From Tetradesmus obliquus (Eukaryota; Chlorophyta; Chlorophyceae; Sphaeropleales; Scenedesmaceae): a stretch of 64,000 bases of DNA. Of this stretch, positions 1-64,000 are shown in pieces; within the stretch, counting starts at the first letter, position 1, and each line of letters starts with the position of its first letter. The translations under genes and the position numbers were made by a program. The stretch covers positions 3,153,501-3,217,500 of the forward strand of contig CP126204.1 of NCBI GenBank assembly GCA_030272155.1, written 5' to 3'. The notes under the pieces were generated by a model. That model saw only the letters and a list, made by a program, of their open reading frames with translations. It ran no database searches and was not told where the DNA came from.

Positions 1-168
1 TGCTCAACCGATCCTATCACATCATCAGCAATGCCACTGCAATTGAAGCACGTATCTCTGCAGATCGTAATGCCAGCAAGCACGAGATCCCTACATGAGG
101 ACCGCCATTGACTTGATATCAGCGCTACTGCATGTATCATTGCTGTTGGAAGTGCCGTGTCGCCTCTG
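1..168. other. left flank, no gene seen
   Basis: Short stretch outside the left inverted-repeat arm. No open frame, RNA gene or repeat could be supported here. Confidence 0.4.
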
Positions 169-226
169 AACATGCCATCATGATAGAGGCGAGGTGTACA
201 CCTTGCCTCTATCATGGTGGCATGTT
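169..226. repeat. 28-bp near-perfect hairpin at outer edge of left arm
   Basis: Positions 169-196 and 199-226 are inverted copies of each other with two mismatches and a 2-nt loop (TA). With weaker pairing the stem can be extended to about 162-233. It lies 46 bp beyond the stop codon of the leftward gene that ends at 272 and just outside the point where homology to the right arm begins (about 250). It could be a 3' RNA hairpin or the relic of a palindromic mobile element. No counterpart was seen beyond the right arm. Confidence 0.75.
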
Positions 227-271
227 TAGAGACATGTTGCAAAAACACCCGATGCATGTTGCTTGGTGCCA

Positions 272-3200
272 CTACATGCACATGATCTTGTAGGCGCTCC
301 CTGCCGCCTCTGTCACCCAGACCACGCCATCTCCAACATGAACACCATTCGGGGAGCTCAGCTTGCCGCCCCACGTGCTCAGCAGCTTGCCGCTGCTGTC
401 ATACTTCATGAGTTTGCCGTATGTGTGGTCCAGCAGAATTATGTTTCCGGCAGCGTCAACTGCCACTCCCGTAAGCGCTTGCGGTTCGCAGCCAGTGATG
501 AAGGTCGAATCTATGAAACTAGCTGAGTTGATGGACAACACAGCTCCATTGTCTTGGTCTGTGATGTACACGTTGCCGCTCTTTCTGTTTACAGCAACAC
601 CAAACGGCGTGCCTTGCAGCCCAGTCGTGGACCCGCGGCTGAAGTCAGAAGGCGAGCGTTGCAGATACTTGCTGGAGCCAGCGTTCACGAGGTACACCTT
701 GCCGCTGGCGCCAACTGCCACGCCTCGGAAAAACCTGTTGCCCAACGGCCTGCTCACAATTGTTGCAGATGGGTCTGCGGCGGTTGGGTCGAGTTCCACC
801 GCAAAATTCAAGTTGAAGTTGGTCACATACACGTGGCCAGCTGCACCAGGGGCTTGGGCAAGGAAACTGGGTGATGTGATGCCTGTCCACTCCGTTACGT
901 AGCTGAGGTCCTTTGCTGAGTAGACAGCAATTATGTCGTTGATGTAGTCAGCCACCAGAACGTACTTGCCGTCATTTGTGGGGAGCACTCCCATCTTTAG
1001 TATGTCAGTGTACTTGGCGCCTTGCTTTGTAGCTGTGCTTGGAGCTGCAAAGGGTTTTCCGGTCTCGCACACTGCAAACAGCAATGAGAATACGAGCGTC
1101 CCGTGAAGGCAAGACACCTTGTACACAATATGTTGCTTTCATCACGATCAGTGCTTCAGCACATGAAAAGCTTCCATGCTCAGTCATGCAGGGACAGCTG
1201 ATCAGCATCATGACTGAACAGATTTACTAGAAGCTCAGCAGCACACCGGCAGTGCACAGCACCACTGCAATGTTGCATTGCTTGCAAGTGGCTTGCAAGT
1301 GCCTTGCTGATGATGTGTAGCATCCTGGCAGCATATGCATGCTGCAGTGGCGGCCGCTGCTGGGTTGACACCTGCAGCATCAGGCTGCCAGTTGCTACGG
1401 TGGCAGTGCTTCTACACTGCGCAGTAACAGCTGAGTTGGCATGCCTTGTGTGCTGTGTATGTTGCAAATGTAACTGGCTTTTTCCAGGAGCCATCCACGC
1501 CTCTTTGACAGTAGCATGCTCCACACATCGCCAGGTCACAACAGCGTCAAGTACAACGCACTGTCTCTGAAGCACCATGGCAGTGCTGATGACATAGAAA
1601 CAAAAATGCACAGAGGTTATAGCTTGAAGGTGCGCAGCTTTTGCATTTCTCATGCTAGACTGTCCATCTTTATATAGCTGTAAGCCACAGCTAGCATTGC
1701 CAGGGCATGGTTCAATATTGCTGACACAGCATGCTCACCTTTGCATCCGCCAGCTTGCTGCACAGTCCACTGACCAGCCTGGCACAGCGCTGTGTAGCCG
1801 CCAGTATAGGAGAGCAGCTTGTCACATTCAGCCTTGCATGTCTCTCCATCAGCCTTCCCTGCACAGTCAGCAGGCCAGCCAGTACTGCCAGATGGTGCAC
1901 TGCCACCAGGCGGGGACTTGCATGGGATTGGAATGTAGATTGGCTTATCAGGAATGTCTGGCTGCTTGTCAGAGCAGTTTTTGGCTGCCACCTGCCATCC
2001 AGAAATGATGCAGTCTGCTGCATATCCTGATCCCTGCTGGCCGCTGGGGCATGCTGCGGTGCACTGGGAGCCCACGGTCATGAAGGTGCAGCTGCTGCCA
2101 GCCCACTCTGGGCCAGGGCTGCCACTGCAAGCCCCTGCAGCAGCAGAACCACAGGAAGTGGACAGCAGCACCAGTGACCAGTAGCCAGCACCCCATAAGA
2201 CTCTTTGCCGCCATTCTTGTCTTGCTGGTGGCGATGCTCAAGACCGGGTTTTTGGTGCGAGCATGCTAAGCATGTTGCAAGCAATCTTACAATGAGCCTG
2301 GCAGGCTCACATACAGGAGTAGCATACAGCTTCACATTGATCGTCCGCATCTGTCGCAAGACAATTTCTTTTTCACAATTCCTTTAAACATGAATCGACC
2401 TACATGGGAAGCAGAAGCCGCCTGGCCCGCTCCAGCTGCCATCAGGCAGGCAGGTCACGTAGTAGCCACTGCCGCTGAAGGCCCGCCAGTTGCAGCAGGT
2501 GAGGCACTGCTGGCCAACTGCTGATGCAGCGCAAGCAGTGACATTCCAGGGCCATCCTCCCTCAGGGGGTGAGTCAGTAGGACCAGATGCACAGCCTGCA
2601 AGGCAGCAGCAGCAGCAGCAGCAGCAGCATTGTTTGGTTTCAGCTTTAGGATAGCCCGGGTGATGATCAAGGCTTGCTTTACGTTGCAGCCATCATGATA
2701 TGCATGCCAGTGTGTGAACACATGTCATCGCTGCGTTGCTGCACAAGCTTGTGTCTGCAGCATTGCTGAGTGACCCGATGCTGGCAGTCATTGAAATGCT
2801 TTCGTCAAATGCAAGGTGGTAGCACACGCACCTGGCAGCAGCTCCAGTTGCACCACTGCACCAGTTGTCCTGTTGCCAGCGCCCACCACAGCAGTGAAGC
2901 GCAGCTTGCCTGGGCTGCTGCTGAGGCTGCTCATCTGAGGGCCCTGCAGGGCCAGGCTGGCTGAGTAAAGGCTGCCACCAGCAGCAGCTGGTTGCATGTC
3001 TGTCAGGTACTGCAGTATGTCACCTGCAGCGTTGCAGGCGAAGAGCTGCACAGGACCAGCTGCTGCTGACAGGCTGGTGTTGAAGTTCATGGTGAACTTG
3101 ATCTGCGCATCAGACTTCACGATGATGCTTGCAGGCGTGACTGACATCGTGCCACTCAAGTCTTCTGCTGTATCTGTGACACACCAGAAACAACATCATC

Positions 3201-5802
3201 ACAAATTTGCGCTTTGAAAGGGGGCAGGCAGCTACTCATTTGGCCTGCAGGCCGCTACTCATTTGGAAGTCAGACCAGGGTTTTCTCCGAGGCTCAGAGT
3301 CTTGTTTTTATACGCGGTATGGCACAGGCCAACAGTACCATTGCCTCGCGCAACGCAAGCCTTGATCAAGTTCGATTCGCGTGGATCGCAGCTGCACGTT
3401 AGAACTAGCAACTGCCATGTATGATATGGGCCTGCCCCGCACACCATCACCGCAGCCTGCCGTTCTGGTGGGCAGGTTGTTGCTGACAAGGCACACGAGC
3501 CACCCACCTGGCTGCTTTGCGATGCAGTTCCGTTTGGGCGGCAGCCAGCGCTTGTTCGTGCCGCAGAGCTCAGTGACGGTGCCAGTCCAGTTGCCTGAGC
3601 ACTCTGCAGTGCAGGAGGCTGATCCCTTGCACTCTGAGGGCCAGGCAGCGATGCCATGCAGGCTAGGGGGCAGGCTGGCGCAGACTGCGTACAGGCGTGG
3701 TGGCAGTGCAGCATGCATTGGTTCAGAGTTGGTGGGTGCAGCAATGCAACTTGTACACTGAGTGTCAACTAGCCCTAGCTGGCCTTAGTAGGGCCTAACC
3801 AACCCCTTCTAAGGTAGGCTGGGCCTAGCAGGAGGGCCAGTCTGCTGGTAGAGAGCATGTGACCTTTAGCAGCTTTGCATTGGCAGCGCCCATTGGTTTG
3901 TGGAAGGAAGGCCACAGGTTTGCTGCAATTGCTGCTGCAAAGGCGTCTTGACATGCAATGCTGGCTTTAACCAGCATACTGCAGGGCCTGGGGTTGGATC
4001 AATCTTACCCACAGTTGTTGTGATGCTAACAGCTGGTGTACTTGAGTATCATGAGCTACCTGCAAGTCACGGGCTACATACACTTGCTGGAATGCATGCA
4101 CAATTGCTCCATGCAAGTAGCTTTGTGAGTGGGGGGCTATCGAACTGTATCAACGTTGTCTACGTAAATAAGCAATGACATCTTTGATGCTCACTATAGC
4201 CCTATGTGCTGACCTGCAGGGATGCACTGTGCAGCAGCAGTCGCCCCTGCTGCGGCTGTTGTGAAGCCCTGATCACACTTGCTGCAGGCCTGGGTGGTGT
4301 TGCCCTCACTGTAGGAGCCGACAGGGCACCTGCAGGCAATGCACGTGCACACATCATCACATGTGATGGTTGTCTTGCATATAAGCAATGATACAGGCAA
4401 GCTGCATTGAGCACGGATCAGCACTGTTCAGCAGCAGTGCACATCTCTGCAGGTGTAAACACGCAATCCAACAAAACACCACACTGCACACATGTGTGCA
4501 GCGCAGTTGCAACAGGTACTGCAGTATCTGAATGGGCTTAGCCCCTGTTGGCATGGGCAGCGGAATGCCAGGGAACTGCAGCAGTAATACTTGCCTATAA
4601 GCTGCTGGTCAACATGGCAGTCTGCCTTGCTACCACAATCTTGTTTACGGCCGTGCAGGCCACTCACTTGGTGCAGGCCCACACCGGCTGCCCAAAAGCA
4701 GAGACGGGTACACCATAGCCAGCGCTGCACACTGCAGCAGCAGTCAAAAGCAAGATGTTGTTATTACGTTTTGGGTTGCATGTCACATCCATGTTACCTA
4801 GTCCCGTTTTGCCATTGCTGGTGCTGCCAGCGGGTTGCACTACCAGTGCCGCGCCTCAACACTGCCCACAGGCGCAGCTGCTGCAAACAATGATGGTTGC
4901 TGAACACAGCTGTCCTGTGTAGTGAACAAGCAACATGGGCAGAAACGTGTGCTGTTTGCTAAGTAAGTAAGGGAACGACGATCACTACCCAATGATTGTT
5001 GTTGTTCAACAGTCTGTTATGAGGTAACACTCAGTCACGCCATGCAGCTGGTTCACCACCCACCGTTGCAGGCGCTGCTTGCGTTTGAGTAGGTGGAGTA
5101 GCCAGTGCGGCACTGCTGGCACACATTCCACCCGTTCCCTGCGTAGCTGCCGACAGGGCACGCCTCGCAGCTCTTGCTGCCCACCAGCCGCTGGCCCTGC
5201 CAGCAGCAGGCACACCTTTCAACCGTGTGTGCCCTGTCCCAGCAGGAGTACATGCAGCCGGGTATGGTCACAGCAGCCATGTTGCAGACCTCAGAGGAGT
5301 TGGCTCTTGCAGGAATGTGGACGCAAGCGCCTGCCTGCCTGCGACCTACACCACTTGAGTGAGGTGGGTTGGCTACGGGACCCAACACGGGTGCTGGCTT
5401 GGCACCGGACATGGAGAGGCGCATTGCGGCTGCTTGCAGCATGTCGGTGCTGGCCAGCTGGGAAAGTTTGGGCAGTGTCTCACTTCCAGGGGCGGATCGT
5501 GCTGCTGCTGCTGCTAGTGCCACAAGTGCGGCAAGTGACAGCAGCAAACACACCGCCTGCAGCAGAACAGCAACAGACAGCAACAAAATTAAGTGCTGTG
5601 CATAGCAAAACGTTATGTGCGATGCACACGCAGTTTTCAAGATGTGGTGCTCGAATGCACTTGCGGCTGCTGCCGCAGATGCGGAGCAAATGTAGCTGAC
5701 AGTGTCCAGATGGGTTGCACAGGCTGAGTGACATATATGGCCATGCTTGCATTCGTACGGGCTTTGCTGCAAGAAGGACATCACTGTCATGCAAGGCCAC
5801 AC
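272..5802 (-). CDS. secreted multidomain protein: Cys-rich/CCP modules and C-terminal NHL-type propeller (left copy)
   Basis: Not a named family; the call rests on modules. Reading leftward: a hydrophobic Leu/Ala stretch ending in an Ala-rich cleavage-like site (about 5480-5585), then a Cys-rich region with a GCC2/GCC3-like motif (CEACPVGSYAG) in the exon ending at 5064; a 64-bp exon (4731-4668); a 116-bp exon with another CPVGSYSEGN motif (4329-4214); a CCP/sushi-like exon (about 3750-3530); a beta-rich Ig-like exon (3159-2835); a CCP-like exon (about 2600-2400); a double CCP-like exon (2171-1735); and an NHL-like exon (about 1077-272) with repeated 'GVAVDAAGN'-type blades. It probably acts outside the cell or in the wall. 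Start and some joins are unsure: the ATG used by the right copy reads ATT here, so translation would have to begin at an upstream in-frame Met such as 5802. The CCP exon at 3.6 kb differs from the right copy by a 1-nt indel and does not join in phase with the exon before it. It could be a decaying gene. Confidence 0.5.
1641..1672. repeat. 32-bp dispersed repeat, copy 1
   Basis: This stretch between the NHL and CCP exons matches 35705-35736, upstream of exon 6 of chorismate synthase, with one mismatch and in the same orientation. The right arm has no copy at the equivalent place, so this one arrived or survived only on the left. Confidence 0.6.
2604..2628. repeat. short (CAG)8 tract next to a CCP exon acceptor
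   Basis: On the gene strand this is a CTG tract next to the acceptor of the CCP-like exon. The same intron position in the right arm carries about 21 CTG units (60612-60674), so the tract has expanded or contracted since the arms duplicated. Confidence 0.7.
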
Positions 5803-6336
5803 CCATACAGCTTGAGTGTCATGCAGATCAGCGCGGTCTGCCTCTGAGATTAGCAGGACAGATTATGTGCAGCTGGTCCTTTTCATCATGAGCTTCCCCA
5901 GGCAGCAAATCACGCTGCGCGTCTTCAGCAAGAGGCGCGCAAACAGCTTGGTCAGGCGCGGCTGATGGGATCCATGCTGCCCCCTGCTGCCAAACCAAGA
6001 CTGTCACGAGTTGTGACTCACGAGAGACATCCAATGCGCAACACACTCACACTCGCCAGCAGTCTGGCTGTGCAACCTGACGGCACCGGAAGTTTCACCA
6101 GCAACATTTCAGGCCTGTAATGCTTGGTTTTGTTTGGTTGGTAAGAGCTTTGGGATGAGTCAGGGAAGCAGCGTCACACTTGCAGGTGCCTGCACTGCAG
6201 AGCATATCACAGCAGCAACCCAGAGCAGGAATGAAAGATCATGACACCGGATGAAGCAGTGTGAAGATCAGGTATGTCCAATGTTGTGCACAGCACTGTC
6301 AGCTTTGCGAGGTACAGCCGCCATGTGATGGATCTT

Positions 6337-6408
<72 letters not shown>
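6337..6408. repeat. (CAG)24 tract, left arm
   Basis: Twenty-four uninterrupted CAG triplets, upstream of a small Gln-rich open frame on the plus strand. The right arm has 26 CTG triplets at the matching place (57072-57149). The tract lies beyond the 5' end of the leftward secreted-protein gene. Confidence 0.9.
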
Positions 6409-6409
<1 letters not shown>

Positions 6410-6453
6410 CGCCACTCAGTGGCCTGTAGTACAGGCATATCGCGTCAACATCT

Positions 6454-6729
6454 GTGGAGCAGCAGCAGCAGCAGCAGGAGCAGCAGTGCCAGCAGCAGTG
6501 CACGTACACATCTGCACGTGAGCTATCACTGAATCAGGGTGGCCCTGAACAACTGAACAACAACACTCAGAACAGTCCTGCTGACAGCCTGTCACTGAGT
6601 GTAGGAGTGGCGATGCCCGGGGTCGACAACAGTTCCTCCATGTACATATCTGCCGCTTGCTATGAACTGAGGGCTGGAACGTTAACCTTCAGTTTTACGC
6701 TACTGCGCAGTACTCTGCATGCAGAGTAG
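6454..6729 (+). CDS. small Gln/Cys-rich open frame conserved in both arms (left copy)
   Basis: An open frame of about 91 codons opening with a short poly-Gln run, then Ser/Asn-rich sequence. I do not recognise it. Its interest is that the right arm carries the matching frame in the matching place (57040-56681). The two share most residues, and one 6-nt length difference keeps the frame. They then diverge at the 3' end, where the left copy has an extra 16-nt block holding its stop. It would be divergent from the large secreted-protein gene. It may be a small gene, or simply a stop-poor stretch of a duplicated 5' region. Confidence 0.25.
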   Translation: MEQQQQQQEQQCQQQCTYTSARELSLNQGGPEQLNNNTQNSPADSLSLSVGVAMPGVDNSSSMYISAACYELRAGTLTFSFTLLRSTLHAE

Positions 6730-7851
6730 AACCTGTTACGATCGACTCGCGAGCGCTAGCCCCTTCCAGCTCGCTGATCCGGGGCAAATTCAAGCATTCA
6801 GCACAACCTTGATCGTACACTGTACATCAAAAAATGGTAGCGTCTTACACAGCTATCCTGCATGCACAAGTGCAGCGTTGCGTATTTCTGAAAGTTCAAT
6901 CCGAACAGATGACCTTGTTTCCGACACACACCTGTGTTACGCCAGAGCAGATGTGATCTGAAGGGATTCAGGTGTCTACAATGGGGCATTCATTTGAGCA
7001 AGCTTGCAAGCTTGTCTCGGTGTCTTCCGATGGCGTGCAGTGGCTTTCCCAGTAGAGTTGGGATAATGCTGCACCAGCTGCCCTGCTTCACCACTTTGAT
7101 CAAAGCAAAGCCTGAAACAACACTACTTATGTCTGTAATCACGCGGTCCGCGACCCGGGCGAGCGTTTGTTGCTGATTTGTTGCACTGGCAGCAATAAAT
7201 GACACTCAGCTGAGGCATATGCGTACACCTCCGCCTCCACAAATTAAATCCATGATTGTTTATGAGAGCTTTGGAGACATACGAAACACAACCACGGCTG
7301 CGTAATTCTTCCGTGAAATATTTGTTATCGTTTGAAAGTTTCTTGCAGAGGCTGTACCTTGAAATCGCCCTTAATTCATTGATAAGGTACAAACTGCAAG
7401 CTCGTCAGCTGCTGCAGAGATAGCCATGTCTTGCCGACGGCAAGTTGCCGTCACAGGCTCACCTGAACTTCACAGCGTCATTTCTCCCCAGCGTTCTCGG
7501 GAAGTTCTCCCTGCATGCAAAACGCTAACCTTGGAACCATGGTTTGCCTTCATGCACTGTCGTTTTCAAAACATGTAAAATTCATACTATGTATGCAGGA
7601 TGCAACTGCGATGCAGACAGGGATGCCAGGACCAGCACTTGCACGACAAGCGGCAACCTGCTGCTGCACTGACGCAGCTCTGAGAGCTGCCTGCTGCCGC
7701 AATGACGGTCACTGCGCTGTTCTGTACCCTGAACCCTGCTTTGCATTCATCGATGCGCTCACCATGCTTACAGACTGTGTGATACATGCAATGCATATGT
7801 ACACTCGTTGTGAACATGCATGCCTTGGCCAAACGGCTGCTGCAGTGGGCT

Positions 7852-7963
7852 GTTCTTGGGTCCAGAGACAGCCTGTCACTGAGTGACAGAGCCAAGCAGA
7901 GTGTCATTTTACACTCTGCTTGGCTCTGTCACTCAGTGACAGGCTGTCTCTGAACCCAAGAGC
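7852..7963. repeat. long palindrome at inner edge of left arm
   Basis: Positions 7863-7904 and 7911-7952 are perfect 42-bp inverted copies around a 6-nt loop. Allowing two mismatches the arms reach about 53 bp (7852-7963). The left arm stops matching the right arm at this element. As RNA it would be a long, near-perfect hairpin; as DNA it could be a MITE-like insertion or a palindrome linked to the rearrangement that made the inverted repeat. Confidence 0.9.
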
Positions 7964-8470
7964 TCAAAGGAACACCCAAGAGCAGAGTGTGTGCTGTGCC
8001 AGTGTGGCGTGTGTACCACGCCGATCTGGTGCAATTGTTTGTCGGTCCGCTGTCGTGACAGTTGCTGCAACAGTCAATTCCACCACTAAAGCACAGCGCT
8101 CATGCAACCAAGGCAGGTGGTGGGACGGGGTGCACAGATGGAATCTGGTGTGCCAAAGATCACACATTGATGCATAAAGGTTACACCAAGCTGGCCGGGA
8201 GGTGATGCCTTCACAGTTTCCATCGTGTTCAGCGTATCTGATGCCTCGGTTTTTGCTTGCTGCCTTCAAAAACAGGTTGGGCCTGAAGGTGAGTTGAACT
8301 GTGCATGCAAAAAAAACTGTGCATGCACATGCACAACAGGCTTCAGAGTGCTGCACTTGCTATTGCCGTGACAGTGCACTGCCTCAGCTGTAGTGCCAGT
8401 CCCGTTTTCCAAGCTGACAGCTCTTATTCTGATGCTCCCGCTGCCGTAGCGCTATCACTGCTGCTGTTCA

Positions 8471-8502
<32 letters not shown>

Positions 8503-8503
<1 letters not shown>

Positions 8504-8594
8504 CAGCCATGCTCCAGCGTCTCTGGTGGCCGATTCAAACTCAGGTAAGCTAGCTGCTGCAGCATCTGCTCTGAAGTTGCAGGGCCAGCAGCAC

Positions 8595-8632
<38 letters not shown>

Positions 8633-11600
8633 CGGCTGCTCTTTGTTGACAGCTGCACACTAGCACAGCCCACGCTTAACGGCACACTGTGAACCCCTTG
8701 GTGCATGGCAGCAGCAGCAGCAGCTGCTGCTGCATTGCTGCTGCTATTGCTGCTGCTGCTGCAGAAGCGGCACCAGAACCAGTGCTGGGCCCATGAGGCA
8801 TCCAGCAGCTCCAATGGCAGGCCAGTGCAGCGCACCATGAACAACCACGCAGCAGCCTGCGCACGATTGAATTTGAGTGTGCAAAAAAGGGCAGCAAGCA
8901 CCGAGGAAAGGCCGTCAATGCAAACATATATTGCGCACAAGTAGCTGCAGGCGCAAACACAATGCCGCGCACAATTAGCTGCAGGCGCAAACACAATGCC
9001 GCGCACAAGTAGCTGCAGGCGCAAACACAATGCTGCGCACAAGTAGCTGCAGGCGCAAACACAATGCCGCGCACAAGTAGCTGCAGGCGCAAACACAATG
9101 CCGCGCACAATTAGCTGCAGGCGCAAACACAATGCCGCGCACAAGTAGCTGCAGGCGCAAACACAATGCTGCGCACAAGTAGCTGCAGGCGCAAACACAA
9201 TGCCGCGCACAAGTAGCTGCAGGCGCAAACACAATGCCGCGCACAAGTAGCTGCAGGTGCAAACACAATGCTGCGCACAAGTAGCTGCAGGCGCAAACAC
9301 AATGCTGCGCACAAGTAGCTGCAGGCGCAAACACAATGCCGCGCACAAGTAGCTGCAGGCGCAAACACAATGCTGCGGACAAGTAGCTGCAGGCATGGAG
9401 GCTGTGGATTGCACATACAGCTCCACGGGTGTGTAGTAGAGTACTGTTGCAGCTGCTGCGCTGTTCATCATGCCACATGGTATGAATCACAAAGCAGCTG
9501 GCAGTCGATGGCTTCTGGCACAGCATGTGACTCACATATTCGTAACATGCTTGCACATTTCTCTTGTTGAATGGCCGCATCAGAAGCTAGGGTTGCAACA
9601 TAACATGTCACTGCTGCACTCACCGCAGTCGCTATGCTGGCCGTGGTGAACAGCAGGAACAGGCCCCATCCCCTCAGATGGCACAGCAGTGGCAGCGTGG
9701 CAAGCGTCCACGCAAATGCCTGCAGCAGGGACAGCAGCATCCACGACAACTACTTCATGCAGCAGCATATGCCAACTGCTTCAGCATGTGGCTCGAACAG
9801 GCAGCAGAAGCGGCAGCGGCAGCGTGGCTAGCGTCCACGCAAGCGCCTGCAGCAGAGGCAGCAGCACACTAAGTTTCAGCATCGGGTGATGATGAGCCAC
9901 CTCAAGTATTGAAGATCTGCCCTGCACGTGCCCAGCTGCTGTGCTGCTGCTGCACAACCCTATCTTCACATATTATTGTAGGACTTGCCGCTTGGCTGCT
10001 TGCGTGCCTCCACGCACTCTCTCTGCATGTCGAGCATGCCGCAGCGCTGGCCAGCAGCTATGCATCAAGATGCTTGCAGGGCGCAGCATGCGGCATTGCC
10101 GTGCAGCAACAGCACCTGCAGCACCTGCCAGCACACCATCATGCCAGTGGCCAGGACACCAAGCCTGGAGCGTGCGGCATGCGGCATGCAGCATGCAGCA
10201 TGCAGCATGCAGCATGAAGCACGGAGCATGAAGCATGCAGCCCGACGCCTCAACCCAACAGACTGAAGCCCGAAACATGCGACTGAAGCCAGACACAAGC
10301 AAGCTCTCCGCATCACCTGCAGCGACTGCCAGCACACAATCATGCCTGTGGCCTGTGGCACCAAGCATGGAGCATCAAGTATGCAGCATGCAGCACGAAG
10401 CATGCAGCATTGCAATGCATCCTGGCATCACCTGCAGCAACTGCCAGCACACAGCCAGTAGCCAGGGACACATGATCTTGCCGGTGCTGAGGTCAAGCAT
10501 GAAGCATGCACCTCAACGCCCGAAACATGCACACTGAAGCAAGTAAGCTCTCCGCATCACCTGCAGCGACTGCCAGCACACAGCCAGTAGCCAGGGACAC
10601 ATGATCTTGCCGGTGCTGAGGTCAAGCATGAAGCATGCACCTCAACGCCCGAAACATGCACACTATAGCAAGTAAGCTCTCCGCATCACCTGCAGCGACT
10701 GCCAGCACACAATCATGCCTGTGGCCAGGGAGCGCGTGGGCAGCGGCTGCACCTCAAAGGCGTGGATCCACAGCAGCTCGTTTGCTGCGTAATCCAGGCC
10801 CTGCAGGGACACAGCAGCAGTGAGGAAAACAATAGTCAGGGACACTGCAGCGGCTGCACCTCGAACGCGTGGATCCACAGCAGCTCGTTGGCAGCGTAGT
10901 CCAGGCCCTGCAGGGACATGGACAGGGACAGGGACACAGCAATGTAAGGACAGGGACACAGCAACGAGCAGCACAACCAGTCAGGGACACATCAGCGGCT
11001 GCACCTCAAACGCGTAGATCCACAGCAGCTCGTTGGCAGCGTAATCTAGGCCCTGCAGGGGCACAGCAGCAGTGAGGTACACAGCAGTGAGGTACACAGC
11101 AGTGAGGTACACAGCAACTAAGAGACATGACAGGGGCTGCACCTCAAAGGCGTGGATCCACAGCAGCTCGTTTGCTGCGTAGTCCTAACTCTGCAGATAC
11201 ACAGCAGCAGATGCTGGCTGCACTTGACTGCATCATCACTGCACTGTGCTCTATAGCTAGAGCGTTACAAAATTCCAGGCCACATGCACGTGGCTTGTAC
11301 GTTCACTGCAGTTGCGCAGCAACAATGCTTGATACTGATCCATTGGCAGGCACAGCTGCGCTACTCACGCAAGCGAGGCTCAGCAAAGCCGCTACGGCCC
11401 AAGCCCATGTAATGGGCAGCTGGTTGGCACCACTGCCACCCACTTCGACACACCTGTTGCCAGATGGATGCATGTAGAAATCCTTGAATCAATCCTTACA
11501 GGCTGACTACCACAAACTGGTGCAGCACCTTGAACCCATTTGCCAAAACTCTTCAATTCAACTGCACAGCTGCTTGCAGCACTTACGCAAGCGAGGCTTA

Positions 11601-13265
11601 GCAGTGCAGCCACGGCCCAAGCCCATGTGATGGGCAGCTGGTTGGTCCTGCCGGCTTGATAGTACACCAGATGGATGATAAGAGCCACCGCGATGTAGCA
11701 TCCGGCAGACGCCAGGCAGCCTGCTGCGGTGCCGCCTCGGCGGCCGACGGTGTCTGCTGCTGCGACGGCCAGCACTCCACCTGGGCAGCAAAAACATCAG
11801 GTGGTGCACAAATGCAGCAGAAAGTGGATGCAAATCGACATGTCAAAGTACATCCCCTGACCCAGACGCTGCTAACACTCATGCAAGACGAGCCGCTCAC
11901 TCAGCCGTGTAAGCGGCAGTGCATTGACTGGACGCTTTACTGCCGTGCATATTGCCGTTGCAGTGCCCACGTTGTCGCCTCATGTCAACTCACCTACAAC
12001 ACAACCGCATGAGATAAGCACCATGCTGATTGCACAGCCCTTCAGCTGGCCGTACCCCATCACATAGAAAACCCTTCAAGAATCATATCACGGTTGCACA
12101 CTGACCCACCGTGCCCACCAGCGAGCACCTTGTTCGTGGCATTGTACTGACGCATTGTACTTCTGCAAGTGTTTCTGCAGGGGTGCAGCGCCAAACTCCC
12201 ATGCTCATTGCATAGCCCTTCAGCCGGCCATACCCCAGCTCCTAAAACACCACGTTCTGCGCTCCAAGCAAGCAAGCGAGCCAGAGAGCGAGGCAGTGTG
12301 GCGGCTGCCGCAGTGATGGCTTGCCCAGTGCTGTGAAGCAGAGAAACACGGCGCTGCCGCTCACCTACAACGCAGCCGAAAGAGAAGAGCACCATACTCA
12401 TTGCATAGCCCTTCAGGCGGCCATACCCCAGCGCGTAAAACACCGGGAAGGCACTTGTGCTCAGCAGCGCGCCGCCTGTCGCACTGGCCACAGTCACGAG
12501 GCCCAAGCCTGCAAAAAGGGCGAGCTGCGCCTCCCGCTGCTGCTTCAGGGCTTGAAACTGCGTGCGGGCCTGCATATGCATACAGAAAGGCACGGCGGTG
12601 GTGCTCAGCACGTGTGACAGTGTTGAAGTGACCAGGCCAGGCCCGAAAAGAACGCCAGCTGCGCCTCCCGCTGCTGCTTCAGGGCTTGTAATTGCGTGCG
12701 AGCCTGACGATGCATACAGAACAGGCACGGCGGTGGGGCTGAGCAGCGCGCCGCCTGCTGCACATGCGGCTGTGATTTGTTACGTTTTACATTCAACAAA
12801 GGAGTGAAAGCCTCATTCAGGTGCCAACGAGAGGCTCATAGAAGGAGGAAATTTCAGTCATGAGGCCCAGGCCTGCAGAGAGGGCCAGTTGCGCCTCGCG
12901 CTGCTGCTTCAAGGCCTGAAACTGCGTGCGGGCCTGTTTACGCATACAAAAAGGCACAGCGGTGGTGCTCAGCACGTGCGACAGTGTTTCAGTGACCAAG
13001 CCAGGCCTGCCAAAAGGGCAGCTACGCCTCGCGCTGCTGCTTCAGGGCTTGAAACTGCGTGCGGGCCTGGGGATGCATACAGAAAAGGCACGGCGCTGTC
13101 ATGCAGGCCCTGGCAGGATACAGCCAGAGATTGCGGGGTGTGCAATTATCACAGCACAACAGGCCTTGCCACGTGCCTTATCGATCACAACAACGCAATC
13201 TACATAAACTCACCGAGGTGAGCAGCTGTGAGGCCGCCAGGATCTCCTCACAGCGCATAACCCTT

Positions 13266-13335
<70 letters not shown>

Positions 13336-13548
13336 GCAGCTGCTATTAAACACCCGCTGGCACACTCACCGAGGTGAGCAGCTGTGAAGCAGCCAGGATC
13401 TCCGAAAACTCCTGCTCAGTGCTCTGCAGCATGCCGCGCAGCCGCTGCAGGGCCAGCCGAGCCTCTGGCAGCTTGCCGCGCTGCAGCAGGCTGCTGGGTG
13501 TTTCTGGCAGCCACAGCAGCAGCAACACGGTCACTAGCGCAGGCCTGC

Positions 13549-13597
<49 letters not shown>

Positions 13598-13661
13598 TGT
13601 GTCAAGGGCCACTGGCAGCCACAGCAGCAGCAGCAGCACGGTTACTAGCACAGGCCTGCAG

Positions 13662-13696
<35 letters not shown>

Positions 13697-14038
13697 CAGC
13701 AGCAGCAGCAGTAGGAGTTGTAGCAGCAGCCGCAGCAGGAGCGGCAGTAGCCAGTTGTTAAGTGCCTGTGGCAGCTTGCACCGCTGCAGCAGGCTGCTGG
13801 GTGTTTCTGGCAGCCAGAGCAGCAGCAGCACAGTCACTAGCGCAGGCCTGTGCAGCAGCAGCAGCAGCAGCAGCATGATGGAACCTCTAGTCAGTTTGCC
13901 TGCTGCAGCAGGGTGTCCGTTCACATCTATCTGCTGTCACTGACATTCGGCCTGCTGCCACAGTGTCATTGCTGGCTGTCAACTTGCTGCTGCTCCACAC
14001 ATCATTAGCAATGTGCATCCCTCCTCCTCCTCCTCCTC

Positions 14039-14070
<32 letters not shown>

Positions 14071-16240
14071 CACCATATGCCAAAGACTGGCACCAGCCGC
14101 CACTGCCAGCTGCGCTGCTCCAGTGCCAGGCCAAAGGTGAGCAGCGCAGAGCACATGAAGCCCACGGCACGGCCCATGGCCTGACAGGCTGCTAGGGTGC
14201 CTCGCCAGTTGAAGGGAACCACTTCTAGAACTTCAAGCAGCGGGGCCTGCAAAGTTTGCATTTGAGGTTCAAACCACCACCAGCAGCAGCAGCAGCACAC
14301 TAGTTTAGGGTTCTCATGCAGAGTGCCATGCAAGGTTTGCTGGCACACAGCACATGAAGCCCACAGCCCGGCCCATGGCCTGACAGGCTGCTAGCGTGCC
14401 TCGGCGGTTGAAGGGCACCACTTCTAGTACTTCAAGCAACGGGGCCTGCAGTGTATGTGTGTTGAAGTTGAGATTTTATGGTGTAGGGTGGATGATTTGC
14501 GACGATGCCTTGAAGCATCGGACAGGTGCGGTGCGCACGTGCTCAGTAACAAAAGCAATGCGGTGGGCTGCACAACCTGACCTGAAACTAATATAACAGT
14601 AACACTAACAGTTATCACACCTGATGTAACAGTCCCACAGAGAAGCCTGTGACAGCGCGGGCAATCCAGGCCTGAGCTGCACTGTAGGCAGTCACCAGCA
14701 GCACCTGCACCAGCGCAGGAGATAGGTATAAACAGGCACAAGCTGCCGGGTTTTGCGTCGGATGTATGAAGCAACTGGCTTGTGCTTTACTAACACAGAT
14801 AACATCACGGATACGGACATCATCTTGTAGCACTGCCCGCAGCAGCACGAGCTGAGCAGTCAGCGACACTGGCCGACTCAAGGAACCAACCTTTGCCAGC
14901 ACAAACATGTCGCAGCCCAGCGCCACGCTCGGCGTGCGGCCCCGCCGGTGTGACAAACATACACATGCGCTTGGCACTGCGCATTCCCATTGTGTAAGCC
15001 CTTGTCCGCCGGGTAATCTGTGCGGTCCACTGCCGAACGACTTGCACATATCACGGATACCGACGCCATCTCGCAGCACTGCCAACAGCAGCACCAGCTG
15101 AGCAGTCACCCACACTGGCAGACTCAACGAACTCAATGAACCAACCTTTGCCAGCACAAACATGGCGCAGCCCAGCGCCACGCTCGGCTTGCGGCCCCGC
15201 CGGTGTGACAGATGCGCCGCCGTCAGTGCGCCCAGCGCAGCAGTAGCATGCGGCAGCGCCAGGTACAGCTGCACATCGGCCCTGTGGAAGGTGCAGAAGG
15301 GGCGGAAGCCTGTGACGTGGCGGTCTTCTGGATTGCCCAGTCCCAGGCCCGTCTGGATCTGCATCACAGGTTTGATGAGGACAATGCAGGGTCATGCCGG
15401 AGTTACGGCGGTAGGTCAGCTGGCAGACCAACGGACATTACATCCCTAGTCATGCGGCAGGGGCGTGCAAGGGCGTGTGAGGAAGGAAGGCGGGTGCTGG
15501 GTGCAGGTGCACGTCAGGTGTATGGAAAGTGCAGAAGGGCCGGAAGCCTCTCCCATGCCAATCTTGCGGGTTGCCCAGCCCCTCGCCGGTCTGCATCTGC
15601 AGGTTTGTGTGCCTTTTGAGTTTGACATTTTAGTCCAAGTTTGAGGGTTCAATATTTTAAATTTTGAGCACATGCACTGAGGGGTTTGGCGTTGATTTTG
15701 ATGTGCAAGGGCTCAAACCTCGGGGAACCCCAGTTCTTCTGGATGTGCAAGCCAAAGGCCAGTCTGAAGCTGCTTGTTGGTTCAAGTCAGCATTCAATGC
15801 AGCAGATGTGTACAGGGATGTGGGCAAGCACAGCAACACAGCAGCAACAACTGCAAGCAACCAAGCTGAGAGCTGTTCTTCAGCACCGGCAGTGGCGTAT
15901 GGTGAGTGCCCTTTTGATGCTGCCGGGTGTCACTCGTGTGTCACTGCTGCTGCTGCTGGGTGTCACTCGTGTGTCACTGCTGCTGCTGGGTGTCACTTGT
16001 GTGTCACTACTGCTGCTGGGTGTTACTCGTGTGTCACTGCTGCTGCTGCTGCTGCTGCTGGGTGTCACTAGTACTACTGCCCTGCCTGCCCACCTGAGGG
16101 AAGAAGCTGTCCCTAAAGCCCTGGATGAACAGCGCTGAATCACCATCAGTAAACCCTACCAGCCAGCCCGCCGACATGGCAACCCACACAACCATCCAGA
16201 TGAATGGAGTCACTGCAGGCGGGCGCCGCTGCTGCGCCAT
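8503..16240 (-). CDS. divergent MFS sugar-transporter-like protein
   Basis: Ten exons join in phase to about 481 aa, the usual length for MFS hexose transporters: 16240-16094, 15358-15146, 14704-14621, 14246-14074, 13544-13370, 12569-12365, 11780-11587, 10800-10690, 9719-9624 and, less surely, 8553-8503. Landmarks in order: TM1 with GWLVGFTDGDS in place of the usual G..FGYD.G; SHRRGRKPS after TM2; ARAVTGFSVGLLHQ (TM4) followed by a .NWRG loop; WLPETPSSLLQRGKLPEAR at the TM6 end, typical of sugar porters; ADTVGRRGG after TM8; FEVQPLPTRSLATG, matching the PSEIFPLEVRS.GQS region; and a terminal PPET like the PET of this family. The QLTGIN motif of true hexose transporters is replaced by a Gly/Ala-rich TM7, so the substrate is unknown. 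Introns carry many partial exon copies. It belongs in a membrane, plasma membrane or organelle. Confidence 0.75.
8941..9392. repeat. 34-bp minisatellite, 13 full copies
   Basis: A 34-bp unit starting GTAGCTGCAGGC recurs exactly every 34 bases from 8941 to 9382, with a partial copy after it. Units differ at only two or three sites (gtag/ttag, gcc/gct). It lies in the last intron of the transporter gene. Because 34 is not a multiple of three, all frames cycle through the same peptide set, which creates long but meaningless open frames. Confidence 0.95.
10177..10239. repeat. 7-bp tandem repeat (GCATGCA-like), 9 units
   Basis: Nine consecutive heptamers related to GCATGCA, with variants GCATGCG, GCATGAA and GCACGGA. 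It lies in the intron after transporter exon 8. Confidence 0.85.
11071..11115. repeat. 15-bp tandem repeat, 3 units
   Basis: Three perfect copies of AGTGAGGTACACAGC lie between two partial copies of transporter exon 8. Confidence 0.9.
11990..13255 (-). repeat. exon echoes of transporter exons 5 and 6
   Basis: The 5' part of exon 6 (peptide QARTQFQALKQQREAQLA) recurs upstream of the real exon at about 13067-12990, 12940-12860 and 12707-12627. Its 3' part with donor recurs downstream at about 12245-12180 and 12062-11994. The 3' end of exon 5 with its GTGAGT donor recurs at 13255-13213. One upstream exon 6 copy has a TAG stop inside it. Confidence 0.75.
13272..13335. repeat. (CTG)21 tract
   Basis: Uninterrupted CTG triplets in the transporter intron that follows exon 5, between the real donor and a copied one. 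Confidence 0.9.
13600..15620 (-). repeat. exon echoes of transporter exons 2, 4 and 5
   Basis: Copies of the 5' part of exon 5 with acceptor run leftward from about 13856 and 13650; the first keeps WLPETPSSLLQR and then differs. A copy of the 5' part of exon 4 lies at about 14446-14340. The 3' part of exon 2 with its GTTGG donor recurs at about 14965-14888. The 5' part of exon 2 recurs upstream at about 15605-15536. CAG/CTG tracts separate several copies. Confidence 0.7.
15925..16071. repeat. minisatellite with variable CTG insert in transporter intron 1
   Basis: The core GGGTGTCACTCGTGTGTCAC recurs at 15925, 15958, 15988, 16018 and 16060, separated by three to seven CTG-type triplets. Unit lengths are 33, 30, 30 and 42, so units differ mainly in triplet number. 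Confidence 0.85.
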
Positions 16241-16335
16241 GCTGCTGCTGGTTCAGCTTGAGCTGCTGCTGCTGCTGCTGCGGTTACTTGGCAAAATAAT
16301 GTGAAGCTGCTCACTTGGCGTTGCTACATTTTACT

Positions 16336-16360
16336 ATTGGAACGTCGCAGTCGCTATTGG
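16336..16360 (-). promoter_or_regulatory. paired CCAAT boxes upstream of transporter start
   Basis: On the gene strand two CCAAT pentamers (16360-16356 and 16340-16336) lie 20 bp apart, about 96-120 bp upstream of the ATG at 16240. Position and pairing fit a CCAAT promoter element, but this is inference from motif and place only. Confidence 0.35.
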
Positions 16361-16399
16361 TTTGCGGAAGCTACATGTCTGGTGTCATGCTGCTGCTGG

Positions 16400-19300
16400 T
16401 TCTGCTGCTGCTGGTCCAGTCGGGTGGCTTCAGGCTGTCGCCCTGCTAACGTTGTTGGTTAAATAAGCCATTTATGGCTGCGAAAGCAAGCGAAGCGCTT
16501 TAGCGAAGAATAGAATTTCGTATGAGCAAATCTGCCTGTATTCGATGCTGCGAAATCCGGACGTGCAGCTATGACCACGGTTGCACCTGCGCTTTCGTAC
16601 ATAGCCAGATATTGCATCGCATTTACGGCGCTCAGACACGGACAGCTTTTTGCAGTGGACCCAAAACACGCCAAACCCCAGCCTGAGGTACTTGTGCCTG
16701 TGACACCACCACGGTGCACGCAGCAACACGTCATGTCTCTCGCTGTTGCCATTTGCTGTTGCCATTTGAGAGTCTGCTTTTGAGCGAATTAGTCAATCAG
16801 GAAGCAGTTCTCATGTCACTGCATTGGCCGCAGGCAGTGCTCAGCACTGGCAAAAATCCTGCTGAAGCTGCAGCTACTCCACTGTTCACTAGTTCAGCTC
16901 CCTCAAGCATGCCTGGGAGGCGTGCCAGGGACCCGACCAGGGGAGGTGCTTAAACGGTCAGGTTTGCTGAGTAAACAGTCAGATATATGAGTTGTTACAC
17001 CAGACAGATATGCTGAGAAAGCTTGCAAGCTTGCCAACGCCGTGGCAGACACCTATGCCAACCGTGCTGTTCCTGCAAGCCAGCTGCCGCACACTGCCAG
17101 TGTTCGCGGCACCTGCTGCCCTGAATGCTTCTCACAACAAAGCAGTTCTTTTGTAGCGTATGGTTGTTACCGCACACCACAGAGCGTGCCTCACACAGCC
17201 GTCACCCAAGAGTGAGCTGCTGCAGCATACCCTAAACAACAAAAGATATGTGGTGGTGTGTGCTGCTTGTTGATCGCCGCTTGCTGCACCCAGCATGCCG
17301 GCTGAACTGAGCTGAACCCACCCTACCCCTGAACCCAGACACACAATGAAAGAGATGCTGCAAACCCTTAGGCTGGACCCCACAGGGCGACCCGCCCCTG
17401 CCATGCTCACCAAAAGAAGCCGATAGGAAGCATGGAGTGTGCAAGTTGTTATAACCGCGTCACAACGCACGACGCTATGCCACATTAGCCAAAACCCAGA
17501 CCTCTGTCGGCTGGACAACCCCCATAACCTAAGGCACCCGCCCTGGCCTTGCATGTGCCACCCACAGCCACCCCAAAACTCGCAGCCCAGCCCCACTTGC
17601 CCGACCAAGCCTTCATACAGCACCACAGCCCTGGGGCCTGCCCTTTGTACACACAACCTTGCTCCTCCATCTGCCAAAATAGCCCGTGGAGCCTGCCTGC
17701 CAAAAAAAGTGCTGCCTATCCAAGAGGAGCGGACAGCAAGGTACATGCCGCTCCTCAGCTGCCTGGTCAACGCTGGTCAAGCCTGGTCGAGCCTGGTCAA
17801 ATGCACGCAAATCTTTACACCCACAAGCCTCCCTGGAAAAGGTCTTTTCCTGCAAGCTGTATGTAGGCTGCTCGGGTGCCCGCTGGGACGCTCTGTGTGC
17901 ATTGCTGTGTTGAGCGAGGGCAGCTGAGCGAGTATGACTCCCTCCTGCACACGCTGCACGCTGCTCGGCACACTGCTGCTGGCGCCTGCGCCACACAGAG
18001 CAGCATGTAATGATGGCCTGGCATGCAGACACACACACGCAGCCACAAGCCAGCTGCACCATATCATATGTACATATGATGCTGCTCACACAAAAAGCTA
18101 AGCCAGGCAATGCAGCGATGGCTGCCGCAACCAACACAACTGCCAGAAGATGCGCAACGACAAGCTGTATGATCTCTACAAATGCTCTTCAAGGTGACAA
18201 GCCAAGGTAGTCTAGAGGCTGGCAGAGCCACATGATGGAGTCTGCTGCTCTGCAAGAACAATCAGCGGCAGCAGCAGCAGCAGCCGCCACACGCGCTCTG
18301 GCCAGCATCATCAAACTACACAAATTCCTACAAGGCAGAACTCCAAGCGAAGCTGACTAGGCATCAAAGTGACGCTTTTCGGCTGAGCGACAGTCCCTGC
18401 AGCAGATGCTCACAATGCACCAAAGACGGACACAAGCTGAGCAGCAGCAGTTTGAGGACAACCCGACAGCATGAAAGCATGAACTCAAGTCTTGCAGAGT
18501 GCACACGAGAAGTGCGCACGTGCTGTTATGTGTTGCGGTTGCTGCTTTGGTGACGCCACAGAGCATGGGTTGCTCGTTGCGTGCTGCAAGCTCTCTCGTG
18601 CCAGCAGCACACACACACACAGCCATCTGCTCAGCTCTCTCTCCCAACCACAGGCATCAGCTCACAGCATGCCAGAACACGGATGTTGGCAAAGGCACAT
18701 GGGGCATGGGTGGTACAGTGGTGACCAGCTGCAAGGCTGGCAGGAACAAGCAAGCACAGGCTGAGGCAAACACAGCAACCGAAAAGGAGCAGCAAGTGAG
18801 GACAGCAAAGGGTCTCTGGCATGCTCGGACGTCTGGGAACTGGAAGAAGCACGCAACACGCCGCGGCCACTACGGTACTCTGCCGCATCGCTCTCATCAC
18901 ATACTGCTCCACACGCGCTCAAATCATATAGCCAGTCTGCATGCAGCTGTGAAGCGGGGGCTTGCAGGCTTAGGGTTTGAGTGTGTTGTCAAACCCTAAA
19001 CCTGCAGGCCCCTCGCCTTTGCATGGTCGCTGCCAGGGGGTCTGTCTCACACCACTGCCACGCACAAAACACACACCAACATAAAGCATCGTACTCCCGT
19101 CACCCGCTAGCAACAGTACTGTTGCGAGCCAGCCAGCAGCCAGGCCCTTGTAAGGCGGCCTATGCCATCCCTTCATACAACAATGTGGCAATCAACATGC
19201 AAGTGAAATAACACAGCACGCAGGCACGCCTCAAGCATGCAACCCGCCTCTGTCCGGGGACAGCGCTGTGCGCCGGCTAACCAGGAACACATACAACACA

Positions 19301-22300
19301 CACGCACCGCCCTAGACCCTCTCAGCCAGAAAACCTTAAAACACACCTCGTAAACCCCATCGCGTACACCGCCCCAAACAGTTCCGTCCCTTCAGTCTGT
19401 CTCACAAGTTGGTGCTTGGTGCTGCTGCCGCGGATCACCCCAAAACAGGTCAGGGGCTGATTTGTTATTGCGAGCTACCAGCGCTCTCTGCTCCAGCCAC
19501 TCTCCTACGCGATGAAACAAAGCACACACAGGCACGCCTAGCCACACAGCCGTTGCGCGAAGGGCTCAGCACTGCATGACACAGCCACACACGCAGCAAG
19601 CTGCCACTGCCAGGCAGGCACTGCTCGGCCCTTGACAAGGGGTTCAGAAGCCAGCGTTGCACACACGGACACTCATGTAGACTGATGATGGTACAATGCA
19701 GGCTACCGAGGCACCACAGCAGCCAGCTCAAGTTCATGTAGCAGCAAACAAGAGCTGTGCCGGCAAGTAGTGACCTGGCTTTGCAGCATTTAGCTAGTAG
19801 GTGTCCGTCACACCCCTTCCTCCAACCCTGTGAATGTTCTGAAAGCGGAAGCGCTCAGCCACATGCCTGCCGTCGCCATCAATCCATGCATCCAACCAGC
19901 AACCATCCAACCGCCATCCAAAAGCTAAAACAAACACAAGTTGTGGGATGTGTGCCGGACTGCAGGAATTAGGCGGCCATTTGCCGCCAACTTTGCTGCT
20001 GCTGCGGTTACGCAATGTGCATGCATGCCAGCTGCAGCTGAAACAGATCAGAGACGTAAGAACGCGCTTAAGGGGAAAAGCCCAGCCAGCCCTATGCTCC
20101 TGCAACAGCCCACACACAGCAAAGAGACACACGCACGCGCACACTGGACACACACACTGCGGAAGAACAGTCTGCTCAGCCGTCACAGACACGCTAGCCC
20201 ATGGTATGAATCAAGCGAATGAATGCTTGCTGCACTCGATAAACAACGTATAGATAGGACAAGCCGCAGCTGCCAGCATGCAACGCCCACGGGCAATGCA
20301 TCAACTGCCAGCGCACCGCAGCCTGCTGCTATTCGCAGATGCCTGCTACACACACTGCACCAACGGCAATCAAAAACGGTGCACAGCGCTCGCACTCAAA
20401 GCTAGTAGACATCAGCATACTATAACAACAGGAGCGCCCCCGGGTCCATACAGCTCCCCACACACAAGCTGGCAGAGCCCCACGCCGCGGCGTGCGCTGC
20501 AGCAGCAGCTGCTGGGGATGGCTGGGTGACAGGAGGCATGCAAAACTGCAGCACGGCCAAGTGGAACTGTACTGCTAGCCTCTTGCTGCAGCCAGCCCCC
20601 GCAGCGCACGCATGCGGGATAAACAAGCCAGCTGCCAAGGTGGTGAGGGGCGCGGGTGCTGCACAATGTGTGCGGCAACCGCGGCGACGCACGCACACGA
20701 TGCACAAGGCACGCTGGCACATGATTTGCCAGCGCGCCGGATGTGCTTTGATTATATATGATGCATGCGCAGCTACAGCATCTGGCGGCTTCCTCTCGCC
20801 CTCCAGAGCCGGACAAAACCTGCATGCACGCACACTCGCAGCAGTACAGCAGGCACAGCCTCTGCACTGTGCCACAACAGCACTCAAAATGCCTGCCGAT
20901 GCACTTTTGACCAAGGTGCCTTCATTCCGGCCCTCGATCTGGTGTACAACAGGCATGGCATGTAAGAAACCATCAATTCATTGACGCAATGATCTTAAGG
21001 AGTGGCAGCAGCACCACTCCTGACCTGAGCCTGGTTCAAAGCTTAGCTGCTGCATCACAGCCAAGTGAGACCAAGCACCACCAAGCCAGCAGCAAAGAAC
21101 AGCAAGCATGCATGGTCCAGTCCAGCAACGCAGCAGCAGCATTGACTGCAGGTGCTTGGATACTGAAGCTGCACTTGCCACTGCCAAGGCCGCAGCAGTT
21201 TTTTTTTGTTTTGAAGGCAAATGATTGTAGGTAGGCGCCTAATCTGTCGAGCCTGTGACCAGCTGCACCGACCTGCCTCTGCACAGTAATCCCAGGCTGC
21301 AGATTCTGGCAGATGACAATTGAGTGCCTCTGCGCTCCACCCAGGCTGACATACATATTGCTGCAAGTTCTACAGTGCAGACCGCCCCGCAAAAAGAAGA
21401 CAGGCGCAGCGCTGAGCGCTTTGCACATCGCTGGATGCAGCAGCATACCTGGCTGTGTGATAACCACGTCCATCAGTCAGGCCTGCTGCTTTGCGCTGCA
21501 GAATCGTCCACTGCAGCACACAAACATTGGCGGTGGCTGCTGCGCAAACAGTGCACACACCAAGGGCGCACAAACGTGCACCAGGCAAGCCAGACAGGGC
21601 ACAGCTGACAAACAAAATGCCACGGCCAGCAGCACCCAGCTTCAGCCCAGAACTGGACAGCACGGCAGCCAGGCTGAGGCAGCCACACACATTGCTCAAA
21701 CCCAATCAACCGGGATTCAGCAGCCAAATGCTCGCCTGCAGCAGCTCTGCGCTTGCCCAGGCCATCTGGGCCGTACAAAAAGACAAGCCATCCAAAAAAG
21801 GGGCCACCACTGGTGATCCATACCCCTCTGTCATCACGGTTGCGTTCTGAGCCAAAACTCCCAAGGCGGCCTCACAGGACAAAACAGCACGGGCTGCTGC
21901 ACACACATACATCAGCAGGCGATGAAGACTGCTGCTGCCAGCGCGCAGGCTTTGTTTTTGTACTTGAGGTGAAAAAAATGCACCTACATCTCACATGGCC
22001 TCCTCACCACCGCCACGCTGCTCCATAACTCAGCATCAAAACACAAGAGCAGTACAACGTGCGGTGTGCCGCATACAGGTTCGGCACACACAGAGCAGCA
22101 GCCGCAGCACACGCCCATGCCAGGTGACGGGGTGTACAGGTCCATGCATTGCGGCGCGAAAAACTGCAGATTCAAGCATTTGACGTGTCCACCCACGCAT
22201 GATGCGGCTGACAGCACCAGCCGTTGGCGCGGGCAGCAGACAGCATGTGCACCATGGCCAAAGTCAAGCAGGCAAGCGACTCAGGCACTGACTATGCAAA

Positions 22301-22650
22301 AGCAAGAACACGCTGCAGTGCACACCCTGGCTATGCACTCGGACCTCTTGAGCTTGCGGGCCCCAGCGCACGCTGCCCCAGACCCAGCACAAGAGCTCGC
22401 AGTCAAACAGCCCGCCACATCACAACTGCGCAGCAAACACAAGAAGTTGAACAGCTGCTGCATGTCATACCATAACAAGCTAGCGCAGAAACAAACAAGC
22501 TTGCCTCCCCCGCGTGGTTGCGCCATGCCATCAGCACGCAACTCTGCTTGCAGGACAGCTCAGCCACTCGGATGTCAGCTGCTCCTGCAAGCACACACAA
22601 CCTTCAAAGTCAAAGCCACCAAATGCGGAATAAAAGACAAGTTTCTGCGG
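16400..22650. other. gene-free stretch with strong strand asymmetry
   Basis: No exon with recognisable protein character was found on either strand. From about 17.2 kb the plus strand is rich in A and C (CACACA, GCACGC, CAAACCC), so the minus strand is TG-rich. This lies downstream of the armadillo-repeat gene, which reads toward it, so part could be a long 3' untranslated region. AAACCCTAA-like words are scattered but do not form a telomeric array. Confidence 0.4.
18957..19012. repeat. 25-bp hairpin containing a TTAGGGTTTGA core
   Basis: Two 24-25 nt arms with about two mismatches flank an 8-nt loop (GTGTGTTG). Each arm holds a TTAGGGTTT / AAACCCTAA word and a TGCAGG word. Confidence 0.75.
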
Positions 22651-22670
22651 TTGTAAGCTGCACTTCTGGC

Positions 22671-25564
22671 TCAGTACTGCGCGCGGGCGCCCATAGCGGC
22701 GCCAGCAGCAATCACAGATGCATGCTGGCGCTGCTGGAAGTACTGCTGCTGCTGGTGCTGCGGCGCTGCGTACGCACTGATGTGCAGCACATTGCTGCCG
22801 CCATACTGCTGCTGCTGCTGCGCGCCGCACTGCTGCGCGCTGCTGTGCCCCTTGTCGCTGCTCCTGCGGGGCCGCACCACCACCGGTGTTCCCAGCAGCT
22901 GCAGCAGGCCTGCTGCTGCATGCCGCACATCGCTGTCATGCACCTCCCGCAGCAGTGACACCACAGCCGGCACCGCACACTGGGCCTTCAGCACAGCCAC
23001 ACAGCGCGGCACAGCTGCAGCCAGCCGCCGCAGCATGTGCACGGCAGCCAGCCGCACATCAACGCTCTTGCCGCTATCAGATAGCACGCGCAGCAGCGCA
23101 GCCAGCGCAGGCTCCTGGCACAGCCGCTCCTGTGCTGCTGCTGTGTCCACGATGCCGGTGAGGATGCAGGCTGCCTGCAGGCTCTGCTCGCTGCTACCTT
23201 CCAGCACCTGTGCCAGCAGCGGCGGCAGGCAGCCGGAGATGCACACAGCTGCATGCAGCTGCGGGTGCTGCTCTGTGAGCACCACCAGCAGCTCCAGTGC
23301 TGCATTCAGCACCATGGGCCCCTGGCGGCGGTGTGTGGGGATGAGCAGCGGCATCAGCGCAAACAGCACCTGGTGCCAGCCCGCCGCCATGCTGCGCTGC
23401 TGCTGCTGCTGCTCGCCTGCATCGCTGCTGCTGCCGGGGCTGGGGCTCAAAGGGGGAGCTGGCAGCTCCGATTCGATGCTGGCTGCTGCCTTACTCAGCA
23501 GTCGCAGCGCTGACAGCTGCACCGGGGCGTCTGCTGCAGGGTGCAGGGCTTCAGCAAGGGCCGGGATCAGTGCCGGCTCCAGCAGCACGTTCGCGCCGCT
23601 GCAGCTGCTGCTGCTGCTGCTGTCTGCGCTGCTCAAGGGGCCGCTGCTGACGCTGTCGAAGACGCTGCTGCTGCTGCCACCACACATCGCGCTCGCGCAG
23701 TTGCTGCCGCTGCTGCTGCTGTCGCAGGACCAGCCGAGCTGGCCGGCTGCCATGTGCGCTGCCTTGACCTCCGGGCTGATGCGCCTGCTGCGCAGCAGCT
23801 GCAGCAGCACAGCGCTGTCCGGGTTGTCCCAGAGCTGCTGCTTCAGCGCATCATACTTGCAGATGGCAGACAGCGCACCCAGCACTGCAACTGACACCTC
23901 GGGTGCTGGCTTCGCTGCTTTCTGCAGCTTGCTGAGCAGCAGCTCCACAGCCCCCAGGTCAATCAGCGCCATGCGGTTGCTGTCATCCATGCTGAGGTAC
24001 TTGACTGTGTCGATGCAGTCAACCACCTTCTGCACATGCGCAGTGTGCTGCCGGGCCTGCTTTGCCGCCAGCAGCTCCGCATGTGCGCTGCCGCATGCAT
24101 CACCGAAGAGGTCTGGCCCCTCCTCATGCAGCGTCGGCGGGATGCTGCAGCAGCCATCATCCGGCTGGCCGCTGCTGCTGCAGCGCAAGAGGCGGCTGGC
24201 GGCTGTGCTGCCGCAGGCAAAGCCGCAGCCGCTGCTGGTGCTGCTGCAGCTGCTGCTGGTGCTGCAGGAAGAGGCCGCCTCGCTGAAGGAGCTGCGCCTG
24301 CTGACGCAGCCGTTCTGGCGGATGATGCTGAGCAGCGGCGACAGCACGCCTGTGTCGCAGGTTGCAGGAGAGTAGTCCCGCATCCCGTGGCTGCCAGGCA
24401 TACTGTTGATAGCCTCTGCCAGCACCTGCTTTGCCTTGCTGATGCTGCCGCGGTACAGCGAAGCGCTGCCGTGGGTGGGGCTGCTTGTCAAACCTAGCGC
24501 TGCGATCGACTTGAGCATTGAGCCGCCGCCCCTGCTGCTGTAGCTGCTCCATGCGTTGCCATTGTCCTGCGAAGGGCGCCGCAGGTCGTGACTGGTCCTG
24601 TTGCGGTGCGGCAGGCAGCGCTGGCGGCTGGCACCGGCTGCGAGCAGCTGCTGCTGCATGCCGCTGCTGCTGCTGCTGTGCGTGTCGGTGCTGCGGCGCT
24701 GCTGCGTGAGCTGCTGGCGCTGCTTGCTGAAGACCAGGGCATGCAGCTGGATGCCCATGCTGTTGTCAGCGCCGCCTGGGGTGCTGCAAGCTGAGCGAGG
24801 GGATACCAGCGGGCTGCTGGCATCATCTGCGACAGCAGTGCAGGGTGCAGACGGGCAGCAAGCGGTGCATGTGGTTGATTACAACAGTGCAGGAACGTGG
24901 TCAAAGGTGGCTGTTGACCGATGACAGTGGAGCAGCAACTAGCAGCACACACGCTAGCAGAGTTGATGTGATGATGACTGTGGCATCTTATATGGTGTGT
25001 GGGACAGGCAAACTGTTACCGTAGTGCTTGTTGCCCTGTTGTTGCCATGCAAGCACCACCATGCGCAGCCGCTGCTCACAGAGTCTGTGCAGCTGCTTGC
25101 CATGGGACACATCACTGCTCACCTTGCTGCTGCCTGCTCTGCGCCTGCTGCCTGTTGCAGTCTTGTGAACTGCGCAGGGCGTGGCCGTGCCCCCTAGGCG
25201 TGCTGGATCGTGAATCTGCAGGTGAGCCAGGCTGGCCAGCGGCATCGACCTGTGGAGCCCGCTGCCTGGCCAGCGAGTTGACTGCCACGCTCTTCGGCAG
25301 CTCCAGCAAAGGCATGCCTGAATTGATCATATCTCGGACGTCCTCTAAGTGTGCAAAGCGTGGCCTGCAGCAGCGCAAATCAAGATGCCAACACAGATGC
25401 GCACAGCAGGTCGACCGCAGTCCCATTGCGGCCAAGCTACAACATACAAACTGAAGCAAATGAATCATCATGTCAGACAGCCCATGTCCGCTGAAAGCGC
25501 CCACACAGCCCGGCTGTGCTGCTTGAAGAAGACAATACTCCGCAGGACGACACCCAATCCTCAA
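22671..25564 (-). CDS. armadillo (ARM)-repeat protein
   Basis: Two exons join in phase: 25564-25123 (donor CAAG/GTGAGC) and 24826-22671 (acceptor GTCGCAG), giving about 865 aa. The long second exon opens with a Ser/Gln-rich disordered region. From roughly residue 380 to the end it has helical ARM-type repeats: 'LGAVELLLSKLQ', 'VAVLGALSAICKYD', 'LELLVVLTEQHPQL', 'GCLPPLLAQVLEGSSEQSLQAACILTGIV', 'LAAVHMLRRLAAAVP' and 'VVSLLREVHDSDVRHAAAGLLQLLG'. It ends in a Gln/His-rich tail. ARM proteins are scaffolds or adaptors; no catalytic motif and no U-box or F-box is visible. The first exon holds RFAHLEDVRDMINSGMPLLE, a plausible ordered segment; whether the ATG at 25564 is the true start or another 5' exon exists is open. 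Few introns and no exon echoes, unlike its neighbours. Confidence 0.7.
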
Positions 25565-28500
25565 ATAAGTTTCTAATGCTCAAACAATGCTGAGAAGGAA
25601 CCGATTCCAGTTCTGAAATGCCAGCAGCTGCATCCCTGGGGTGTTCCACGGCCCACCAACAAGACGCCTGTGTGGCCCCTTCTCACCTTGTCGGCCCACA
25701 CATGATCTTAGTGCTCCTACTCAACTACGTCCCCTTTGCTGCAGGGCCGTAGCTCTACAAGAGAATGGTATGAAAAAAATTTTGCGCACTCGCATCACAT
25801 ACTCGCGAATTTCATTTGTCTGACTAAATTAATACATCGTTACCAAACGTGACGCAAGTTAATCAACGCGATAGGGCGATATAGGACGTCGTTGGAGGAT
25901 GAGAGAGTGCTAGGTGATTATGAGGTTTTATGTGATGTCTGAGTGATAATAGCATCATCGTGTCTGATCTTTATCAAAGGTTGTGAATAAACGAACGTGC
26001 TTGAAGGTATTTTGGGTTGGCCGCTGGCAAGGCTCAACAGAGTGCCACGTCAGGGCGGGGCGCGGCATGGCCCTGTTCCCTCCTCGGCAAGCCACTGTCT
26101 TTTCTCATCAATTGATCTAGCGTGCATGAAGCATCACGATGAAGCCTGTGAAGAAAATCCAGCGTCAGCATATCTGTTGTACAGCGTGGCATGCTGTGAT
26201 TGGAGCTGGCTGAACATGAAGCCTCAGGCCAGGCTTGCACTGTCAGCATGCATGCCATATGGCCTGCTGTCAGCCTCCGGGGGGCGGGATCAGCAGCAGC
26301 AGCCTTGACAGCAACCCTTGGTTGTTTATTCAGCTGCACACGGGTGTCTTGTATGCTGAGAGCAAACCTGCAACCTCATCATGATGGTCTTGCTTTGTCT
26401 TTTGCACCACGTGGCTGGTGAAGTTCGTTGCACAAATGCGTGATGTTAAGCATGGGGCGCAGCAGACAGCATCAGGGCAGCTAGACTGGCTGCCTGCCAG
26501 GCATGATCTGTGATCAACGCCAGAGGCTGTGTGCTGGCTGCCTGACTGTAGGGGATGGGACCTGGCCACAGCCATTACACGTGAATTCGTTCTTAGACAT
26601 GTGACGCTCACACAAGCCTTGCTGTCCACAAATAAATTACACTTTGCTTGCAAGCTGGCAATCGAAGCGATCGGATCGGTCTGTGTACATGGTTGCACTG
26701 CAGGAAGCACACTTTGCAGCACTGCTGCTGGCCACTGCGACAGCAGGCCTGCATAGCTGCTTTACGCACCCAGGTTAGGCAGTGTCTTGTCAAATGGAAT
26801 GTGACATTGTTACAGTTGTCGCCCAGCTCAGCCTGTGCTGCGCCCATCAGAAGCATGCCCAACACCTGAACTGCTCACATGCGTGATCAGCAGCAGACAC
26901 CACCTGCACAGCTGGCCATATGCATGTGGATGATCAGCACGCGACCACAACAACATCAACGTCAACAACAACATGAACAACTCTACCACTGCACCCTGCT
27001 GGGGCCAAGCTACTGCGCAACGCAGCTCAACAATGTGACTCTTCAAAATTCAGTGCTTCCTGCAGCAGGGCGTGCAGCCTGTGCTGCGTGCGCCTGCTGG
27101 GCAGGCCAGGAGAAGCAGAGCCCTCTGTGGCAGCCTGCAGCACCCACTGCCATGCATAGGCAGGCAGGGAAACTGCAAGGCGCCAACCGGCATATGTTAG
27201 CATTCAAACATGCACCTGTGTGTGTGTGTAGCCACACACGAGAGCTGGTGCCGTCAACTATTCAACTTGCCCTCAACAGAGCTGGGCATGAATCGTCCCA
27301 GGCTAAAGCTGATCTGATAACAAACCACCGCCAACACGGCTAGCTAGGGTGTACCTGTGATCATACCATGCCATATCATATCGTATCATTTGTATGGCTA
27401 CGGCTGCACCGCAACAGGCGGGCAACCCAGCCAGTATAAGTAAGGCAACTCTAATGACCAGCGCGCTATGCATGGTGTCTATGCAAGCAACATGCGACGC
27501 GTACAACATAACGCCTGAAGTTCTATTCGAACCTATGCACGAAGATTAGTGTACAAAAAGCGGTATACAGCCCCCAAGCAGTCGCCAGCCGGGGTGTCAG
27601 GCGCCATCGCTACCCCCGACAGCAACTGAGATCATGCGGCCGTATAACTCCCCTCACGCCATTGCAGCACTGGCTAGCCGGCAAGCAGCCGCCGCCCAGC
27701 AACACTTCACACGCTGTTGCGGCTGCTGCACAACACCACCAGCCACAACTGCGCAGCATGTGGATGCTGCTGCTGCTGCTGCTGCTGCACACACCAAAAA
27801 CTGCCTCAGCAGGGCAGAAGCTGTGCTGCACGCGTCTCCTGCAAGCAGCCGGCCAGATCATCTGCTCTGTTTGCACCAGGGCAGCAGCTCCCGTAAGCCA
27901 GCGCTGCAGGGCTGCTGCACCATGCATTGCAGCAACAAGCAAGTCAGGGTTGCGGTGTGCCACGGAGGCACCTGTTGTTGTTCTCGCCTGCACCACCTGC
28001 TGTGATGTGCGCATGCCAAGCAGCCATTCAGGCCGATTGCAGCGCACTGTGCCTGCACACCGCCAAGTCAAACTGTGCAATGTATCTGAGAACTCGACTG
28101 CCTGACACACTCACGGAAAACTTGGCAGCCCCAAATCTGCCCGCACGGCATCATGCGACGGCGGCTCACGGCATGATGTTGTAACATGTAACATGCCGGC
28201 CGCACGCCTGAATGGTGATGAAATGGTTGCGTCAGTTGGTGTGCGGTACGCGCTGCTGCAGTGCCTGGACGACCTTGAAACACATACAAGGCAGGGCACT
28301 GCAGCAGGACCGGCACACGGAAATTCTGGGGAACTAGCTGCAAAAACCCCGGCACGGCCTGACGAAACAGGCTGACAATCAATGTGTATCAGTAATTAAC
28401 GCACAGGACGCCTCCTCCTTGCGGCGCAATCAGCCAAAGGCTGTCCACCAAATGCACATGCACCTGCTGTGCATGCAAGCACAGGCTGATACTGTGCTGC

Positions 28501-29964
28501 CTGCATGCACCGATGCCGCCAACCAAGCACACACAGATACACACGACCACAACCAGCAACAAGAGTTGACTGTAACAGCTAGCCTCATCACACACGAGTG
28601 ACGCCAAGACGCCCTGCAGAATGAGCAGGTGCGAGCTGGCTTTTGCTGCAGGACAATACGCAGCAGATGCACAGGAGCGCTCTTTGCAAACCGGAACTAC
28701 TACACGCAACACAACCCAACATGTCACATGACAAACGCCGTGTGTCAGCAGACATCCAGCGGCGCCAGCTACTGCCAACTTCCAACTGAGCAAGGCATCA
28801 CACCTACCAAACTACTACTACTACTACTGCAAAGGGCTCCTCTGCGAGTGCAGCAGCCCTGCTGCTCGTTCTGCAAACCCTGTACCCTGCACACCACTTG
28901 TGCACACACTCGCAATGGGGACATGCCGGCTCACACCAGACATGGAGACGGCGCCAGCTGCCAGCTTTCTCAGCAATGGAAGTTGTGTTGTGGTGAAGCG
29001 GAGCAGCTCTTGCAGCTGGACTCCCCTACGTGCACGCATGACCAACACAGACCGCTCTCTGAAACCAGCCACTGCTGCCAAGTTCTGCTGCACGGTACAA
29101 TACGCAGCAGAGATTCTCAACAAGGTGCAGGCACGTCCTGATGCTTTGGACAATTGCCCGACTGCAAAAGGGGTGCAGAAACCCAGCGGAAACTAACTGC
29201 AACGCTGCACCGCTCCCTGCAGCGATCAACTTGATGGTTGATGCCGAGTGCAGCAGCATGCAGCAACAGCAGCTGTGTCAGCACCATCATCTCTGCTCTC
29301 GTGCCCTCGCCTAGGCTGTATGCTCGCACCACCAGCACAACCAGAGGATGGTGCATCAGACCACGCCAGACCGCATGCATCACTGCTGTTGCTGTTCTGA
29401 CAGAACCGCCCCGGCCCTTAAACCCAGTCAACCCTTCAAGCATCTGCTGCTGTTATGTCAGTATGCACACTGCCTGTCTGCTTTGTCAAAGAACGCAGCC
29501 ACCAAAACACAGAACGGTCAAGCCCCAGCCCTTACTCATCCCTCCTCAGCAGCAGCACCATGCATGTGCACACAGAGCAGCAGCACAGCGTACGAGTGCT
29601 AGCAGCAGCAGCAGCACTATGCACAGGCATCTTTCAAACCTGTTTGAATTCGCCATCAAGGCACAAACCGCAGCAACACAATGCAGGCAGGCATGCGCCG
29701 AAAACCTGCGACGATCGAATGCGCTCACTTGCTGCCGTTTTGCAATCAGCAGAATACCGCCAGGAAGAGCAGCACTGTGCATACAACACCAGCAGCAGCA
29801 GCAGCTTCATTGCCCAGCCTGCTTGGCTGCGACACACATTGCAGGCGCGCTGTAGCTGCTGCTGCACACACCAATGCACTGCAAATCAGCAGCCATCAAT
29901 CAGTCCAGAGCTGCTGCCGATGTCCGGCCTGCTGAGCCCTGCAGTCTGGGCATCTGCCGCTGCC
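25565..29964. other. intergenic, no gene supported
   Basis: Lies between the armadillo gene start and the CBM20 gene stop. About 25760-26000 is AT-rich and free of CAG tracts, unlike the rest of the window, and may be the armadillo gene's upstream control region. From 27.4 kb the plus strand is again AC-rich, as below 22.6 kb, downstream of a leftward gene. Open frames here are short and of low complexity. Confidence 0.35.
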
Positions 29965-32900
29965 TCACCGCATGGCTGTGACTGTCGCAGCCTCCATGCT
30001 GCTGCTGCTGCTGCCAGTGCCCAGGCTCGCTGTCAGTGCCGCCAGCCGCCGGTCAGCCGCCAGCATCCTCGGATCAGTGGGATCTTCCACCCAGTGATCC
30101 ATCTCGGAAGAGTGAGCCAGCGCCGCCATCACACTTTGCAGCGCCTGCCAGCGTGCATACTCCTCTGGGCCGGCCCCAGCACGAGGCGGCGGCACATACA
30201 CTTGCGGCTGCGGCGGCTCCTGCTGCTGCTGCTCCTGCTGGCCTCCAGACCATGGGTCCTGGTGGGCTTGATGCTGCTGCCCTGATGAGGGAGAGAAGCG
30301 AGGCTTGTCAGTCCAGTGCTGCATCACGCGTGGATCATGCTGCTGCACGCTCGGATCGCGGATGCTGGCAGCAGCCTCCCTGCTGCTGCTGAGGTCCATG
30401 CTGCTGCTGCTGCTGCTGCCCTGCTGCTCCATCATGCTGTAGTAGCTGCGGGCCGCCATTGCCGAGGATGCATTGTCGATGTCATCCGCGCTGCTGGTGC
30501 TGCTGCCGCCAAACCTCGGGCTGTCGGTGTGCACCGCCACGCCAGTTGCACCTGCAGGCACCGAGGAGTAGGGTGTGCTGCGCCAGCTGACGCCTCTGCC
30601 GTAAGGTGCCTTAGATTTTGTGGTCCTCTTGACTGCCTTGCTCCAAGTGTCAAGAACCAGCACGCCGCGGCGGCGTCCGTTGTTGCCCTGGGCCACTGGC
30701 ACCTCCATTCCGAGGTTGTCTCCTGGCTGCCACTTGTCAACTGAGGTGTCGCTGTTGCGCACCACGTACTTGTACTCAACCAGCTCCCTGCAACGAAAAG
30801 ATGCGACCAGGAAAAGCAAGCGTCATTAGATATGTCATACAAGATGTATGCCATGCGTGCAAGTGCGCTTGCTGCAACTGCCAACTGGCACGCAGGAAGC
30901 TGTGCGCTGCTGCTGCTGCTGATCAGGGCAGCAACTCCCTCTCCGGGAACCTCCTATCTCCGAAAGTCCGGCTTGACATGTAAACAGGTCCTAACTCAAC
31001 ACACAACCAAACAAATAACCAACTCACCCTGCGGGCAGCTCCACGCTGGCCTCCCACACGTTGCCCTCCTGCCAGGTCAGCCGCACCGCATTGTCCACGT
31101 TCCAGGCCCCCAGGCTGGCGCAGCTGCCCACCACCAGCAGGTGCTGGCCCCACTCCACCTGGAGCCGGATGTTGAAGCGCACAGGCGTGCCAGCCGCCAG
31201 GATGCGCTTGACCTGCGGCAAGTGAGGCAGCACGTGACACAGCAGTGTGTCAGTGATGGCAGGAGGAGCCTTGGTGGCTGTTAAAGTGCACGGGCGAGCC
31301 GCCAGTAACGATGCGCTATGACCTGCAGCAGCCGTCACACCTGCTTGCTCTTGTTCCAGGAGTCCTCCACATCCAGGGCAAAGGCTTCAGCAGAGCCCCC
31401 GGGCGGCTCCAGGCTCATATTACTACAAACCATCCATCTCGAAGCGCTGCAAACACCTGTCACATAGACATATAAAAAGAACAGCTGTCACACAGAAATG
31501 ATCATAAAAAGAAGAATAAAAACCCACCTGCTTGCTCTTGTTCCAGCTGTCCTCCACGTCAAGGGCCAGGGCCTCAGCAGGGCCCCCGGGCAGCTCCAGG
31601 GACACGTTGTCTCCCTCCTGCCAGCGCACCACGCTGCCATCCGCGTTGCGCACCACATACTTGTACTGGATGTGCGCGCTGCACGTGGCAACAGTATGGC
31701 AACAGATGTTGTCAGAAAGAAAAGCGGAGAAGCGGAGACGTTTCAGGGGTAGCTGTGCGTGCTGTGATGAGGCAGAAACTTAAAATGCATGCTGCACATA
31801 TGCAGCAGCACCCGTGAACGCCAATGAATCAGCCCACGCAGCCGGCCAGATGCCAGTCACAAAACAAAGCCACTCGTGCTACATATATGCACCAATTGTT
31901 GCTGAGGCTTGATCAGTGTTCTGATGATGACAATTGCAAAACATTGGAAGCTCACCCTGCAGGCAGCTCCACGGACCCCTGCCAGATGTGCCCGGGGCTT
32001 CATGCCAGGCGTACACCAGCCAGCACGTCCCCTCACCCCAAACTCAAATGCGCACGCAGTGCAACTCCACAAACACAGCTGTCGTGCTGCGCCTCACTCC
32101 GCGATCAGCTCCTCGAGCCTTATCAGATGCAACACACCAACATGCAGCCAGCCCGTCATCCTGCAAATGCACACAAATTGCGTTTGAATGGGTTCAATGA
32201 GAAACTCACCCTGCAGGCAGCTCCACTGATCCCTGCCAGATGTGTCCTGGGGACCATGCCAGACGTACACCAGCCAGCACATCCCAGTCGCCCAGCGCTG
32301 CGCAGTTTCCCACCAGGTACACCTCCTGGCCCCAGTCGGTCTTGTAGCGCACGTGGAACTGCAGCAGGTTCAGAAGCACAGGGTGGCATGTGGTTTAGAA
32401 GGTTGGCGCAGCGAATGCACCGGGCGGTGACGGCTGCGATAGAACAGTCTGAGTTGTCTTGCAAGCTGTGAGTTTGCAGGAGAGTGGCTCAGCGCTCTGC
32501 TGCAGGCTGCCCTGCATGCAAGTATATGTGTGCTGGTATTATTGTATGCATACGTGCATTGTGCATTATGCGCAATGCGTGGCTGCTGCCGCCGCACCTT
32601 GACTGAGCGTGTGCTAGAGTAGAGGCTCCTGCCATTCTTCAGCTTGAACCGCTTCAGCCCTGCGTCAGCTAAAACCTACGCGTCAGCTTTGTGCCTAAAG
32701 ATTGCGGCTTTTTAGGGTTATTTTGCTGCAATGCGGCTGCACAGGTGCGGCAGGCAGTGCCGGCTGCCACCCTGCGCTGCCGTTGGTGACATAGCTCAGA
32801 GCAACTTGGCAAGGCAGGCCTGCCTGCTTGGTTTGCACTTTCAGCTGCTAATGAGGCGGGCGTATCAGCAGGCATGCTGATGGTGCGGTACCCGCGCAGT

Positions 32901-33292
32901 GCTGCTGAATTGCTAGCTGCTGCTGGCTGTCCTGCAAGCACTGCGCCCCACCTGCTGCTGCAGCGCTGTGGCCGTTGCCGTTGTGGCGTGACTGCTGCTC
33001 CTGCTGCTGCTGAGTCTTCTGCAGGGCATAAATCAGGTCCCAGCACGGCCTTAGCAGCAGATCAGCGGGCTATGTGGCCGACACAGTGTCCACTGCTTGC
33101 AACCCTCACACGGCCTGCACATGTCCACACAACGGCACTGCTGTAGCCCCGCCGCACCTGGTAGCGCGGCATCGTGTTTGGTCCTCGTCGATAGTAGGCA
33201 GAGATCGCTACGCTCCTCCTGCCAGCAGGCAACGTGACTGCCATTTTCGGAGCAGGCCCTTGAGGAGCACGGAGCCTGCTGAAGGTCTGCAT
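29965..33292 (-). CDS. plastid-targeted protein with two tandem CBM20 starch-binding domains
   Basis: Six exons join in phase to about 506 aa: 33292-33158, 32675-32598, 32358-32210, 31678-31528, 31212-31028 and 30787-29965. The first 45 residues are Arg/Ser/Ala-rich with no acidic residue, like a chloroplast transit peptide. Domain 1 (about residues 75-170) shows F.VRYKTDWGQEVYLVGN, LGDWD, VRLAWSPGHIWQGSVELPAG and YKYVVRNADGSVVRWQEGDN. Domain 2 (about 178-275) repeats the pattern: FNIRLQVEWGQHLLVVGS, LGAWNVDNAVRLTW and YKYVVRNSD..VDKWQPGDN. These Trp-bearing motifs are the alpha-glucan binding signature of CBM20. The remaining ~230 residues are Ser/Gln/Pro-rich with no enzyme domain. Tandem CBM20s occur at the N-terminus of DPE2-type glucanotransferases, but no catalytic domain follows here. 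Likely role: a starch-granule or pyrenoid-sheath binding scaffold (inference). Confidence 0.8.
31337..32035 (-). repeat. exon echoes in the CBM20 gene
   Basis: Two partial copies lie downstream of their parent exons. About 31430-31337 repeats the 3' half of exon 4 (peptide ALDVEDSWNKSKQ) with a GTGTGA donor. About 32035-31950 repeats the 3' part of exon 3 (PGHIWQGSVELPAG) with a GTGAGC donor and an in-frame stop in place of Trp. The intact exons give full CBM20 domains, so these are surplus. Confidence 0.8.
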
Positions 33293-35531
33293 CCTTGAAA
33301 GAGCTAATGATGGATCGGATTATGTTTGGATGTGGCGGACAGCGACAAGGACTGGAGTTTTCGGGTGTTCGCTTGGCCGAGACGTCGGAGAACTTCACAT
33401 GCAGCAGTACAGATCACAGCACGCATTCGCGCACTTGATGATACCCTATTTCGGCTTCCTCATCCTGAAACTAGTTGGCCCCAGAGCGATCTGTAGGAGG
33501 TGCGTAGGAGGGATAACCAATCGTCTCCTACAATCACACCCGGTCGCACTTGCAGCTCAACTGAGATCACAGCTCCACAAAACAACATTTAAAGGTGATC
33601 AAAGGTTCTTATGCGGTTTAAGTAGCTCCCTGACGTGTTGAAGGCGATGCGAGGATGATGCGTCCGCCGCAGATGGGTGGGACCAGCGTAGTACGCAGTC
33701 GAACCTTATAAGTTTATTGCAATATAGTTTTGATAGGGGATGCTGTTCCTCAGGGTGGCTATGTCTGCTGGTCACCTGCATACCCAGGCCTATCAGCTGT
33801 GCCAGCTCAGCTGCAAGCAGTCAGGCATGGCCTTTCACTCCACGATGCATCATTGACAGTCCTCGATTACATTATATTAATGCTTGTCAGCCAGGTTCGA
33901 GGCCCTCAGCTGTGTATAAGCTACCTGCTATGCCAGCCTGGCAGGGCAGCAGCACTGCGTAGCTGAGCTAAGCAGCATGCACACTACTACAGTTTCCTTG
34001 CAGCAGCGGCGAGAGGACACACACTTGGAGGCATTTAAACACCAGAGCCTAACATGCATCTGCGAGCAATGCCGTTGTGGCAGACTTGTACCAGTGCAAG
34101 CCGCAAGTGAGACTCTCACCGGCCCGGTGCGCCGGGCGCAGCTACTAGCTGTAGTGATAGCCGCTACTAGCTGCTGCCCAGGTCCCACTCTGCAAGTCAC
34201 AATAAAGATGCCCTGGCATTAAGCAAGCTGCATGCCATGTGCGCGCTGCTGCACCAGGTGCATGCCATGTGCGCGCTGCTGCCACCAGGTGCACACAGAC
34301 TGCTGCAGCTATCCATCAGCATGCTCGATGCTCAGTAACCAGGTTGTGACAACACGTCCCCATCATGCACAGCACGTGGCACCATGCCAGTGCCTGCTGG
34401 CCTGCAGTGCCTGCTGGCCTGCAGTGCCTGCTGGCCTGCAGTGCCTGCTGGCCTGCAGTGCCTGCTGGCCTGCAGTGCCTGCTGGCCTGCAGTGCCTGCT
34501 GGCCTGCAGTGCCTGCTGGCCTGCAGTGCCTGCTGGCCTGCAGTGCCTGCAGTGCTCACATGCAACATGCCTGCTCGACTCTGATTACAATCGCATACGC
34601 CGTGCACCAGCACCCAGCATCACTGCTGCAACAACTGCTGCAAAACAGTACACTGGAAGCAACACAGCGCTGCTCCGTCGGCCTGCATTCAACAGGTGCC
34701 GCATGTTGCCAGCCAGGGCTGCTGCTGCTGCTGCTGCTGACAAGCTGCAGGGGAAAGAGATGCTGAGTACGAAGCTGAACCAACCAAATCTAACTATGGC
34801 AGCACCTGCAAAGCAAAAGCCTTTAGGCATCAACTGCTCCTGTCTGCACAGCTGCTGCAAACACTCCTCGCAACACGGAGCCAATGAATTCCTTTTGCGT
34901 GTACCAACAATGCCTTAGCCCATTGAACCCCAACCAGCTGCTACCCTACCACTGCAGCATGCCGCTGCATGCTGCTTTAGCGCAAAGAAACAGAGAATCC
35001 TGCAGCACAACTCCCAGTTTACGCCTTGTGCGCTGCTGCAAACTGTGTGGCCACCGATTGGTCTGGCGTGCTGCTGCTGTCGCGCGGCAGCAGCTCGCAT
35101 TGCGCGTAGTGCTGCACGGGTCAAGCAGACAGGCATCAGCAGGCAGCGCAGCACAGAGAAGCACGTCTCACCATTTGTTTCAGAGCCTGTGGAAGCTACC
35201 ATGGGCAGACAAGTGATGCAAACAGCGTGCAGCTGCTGCACCTCAACCGTTCTTCCTTTCCATCCTGCATGCCGTGTTGCGCCTCAGACTGCTCTGGACA
35301 GGACCCTGTTTGAACCTGTTTGTTTGCCTGTCTGCGCTGCAGCCAGGGTCCGTGCTGCATCTGTACAATCACAAGGTGTTGCACAACCTCATTCGCCCGA
35401 CTATGCTAGAAGGCTTCCATGCAGATGTAATCACTGTGAAAACAACCCAGCACCTGCAGCAGCTGGTCAGCCAGCATCAGCGCCACCATGCTCTCCACCA
35501 TGGGCACCGCAACAATCAGACTACGATGTTG
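33293..35531. other. intergenic, no gene supported
   Basis: Lies between the CBM20 gene start and the chorismate synthase 3' end. About 33293-33740 is relatively CAG-poor and may hold the CBM20 promoter. The rest contains a minisatellite and a 30-bp direct duplication (34231-34260, 34261-34290). The terminal exon of chorismate synthase may hide in 34.9-35.5 kb. Confidence 0.35.
34391..34552. repeat. 17-bp minisatellite, 9 copies plus a partial
   Basis: TGCCTGCTGGCCTGCAG is repeated head to tail without change from 34391 to 34543, followed by a 9-bp remnant. The perfection suggests recent expansion. Open frames across it on both strands only translate the repeat. Confidence 0.95.
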
Positions 35532-38500
35532 TTATATTGTTGTCATTGCTATTCTCTTCATTGTAACAGCCCGCACCTGCAGCAGCTGGTCGGCCAGCAC
35601 CAACGCCACCATGCTCTCCACCATTGGAACAGCGCGCGGCACCACACACGGGTCGTGGCGGCCACGTGCACGCAGCTCCGTCTCCTCCCCTGCACTCACA
35701 AAGTTTGCATTTTTCATGCTAGACTGTCCATCTTTACATGTTAGACACATCACGGTTGTCAGCATACACAGACACACTAGGCTGGTAGTCCTGAAGCTTT
35801 GCCGGATGACTGCTGCTCGCACGCCTGCCGCCAGAAACTACGTGCCAGCTGCCGGGCACTGTTCACGCAATGGTGCTGCACCTGCCCCTACAGTGCTGAC
35901 GTACCTACGTACGCGCTGCTGATCCACGCATGCTGGATGTGCAGCAGAAATTTGACCCACCTTCGCGCGTGGCTGGCTGCAGCTGTGCTGTGCATGCTGG
36001 GTGCAGTAGCATGTGTCAGCAATCATCAGGCAACTTTCAGCACACAGATACCAGGCCCACCTTCACGCGTGACTGTCTGCTGCTTGATGCCGATGGTTGA
36101 GGTGGGCTTGAATGCCACCTTGATCACGATGTCCTCGCCATTGCTGATGCCACCCTGCAGCAACAGCAGCAGCAGCAGCAGGTGCAAGGCCCGCAGCAGT
36201 TGCAAAGGTGCGCAATACAGCAGCACCAACAGCACCAACAGCATGGCCACTGTCCTAGATGTGCTGCAAGCAAACCAAAACCAATGCTAGCAAGGCCTGA
36301 CATCAGCAGTACTTCACCAATCTTCAGCGCTACAGCTGTGTGCATTCCTTGTCGATGACAATAGATAAGTGAAACGCACGCAAGGCAGCGGCTGTGTCAG
36401 AACCTGCACACTGTGCTACTGGATGAGTCGACCTGCCCGCCGTACAGTGTCAGCACAAACCATACCTGGATGCCGCAAGAGCGGTTGGTGCGTGTGCGCA
36501 CTGCGCCACCCTCCATGTAGAAGGCAGTTGCATACATGTGGCAATTGTACTTTTACATTCAAACTTGACTAAAGTAATGAATATTTATTGCAATTACCTG
36601 AATGCCACCAGAGCGGTTGGTGCGTGTGCGCACCGCGCCGTCCTCCATGTAGAAGGCAGTCGCATACATGTGGCAATTTTAAGTTCTTTCTAAATTGTAA
36701 AATTATTTCAAATAGTCATTTGAATTACTTAATTATTAATTTAAATTGTAATTGTAATTTTACCTGGATGCCGCCAGAGCGGTTGGTGCGCGTGCGCACT
36801 GCGCCATCCTCCATGTAGAAGGCGTCGTTGTGTGCGCTGCCGGTCATGCGTGAGCCGCTGAAGCCGCTGCCGATCTCAAAGCCCTGCAGAGTGTAACAGC
36901 ACAACAGCAGCAGCACATGCGTCAGCAAATGACATGCTTGGGGCGCAACCAGTCATGCGCGAGCCGCTGAAGCCGCTGCCGATCTCAAAGCCCTGCAGCA
37001 GCAGCACACCAAGAACAGAAAGTGCTAGACTCATGACACTGGTGCTGGAGCAGCTGCACCACAATGGGCACATGGCCGTCGTGAAACATGAGCACAGCTC
37101 AGCGCAGGCTCTGCAGCAGGTGACAGCTGTCTTTGGTTGAGGCTTGCCCGACATCAAACCCTGACTGGCTCAGCAACTCTCCAAAACCCCGCACCTTGGT
37201 TGCTGGCAGGCTCAGCATGGCTTACGCAAGCTCTGCTTCCAGCTTGTCGAACACGGGTGTACCCAGGCCCGTGGGGCGGCTCCTAATGTTACAAAAGCTC
37301 AAAGCCTTAGCCCCGGCACAAGCAACACACGCAAAACCCTCGCACCTTTGTGGCTGGCAGGCTGAGCATGGCTTTCGCAAGCTCTGCTTCCAGCTTGTCA
37401 AACACAGGCGTGCCCAGGCCCTTGGAGCAGCTCCTATATGTTGGAAAAAGCTCAAAGCCTTATTCCCGGCACAAGCAATACACGCAAAATCCTCGCACCT
37501 TGGTTGCTGGCAGGCTCAGCATGGCTTTCGCAAGCTCTGCTTCCAGCTTGTCAAACACGGGTGTGCCCAGGCCCTTGGGGCAGCTGCGCACCACGCATGT
37601 GACCACGCCACCGCAGCTCTCGCCGCGCACCCGCACGTCATTGATCACTGCAGGCAGGCGGCAGCAAAGGTGTGTGGGACATTTGTCAGCTATGCAATGG
37701 GTGGTGTGTCAGCACTTCTTTGAAACATACAAACGCATTGATTTGACAACAAACAAACGCACATCATTGATCACTGCGAACGGCACAAAGGGAGCATGCA
37801 GCGCAGTGCAACAGTCAGTACAGTGCAGCAGAGTCAGGCATTGCCTGCCGACCTTATGCCGCAGCAGATGGTTCAGTGCAAGACTGCAGCACCTGGTGCC
37901 TGTGTTGCTCTGCTGCTGTTGCCGGCTGCTGCGTCTGTATGCTAGCGGCTTCAGAGCTTGCTCAAGCTGCAGGTAGTTTCTATTGACGGCGCGAGCCGCC
38001 TGCTGCTCTCAGCACGGAAGCGAATCCCGACATGCCTCAATTACAACAGCAAGGACACAGCTACTGCTCTGCCGCTCCCACAGCAGGCCTTGCTGCTGCT
38101 GCTGCTGCTGCTGCCGCCGCGCAGCACTACTGCACCAGCCTCCGGCTGCCAGAACTGCTGCTGCTGCTGCTGCTAGTGCAGACAACTGTTTTTGCTGTTG
38201 AACTGTTTGCTGCTGCTGCTGCTGCGCACCGTCAATCATCTTCTGTGCTGCCTCCTGGTCTGGGCAGCGCACGATGTTGCTCTCCACATCCTCCATGGTG
38301 AATGCTGCGTGGTCCACGTTGCTCTCCACGTCCAGCACACCACTGACATACGCCAGGATCTGCAAAAGGTGGTACACAGCACATACACATAACGTATTTC
38401 ATATGGCGAAATGCATGGTGAACGAGGCGTGGTCCACGTCGCTCTCCACGTCCAGCACGCCACTCACATACGCCAGGATCTGCAACATGGAGCACTGCAA

Positions 38501-38690
38501 ATGCACACATCCTATTTCGTACCACGTCCTCCATGGTGACGGCCAGGATCTGCAGCATACGATAAAAGAGAGACAACAGCATGTGAGCACAGCGCAGCAC
38601 ATTGCATGCATGGTGGACGCTGTGGTCACGCTGCTTTTCCACGCCCAGCACGCCGCCGACATATGCCAGGCTCTGCAGCTTGCAACATGT
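35449..38690 (-). repeat. exon echoes in chorismate synthase introns
   Basis: Exon 2: acceptor-side copies upstream at about 38690-38640, 38552-38524 and 38485-38420. Exon 3: donor-side copies downstream at 37433-37345 and 37281-37192, spaced about 152-153 bp from each other and from the real exon. Exon 4: one acceptor-side copy upstream (36995-36942) and donor-side copies downstream (36660-36597 and 36525-36465). Exon 6: a donor-side copy downstream (35512-35449). The intact exons alone give a complete enzyme. Confidence 0.85.
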
Positions 38691-39766
38691 TGATGACGAT
38701 ATGATGCACCATCATGTATATATGCGATTGCGATATACGAAGCATGAAACGGATTTCATGACCGCAAGAACACGTGCAGGTATGCTGCACAAAGCCATGG
38801 CTGATGTCGAGGCAGTTGCGGCACGAAATGCTACTACCATTGCCTGAGGTGACAAGCGAGCTGTGCTGATGCATGCTGCTTATGTGTGGATCAGAAGTTA
38901 GCATAAATATGTGCGCTGCGATGCATGCGTTTTGCATTGATCTTGAGCCTAAGTAGGGACACCAGTTCATCCTGAAAAGCAGCATGCTCTGGCTGTTGCC
39001 ATGTCGACACAGCAGCAGCTGCTGCAGACGTATACCAGCCCTGACAACGTTTGACTGATGGCCAGTTGCGTGCGCTGATGTATACATATCTACAACTGCT
39101 CAGCAGCAACGCATGCAAGCAGCTGCACTCCTGCAAGCAGCTTGCTGTTGCAACAGCTGCTGGCTGGTCAGCTGTGGCTGTGCCATTTCCCATGCCTGCA
39201 TGCCCTGCTGTGCCTCATTGACCTGCAGCACCTACCTCTGTGCCTCCAACAACCTTGAGCAGCTTCTTTGCGACTGCTCCTGCAGCCACACGGCCGATGG
39301 TCTCCCGAGCAGAAGACCTGCCGCCCCCTGCTACTGCCCTGATGCCATACTTGAAGTCGTAGGTGGCATCTGCATGTGATGGCCGGTATGCCACTGACAT
39401 TTCTGAGTAATCGCCGCTGCGCTGGTCCTTGTTGCGCACGAGCACGGCAATGGGGGTGCCTAGCGAGACACCATCGAACACGCCCGAGAGGATTTCGCAG
39501 GTGTCCTCCTCCTTGCGCGGAGTCGTGATAATGCTTTGACCTGGCCTCCTCCTGTCTAATTCAAACTGGATCTCCTCAGTGGTGATAGGCAGCCGTGGTG
39601 GCACGCCATCAATTACACAACCGACGCCCTTGCCATGAGATTCGCCAAACGTAGTGACTCGAAAGTTGTTTCCATAAGTGCTGCCTGCAGCCTGCACTCG
39701 CAGGGCGCGCCTGCTGGCACGGCCAGTCACTGCAGGCCGCTGCTGCTGCAGCTGTTGGAGCATCAT
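35532..39766 (-). CDS. chorismate synthase, plastid form
   Basis: Catalyses 5-enolpyruvylshikimate-3-phosphate to chorismate, the last shikimate-pathway step, using reduced FMN; in algae and plants it works in the plastid. Six exons join in phase: 39766-39236, 38359-38230, 37647-37499, 36883-36764, 36154-36061 and 35689-35577, about 379 aa before the tail. A short transit-like N-terminus precedes [21 protein letters not shown] (family signature 1). Then come [40 protein letters not shown] and [18 protein letters not shown] (signature 2). Later exons give [78 protein letters not shown] and [17 protein letters not shown]. The end is unsure: reading through the last donor stops at 35532, close to the usual family end; a further small exon downstream is possible. 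Introns are rich in partial exon copies. Confidence 0.92.
35705..35736. repeat. 32-bp dispersed repeat, copy 2
   Basis: One mismatch to 1641-1672. It lies in the intron just upstream of exon 6 of chorismate synthase. Confidence 0.6.
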
Positions 39767-40180
39767 ACTGGCTGGCTGTGTGAGCAGCAGGCGTCCAAAA
39801 AGCCTTGCATGGACAGCTCAACAGCCAATTACAGCCGCTGGAGTGAACCTAGCAGCTGCTTGGGCCCCTGTCACTGTCATTGCCACACTTCGTGCTGAGC
39901 CCTCAACCCCAGCATGGTCAACATGGTCAAGGTCACACGCAGTGTCACACACATCATTTGCCCTCCCCTGTAACAATGAACTTCTCGTCACAAATCGCCA
40001 GTGCTGTTGACTGGTTGCAGGAGCATCCGGGCTATCGGTTATGCCAATTGAATGCACATCCTGTTGTCCTGTGAGACAGGCAAGGACTGCAACCGCACTG
40101 CCACCCGCGGCAGCAGCAGCTCTGTGCAAAAATGAATCTTCTATCAACTGCTGCAGCTCTCAACGTGCGGCCATCAACTG

Positions 40181-40266
40181 CTACTGCTGCTGTCTACTCC
40201 CTGCCCAGCCAGGCCCAGCCGCAGCTCCTGCTGCAACGCCTGCCTGTACTGCTGATGTTGCTCCTG

Positions 40267-40297
<31 letters not shown>

Positions 40298-41756
40298 GTG
40301 TTGATGCTGCACTGCAAATAAATGTGCTTTGCTGAGATGCTTGTACAGCTGCGCTGTGTGGCGAGCCAGAAGCTCCTCAGCTGCAGCAGTACAGTGGCCA
40401 CACAGCAGCACATCAGCAGCGGCATTTACTGATAGTACAGCAGCATACACTGATAGTACAGCAGCAGTGAAGCAGCAGGGTGCCCATGGCACGGTTTACC
40501 AGTGGCAAACCTCTGGGTGTGCTGCTGTGCAGGTAAATTGAGTGTGGCAGCTGCATCATCTGTATCGCAGTAGTCGGAACCACACCCTCATGCAGCATGC
40601 TGGCTCAGTGGGATATTTGTAAAAAAACATTGTTGTGTGGGCAAGCATGCAGCAGCAATGCACACATGTGTAGCTCGATACAATGACATGCTGTGTGCAT
40701 GCACAACACCCTGCCCCGACACGGTATTGCGAGGCTCAGTGCTGCTACATTGCGCCTGCATAACTGCTGCGTGCTGCACTTACAGTTGAAGCTCTGCAGT
40801 GTGGCTGCTGATATGAACAGCGGATGCGTCACGCGCTCCATGCGGTTGATGTCTGCCAGGCAGCTGCAGCAGCAGCAGCAGCAGCGACAGAAGCAGCAGC
40901 AGCAGCAGCAGCAGCAGCAGGCAGGCATGGGAGGCCAATTAGGGTGTTAAATTTGGGTTGTAAGTCGCCCGCTGCTGCTGCATTACAGAACCGCGCATAT
41001 GACGTAGAACTGCTACCGCAAGTTGAGGCCTGCGGATACGCATCCTGTTGGCTCTCAGGAAGATGTTGTGCAACTATTTACGAGAGCAAATGCTGACTGC
41101 AGATCAACTGGCGCCACACTGGAGCACCATGCTGCGCTGCTGCTGCTGCGTCTGTGTGCCTGCTTGCAATGCTGAGGGCGTTATCGATGCTGCTGTGAGG
41201 GCAGCAGTTGAAGCTGGAATGTGCATTTGGATAGGCAGCAATGACACTGCTGGCAACAACAGGGCAGCTTGCTGCCAGCATCACTTGGTGAAGCCGGCCC
41301 TGAAAGCGCAGCTGTGCTGCTGCCGTAGGGCCGATTCTAACGCAGCATTGCGTCTACACAGCTGGCATGCATTGCTGCTAGCTTCCAAGTATGTTTCGAT
41401 AGCCGCCTCACACAATCTCAGCAGTTAATACACCACTGTGCCACTCACATGAAGCACTTTGGCATGTCTGACGCGCACGTCAGGCAGAAGGCATGAAAGC
41501 AGGGCAGCAGCCGGCCATACACAGCAATGGGCGCCTGGCACACAATGCAGAAGTGAACCTTGTCGCCTGGCCGCCGCTGGTGAAGATAGCCTGCATATTG
41601 CTGCTGCTGCTGCGCCTGCTGCTGCAGCGGATGCTGCTGTTGCGGGTGGCGCAAGCTGTGTTGCTGCTGCTGTTGCTGCTGTTGCTGAGGTAGGGCCTGC
41701 TGCTGCAACACTTGCTGCTGTATCTGCGGCTGCTGCATGGCTATCAGCTTGTGCAA
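40181..41756 (-). CDS. HAKAI-type RING zinc-finger protein (E3 ligase / m6A writer accessory)
   Basis: Three exons join in phase: 41756-41449, 40863-40784 and 40380-40181, about 195 aa. A Gln-rich N-terminus of about 65 residues is followed by the RING: FCIVCQAPIAVYGRLLPCFHAFCLTCASDMPKC, completed across the first splice by FICLADINRMERV. The 'PIA.YGRL.PC.H.FCL.CA' run is characteristic of HAKAI/CBLL1 proteins, which follow it with a zinc-finger-like pTyr-binding (HYB) region; here HPLFISAATLQSF..EELLARHTAQLYKHLSKAH fills that place. A Gln/Ala/Gly-rich tail ends the protein. Plant and animal HAKAI proteins are subunits of the nuclear m6A mRNA methyltransferase complex and have E3 ligase activity; that role here is by family. 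The start is the first in-frame ATG; an upstream exon cannot be excluded. A TGTAA word about 350 nt past the stop (near 39833) may be its polyadenylation signal, which would place its 3' end near the chorismate synthase start. Confidence 0.78.
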
Positions 41757-42207
41757 GTTGTATGAGCCCTAGCTTAGTGCTGTGTGGTGCAAGTGTCGAG
41801 AGAGTCAAGGTGTGCTGCTGTGTCAGGTGCGATGTGCATGTACACTGTTCAGATCAGCAACATCGTCCGATTTTGATTTGAGGCTGACCAGTTACCTTAT
41901 AGGCGTTCTACTGGGCACAAGTACGGCGGACACGGACGCACTAGGAAGCATTGTCACGGGCGCGGCAAACCCTTCTTCAAAAGCTCACGTAACTTCTGCT
42001 ACAAGCGGGCATCTGCAGGCAGTTCCTATACAAATTCGTGTGTTTGGTTTGAAACTGGATTTAATCGGGCGGCAGCCCTACCAGCCTGCTGCGTGCTGTG
42101 AGCTATGACGATGGTGCTTTGCTGCCCAGCCATGTGTGAACAGTAACGAATTGGGCAGGACTGTACGACGAACTGTCTGCAGCAGCTGCACCTGCATCCC
42201 CGCAAAC
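41757..42207. promoter_or_regulatory. shared head-to-head promoter interval, HAKAI / XPF
   Basis: About 450 bp separate the HAKAI ATG (minus, 41756) from the XPF ATG (plus, 42208). The middle (41860-42060) lacks the CAG/CTG tracts common elsewhere and is less GC-rich, as expected of a bidirectional promoter. No clear TATA box was seen. Confidence 0.4.
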
Positions 42208-43091
42208 ATGTCAGCAAGTGCTGCAGATGGTGCTGCTGCGGCAGCAGGAGCAGCAGCAGCAGGGGCAGCAACAGCAGGAGGCAGTAGCAGTGCTGCTGCT
42301 GCTTCTAACTACCAGCTGCTGGGTTACGAGCAGCAGATAGTGCAAGACATGCTAGAGCAAGATGCTCTGTGCATAATGGGAGCCGGCTTGGGCTGGCAGC
42401 GCGTGGTTGCTGCAATGCTGCGGATGCATGACAGCACAGCAAACGGTGAGCGCAGCTGTCACACTGCACACATTAACTCGCAGAGTATGTGGTACCCTTC
42501 TGCAATGAAATATCCTGCATTCAGGTAGTTTGCACTCTTTGCGTTGGTCATGCTGGTCTTGTTATGTTGCAGTCCTGTCCATGTTGCAAACTAAGTAGCA
42601 TGCTGCATCACTGCCCCCAGCACCACCGCTCTTGTTGGCAGTTTGGGACCATCCTCTTGTGTCGTTTGCATGTGCTGATCCCTGCCACATGTGCTCCTGC
42701 ATGTGCAGGAGTGGTGCTCATGTGGTGCTCATGTGCTGATCCCTGCCACATGTGCTCCTGCATGTGCAGGAGTGGTGCTCATGTGGTGCTCATGTGGTGC
42801 TCATGTGGTGCTCATGTGCTGATCCCTGCCACATGTGCTCCTGCATGTGCAGGAGTGGTGCTCATTTTGGGTGCCACAGCATGGCAGCGGCAGCTGCTGC
42901 TGGCTGAGCTGGCCAGGGCAGACCCTACTCTGAAGCCCCCTGCCGACATCAACAATGAAGTGCCAGCATGGCAGCGGCTGCAGCTGTATGGAGTAGCTCC
43001 CACTGCTGCTGCTGCTGCTGCTGGTGGCGGCAATACGCTTGCAGCAGCGGCGGCAGCAGCAGCAGCAGGTGTTGGTGCTGGAAGCTCAGCT

Positions 43092-43123
<32 letters not shown>

Positions 43124-44668
43124 TGATGCAGATGATGGCTCAGCTGTAGGTGGTGCTGCTGCAGCGGGCAGTAGTTATGCCGAACCAGCAGCAGCGGCGC
43201 CATCCGCAGCAGCAGCTGCTGATGGCAGCAACAGCAGCAGCAGCAGGCGCTGTGCTGCTTGCTTTGTCACAACACGCATCCTGGTGGTGGATATCTTGAG
43301 CCACAGAATACGCCCTCAGCAGATTGCCGGTGGGTTCAGGGCTTTGGGTTTTTCTACGGCACCCTGTAGCAGCTGGATGGTGAGCAGTGTACAGATCATG
43401 TCTGCTGTTGTTGATGCACGCATCTGGTGATGGTACTTGAGCTGATTTAGCGGCGTGCTTGTTTGCAGTTCCTTCTGCACACCCGTACCTGTTGTGTCAT
43501 GTGATGTGATGGGCATGTGCAGGGCGTGCTTGTTTATTGTGCACAGCGCCTGCGCAGGACGCATGGTATGCATGAAGCAACCTGCTTGTTGACTGTGTGT
43601 TGGCTCACATACTGCTGCTGCTGCTGCTGCTGCTGCCGCCAGGCATGATCATCCTCAATGCCCACAAGGTCACCGACAGCAGCGGCGAGGGTTTTGCGGT
43701 GCGGCTGTACCGCCAGGGCACAGGCCAGGGCTTAAGCCTGCCTGGGCTGTGTGGGGGTGCCGGCAATGCTGCGGGGTTCCTGCGGGCGTTCAGTGACAGC
43801 GCGAATGCCTTCGCTGCTGGATTTAATAGGGTGGAGAAGGTGCGTGGTGTGTGGTGAATTGATCAGCAGCAACATCTGCCATAATAAAACAGTGGATATT
43901 TTGTTGGTTCCTGTGGGCCTTCAGTGACAGTGCGAATGCCTTCGCTGCTGGCTTCAACAGAGTGGAGAAGGTGATTGTAACATGTTGATTGTTGGCTTTT
44001 CCTGCTGCACCGCTAGCTGCCATTGTCTCAGGTTTACTCTTGCTGGGCCTTGCTGTGGATGTTTGTGGTGCTTAGCATGCCTGTCAGTACTTGGTTCCAG
44101 CGTCACTCCTTGCATCCTCTGCATATGCTGCACGATGATTGTCACAATCTCGCTGCTACATCCGTCGATGCTGTTGTGGTGGTGGTGTGCTCGTGCAGGT
44201 CATGAAGGCGCTAGGCGTGCGGCGGCTGCTGCTGTTCCCGCGCTTCCATGCCAGTGTGAAAGACAGCCTGGAGTCACATCCGCCAGAGGTGCGTTATCTT
44301 TCTTGTTACAAATGCATCTGTGCTGCCAATGTCAACACATGTCATCTATTCCATCCATGTCCACCGGCCAGTGTGAAAGGCAGCCTGGAGGCAGTTCTGC
44401 CAGAGGTGCGTCACATTTTGCAACAGCTTTGGCAGCGCCTGGGTTGGAGGTCCCAAGGCAGCTGCCTGGGTTGCCTGGGATTTGTGTTGCCGATGCAGTG
44501 CATTTGTTATTACGTGGTGTATGGCTGGGACAGTGTGCTGTCGCGGGGCACGCATGACAGTGCAACACGTTTGCATCTTGAACTGGCTTTGCTGCTGTTG
44601 GCTCACAAGATCTTGCCTGCTGCTGCTGCTGCTGCTGCTGCTGAAACTACTTGAATGTAACCTTTGCG

Positions 44669-44700
<32 letters not shown>

Positions 44701-47352
44701 AGCTGGAGGAGTGGGAGGCTGATGCCTCACCGGGGCAGCTGTCACTGCTGGAGGCGGTGAGGGAGGTGCTGGCGGCACTGCTCAAGGACCTGGGCAGGTG
44801 AGTGGGGGTGGGACTGAGGCAGTTGTTACTTTCAGGCATGTAACATGTTACAATCTGTCACTGCTGGAGGCGGTGAGGGAGGTGCTGGCGGCTCTGCTCA
44901 AGGACCTAGGCAGGTGGGCAACCCAGTTGTCATTGGTACGCCTAGCTTGGAATTGTGGGCACATCAGTCCGATTGACAGGTTGACAGCGGCAACAGCACT
45001 TGGTGCACGCTTGACCTACCTGCTCGCTTGGTCTCATCTGTTCTGCATCTTCAACATCATGTAGGTGAAACGCCGAGCTTGACCTGGCCGATTCGGCAGC
45101 AGCAAAGCTCTTGGTGCACGGTTTGGCATGTCTGCTATCTTAACTCCAGCTGTCATGGTGGTTTCAGAAATGATGCAGGTCAAATGCCAAGCTTGATCTG
45201 GCTGACCTGGCAGTAGCAACAGCGCTCAGTGCAGGGCTTGTTGTGCTGCTCTCTGAGGCTCAGCTGTCATGCGATTTAAATTTCATGCAGGTCAAACGCC
45301 AAGCTTGACCTGGCTGACTTGGCAGCAGCAACAGCGCGCGGTAGTGACCCTTCAGCCTTGCTGCGGCCGCTGGACAGGGCGGTGCGGCAGCAGCTGGAGC
45401 CGCTGTGGCACACCCTCAACTGGCGCAGCAGGTGAAATCTGGCTTCAGGTTTCGGTTCGGTGCCTGGTCAATCAAACTGTATGTTCTGTAGCATATTACT
45501 TTGCTGCAGTGTGGACAGGGCGGTGCGGCAGCAGCTGGAGCCGCTGTGGCACACCCTCAACTGGCGCAGCAGGTGACACAGGGTTGAGGGTTTACTGCTG
45601 GGTGAATGATGTGTGATTCCACCTGTTATGAACATCATTCGTTTTTAGTAACATGGCATAGCCAGCATCACCACCAGTGCGCAGAGCCTGTCATCGGCAG
45701 TGAAGGGTTGCTTGGCAACTGCTGTCTGAATAAACATGGTGCATTGCAGCAACATAACAAATCCTAGCATGACCACATGCTGTAGCTGGTTTCAGGAATG
45801 CTGGGTTACACCTGTCTGCATGACAAACCGTGTTGTTCATATCACTAGGTACTGCATGGCCTGCAGGCTTGCTCTGTTTGCAGGACTGCTGTGCGTGACC
45901 TGGCCAGTGTGCAGAGCCTGTCATCGGCGCTGATGGGTTACGTGTGTATGAGCCACTCAGTCCCTGTCATGTGCCTGCTGTCACTTGCTGCAACCCACCT
46001 GCTGCAGGACGGCTGTGCGTGACCTGGCCAGTGTGCAGAGCCTGTCATCGGCGCTGATGGGTTACGACGCCGTCACTTTCCTGCAGCACCTGGAGGGCCT
46101 GCGGCTGAGTGAGGGCGGCAGCAGCATATGGCTGTACCACGAGGCGACGCACGTCATATACGAGCAGGTACATATGTGTATAGATCTGTGTTTGCAGTTG
46201 CCTGTTTGGAAATGCTAGCTAGCCTGTGGCATGAGGCGACACACGTCATGTTCGGACAGGTATGCTGCGCTTGCTGTAACCACGCTTGTCTGTGACACAG
46301 TGAGGGCGGCGGCAGCATCTGGCTGTACCACGAGGCAACACATGTCATCTACAAGCGGGTATGACACATGTTATGTACCACAACCTGCTGTTGTAGTTGT
46401 TAGAACGTACAAAGTCGGTTGCCTGACATGTTGCAGCAGCATATGGCTGTACCACGAGGCAACACATGTCATTTACGAGCAGGTACATATGTGTTGTGGT
46501 TCTGTGTTTGCAGCTGCCTGTTTGGATATGCTAGCGAGCCTGTGGCATGAGGCGACGCACGTCATGTGTGGACAGATATGCTGTGCATGTTGTAACCACG
46601 CTTGTCTGTGACACAGTGAGGGCAGCAGCAGCATCTGGCTGTACCACGAGGCAACGCACGTCATCTACGAGCTGGTATGACAATCCAACACCCTGTAACA
46701 CACTACATCTGTTTGCAACTGTTTCAAGTGTTGAGTCTGGATAGGATGGAGATGTTGATGCTGATGCAGGTCGATGGGTGACGTGGTGCGGGTGTGGATG
46801 TGTTGTGATTTGATGAGAGCGATTGTTGTAACCCAGGACATGCTTCCTGTGCAGTGATGGCGGCAGCAGCATCTTGTTGTACCACGACCGCCTCGGGAGC
46901 AAGGCTAACACTGCTGCTGCTGCTGCTGCTGCTGCATGCAGGCCCGCAGGCGTGTCTACAAGATTGTGTACCCCTCGCATGGTGCAACCGGGACCTCAGT
47001 AGCAGCAGCAGCAGCAGCAGGCAAGCAACGAGGCGGCCAGAAGCGTGGCAGAGCTGCTGCTACTGCAGCTACTGCTACTTCAGGTGCCGCTGCTGCTGCT
47101 GTTGCTGATCAGGCTAATGACAGAGCAGCCAAAGCAGCCCGCAGCAGCAACGACAGCACAGCACCTGCTGCAGCTACTACAGCAGCAGCAGCAGCAGCAG
47201 CGACAGCCAGGATTGAGCCTGTGCTTGAGTGGCCTCCCAAATGGGAGCTGCTGCAGCAGCTGCTGGATGAGGTGCAGCAGGTGAAGCAGCAGATGCTGCA
47301 GCAGGCGCAGAGTGCTGTTGTGGTGCCAGAGGGAGAGGAGGATGTGAAACCT

Positions 47353-47384
<32 letters not shown>

Positions 47385-47388
47385 AAAT

Positions 47389-47453
<65 letters not shown>

Positions 47454-47842
47454 GCGGCAGCCGCCAGGGGTAGAAGTAGTGGAGCTGCTGGACTCATCAG
47501 AGGAAGGTGATGAGACAGCTAAACAGATAACACAACAGCAGCAGCAGCAGCAGGAGCCTCCTGGGCCGAACCGGCTCACTGCGGCTGGCGTGGCGGCACT
47601 GCTCGCTGCTGCTGCTGCCCCTGTGCTGATTGTCTGCAAGGAGCTGCATACGCTGCATCAGCTGCAGCAGGTTGTGGCACAGGGACCTGCAGCAGTGATG
47701 CAGCAGCAGTTCAACGCATACTTGCGTACGCAGCTGCCGGCAGCAGCGGCAGGCAGTGGCAGCAGAGGTAGAGGCGGCAGAAGCAGCAGCAGGCGGGGCG
47801 GGAGGGGCCGGGGCAGGGCAGCTGGCAGCGTGGCAGGTAGTG

Positions 47843-47875
<33 letters not shown>

Positions 47876-48326
47876 CTGATGCTGCAGTGCAACAGCAGCA
47901 GCAGCAGCAGCAGTTTCAGGGCGGGTTGGGGGCTGGGAGAGGCGGCAGCAGCAGCAGGGGTAGAGGCAGGGGCAGGAGAGGCGGCAGCAGCAGCAACAGG
48001 TGAGGCAAGGGGCGGCATTGTGTCTACAGAAGATGCAGCTTTATTCCGGTTGATTACTGGGCCTTCACCAAGGAGATTAAATCACGCTATGCATGCCCGC
48101 AGTCTGCTTTGGTGTTGCTGAGTCGCTTAGACTGCCTAGTTACACCTGCAGCTTGCATCTATGGCCAGCTTACAACGAACCATGCTGCTGCTGCCGCTGC
48201 CACCGCCGCTGCTGCTGATGCAGTGGACGTGGCTACCGTGAGATCATATGGGCAGGCAGGGGCCCCTCAGTGGCAGCAGCAGAGCAGCAGGCACTGGCAG
48301 CAGCAGCACGGGAGCTGCAGCAGCAA

Positions 48327-48363
<37 letters not shown>

Positions 48364-49595
48364 CAGCAGCAGTGGTGAACCCTGCTGAGGGTGCATCAGC
48401 TTTAGATCAGGTTGCTGCGGTTGCTGCTGGTAGGGGCAGGGGTAGGGGAAGGGTCAGGGCTAGGGGTGGTGCACGTGGTAGGGGCAGTAGCAGCAGCAGC
48501 AGCAGAGGCAGGGGCAGGGGCGCGAGCAGGCAGCAACAGCAGCAACAGCAGCAGCGAGCTGCTGATGTCAGTGATGACAGCTGGGGCTCGTCCTCTGAGG
48601 ATGAGGCGGCAGCACCCACAACTGCAGCAGCAGCACGCCCCAACAGGCAGAAGCCTCAGCAGCAGCAGCAGCAGCAGCAGCAGCGCCGCATCCACTTCTA
48701 TGCATTGGACTCCCAGGATCCTGCGGTGCTGTGGCGGGTGGCTCCTGGCTTTGTGGTGGTGTATGATGCTGACCTGGCATTCTTGCGGCAGCTGGAGATC
48801 TACCAGGTAGAGTAACATGTTACTTGTTATGTTGGTTTGAATGCTCCAGTAGAAAATAACATTGGATTGTCACCATGTCTGCCTGCTTCTGTCTGTTCCT
48901 TTTCTTTTGCGGCAGCCACATGCGTCCTGTCCTGATGGATGACTGCTGCCGCTGCTGCTGCTGTACTACCCATGCTACTGACATGACAGGCGGAGCGCAG
49001 TGCCGCCAACCCGCTGCTGCCAGCAGTACGTGTCTACCAGGCCTACTATGCAGCCTCACCTGAGCAGGTGAGATGCATGATACTGCACCCGTGCATGATT
49101 GAGTAGTTGATTGCTTGCATAGTTTGCCTGGTGTCCGTCTGCTGTATCCCTGGTTTGAACATCAAAGCTGAAAGAGGTAGAACTCCATCCCAACACTCCC
49201 GCCAGATTGACGCCTGTCGCGTAATCTGTGTTTTGCTCGTGTGCTGTCTGCTGTGCCGTCTGCTGCGGCACTCTGTTGAGCAGGCTGCCTTCCAGGCTGC
49301 AGTGGCGCGTGAGAGCAGCATGTTTGGGGACCTCATCCGCGCAAAGCAGCACCTGGTGCTTCCTCTGGACATGGGGCAGGACAGCCTGAAGCAGGTGGGG
49401 TTTAACAGTTGCAAATGAGCAGTAGATTTCAGGTTTTAGGGCTTTGGATGGCGGCAATGTTCGTAGCATCCAGCTAGCAGTGGGCCTGCTGTCGGTGTTG
49501 TTTGGCGGTGACTCTGTGCGACACAAACTATCATAGTGCAGAACAGCTGTACAGGTGCTTCCTTGCGTAAAAGTACTGCCTGCCCGCCTGCCTTG

Positions 49596-49630
<35 letters not shown>

Positions 49631-52600
49631 CTGTGTGCCATCGTGCCGCCTGCCTGCCTGCCTACCTGCCGCCACGCGCAGCTGCTGCCGCCGCTAGCAG
49701 AGCAGACCCAAGCGCTGCAGCTGCAGCAGCACAACACCGGCCGCAGCGCGCTAGCCCCGGGCCCCCACGCCCCAAACCCTAATGACCTGTGGCTCGACGT
49801 CTACTCAGCAAATGCGCTGAGCAGGGTCGGGGGTTTAGGGAGGCGGCTAAAACCCGTGCCGTGCCGGCTGGTGGTGGATGTGCGCGAGTTCATGTCGGGT
49901 CTGCCTGCGGTGCTGCACCAGCAGGGCTTCCGGCTGACACCCATCACCCTGGAGGTATGCGTGTTATACTGATTTTGTCTGTTTTGGGGTTCTACTCCTG
50001 CTGCTTGTAGCGGCGATGCCAGTTTTCTGTTGCCAGCGTGTTATGATACCAATTCTCCCAGCATGGTTGGTGTGGTGGATGTGCATGAGTTCATGTCGGG
50101 TCTGCCTGCGGTGCTGCACCAGCAGGGCTTCCGGCTGACACCCATCACCCTGGAGGTACGGTGTTGTGGTTGGTTCATATGGCTCTTGGCGCTGTTGTTG
50201 GTTTGAACTGCTTGCTAGTAGCAGAGGTCTCATTGAAAAGTGGGTGTTGCAATATGTAATGCACATGTCTGCTGTTGCGTGCAAGTGAATTGCTCTGTGG
50301 TCAGCTTGGGTTGTGGTGGTTGAGGTGCGAGTTCATGCCGGGGCTGCCTGTGGTAGTGGTGACCTTGTTAAACAAACTGTGGTAAACCATGCCATCTGTG
50401 CTTGTTGAACCCTAAACCCAGGTCGGCGACTACGTGCAAAACCCCGAGGTTGTAGTTGAGCACAAGGGCCTGCCCGACCTTTTTCGACAAACCCTGCCAT
50501 CTGTGCTTGTTGAATTTTAATCCCAGGTCGGCGACTACGTGCTAAGCCGCGAGGTTGTGGTTGAGCGCAAGGCCCTGCCTGACCTGTTTGCCTCGCTGGG
50601 CAGTGGCAGGCTGTACCACCAGGCTGAGGCCATGGTCAAAGGCTACAAGACACCAATGCTGCTCATCGAGTTTGACGGGGACAAGGTAAGTTTGGAAACG
50701 GGTTATCAAGGTTTTTTGTTGAGCTGTTAACACGCGCCAACGCTGCTGCTTGATTTCTATGTGCATATCATGGGTAGCCTGCTGAAACTTTTACTCAAGG
50801 TTTGTGTTCAGGGTGTGGAATGGTGGATGTACCACCAGGCTGAGGCGATGGTAAAAGGCTACAAGACACCCATGCTGCTCATTGAGTTTGATGGGGACAA
50901 AGTGAGTTAGAAACGAGTGTCCAAGGTTTTTTTTAACTGTTAACACCCGCCAACGCTGCTCCTTGATTTCTACGTGCATAAGGTAGTCTGCTGAAACTTT
51001 TACTCAAGGTTTGTGTTCAGGGTGTGGAATGGTTGGATGTACCACCAGGCTGAGGCGATGGTGAAGGGCTACAAGACGCCCATGCTGCTCTTTTGGTTTG
51101 ACGGTGATAGGGTGAGCAATGGGGTTGAGTTTACATTGGCGACAGTAACACAGCACTGGCTGCATGCTCCTGAGATGCTGCTCAGTGAGTTGATGTGAAG
51201 ACTGTGATAAGCCGGTAGGCTTTCACTGTTGTCTACGCAGCAGCGCTGAGTGAGTGAGTGAGTGACTACCCAGGCAGCTCTGCAGCTCCTGGGTAAGTTA
51301 AGGCTAAGAGGGTGTGTGTGGCCAGGGGCGGCGCCCCTGGGCTCCACACCCTCTACCCGTCCTCGGATTCCCACGTCTGTTAGCAGTATAGCACTAGCGC
51401 CTGAGCTTTTGTATATCGCTTCAACAGTTAGAGACCCGGCTGCGTTGTGGCGGCTGGTGACGGTAGTAGATAGCCTAGGGCATCCGCTGATGGCGTGGTG
51501 GCAGCTGTCTGTTTCACCACATCTGAGGGGGCACATGGGACTCTTTACCACACGGTAACGGTGCAACTGCTTGTGTGCCGGCGCTACGTCAAACCTACAT
51601 CCGATGGCTAGCTTTATGGTACGCAAGGAGACGCAAGGAGACCTTTGAGCTTGTTAGAAACATATGGCTGTATCTGTGCTCCATCTGGTCGCAGTGCCGT
51701 AGCCACTGCTCTGCGTAGTATGACTGTAGATTGGACATGCCGAACCACCTGTGCGTATGGGCTATGTCTCGCAGTGCATCTTCTAGGTTGGCCAGTGGTT
51801 CGTACATCGTGTGCTGAATGGACTTTCCATTTGTTTCTTTCTGCTGCTCGATGCGTCTATGTGGCCAATAGATGCTTGTGCGTAGGTTGCTGGGCCTGCC
51901 ATATTCATTGAGTTGGGTGGCAGCCACTTCCCCATTTGCCACGGCCACTGCTGCTGCATCTGCAGCTTCATTGCCTGCTATACCTGTGTGACTTTTGACC
52001 TTCCAGATGTGAACTGAGCCGGGTGCCGCTCTTATTGCTTCAACTATCCCATTTAGCACGTGGAGGTGTTCTGAAATATCCTGGGGACGATCCACCGCTT
52101 TTCTAATGCCAAAAGTCGACCCCAGGCTGTCAGTGGCGATGTGGACAGCGTTGTCTGGCTGGGTTATCAGAGGCGCTGCCTCTGTAAGTGCTTCATGAAT
52201 AGCTGCCAGTTCTGCCCTACTGATGGTGTTGACGTAGCTCAGGTCTGCATTGCCGTCCCTCTGTATGCAGTTGACGTACCACGTGCGTTCGTGCCTGCCC
52301 TGGGAGGCAGGCGTGTGCACCGCTGCGCCTATGCCTGGCCCATTGCAATTTTCGTCTTGTATCACGCTGCCGTCTGTGTACGTAAACGTATCCCACTTGT
52401 GCAGCAGTTCAGGGGGCGAGTCCAGCTGGCCCAGCCTGACTCAGTGTTGCTCTCTGAGCAGTTGAATCTCCTGAACCCCGAGGGCCGTGCTGGCCATGCC
52501 AAGCAGTTGGGCTGGTTTCCTGGTGTCCTGTGACTTGCGTTGGAACCGTTTGGATGCGTGTTACCCATCGTGCTTCCGTTAGGATTGAGTCTGTCCTGCA

Positions 52601-54627
52601 CCCGCCGAAGCCGGTGATCGCGTATTCTGCGTCGTCAAACTGACTGCGTAGGCTGTTTTTGTTGATTAGTTTTCTTGGCAGCGCCAGTTCTATGTTCTCT
52701 CTGAACTCTCGTTGCCACTCTCGATCCCACAGTGGTAGGTGCTGCTGAAAACCTGCCTCGTTAGCTATGGCTATAGCCTGAAGCCGCCAATGCAGTTGTT
52801 TACAGCTCAGCATAGCAGCGCTGCACAGCCCTCACAGGGTGACTATCCTTTTTGACACAGTCACGTGATCGACCCTGCAGGCCTTCTGCCTGACCACCCC
52901 TCGGAGGTGGCCGGCTGCGCTTGCTTGTCACTGGTGTCCAAACTCACGAATTGTTGTTCAGGTACGTCGCAGCATGCAATGACATTACTGCCATCTGCAC
53001 TGCTGCCCTCCCTCCCTCAGGCCTTTTGCCTGACTGGCGCCTTGGAGGTGGCTGACTGCACTTGTTTGTCACTGGTGTCCAAGACCCTGATGCTTTGTTT
53101 CCAATAGTGAATGACACTGCAGCTGCTGCCCTGCTGCTCCTCTGCAGGCCTTCTGCCTGACAGGCCGGTCAGAGGTGCCCGGCTGCCTTGACTGCAGAAG
53201 CCCACCAGCACGGCTGGTCATATGCTCTTCTGACACATCTGCCCCTGGCACTGCCTTCCCGCATTTCACTGCCCTGCAGGCAAATTGTCTGACATATGGA
53301 ACTGATGCCAAGGTTTGGCACAGTATGCTGCCATTCTCTGCATCTCATGCACAGCTAGTGACTTCAGCACGTGCCGCTTGCCCTCCTTCACTGCTTACCT
53401 GACACACTCGTTGCTGCAGGCCTTCTGCCTGACCGGCCCCTCAGAGGTGGCTGATTGCCTAGACAGCAGGAGCCCACAGGCACGGCTGGTGCTGCTGCTG
53501 CTGCACTTCCCAAAGCTGAGGTGAGCCCGCCATTGTGTATGATGCATTGACGTTTTGACGTCACTGTATTGTTATGCAAATCTAGTCTCTTGCCAACTTG
53601 TGTCACATTTTGTTGGCAGCTGGGCGCCGGTGGCGGTCCCCTTTTGGAGGCGATGCCAATAACTGCATGCGAAATGATGGCTGATGCATTCGACACACCG
53701 CGACATAGAACAGCTGGTGTGCACTCACAAGCTTTGGATCTGTGTGCGCATGTGGGCTGCTGATGTAGCCATCCGCCCTTGCTGTCTGTTGCGTCTGCTC
53801 GCAGGCTGCTGTGGTCCCGCAGCCAGCACGCTACAGGGGAGCTGTTCCGGCCTGTTCTGCACACCTTGTCATCTTGATGTCTGTTCACTGCCTTGTTGTC
53901 TGTTGCTTCTGCTCGCAGGCTGCTGTGGTCCCGCAGCCAGCACGCCACAGGGGAGCTGTTCCTAGCACGGAAAAGGAGCAACCAGCAGCCTTTAACCTGC
54001 CTGCGCACCTGCCTGCACAACCTTCTGCTGTCTGTTGCACCTTCACTCAGGCTGCTGTGGTCCCGCAATTAGCACGCCACTGGGGAGCTGTTTCTGGCCT
54101 GTTCTGAACACCTTGTTATTTTCTGTTTTCTGCCGCCTTGCTGTCTGTTGCGTCACCAGAGGGGAGCCGTTCCTGTCCCTGTGCTGGCTCTGCTCCTGGC
54201 TCTGTCACCCTCCTGCACAACCTTCTGCTGTCTATTGCGTCTTCACTCAGGCTGCTGTGGTCCCGCAGCCAGCACGCCACCGGGGAGCTGTTCCTGGCAT
54301 GTGCTGCACACATTGTCATTTACTTATGTTCACTGCCTTGTTGTATATTGCTTCTGCTCACAGGTTGCTATGGTCCCGCAGCCAGCATGCAACCAGGGAG
54401 CTGTTCCTGGCCTGTTCAGCACATTTTGTTGGGGGCCTTGTGGCTATTTATTTATCCGCCGCCTTGCTGTCTGTTGCGTGGCCACGCAGGCTATTGTGGT
54501 CCCGTAGCCAGCACGCCACAGGGGAGTTGTTCCTGGCGCTGAAGCGCAACCAGGAGGAGCCGGAGCCAGCAGCAGCAGCACTCGTGGGCCTGCCAGCCGG
54601 CAAAGCAGCAGCAGCAGGGGCTGGCGA

Positions 54628-54665
<38 letters not shown>

Positions 54666-55031
54666 GTGATGGTGATGCTGGCGGCAGCACTATCAGCAGT
54701 GCTATGGTGTCAGGCTCAGCTGCTGCTGCATCCTTAGTAGCTCATCAAGCACAGGTACGCATGAGTTTCCTGCCGCGGTGCATCACTGTTACCCTGGTTG
54801 AAGGCGACATCTGTGTGCATTGCAAAAGACGCACAGACACATCAACGTGCTCTATTTGAACCATGCATACAGCAAGCAGCAACAAACGCAGGCAGTGCTG
54901 CACCTGCTGTGCTGCAAACACATTCTGCAACGTCATCCGTACACTTCAGCAGCTCTGATGCTGCTGTTGCTGCTGCTGTTGCTGCTGATACCATAACAAT
55001 GTGCTGGATGATACATCGCATGTTGCCACCG

Positions 55032-55098
<67 letters not shown>

Positions 55099-55349
55099 AG
55101 GTTGCGGAGCGCCAGGAGTCTGTTGTGAACCAGGCCGCACTGGACCTGCTGCGGCGGCTGCCTGGCGTGACTGACTCAAACTGGCGCTCCATTGTGAATG
55201 GCTGCAGCAGCTTGCAGCAGCTGACACAACTAAATGTGCAGCAGTTAGAGGAGCTGATGGGCAGCAGCAGAGGGGCCCGCATGCTGCACGACTTCCTGCA
55301 TGCACCCTGCCCTGTAGCACAGACGATTGGGCCGCTTGGGGGCGGCTGA
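42208..55349 (+). CDS. XPF/RAD1 (ERCC4) structure-specific DNA repair endonuclease
   Basis: The 5'-side nuclease of nucleotide-excision and crosslink repair, normally partnered with ERCC1. Sixteen exons join in phase to 1412 aa: 42208-42445, 42853-43329, 43643-43839, 44199-44288, 44703-44797, 45291-45431, 46008-46167, 46942-47999, 48260-48806, 48990-49067, 49284-49394, 49682-49954, 50527-50685, 53420-53520, 54490-54754 and 55101-55349. The helicase-like part shows YEQQIVQDMLEQDAL, FVTTRILVVDILSHRI, FLRAFSDSANAFAAGFNRVEKV and YDAVTFLQHLEGLR. The nuclease domain has GDYVL, the metal-binding VERK...D motif, GRLYHQ and LLIEFD, all intact. A double helix-hairpin-helix closes the protein (LLRRLPGVTDSNWRSIV). 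It is longer than human XPF (916 aa) because of poly-Ala in exon 2 and Gln/Arg-Gly-rich stretches in exons 8-9. An upstream in-frame ATG at 42136 is an alternative start. Confidence 0.92.
42676..42870 (+). repeat. triplicated acceptor of XPF exon 2
   Basis: A block of about 50 bp that spans the intron end (CATGTGCAG) and the first codons of exon 2 (GAGTGGTGCTCAT) occurs three times, near 42676, 42739 and 42821. Each has a usable AG. Only the last continues into coding sequence that matches XPF. Confidence 0.85.
43920..46672 (+). repeat. exon echoes of XPF exons 3-7
   Basis: Donor-side copies: exon 3 at 43920-43971, exon 4 at about 44370-44405, exon 5 at 44854-44912, exon 6 at 45512-45574, and exon 7 (peptide WLYHEATHVIYE) near 46300-46358, 46430-46481 and 46615-46672, with a weaker piece near 46220-46260. 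Acceptor-side copies: exon 6 at 45065 and 45179, exon 7 at 45884-45945. All sit on the side of the parent exon expected for tandem duplication across its splice site. Confidence 0.85.
47355..47460. repeat. (CAG)n coding tract, poly-Gln in XPF exon 8
   Basis: Nearly uninterrupted CAG codons, broken by CCAAAT and CGG codons, encode a Gln-rich run in the spacer between the helicase-like and nuclease parts of XPF. Read on the opposite strand it yields spurious poly-Ala and poly-Cys frames. Confidence 0.85.
49597..49662. repeat. (TGCC)n microsatellite next to XPF exon 12 acceptor
   Basis: Eight perfect TGCC units (49597-49628) and a second shorter run (about 49647-49662) lie 20-85 bp upstream of the exon 12 acceptor at 49681, where they can serve as a pyrimidine-rich tract. 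Confidence 0.85.
50069..51115 (+). repeat. exon echoes of XPF nuclease exons 12 and 13
   Basis: The 3' part of exon 12 with donor recurs at about 50069-50156, with a worn third piece near 50313-50355. The acceptor side of exon 13 recurs upstream at 50422-50490, where the catalytic Arg codon of ERK reads His. The donor side of exon 13 (YHQAEAMVKGYKTPMLL) recurs downstream at about 50815-50900 and 51015-51110. Confidence 0.85.
51249..52813 (-). mobile_element. 5'-truncated non-LTR retrotransposon fragment with RNase H domain
   Basis: The minus strand encodes, in order, a reverse-transcriptase C-terminal remnant (about 52813-52420), an RNase HI domain (about 52390-51800) and a Cys/His knuckle (CPLRCGETDSCHHAISGC, near 51550-51500). 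The RNase H catalytic set is visible: YTDGS, RAELAAIHEAL, ATDSLG and GNEAADAA. Frame changes between the three blocks mean it is inactive. The 3' end has a short (CACT)n tail instead of poly-A. It sits in the XPF intron between exons 13 and 14, opposite to the gene. Flanks carry the same 10-bp word, AGCAGCGCTG (51239-51248 and 52814-52823), a likely target-site duplication. The clade is not resolved. Confidence 0.82.
52881..54420 (+). repeat. exon echoes of XPF exons 14 and 15
   Basis: Acceptor-side copies of exon 14 (AFCLT..SEVA) begin at 52881, 53021 and 53148 before the real exon at 53420. Acceptor-side copies of exon 15 (LLWSRSQHATGELF) begin at 53804, 53919, 54051, 54251 and 54364 before the real exon at 54490. 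Spacing in the second set is roughly 115-200 bp. Confidence 0.88.
55037..55100. repeat. (CTG)20 tract ending in the acceptor of the last XPF exon
   Basis: The CTG run ends in CAG, which is the acceptor for exon 16 at 55101. The tract therefore replaces an ordinary polypyrimidine tract. Confidence 0.9.
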
Positions 55350-56680
55350 TTTGGCGGGGTGTGGCAGTGAGAGGGTGATATATGAATGAATGAGCTACGC
55401 GTGGTGTGTTCACACTTAACGCCCGCGATGGCGACGTTGCTATGGCTTAAGTGGTAACATGATGATGACTTCACGCCCGCGTACTACTTAGTAAGTCAAG
55501 GAAGGGGCCGTGTGCGGCAATGAGGATGCCTCATGCGCCTCCACCCCTCCTACCATAGAGGGTGATATGGCATATGCCATGCATGCCGAATTGATACTGG
55601 TAATAAGACAGCCCGCTCAGCAGCTTTGCGGCCAATACATGCATGTACAGCATCATGACATGATGGCATGTACAGCACTATGAGCGCACTTGATGCATGC
55701 AAAGCAGGGTTCAGGGTACAGAACAGCCTCAGTGACTGTCGCTGCGGCCACATCCGGCCCTGCAGCCGCTGCGGCAGCAGGCTGCTGTAATGAATGCTTG
55801 TAAAGAATGCAATCGGCAAATGTCTTTATAAGGCTGCTGCTTGCAAGCAGCACAATTGTCGTGCAAGTGCTTGTGCTGACAGTTGCCTGATTGCGCCGCG
55901 CATCCTGCATACGTTTTGAACAATGTGCACGTGCCAACGTATACCGTGCACGAGGGCAAACCATGGTTGCAAGGTTTGCGTGTTGCATGCAGGGAGAACT
56001 TCCTGAGAACGCTGGGCAGAAATGGCACGTGCCAATGGTGCACCATGAATTTCACGTGAGCCTGTGACGGCAACTTGCCGTCGGCAAGACATGGCTACCT
56101 CTGCAGCAGCTGACACATTGCAGTTTGTACTTCATCAATGAATGAAGGGCGACTTTAAGCAACAGCCTCTGCAAGAAACTTTCAAACGATAACAAATAAT
56201 CACGGAAGTATTACGCAGCCGTGGTTGTGTTTCGTATGTCTCCAAAGCTCTCATAAACAATCATGGATTTAATCTGTGGAAGCGAAGGTGTACGCATATG
56301 CCTAAGCTGAGTGTAATTTGCTGCCAGTGCAACAAATTATTGCTGCCAGTGCAACAAATCGGCAATAAACACTCGCCCGGGTCGCGGTCCGCGTGATCAC
56401 AGACAACATAAGAAGTCATGTCTCAGGCTTTTCTTTGATCAAGAAGGAGGGCAGCTGGTGCAGCATTATCCCAACTCTGCTGAGAAAGCCACTGCACGCC
56501 ATCGCAAGACAACAAGACAAGCTTGAATGCTCCATTGTCTTGTAGACACCTGAGGTCTTCATATCACATCTTTCTTGGCGTAACACAGGTGTGTCGCGGA
56601 AATAAGGTCATCTTTTAGGATTGGACTTTGCAGAAATACGCAACGCTGCACTTGTGCATGCAGGATAGCTGTGTAAGACG

Positions 56681-57040
56681 CTACCATTTTTTTGATGTAC
56701 ATTGTATGAGCAATGTTGTTTTGAATGCTTGAATTCGCCCCGGATCAGCGAAGGGGCTCGCGAGTCGATCGGAACAGGTTCTACTCTGCAGTAGCGTAAA
56801 ACCGAATGTATACGTTCCAGCCCTCAATTGATAGCAAGCGGCAGATATGTCCATGGAGCAACTGTTGTCGACTCCGGGAATCGCCACTCTTACACTCAGT
56901 GACAGGCTGTCAGCAGGACTGTTCTGAGTGTTGTTGTTCAGTTCTTCATGATCAGGGCCACCCTGATTCAGTGATAGCTCACGTGCAGATGTGTACGTGC
57001 ACTGCTGCTGGCACTGCTGCTGCTGCTGCTGCTGCTCCAC
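56681..57040 (-). CDS. small Gln/Cys-rich open frame conserved in both arms (right copy)
   Basis: An open frame of about 119 codons, the counterpart of 6454-6729, with an N-terminal Gln run followed by CQQQCTYTSARELSLNQGG. It is longer than the left copy because the 16-nt block holding the left stop is absent. Function is unknown. It reads away from the secreted-protein gene starting near 57.7 kb, with the (CTG)26 tract between them. Confidence 0.25.
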   Translation of the reverse strand: MEQQQQQQQCQQQCTYTSARELSLNQGGPDHEELNNNTQNSPADSLSLSVRVAIPGVDNSCSMDISAACYQLRAGTYTFGFTLLQSRTCSDRLASPFADPGRIQAFKTTLLIQCTSKKW

Positions 57041-57070
57041 AGATGTTGACGCGATATGCCTGTAGTGGCG

Positions 57071-57071
<1 letters not shown>

Positions 57072-57149
<78 letters not shown>
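57072..57149. repeat. (CTG)26 tract, right arm
   Basis: Twenty-six uninterrupted CTG triplets, equivalent to the (CAG)24 tract of the left arm, between the small Gln-rich frame and the secreted-protein gene. Confidence 0.9.
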
Positions 57150-57153
<4 letters not shown>

Positions 57154-57742
57154 TTGTTACCAGGGGGGACGGAATCCTACTGGCTCGCTACCACAGCACA
57201 ATTGGGCAAGCCCAATCGCCGGGAGCGGGAGGCAATGCCTCACCAGCAGAACACATCACAACACCCTATACAGGAGGTATACCTCCTGTATGCACCGGTG
57301 CCCAGCGCCCGGACCAAAAAATAGTCTGGTTTGACAGCAGGGGGCAGCATGGATTCCACAAGCCGGGCCTAACCAATTGGTTAGCTTGCAAGCTGTTTGC
57401 GCGCCTTCGCGCAGCGTGATTTGCTGCCTGGGGCACCTCATGATGAAAAGGACCAGCTGCACATAATCTGTCCTGCTAATCTCAGAGGCAGACCGCGCTG
57501 ATCTGCATGACACTCAAGCTGTATGGGTGTGGCCTTGCAGGAGAGTAATGTACCTCTTGCAGCAAAGCCCGTACGAATGGAAGCAAGGCCATGTATGTTA
57601 CTCAGCATGTGCAACCCGTCTGGACACTGTCAGCTACTTTTGCTCCGCATCTGCAGCAGCAGCCGCAAGTGCATTCGAGCACCACATCTCGAAAGCTGCC
57701 TGTGCATCGCACGTAACGTTCCACTATGCATAACACTTGAAT

Positions 57743-60608
57743 ATGTTGCTGTGTGTTGCTGTTCTGCTGCAGGCGGGGTGTTTGCTGCTGTCACTCGCCG
57801 CACTCGTGGCACTGCCAGCAGCAGCAGCACGAGCTGCCCCCGGCAGTGAAACTCCATCCACACTTTCCCAGCTGGCCAACACCGACATGCTGCAAGCAGC
57901 AGTGCGCCTCTCCATGTCCGGTGCCAAGCCAGCACCCGTGTTGGGTCCCGTAGCCAACCCACCTCACTCAAGTGGTGTAGGTCGCAGGCAGGCAGGCGCT
58001 TGCGTCCACATTCCTGCAAGAGCCAACTCCTCTGAGGTCTGCAACATGGCTGCTGTGACCATACCCGGCTGCATGTACTCCTGCTGGGACAGGGCACACA
58101 CAGTGGAAAGATGTGCCTGCTGCTGGCAGGGGCAGCGGCTGGTGGGCAACAGCAGCTGCGAGGCGTGCCCTGTTGGCAGCTACGCAGGGAACGGGTGGAA
58201 TGTGTGCCAGCAGTGCCGCACTGGCTACTCCACCATTTCAAACGCAAGCAGTGCCTGCAACGGTGAGTGGTGACTTTGCCGCGTGGCATGACTGTTATAT
58301 CACAGAACACTGTTGAAATACAACAATGATCAGGTAGTGATTGTCATTCGCTTAGGGTAGCACTCAGCACACTCTTCTGCCCATGTTGCTTGTTCCTACA
58401 CAGGACAGCTGTATTCAGCAACCATCTTTGCTTGCAGCAGCTGAGCCTGTTGGTCGTGCTGAGGCGCGGCATTGGTAGTGCAATCTGCTGGCAGCAGCAA
58501 CGAAGGTAGCAAAAAGGGACATAGTCAACATGGGTGTGACACGCAATCCAGAACGTATTAACAACATCATGCTTTTGATTGCTGCTGCAGTGTGCAGTGC
58601 TGGCTATGGTGTACCCGTCTCTGCTTTTGGGCAGCCGGTGTGGAGCTGCACCAAGTGAATGGCCGGCAAGGACGTAAACAATATTGCGGTAGCAAGGCAG
58701 AATACCATGTTTGACCAGCAGTTCATAGACATTCGTTACTGCTGCAATTCCTTAGCATTCCGCTGCCCATGCCAGCATGGGCGAAGCCCATTTAGATACT
58801 GCACTGCACACATGTGTGCAGTGTGGTGTTTGGTGGGATCGCGTGTTTACACCTGCAGAGATGTGCACTGCTGCTGAACAGTGCTGATCCGTGCTCAGTG
58901 CAACCTGCCTGTTTTACTGCTTAGCCGCTGGTCAAGCAATGTGTGCGCAAGACACACATCACGTATGATATGTGCACTGCCCGCAGGTGCCCTGTCGGCT
59001 CCTACAGTGAGGGCAACACCACCCATGCCTGCAGGAAGTGTGATGAGGGCTTCACAACAGCTGCAGCAGGGGCGACTGCTGCTGCACAGTGCATCCCTGC
59101 AGGTAAGCACATATGGCTATAGCGAACATCAACAATGTCATTGCATATTTACGTAGAAACCGCTGATATAGTTAGCTAGCCCGCCGCTCACAAAGCTACT
59201 TGCATGGAGCAACTGTGCATGCATTCCAGCAAGTGTATGTAGCCCGCGACATGCAGGTAGCTCATGATACTCAAGTACCACAGCTGTTAGCATCACAACA
59301 TCTGTGGTTTGGACTGAATCGAACCCCAAGCCCTGCTGTATGCTGTCAAAAGCCAGCATTGCGTGTCAGCACGACTTTGCAGCAGCCATTGCAGCAAACC
59401 TGTGGCCCTCCCTCCACATATCAGCGGGCGCTGCCATTGCAAAGATGCTACAGGTCACATGCTGGTTGACACTCAGTGCACGATCTGTATTGCTGCACCT
59501 TCCCAACTCTCACCAATGCATGCTGCGCTGTCACCACTGCCTGAACGCAGTCTGCACCAGCCTGCCGCCTAGCCTGCCTGGCATCGCTGCCTGGCCTTCA
59601 CAGTGCAAGGGATCAGCCTCCTGCACCGCAGAGTGCTCAGGCAACTGAACCGGCACCGTCACTGAGCTCTGTGGCGCGAACAAGCGCTGGCTGCCGCCCA
59701 AACAGAACTGCATCGCAAAGCAGCTGCAGCCAGGTGGGTGGCTCCTGCGGCTGGCCAGCTTCACTGAAGCTGAACTTGAAGGCAGGTTGGTGACCTGCCC
59801 ACCAGAACGGCAGGCTGTGGTGATGGTGTGCGGGCCAGGCCCATGAGATACATGGCAATTGCTATTATTGACGTGCAGCAGCGTTTCATGCTGATTGGAA
59901 CTTGATCATAGCTTGCGTCACGTGAGGCCACAGCACTCTTTGCCTGCTCTGTGCTGTTGTGGTGACAACAAGGGCTTTGGCGACAACCCTGGTATGGCTT
60001 GCTGATCAGTAACAACCTGCTTGTGCACCTTGCTCTGATTCTTTTTCCGGTGTGTCACAGATACAGAAGACGTCTTGAGTGGCCAGCTGTCAGTCACTCC
60101 TTCAAGCATCATCGTGAAGTCTGATGCACAGATCAAGTTCGTCATGAAGTTCAATACCAGCCTGTCAGCGACAGCTGGTCCTGTGAAGCTCTTCGCCTGC
60201 AACGCTGCTGGTGACATACTGCAGTACCTGACAGACATGCAACCAGCTGCTGCTGGTGGCAGCATTTACTCAGCCAGCCTGGCCCTGCAGGGCCCCCAGC
60301 TGAGCAGCCTCAGCAGCAGCCCAGGCGTGCTGCACTTCACTGCTGTGGTGGGCACTGGAAACAGGACAACTTGTGCAGTGGCGCGTCTTGAGCCGCTGCC
60401 AGGTGCGTGTGCTATCACCTTGCATTTGCACACAAGCCAAACCAGGGATTACTGGCATTGAATGCTGCAGGCACTGGCTTGCGCAGCAACGCAGCCATGG
60501 CAAACCCTCATTGACGTGCATGCATATGATAATGGCTGCAACCCGCAGAAAGCCTTGATTGTCACCCGGGCTGTCACAAAGCTTTGTGAGCTTAAGCTGA
60601 AACGAACA

Positions 60609-60675
<67 letters not shown>

Positions 60676-63277
60676 CCTGTAGGCTGTGCATCTGGCCCGA
60701 CTGACTTACCCCCTGAGGGAGGATGGCCCTGGAATGCTGCTGCTTGCGCTGCATCAGCTGTTGGCCAGCAGTGCCTCACCTACTGCAACTGGCCGGCCTA
60801 CAGCGGCAGTGGCTACTACGTGACCTGCCTGCCTGATGGCAGCTGGAGCGGACCAGGCGGCTTCTGCCTCCCAAGTAGGTCGAGTCATGTTCACAAAAAA
60901 TGTGAACACGACATTGTCTTGCGACAGGTGCGGACGTTGCAGGTGCAAGCATTGTGAAGGTGCATGCCGCTCCTGTTTGGAATCCTGCCAGGTTCATTGT
61001 AGTGTTGCTTGCAACATGTTGAGTGTGTTACAAGGCTCGCACCAAAAATGTGGCCTTGAGCATTGCCACCAGCAAGACAAGAATGGCGGCAAGGAATCTT
61101 ATGCTGGCTACTAGACACTGCTGCTGCTATCCACTTCCTGTGGTTCTGCTGCTTGCAGCGGCAGCCCTGGCCCAGAGTGGGCTGGCAGCAGCTGCACCTT
61201 CATGAGCATGGGCTCCCAGTGCACCGCAGCATGCCCCAGCGGCCAGCAGGGATCAGGATATGCAGCAGACTGCATCATTGCTGGATGGCAGGTGGCAGCC
61301 AGCAACTGCTCTGACAAGCAGCCTGACATTCCTGACAAGCCAATCTACATTCCACCCCCATGCAAGTCCCCGCCTGGTGGTAATGCACCGTCTGGCAGCA
61401 CAGGCTGGCCTGCTGACTGTGCAGGGAAGGCTGATGGAGCCACCTGCAAGGCTGATTGTGACAAGCTGCTCTCCTACACTGGCGGCTACACAGCGCTGTG
61501 CCAGGCTGGTCAGTGGACGGTGCAGTCAGGTGGAGGATGTACAGGTCAGTGTGTCGCATCAGCATGTAACTTGAAATCTGTGCTCGCTGCTAGCTTTAAC
61601 CTCTGCCAGAGCACAGTGCGCTGTTGTTTTGAGATGACAAGCGCTGCAATGGTTCGTGGAATTCAGGCTGTCCGCTTGATGCTGTTGCGACATTGCGTTG
61701 TGTGAAACGTGCAAACGTCGCAGAGGCGTGGATGGCTCTGATAGGGGCCAAGCTTGACATTGTGATGTGCGCAGCACACAAGGCATGTCAACACAGCTGT
61801 TACTGCTGCAAGTGTCATCTGGCAGCGGCCACCAGCAGCTTGAATGTGCTGACAGCAAGCTACACACATAAACATCATCAGCACACCACTTGCAAGCATG
61901 CCGCAATGGCATTGGATGCCACGGCATGAGGCTTCTTTTCATTGCAGTGAGAAGAGGGGTTACACGGTGTGCACAGGCAACTACGTTGCAACGAACACCC
62001 GAAAACGTGGAACGTCGCAGATGACTCAGCAAAACAGGCTGTCACTCAAGGAGACTCACCCCAGAAAGTCTCTGTGTGTGTAACTTGACATATGGCCTTG
62101 CAGGCAAAGCAGTCAGCCACAGCACACACAGTGTTGATGCTAAACAACGGTAGGACTAGTGTAAACAGTGTCAGTGACAGCAAGCTGCACTTTATGCAGT
62201 GCAGCGGGCGGGCTGAATCCCCAGAACAACACTTCTCATTGCAGTGCTGCTGTGCATTGCTAATGTGCTGCTGAGCTTTTGTGCAGTTGTTATTCCTGCA
62301 AGACTGGACATGGGCGTGCATTCCCTGTGCTTAAGCTCTGACGAAGCCAGCGTTATGTGTGTTAGCCTCCAGACACTGATCATCACCCGCTCTGAGACAT
62401 GTGCCTGATTTGAGAACCCCCTTCCTGTCTGTTGCTGCTGCCTGCTATGGACGTTGCTGCTTGCAGTGTGTGCAGCCGGTGAGGCCTTTGCACCTGCCGG
62501 CACGGCTACCGCTCAAGGTGAAACTGGCGGTCACAGAAACGGCGTGCTCCCCACTAATGACGGCAAGTACGTTTGGATGGCTGATTACCTCAACAACAGG
62601 ATTGTGGTCTACTCACCAAAGGACCTCAGCTACTTAACGGAATGGACAGGCATCTCTGAACCAAGCTTTCTTGCCGAAGCCTCTGGTACAGGTGGCCCTC
62701 TGTTGTGACCAACTACAACTCAGTAACCCTTACAGAGCTCGACCCGACCTCCGCGAACCCATCTGCCACGATCAAGAGCAGGGCGTTGGGCTATGCAGGG
62801 TTTCTAGGCGTGGCACTCGACGGCATGGGCGATGTGCTCATCGTAAAGGATGGCCCTACCAAGCATCTGGCACATTGGTCAGATGACTTCACATCTGCGT
62901 CCAACTTTGCGCTTCTAGGCATGCCGTTTGGTATCGCTGCTGACAGAAAGAAAGGCAAAGCGTACATCACAGACCAAGACAATGGAGCTGTGGTGATTTT
63001 CGACATTGGTGGAAATCAAGTCCAAAATGCGACCTTCATCACTGGGTACAAGCAGTATGCACTCAAGGGGGTAGCTGTTGACGCTGCCGGAAACATCTTT
63101 CTGGTGGACAGCAAAAGCGGCAAACTCATGAAGTATGACAGTGCCGGCAAACTGCTGAGCACATGGGGTGCACCCCGTGGTAGTTTGATGTCTCCCAATG
63201 GTGTTGTTGTTGGGGCGGATGGCGTGGTCCGGGTGACAGAGGAGGCTGGGAGCGCTTACAAGATCACATGCATGTAG
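57743..63277 (+). pseudogene. secreted multidomain Cys-rich/CCP/NHL protein, damaged right copy
   Basis: Same modules in the same order as the left copy. The ATG at 57743 opens a clear signal peptide (LLCVAVLLQAGCLLLSLAALVALPAAAARA), followed by the Cys-rich exon to 58262, exons 58591-58654 and 58987-59102, a CCP exon (about 59480-59732), the beta-rich exon (60061-60400), a CCP exon (about 60682-60872), a double CCP exon (about 61135-61542) and the NHL exon (62467-63277). Two breaks are visible. A TGA at 59646-59648 replaces the conserved Trp (TGG in the left copy) of the CCP exon. One base is missing near 62693 relative to the left copy, so the NHL exon splits into two frames (62454-62708 and 62705-63277). 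Splicing round the first break is conceivable; the second would remove most of the propeller. The start codon is better preserved here than on the left. Confidence 0.55.
60612..60674. repeat. (CTG)21 tract before a CCP exon
   Basis: The CTG run stands just before the TGTAG acceptor of the CCP-like exon at 60682. The left arm has only about eight units here. Confidence 0.9.
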
Positions 63278-63303
63278 CTACACCAAGCAACATGCATCAG
63301 GTG

Positions 63304-64000
63304 ATTCTGCAAGGATCTGCGGCAGCTCCAACAGCAATGATACACGCTGCAGCAGCAGAGACGGCGCCGGCGGCACCAGCAGCAACAGGCACCAGGCTGC
63401 TGACTGCATGATTCTTACAGCTGAGATGTTCTCCGTAGTATGCTTCATTTCCTTGCCACGCTGGTGTGCAGCAGATTTGTCTGCGTTGCAGCAACCATTG
63501 CTGCCGTGTTATCCGTAGTATGCTTCATTCTCTTGCCACATCGCATCCGCTGTTTGCAGCAGCATTCACATGTTCACATGTTCACATGTTCACATGATCA
63601 AGTCCTGAATCAACTACTCCGCATTTCACGCACGTGCGAGTTTCTGTTTTGATCCGCTGGCGTGGCTTGCCCCTAACAGGCCAGGCCCTCGTGACAGTTG
63701 GTTGTCTGTCCTTGGCTCCCTAGTGCTGCAGTATTGTGTTGCACGTGGACACCAGTGCCGTGCCTTGGCACTGCCTGCACCTTCATCACCATCCATTCAC
63801 CCATCAAGTCATAGTACCTTGACCATTGCAGGAGCCAACTATGTAGTATACTTGCATGCCCTGTGGATTGTGATCCACACCATCCCATATGCGCCCAATT
63901 GTTGATGGAACATACACTTCTTCCTCATATCATCTCCGAGTTGGGCCATGGGCAGCTGTGCCTGCCAGATCCACCAGGGGTGCAGAATGCAGCAAGCCTG
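63304..64000. other. right flank, no gene; short repeats
   Basis: Outside the inverted repeat. Contains a direct repeat of about 28 bp (63431-63459 and 63511-63540, core TCCGTAGTATGCTTCATT) and four units of TTCACATG (63565-63596). No coding exon was recognised. Confidence 0.45.

Follow-up and report, generated by a model that had tools for sequence, protein, structure and literature searches.

Several described systems approach the architecture reported here. Intron gain by AGGT duplication (Rogers/Hellsten 2011) and the potato RdRp case involve a short intragenic tandem duplication whose border-spanning unit brings extra splice signals; in the AGGT model the extra copy is spliced out and the peptide is unchanged (PMC4974935). 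Small tandem duplications from the fill-in of breaks are direct, repeat-independent and local; among short (<100 bp) insertions in human DNA, small duplications are described as the commonest class (PMC8355091). Decoy exons and pseudoexons are exon-like intronic segments with splice sites (PMC12017769, PMC8819188), and the core-Reinhardtinia green algae have conspicuously long introns of unexplained length (PMC8226300).

The window analysed here, 64,000 nucleotides of Tetradesmus obliquus contig CP126204.1, comes from another green alga with long introns; exon echoes, as we call partial intronic copies of adjacent exons, go unmentioned in the available passages of PMC8226300. In contrast to AGGT gain, existing introns here lengthen by serial partial copies and no new intron arises: the copies do not span the donor and acceptor of one new intron, and the measured chorismate synthase and XPF echoes are intronic, with more intron beyond them. 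Break fill-in differs in that pairs spaced below 92 bp number just 1 of 87 filtered pairs here, and exon sequence is always included in the two modelled genes. Whereas pseudoexons are described as exon-like segments, the alga's copies are partial, one-sided near-copies of the adjacent exon with candidate splice sites. Serial junction-spanning exon echoes matched no title or abstract opening in the open-access literature searched.

Twenty-nine partial copies were measured at 17 junctions, five in chorismate synthase, 11 in XPF and one in a CBM20 gene (Table 1). The CBM20 gene lies at about 30-33 kb on the minus strand (CBM_20, E 1e-34) and XPF at 43.6-55 kb on the plus strand. Joining exons gave stop-free translations for six exons of chorismate synthase, whose 3' end lies outside the model, and for two blocks of four XPF exons, the first XPF exon being outside the joined test. 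A preliminary description had reported partial copies of adjacent exons in the introns of these three genes and a transporter, acceptor-side upstream and donor-side downstream. Both observations stand: the 13 measured acceptor-side copies are all upstream of the parent exon and the 16 donor-side copies all downstream, and approximately 18 more in the transporter (10 acceptor-side, eight donor-side), read by eye, agree. The self-comparison proposed beforehand likewise recovered local direct repeats. That every copy keeps its splice site holds within the window, where AG or GT is intact in 29/29 measured copies at a mean exon divergence of 9.3%; this set was restricted to pairs whose junction was clear, and the homology used to place copies covers two bases of the intron. 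Elsewhere in the genome, at random locus L025, AT replaces the GT of the presumed parent in two apparent echoes. The positional rule is in itself no discovery: the pattern is real, but it is the necessary outcome of any local one-junction duplication that spares the exon, because a duplicated segment with one junction and a whole exon leaves a partial copy only outside the exon; it adds nothing to the duplication model. Three features are non-geometric: the junction-spanning bias, the exon-limited similarity and the spacing floor. The regular exon content of the copies, kept better than intron sequence, is a part of the pattern that geometry does not account for.

Table 1. Parent exons, echoes and decoy sites in the window, with by-eye junctions from random loci in the last row.
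Feature	Position	Strand	Basis
Sugar-transporter-like gene, about 18 echoes	9686..15601	-	by eye
Transporter decoy acceptors	9846, 10907, 11052, 11190, 12703, 12933, 13066, 14445	-	
CBM20 gene, donor-side echo; parent exon end 31528	31341..31413	-	measured copy
Chorismate synthase exon 2, parent	38230..38359	-	joined model, homologues
Acceptor-side echo of exon 2, upstream, 66 bp exon part	38414..38479	-	measured copy
Older acceptor-side echo of exon 2, with indels	38638..38672	-	measured copy
Chorismate synthase exon 3, parent	37499..37647	-	joined model
Donor-side echo of exon 3, homologous on intron side too	37346..37432	-	measured copy
Second donor-side echo of exon 3, in-frame TAA	37195..37281	-	measured copy
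Chorismate synthase exon 4, parent; echoes on both sides	36764..36883	-	joined model
Acceptor-side echo of exon 4, upstream; background intron side	36952..36992	-	measured copy
Donor-side echo of exon 4, downstream	36598..36657	-	measured copy
Second donor-side echo of exon 4	36466..36525	-	measured copy
Chorismate synthase exon 6, parent	35577..35689	-	joined model
Donor-side echo of exon 6	35454..35501	-	measured copy
XPF exon, parent; outside joined translation	43645..43839	+	exon model
Donor-side echo of 43645..43839	43906..43970	+	measured copy
XPF exon, parent	44199..44288	+	joined model
Donor-side echo of 44199..44288	44367..44405	+	measured copy
XPF exon, parent	44703..44797	+	joined model
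Donor-side echo of 44703..44797; exon part 97% identical, background intron side	44855..44913	+	measured copy
Acceptor-side echo array upstream of 45291..45431, period 114; outside the 29 measured	45056..45290	+	
XPF exon, parent	45291..45431	+	joined model
Donor-side echo of 45291..45431; exon part identical at 61/61 bases, intron side only just above background	45512..45572	+	
Acceptor-side echo of 46008..46167, 98% identical	45884..45942	+	measured copy
XPF exon, parent; echoes on both sides	46008..46167	+	joined model
Three donor-side echoes of 46008..46167, junctions 46359, 46483, 46675; partly 315-bp super-duplication	46299..46674	+	
XPF exon, parent; model start arbitrary	49701..49954	+	joined model
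Donor-side echo of 49701..49954, exon part 98% identical	50072..50155	+	measured copy
Acceptor-side echo of 50527..50685, near full-period repeat	50422..50484	+	measured copy
XPF exon with ERCC4 domain, parent	50527..50685	+	joined model
Two donor-side echoes of 50527..50685, junctions 50902, 51112	50828..51111	+	measured copies
Three acceptor-side echoes of 53420..53520	52881..53218	+	measured copies
XPF exon, parent	53420..53520	+	joined model
Five acceptor-side echoes of XPF exon starting 54490; copy at 54051 with in-frame TAG	53805..54411	+	
By-eye junctions among pairs lacking a convincing automatic junction	L020 491, 4884, 7979, 8828; L022 6098		

The repeats are direct and their copies nearby, as in local tandem duplication. 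No inverted pairs within 2 kb were found in the window or in 22 other loci, save one 68-bp palindrome (164-231), recovered in the unmasked self-comparison only. Adjacent pairs are spaced at 92 bp or more in 86 of 87 filtered cases, with 34/87 at 105-134 bp, and the ratio of homology to period reaches at least 0.75 in 29 of 80 pairs, falling below it in 51. Adjacent-copy steps sum to 1,024 of 3,053 bp across five chorismate synthase introns and to about 1,855 of 3,383 bp across six XPF introns. Comparison of the 87 spacers revealed only four weak matches, between one L020 spacer and three L025 spacers; with no common family beyond these, a transposon or introner origin was rejected. Inverted template switching was also discarded as the source of the spacers (inverted matches of at least 12 bp in 0/46, 0.4 expected). 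Direct matches to the surroundings were found for 26/46 spacers, the offset being close to the period of the pair itself in 16, and for the other 20 there were none.

The preliminary description attributed the echoes to serial tandem duplication across junctions. In support, the repeats run in the same direction, occur in arrays of several copies and in XPF include a 315-bp super-unit, but plain tandem duplication with neutral decay and nothing else is insufficient for the observed pattern, because of the junction bias, the background intron sides and the spacing floor. Masked-BLAST repeats in chorismate synthase and XPF form 17 arrays, every one spanning a junction; echoes occur at 17 of the 26 modelled junctions, and self-comparison of the two genes found no intron-only arrays of echo size, the class expected to dominate. 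Among simulated random duplications, 58%, 53% and 79% of all fell inside one intron, the junction share of the two tolerated classes being 33%, 41% and 16%; random placement predicts an intron-only share of 59-84% among tolerated duplications, and the all-junction outcome has a chance probability of roughly 1e-9. Homology, moreover, often ends at the splice site, a feature that, like the missing intron-only class, the preliminary description does not mention. Across 17 parent-echo pairs the exon-outer flank averages z -0.3, which is background level and what a breakpoint predicts; the intron flank averages z 1.6 (SE 0.5), above background. For the nearest copies, whose exon parts are 79-100% identical, the intron side exceeds the 95% null at 6/17 junctions only; at the other 11 it is at background despite exon parts 83-98% identical, set against a neutral estimate of about a 1.5-fold difference. 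Several pairs (37345, 50422, 46483) are homologous on the intron side too, and echoes do decay, at least two having in-frame stops and older ones indels, as plain duplication would have it; we nonetheless think it unlikely to be the full account.

Our tentative best guess is that junction-hitting direct duplications act together with exchange that refreshes exon parts from the live exon. Short direct duplications with a step mostly of about 105-135 bp repeatedly strike exon-intron borders, which is the supported part; with the exon kept whole, each leaves an acceptor-side copy upstream or a donor-side copy downstream and lengthens the intron by one step. Unequal exchange and gene conversion, possibly templated by spliced cDNA, may then move sequence among the exon parts and between them and the live exon. 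Refreshed exon parts would stay alike and could expand into series while intron parts decay to background, so that homology would end at the splice site and wholly intronic duplications would fade from view. The spliceosome would have to choose the innermost sites of each series (shortest exon, longest intron), in the manner of exon definition. Most outer donors would give premature stops; readthrough from an exon into its own donor-side echo meets a stop in 14/15 cases. Outer flanks between echoes are not at background, unlike those of parent-echo pairs: in three two-echo donor series the echo-echo spacer side scores z 5.9, 3.1 and 8.4 versus 2.5, 0.0 and -0.4 on the intron side, a likeness expected from unequal exchange among the exon parts. 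In one XPF array (46168), four haplotypes at two sites are compatible with exchange, and could also reflect recurrent mutation. Further points count against the combined account. Ordinary DNA conversion should homogenise intron-only repeats too, so a hypothetical exon-specific twist is needed; the strong pyrimidine tracts of decoy acceptors are not what exon-derived refreshing would lead one to expect; and coding overlap in random loci, by a crude prediction, is just 45/70 pairs against 38.3 expected, a weak enrichment.

The main rival, which we also judge unlikely, is that selection keeps the echoes, either as decoy or poison exons or because inner splice pairs are removed first in nested splicing, with exon context and splice sites conserved while the remaining intron drifts. 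The intact splice sites of all measured copies favour this, as do the decoy acceptors, where pyrimidine tracts average 0.68 at 21 sites versus 0.46 at 754 background CAGs (p 3e-11) and at least equal those of real acceptors (0.61); many decoys descend with the real acceptor, however, and their strong tracts may be inherited. Exon differences are biased towards third positions (95/155; 38/64 between decoys), again in favour, but coding selection on the echoes was set aside as the explanation, this excess being weakened by silent changes in the constrained parent lineage, base composition and non-independence. Donor scores around 12 acceptor-side copies fall short of background and acceptors near donor-side echoes are weakly enriched (p 0.03), making most echoes incomplete as cassette exons; a cassette-exon reading is unsupported for one-sided copies that mostly lack good partner sites, and tandem exon duplication, in which a whole exon is copied with both splice sites, does not describe them. 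The in-frame stops, the indels and the AT-for-GT changes at L025 also speak against selection.

Less probable still is exon-bounded copying, in which exon-positioned nucleosomes or RNA-templated break repair, for example, would copy the edge of an exon and stop at the splice site. The spacing floor, the 34/87 pairs at 105-134 bp and the mutually unrelated spacers (four weak matches aside) fit this, as does the last echo in the three two-echo donor series, whose likeness to its neighbour extends mainly as far as the splice site. Conserved GT is found at block 3' ends in 42/80 sense versus 19/80 antisense (p 3e-4), but conserved AG at block 5' ends shows no enrichment over antisense (32/80 versus 28/80), pairs with homologous intron sides exist, and the mechanism is hypothetical. 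A single assembly is our basis, but mis-joined haplotypes producing false repeats are very improbable given its long contigs (17 for 104.7 Mb), the graded divergence of multi-copy arrays and the repeats at other loci.

Those loci, 22 grid-placed 10-kb pieces outside the window, contain local direct repeats in 16 cases, with echo status established for only part. An automatic junction test, crude and unreliable, called 18 of 69 pairs consistent, six inconsistent and 45 undecided, and we count it on neither side. The six comprise an in-frame repeat of coding sequence, two pairs whose strand was apparently misassigned because of CAG runs, one pair that fits given its changed donor and two ambiguous ones. 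Viewing 11 of 41 pairs without a convincing automatic junction revealed one by eye in at least five.

Extending our preferred combination of duplication and exchange, one might picture exon-anchored intron growth with a ruler near 105-135 bp, in which echoes evolve in concert with the live exon via exon-specific, possibly RNA- or cDNA-templated, copying; junctions would become maintained series of look-alikes, with splicing invariably settling on the innermost pair and inner decoy pairs perhaps removed beforehand as nested introns. We regard this fuller picture as doubtful. The echoes themselves provide a concrete, countable route to intron lengthening. They also constitute a natural experiment in splice-site choice, presenting near-identical sites in series among which the innermost pair alone keeps the frame in most tested cases. 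Should exon-limited similarity hold across the genome, it would point to exon-specific copying or selection inside introns, both of which are unexpected.

The 29 partial intronic copies of exon edges (echoes) that we measured, at 17 junctions (five in the chorismate synthase gene, 11 in XPF and one in the CBM20 gene; the acceptor array upstream of XPF exon 45291–45431 was left out), take the sides claimed in the preliminary description without exception. Acceptor-side echoes (intron end, AG, exon 5' part) lie upstream of the live parent exon and donor-side echoes (exon 3' part, GT, intron start) downstream, and the splice dinucleotide is kept in all 29, as was also claimed. This positional rule follows from the geometry of junction-spanning duplication with the exon kept whole. 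Duplication of a segment containing an acceptor would give intron end, AG and exon start twice, then the remaining exon; only the second copy would connect to that remainder, leaving a partial copy upstream, with donors as the mirror image. A segment carrying both splice sites of one exon would instead yield a whole-exon copy, and one within an exon would lengthen it. As long as the exon stays whole, no mixed case should arise; the reported absence of one supports local duplication over scattered re-insertion, and is plain geometry rather than a further law.

Masked self-BLAST of the window, G000:C14:3153501-3217500, showed that four multi-exon genes contain local repeats in direct orientation. 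A stricter scan, ungapped and filtered for low complexity, placed adjacent pairs in the transporter (13), the CBM20 gene (2), chorismate synthase (6) and XPF (17), and found none at 16.5–29.9, 33.1–35.3 or 39.8–43.3 kb, nor within the large inverted repeat of the window's two ends. Gene models, both partial, cover chorismate synthase and XPF; the joined chorismate synthase exons and two four-exon XPF blocks translate free of stops. The closest chorismate synthases in a homologue search were P0001 (95% identical), apparently from a transcriptome assembly judging by its name, and P0003 (89%, Scenedesmus sp. PABB004); no echo appears in the alignment of P0001 to the joined parent exons. Within the CBM20 gene, 31014–31181 and 32196–32363, read as two CBM20-type domains, are 64% alike in DNA; this duplication is older and is not one of the echoes.

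Genes, echo junctions and other repeats of the window (window coordinates)
Feature	Position	Strand	Exon part	Intron side	Remark
Transporter gene (Sugar_tr)	9.6–15.6 kb	-			echoes read by eye
CBM20 gene	30–33 kb	-			
Chorismate synthase gene	35.4–39.8 kb	-			
XPF gene	43.6–55 kb	+			
XPF echo	45573		61/61 identical	0.58	intron side barely above null
XPF echo	44914		97%	0.35	
XPF echo	45884		98%	0.53	
XPF echo	50156		98%	0.53	
Chorismate synthase echo	36992		98%	0.55	
Large inverted repeat	237–7768 / 55674–63312				flanks the genes; pieces 70–87% identical; without local echoes
34-bp minisatellite	8933–9394				13.6 copies, 96%
68-bp palindrome	164–231				91%
Long CAG/CTG trinucleotide runs	6337–6408, 13270–13344, 57072–57151, 60610–60674, others				up to about 27 units

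Geometry does not account for the placement of the repeats at junctions. Random duplications simulated with the observed step sizes fell inside one intron in 58% (chorismate synthase), 53% (XPF N part) and 79% (XPF C part) of cases and spanned a junction in 29%, 37% and 15%, giving expected junction shares of 33%, 41% and 16% for these two tolerated classes alone. Every masked-BLAST repeat row in the two genes spans a junction; the arrays, five for chorismate synthase and 12 for XPF (seven N part, five C part), occupy 17 of the 26 modelled junctions. If placement were random, the probability of an all-junction outcome would be about 1e-9; this value is approximate and presupposes equal detectability. 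TRF also lists low-complexity arrays and, differing in kind, one weak repeat confined to an intron (24 bp, 2.5 copies, 37712–37770). Nor does the copy-spacing ruler come from geometry. With low-complexity and period-3 repeats removed, among 38 pairs from the window and 49 from nine of 19 random loci, one adjacent distance is 40 and all others are at least 92, with 34/87 in 105–134; the shorter steps (40–83 bp) of unfiltered BLAST lists are mostly simple or minisatellite-like arrays.

The split in similarity between exon and intron is likewise unaccounted for by geometry. Exon parts diverge by a mean of 9.3% over 29 pairs, and intron bases 7–40 show a mean gapped identity of 0.57 vs 0.48 in mismatched pairs (95% point 0.57); for the nearest copy per junction, the intron side exceeds the null in 6/17 and does not in 11/17; the five echoes given individually in the table are the sharpest cases. 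Elsewhere in the genome, random locus L020 (4884–4954) has more than 55 perfectly matching bases following TGCAG, with only weak similarity ahead of them. Compared with locally shifted controls, the intron sides of 29 adjacent pairs are on average genuinely similar at 6–36 bp (z 1.5, SE 0.4), weakly so at 36–66 bp (z 0.55) and no longer so farther out (0.03); in the six pairs at 94% or more this similarity is weak (z 0.8, SE 0.5). Under neutral decay we would expect the intron side to carry roughly 1.5-fold the differences of the exon side, and the sharpest cases lie far beyond this estimate. All block flanks retain residual similarity (z 1.2–1.5; control about 0), which makes it plausible that the homologous unit was once longer and that its exon part was kept.

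The origin of the echoes by local duplication is secure, and their exon bias may come from refreshing by, and exchange with, the live exon. We prefer this reading because identity reaches 100%, silent sites included, with flanks at background; because variants of array 46168 occur in all four combinations; and because the way donor series grow matches what unequal exchange would produce. In the 17 parent–echo pairs the exon-outer flank is at background (z -0.3), but between echoes it is often high (5.9, 3.1 and 8.4 in three two-echo donor series, with intron sides of 2.5, 0.0 and -0.4); the repeated unit there is spacer, exon end and GT, the product that unequal exchange between exon parts would give. 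Against refreshing, DNA conversion by itself lacks a reason to spare introns. There are two alternatives. The echoes may be kept by selection on the copies: differences are synonymous in 108 cases vs nonsynonymous in 47, counts that are not independent, the parent being able to change only silently, and fall by codon position as 14:12:38 at sites differing between decoys and 8:11:19 for single-copy differences, a pattern that is suggestive only. Or the copying itself may be exon-bounded. Paired-nick and patch-repair models exist for plant tandem duplication.

Beyond the window, 23 fixed-grid places were sampled across the genome (104,662,953 bases, 17 contigs), of which 22 were usable and one was all N. 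Of the 22, 16 contain one or more direct pairs no more than 2 kb apart (E 1e-6), and none contains an inverted pair by the same thresholds; some direct pairs are coding or minisatellite repeats rather than echoes. Crude coding prediction does not prove exon anchoring in these loci; the examples viewed do show it. Pair density per 10 kb runs from 0 to 50, the maximum being L030 (G000:C16:1500001-1510000), whose 50 local direct pairs accompany CAG/CTG runs in what is apparently, by eye, a minus-strand LRR-type gene. Tandem repeats within apparent coding sequence were seen at L027:8728–9066 and L018:7837–8400.

Some echoes are visibly decaying, with in-frame stops at 37194 and 54051 and indels in 38672 and 53021; at L025:7104–7459 an apparent donor junction occurs three times, the first copy with GT and the two downstream with AT. 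Decoy acceptors look usable, partly by descent, with a pyrimidine fraction of 0.68 (n=21) beside 0.61 at real acceptors (n=16) and 0.46 at other CAGs in the gene regions (n=754). Most echoes are not complete cassette exons. An exon read on into its own donor-side echo meets a stop in 14/15 cases, and 13/27 distances are divisible by three. Use of an outer donor would mostly ruin the message, and the splicing machinery must therefore, as judged from these reading frames, choose the innermost pair.
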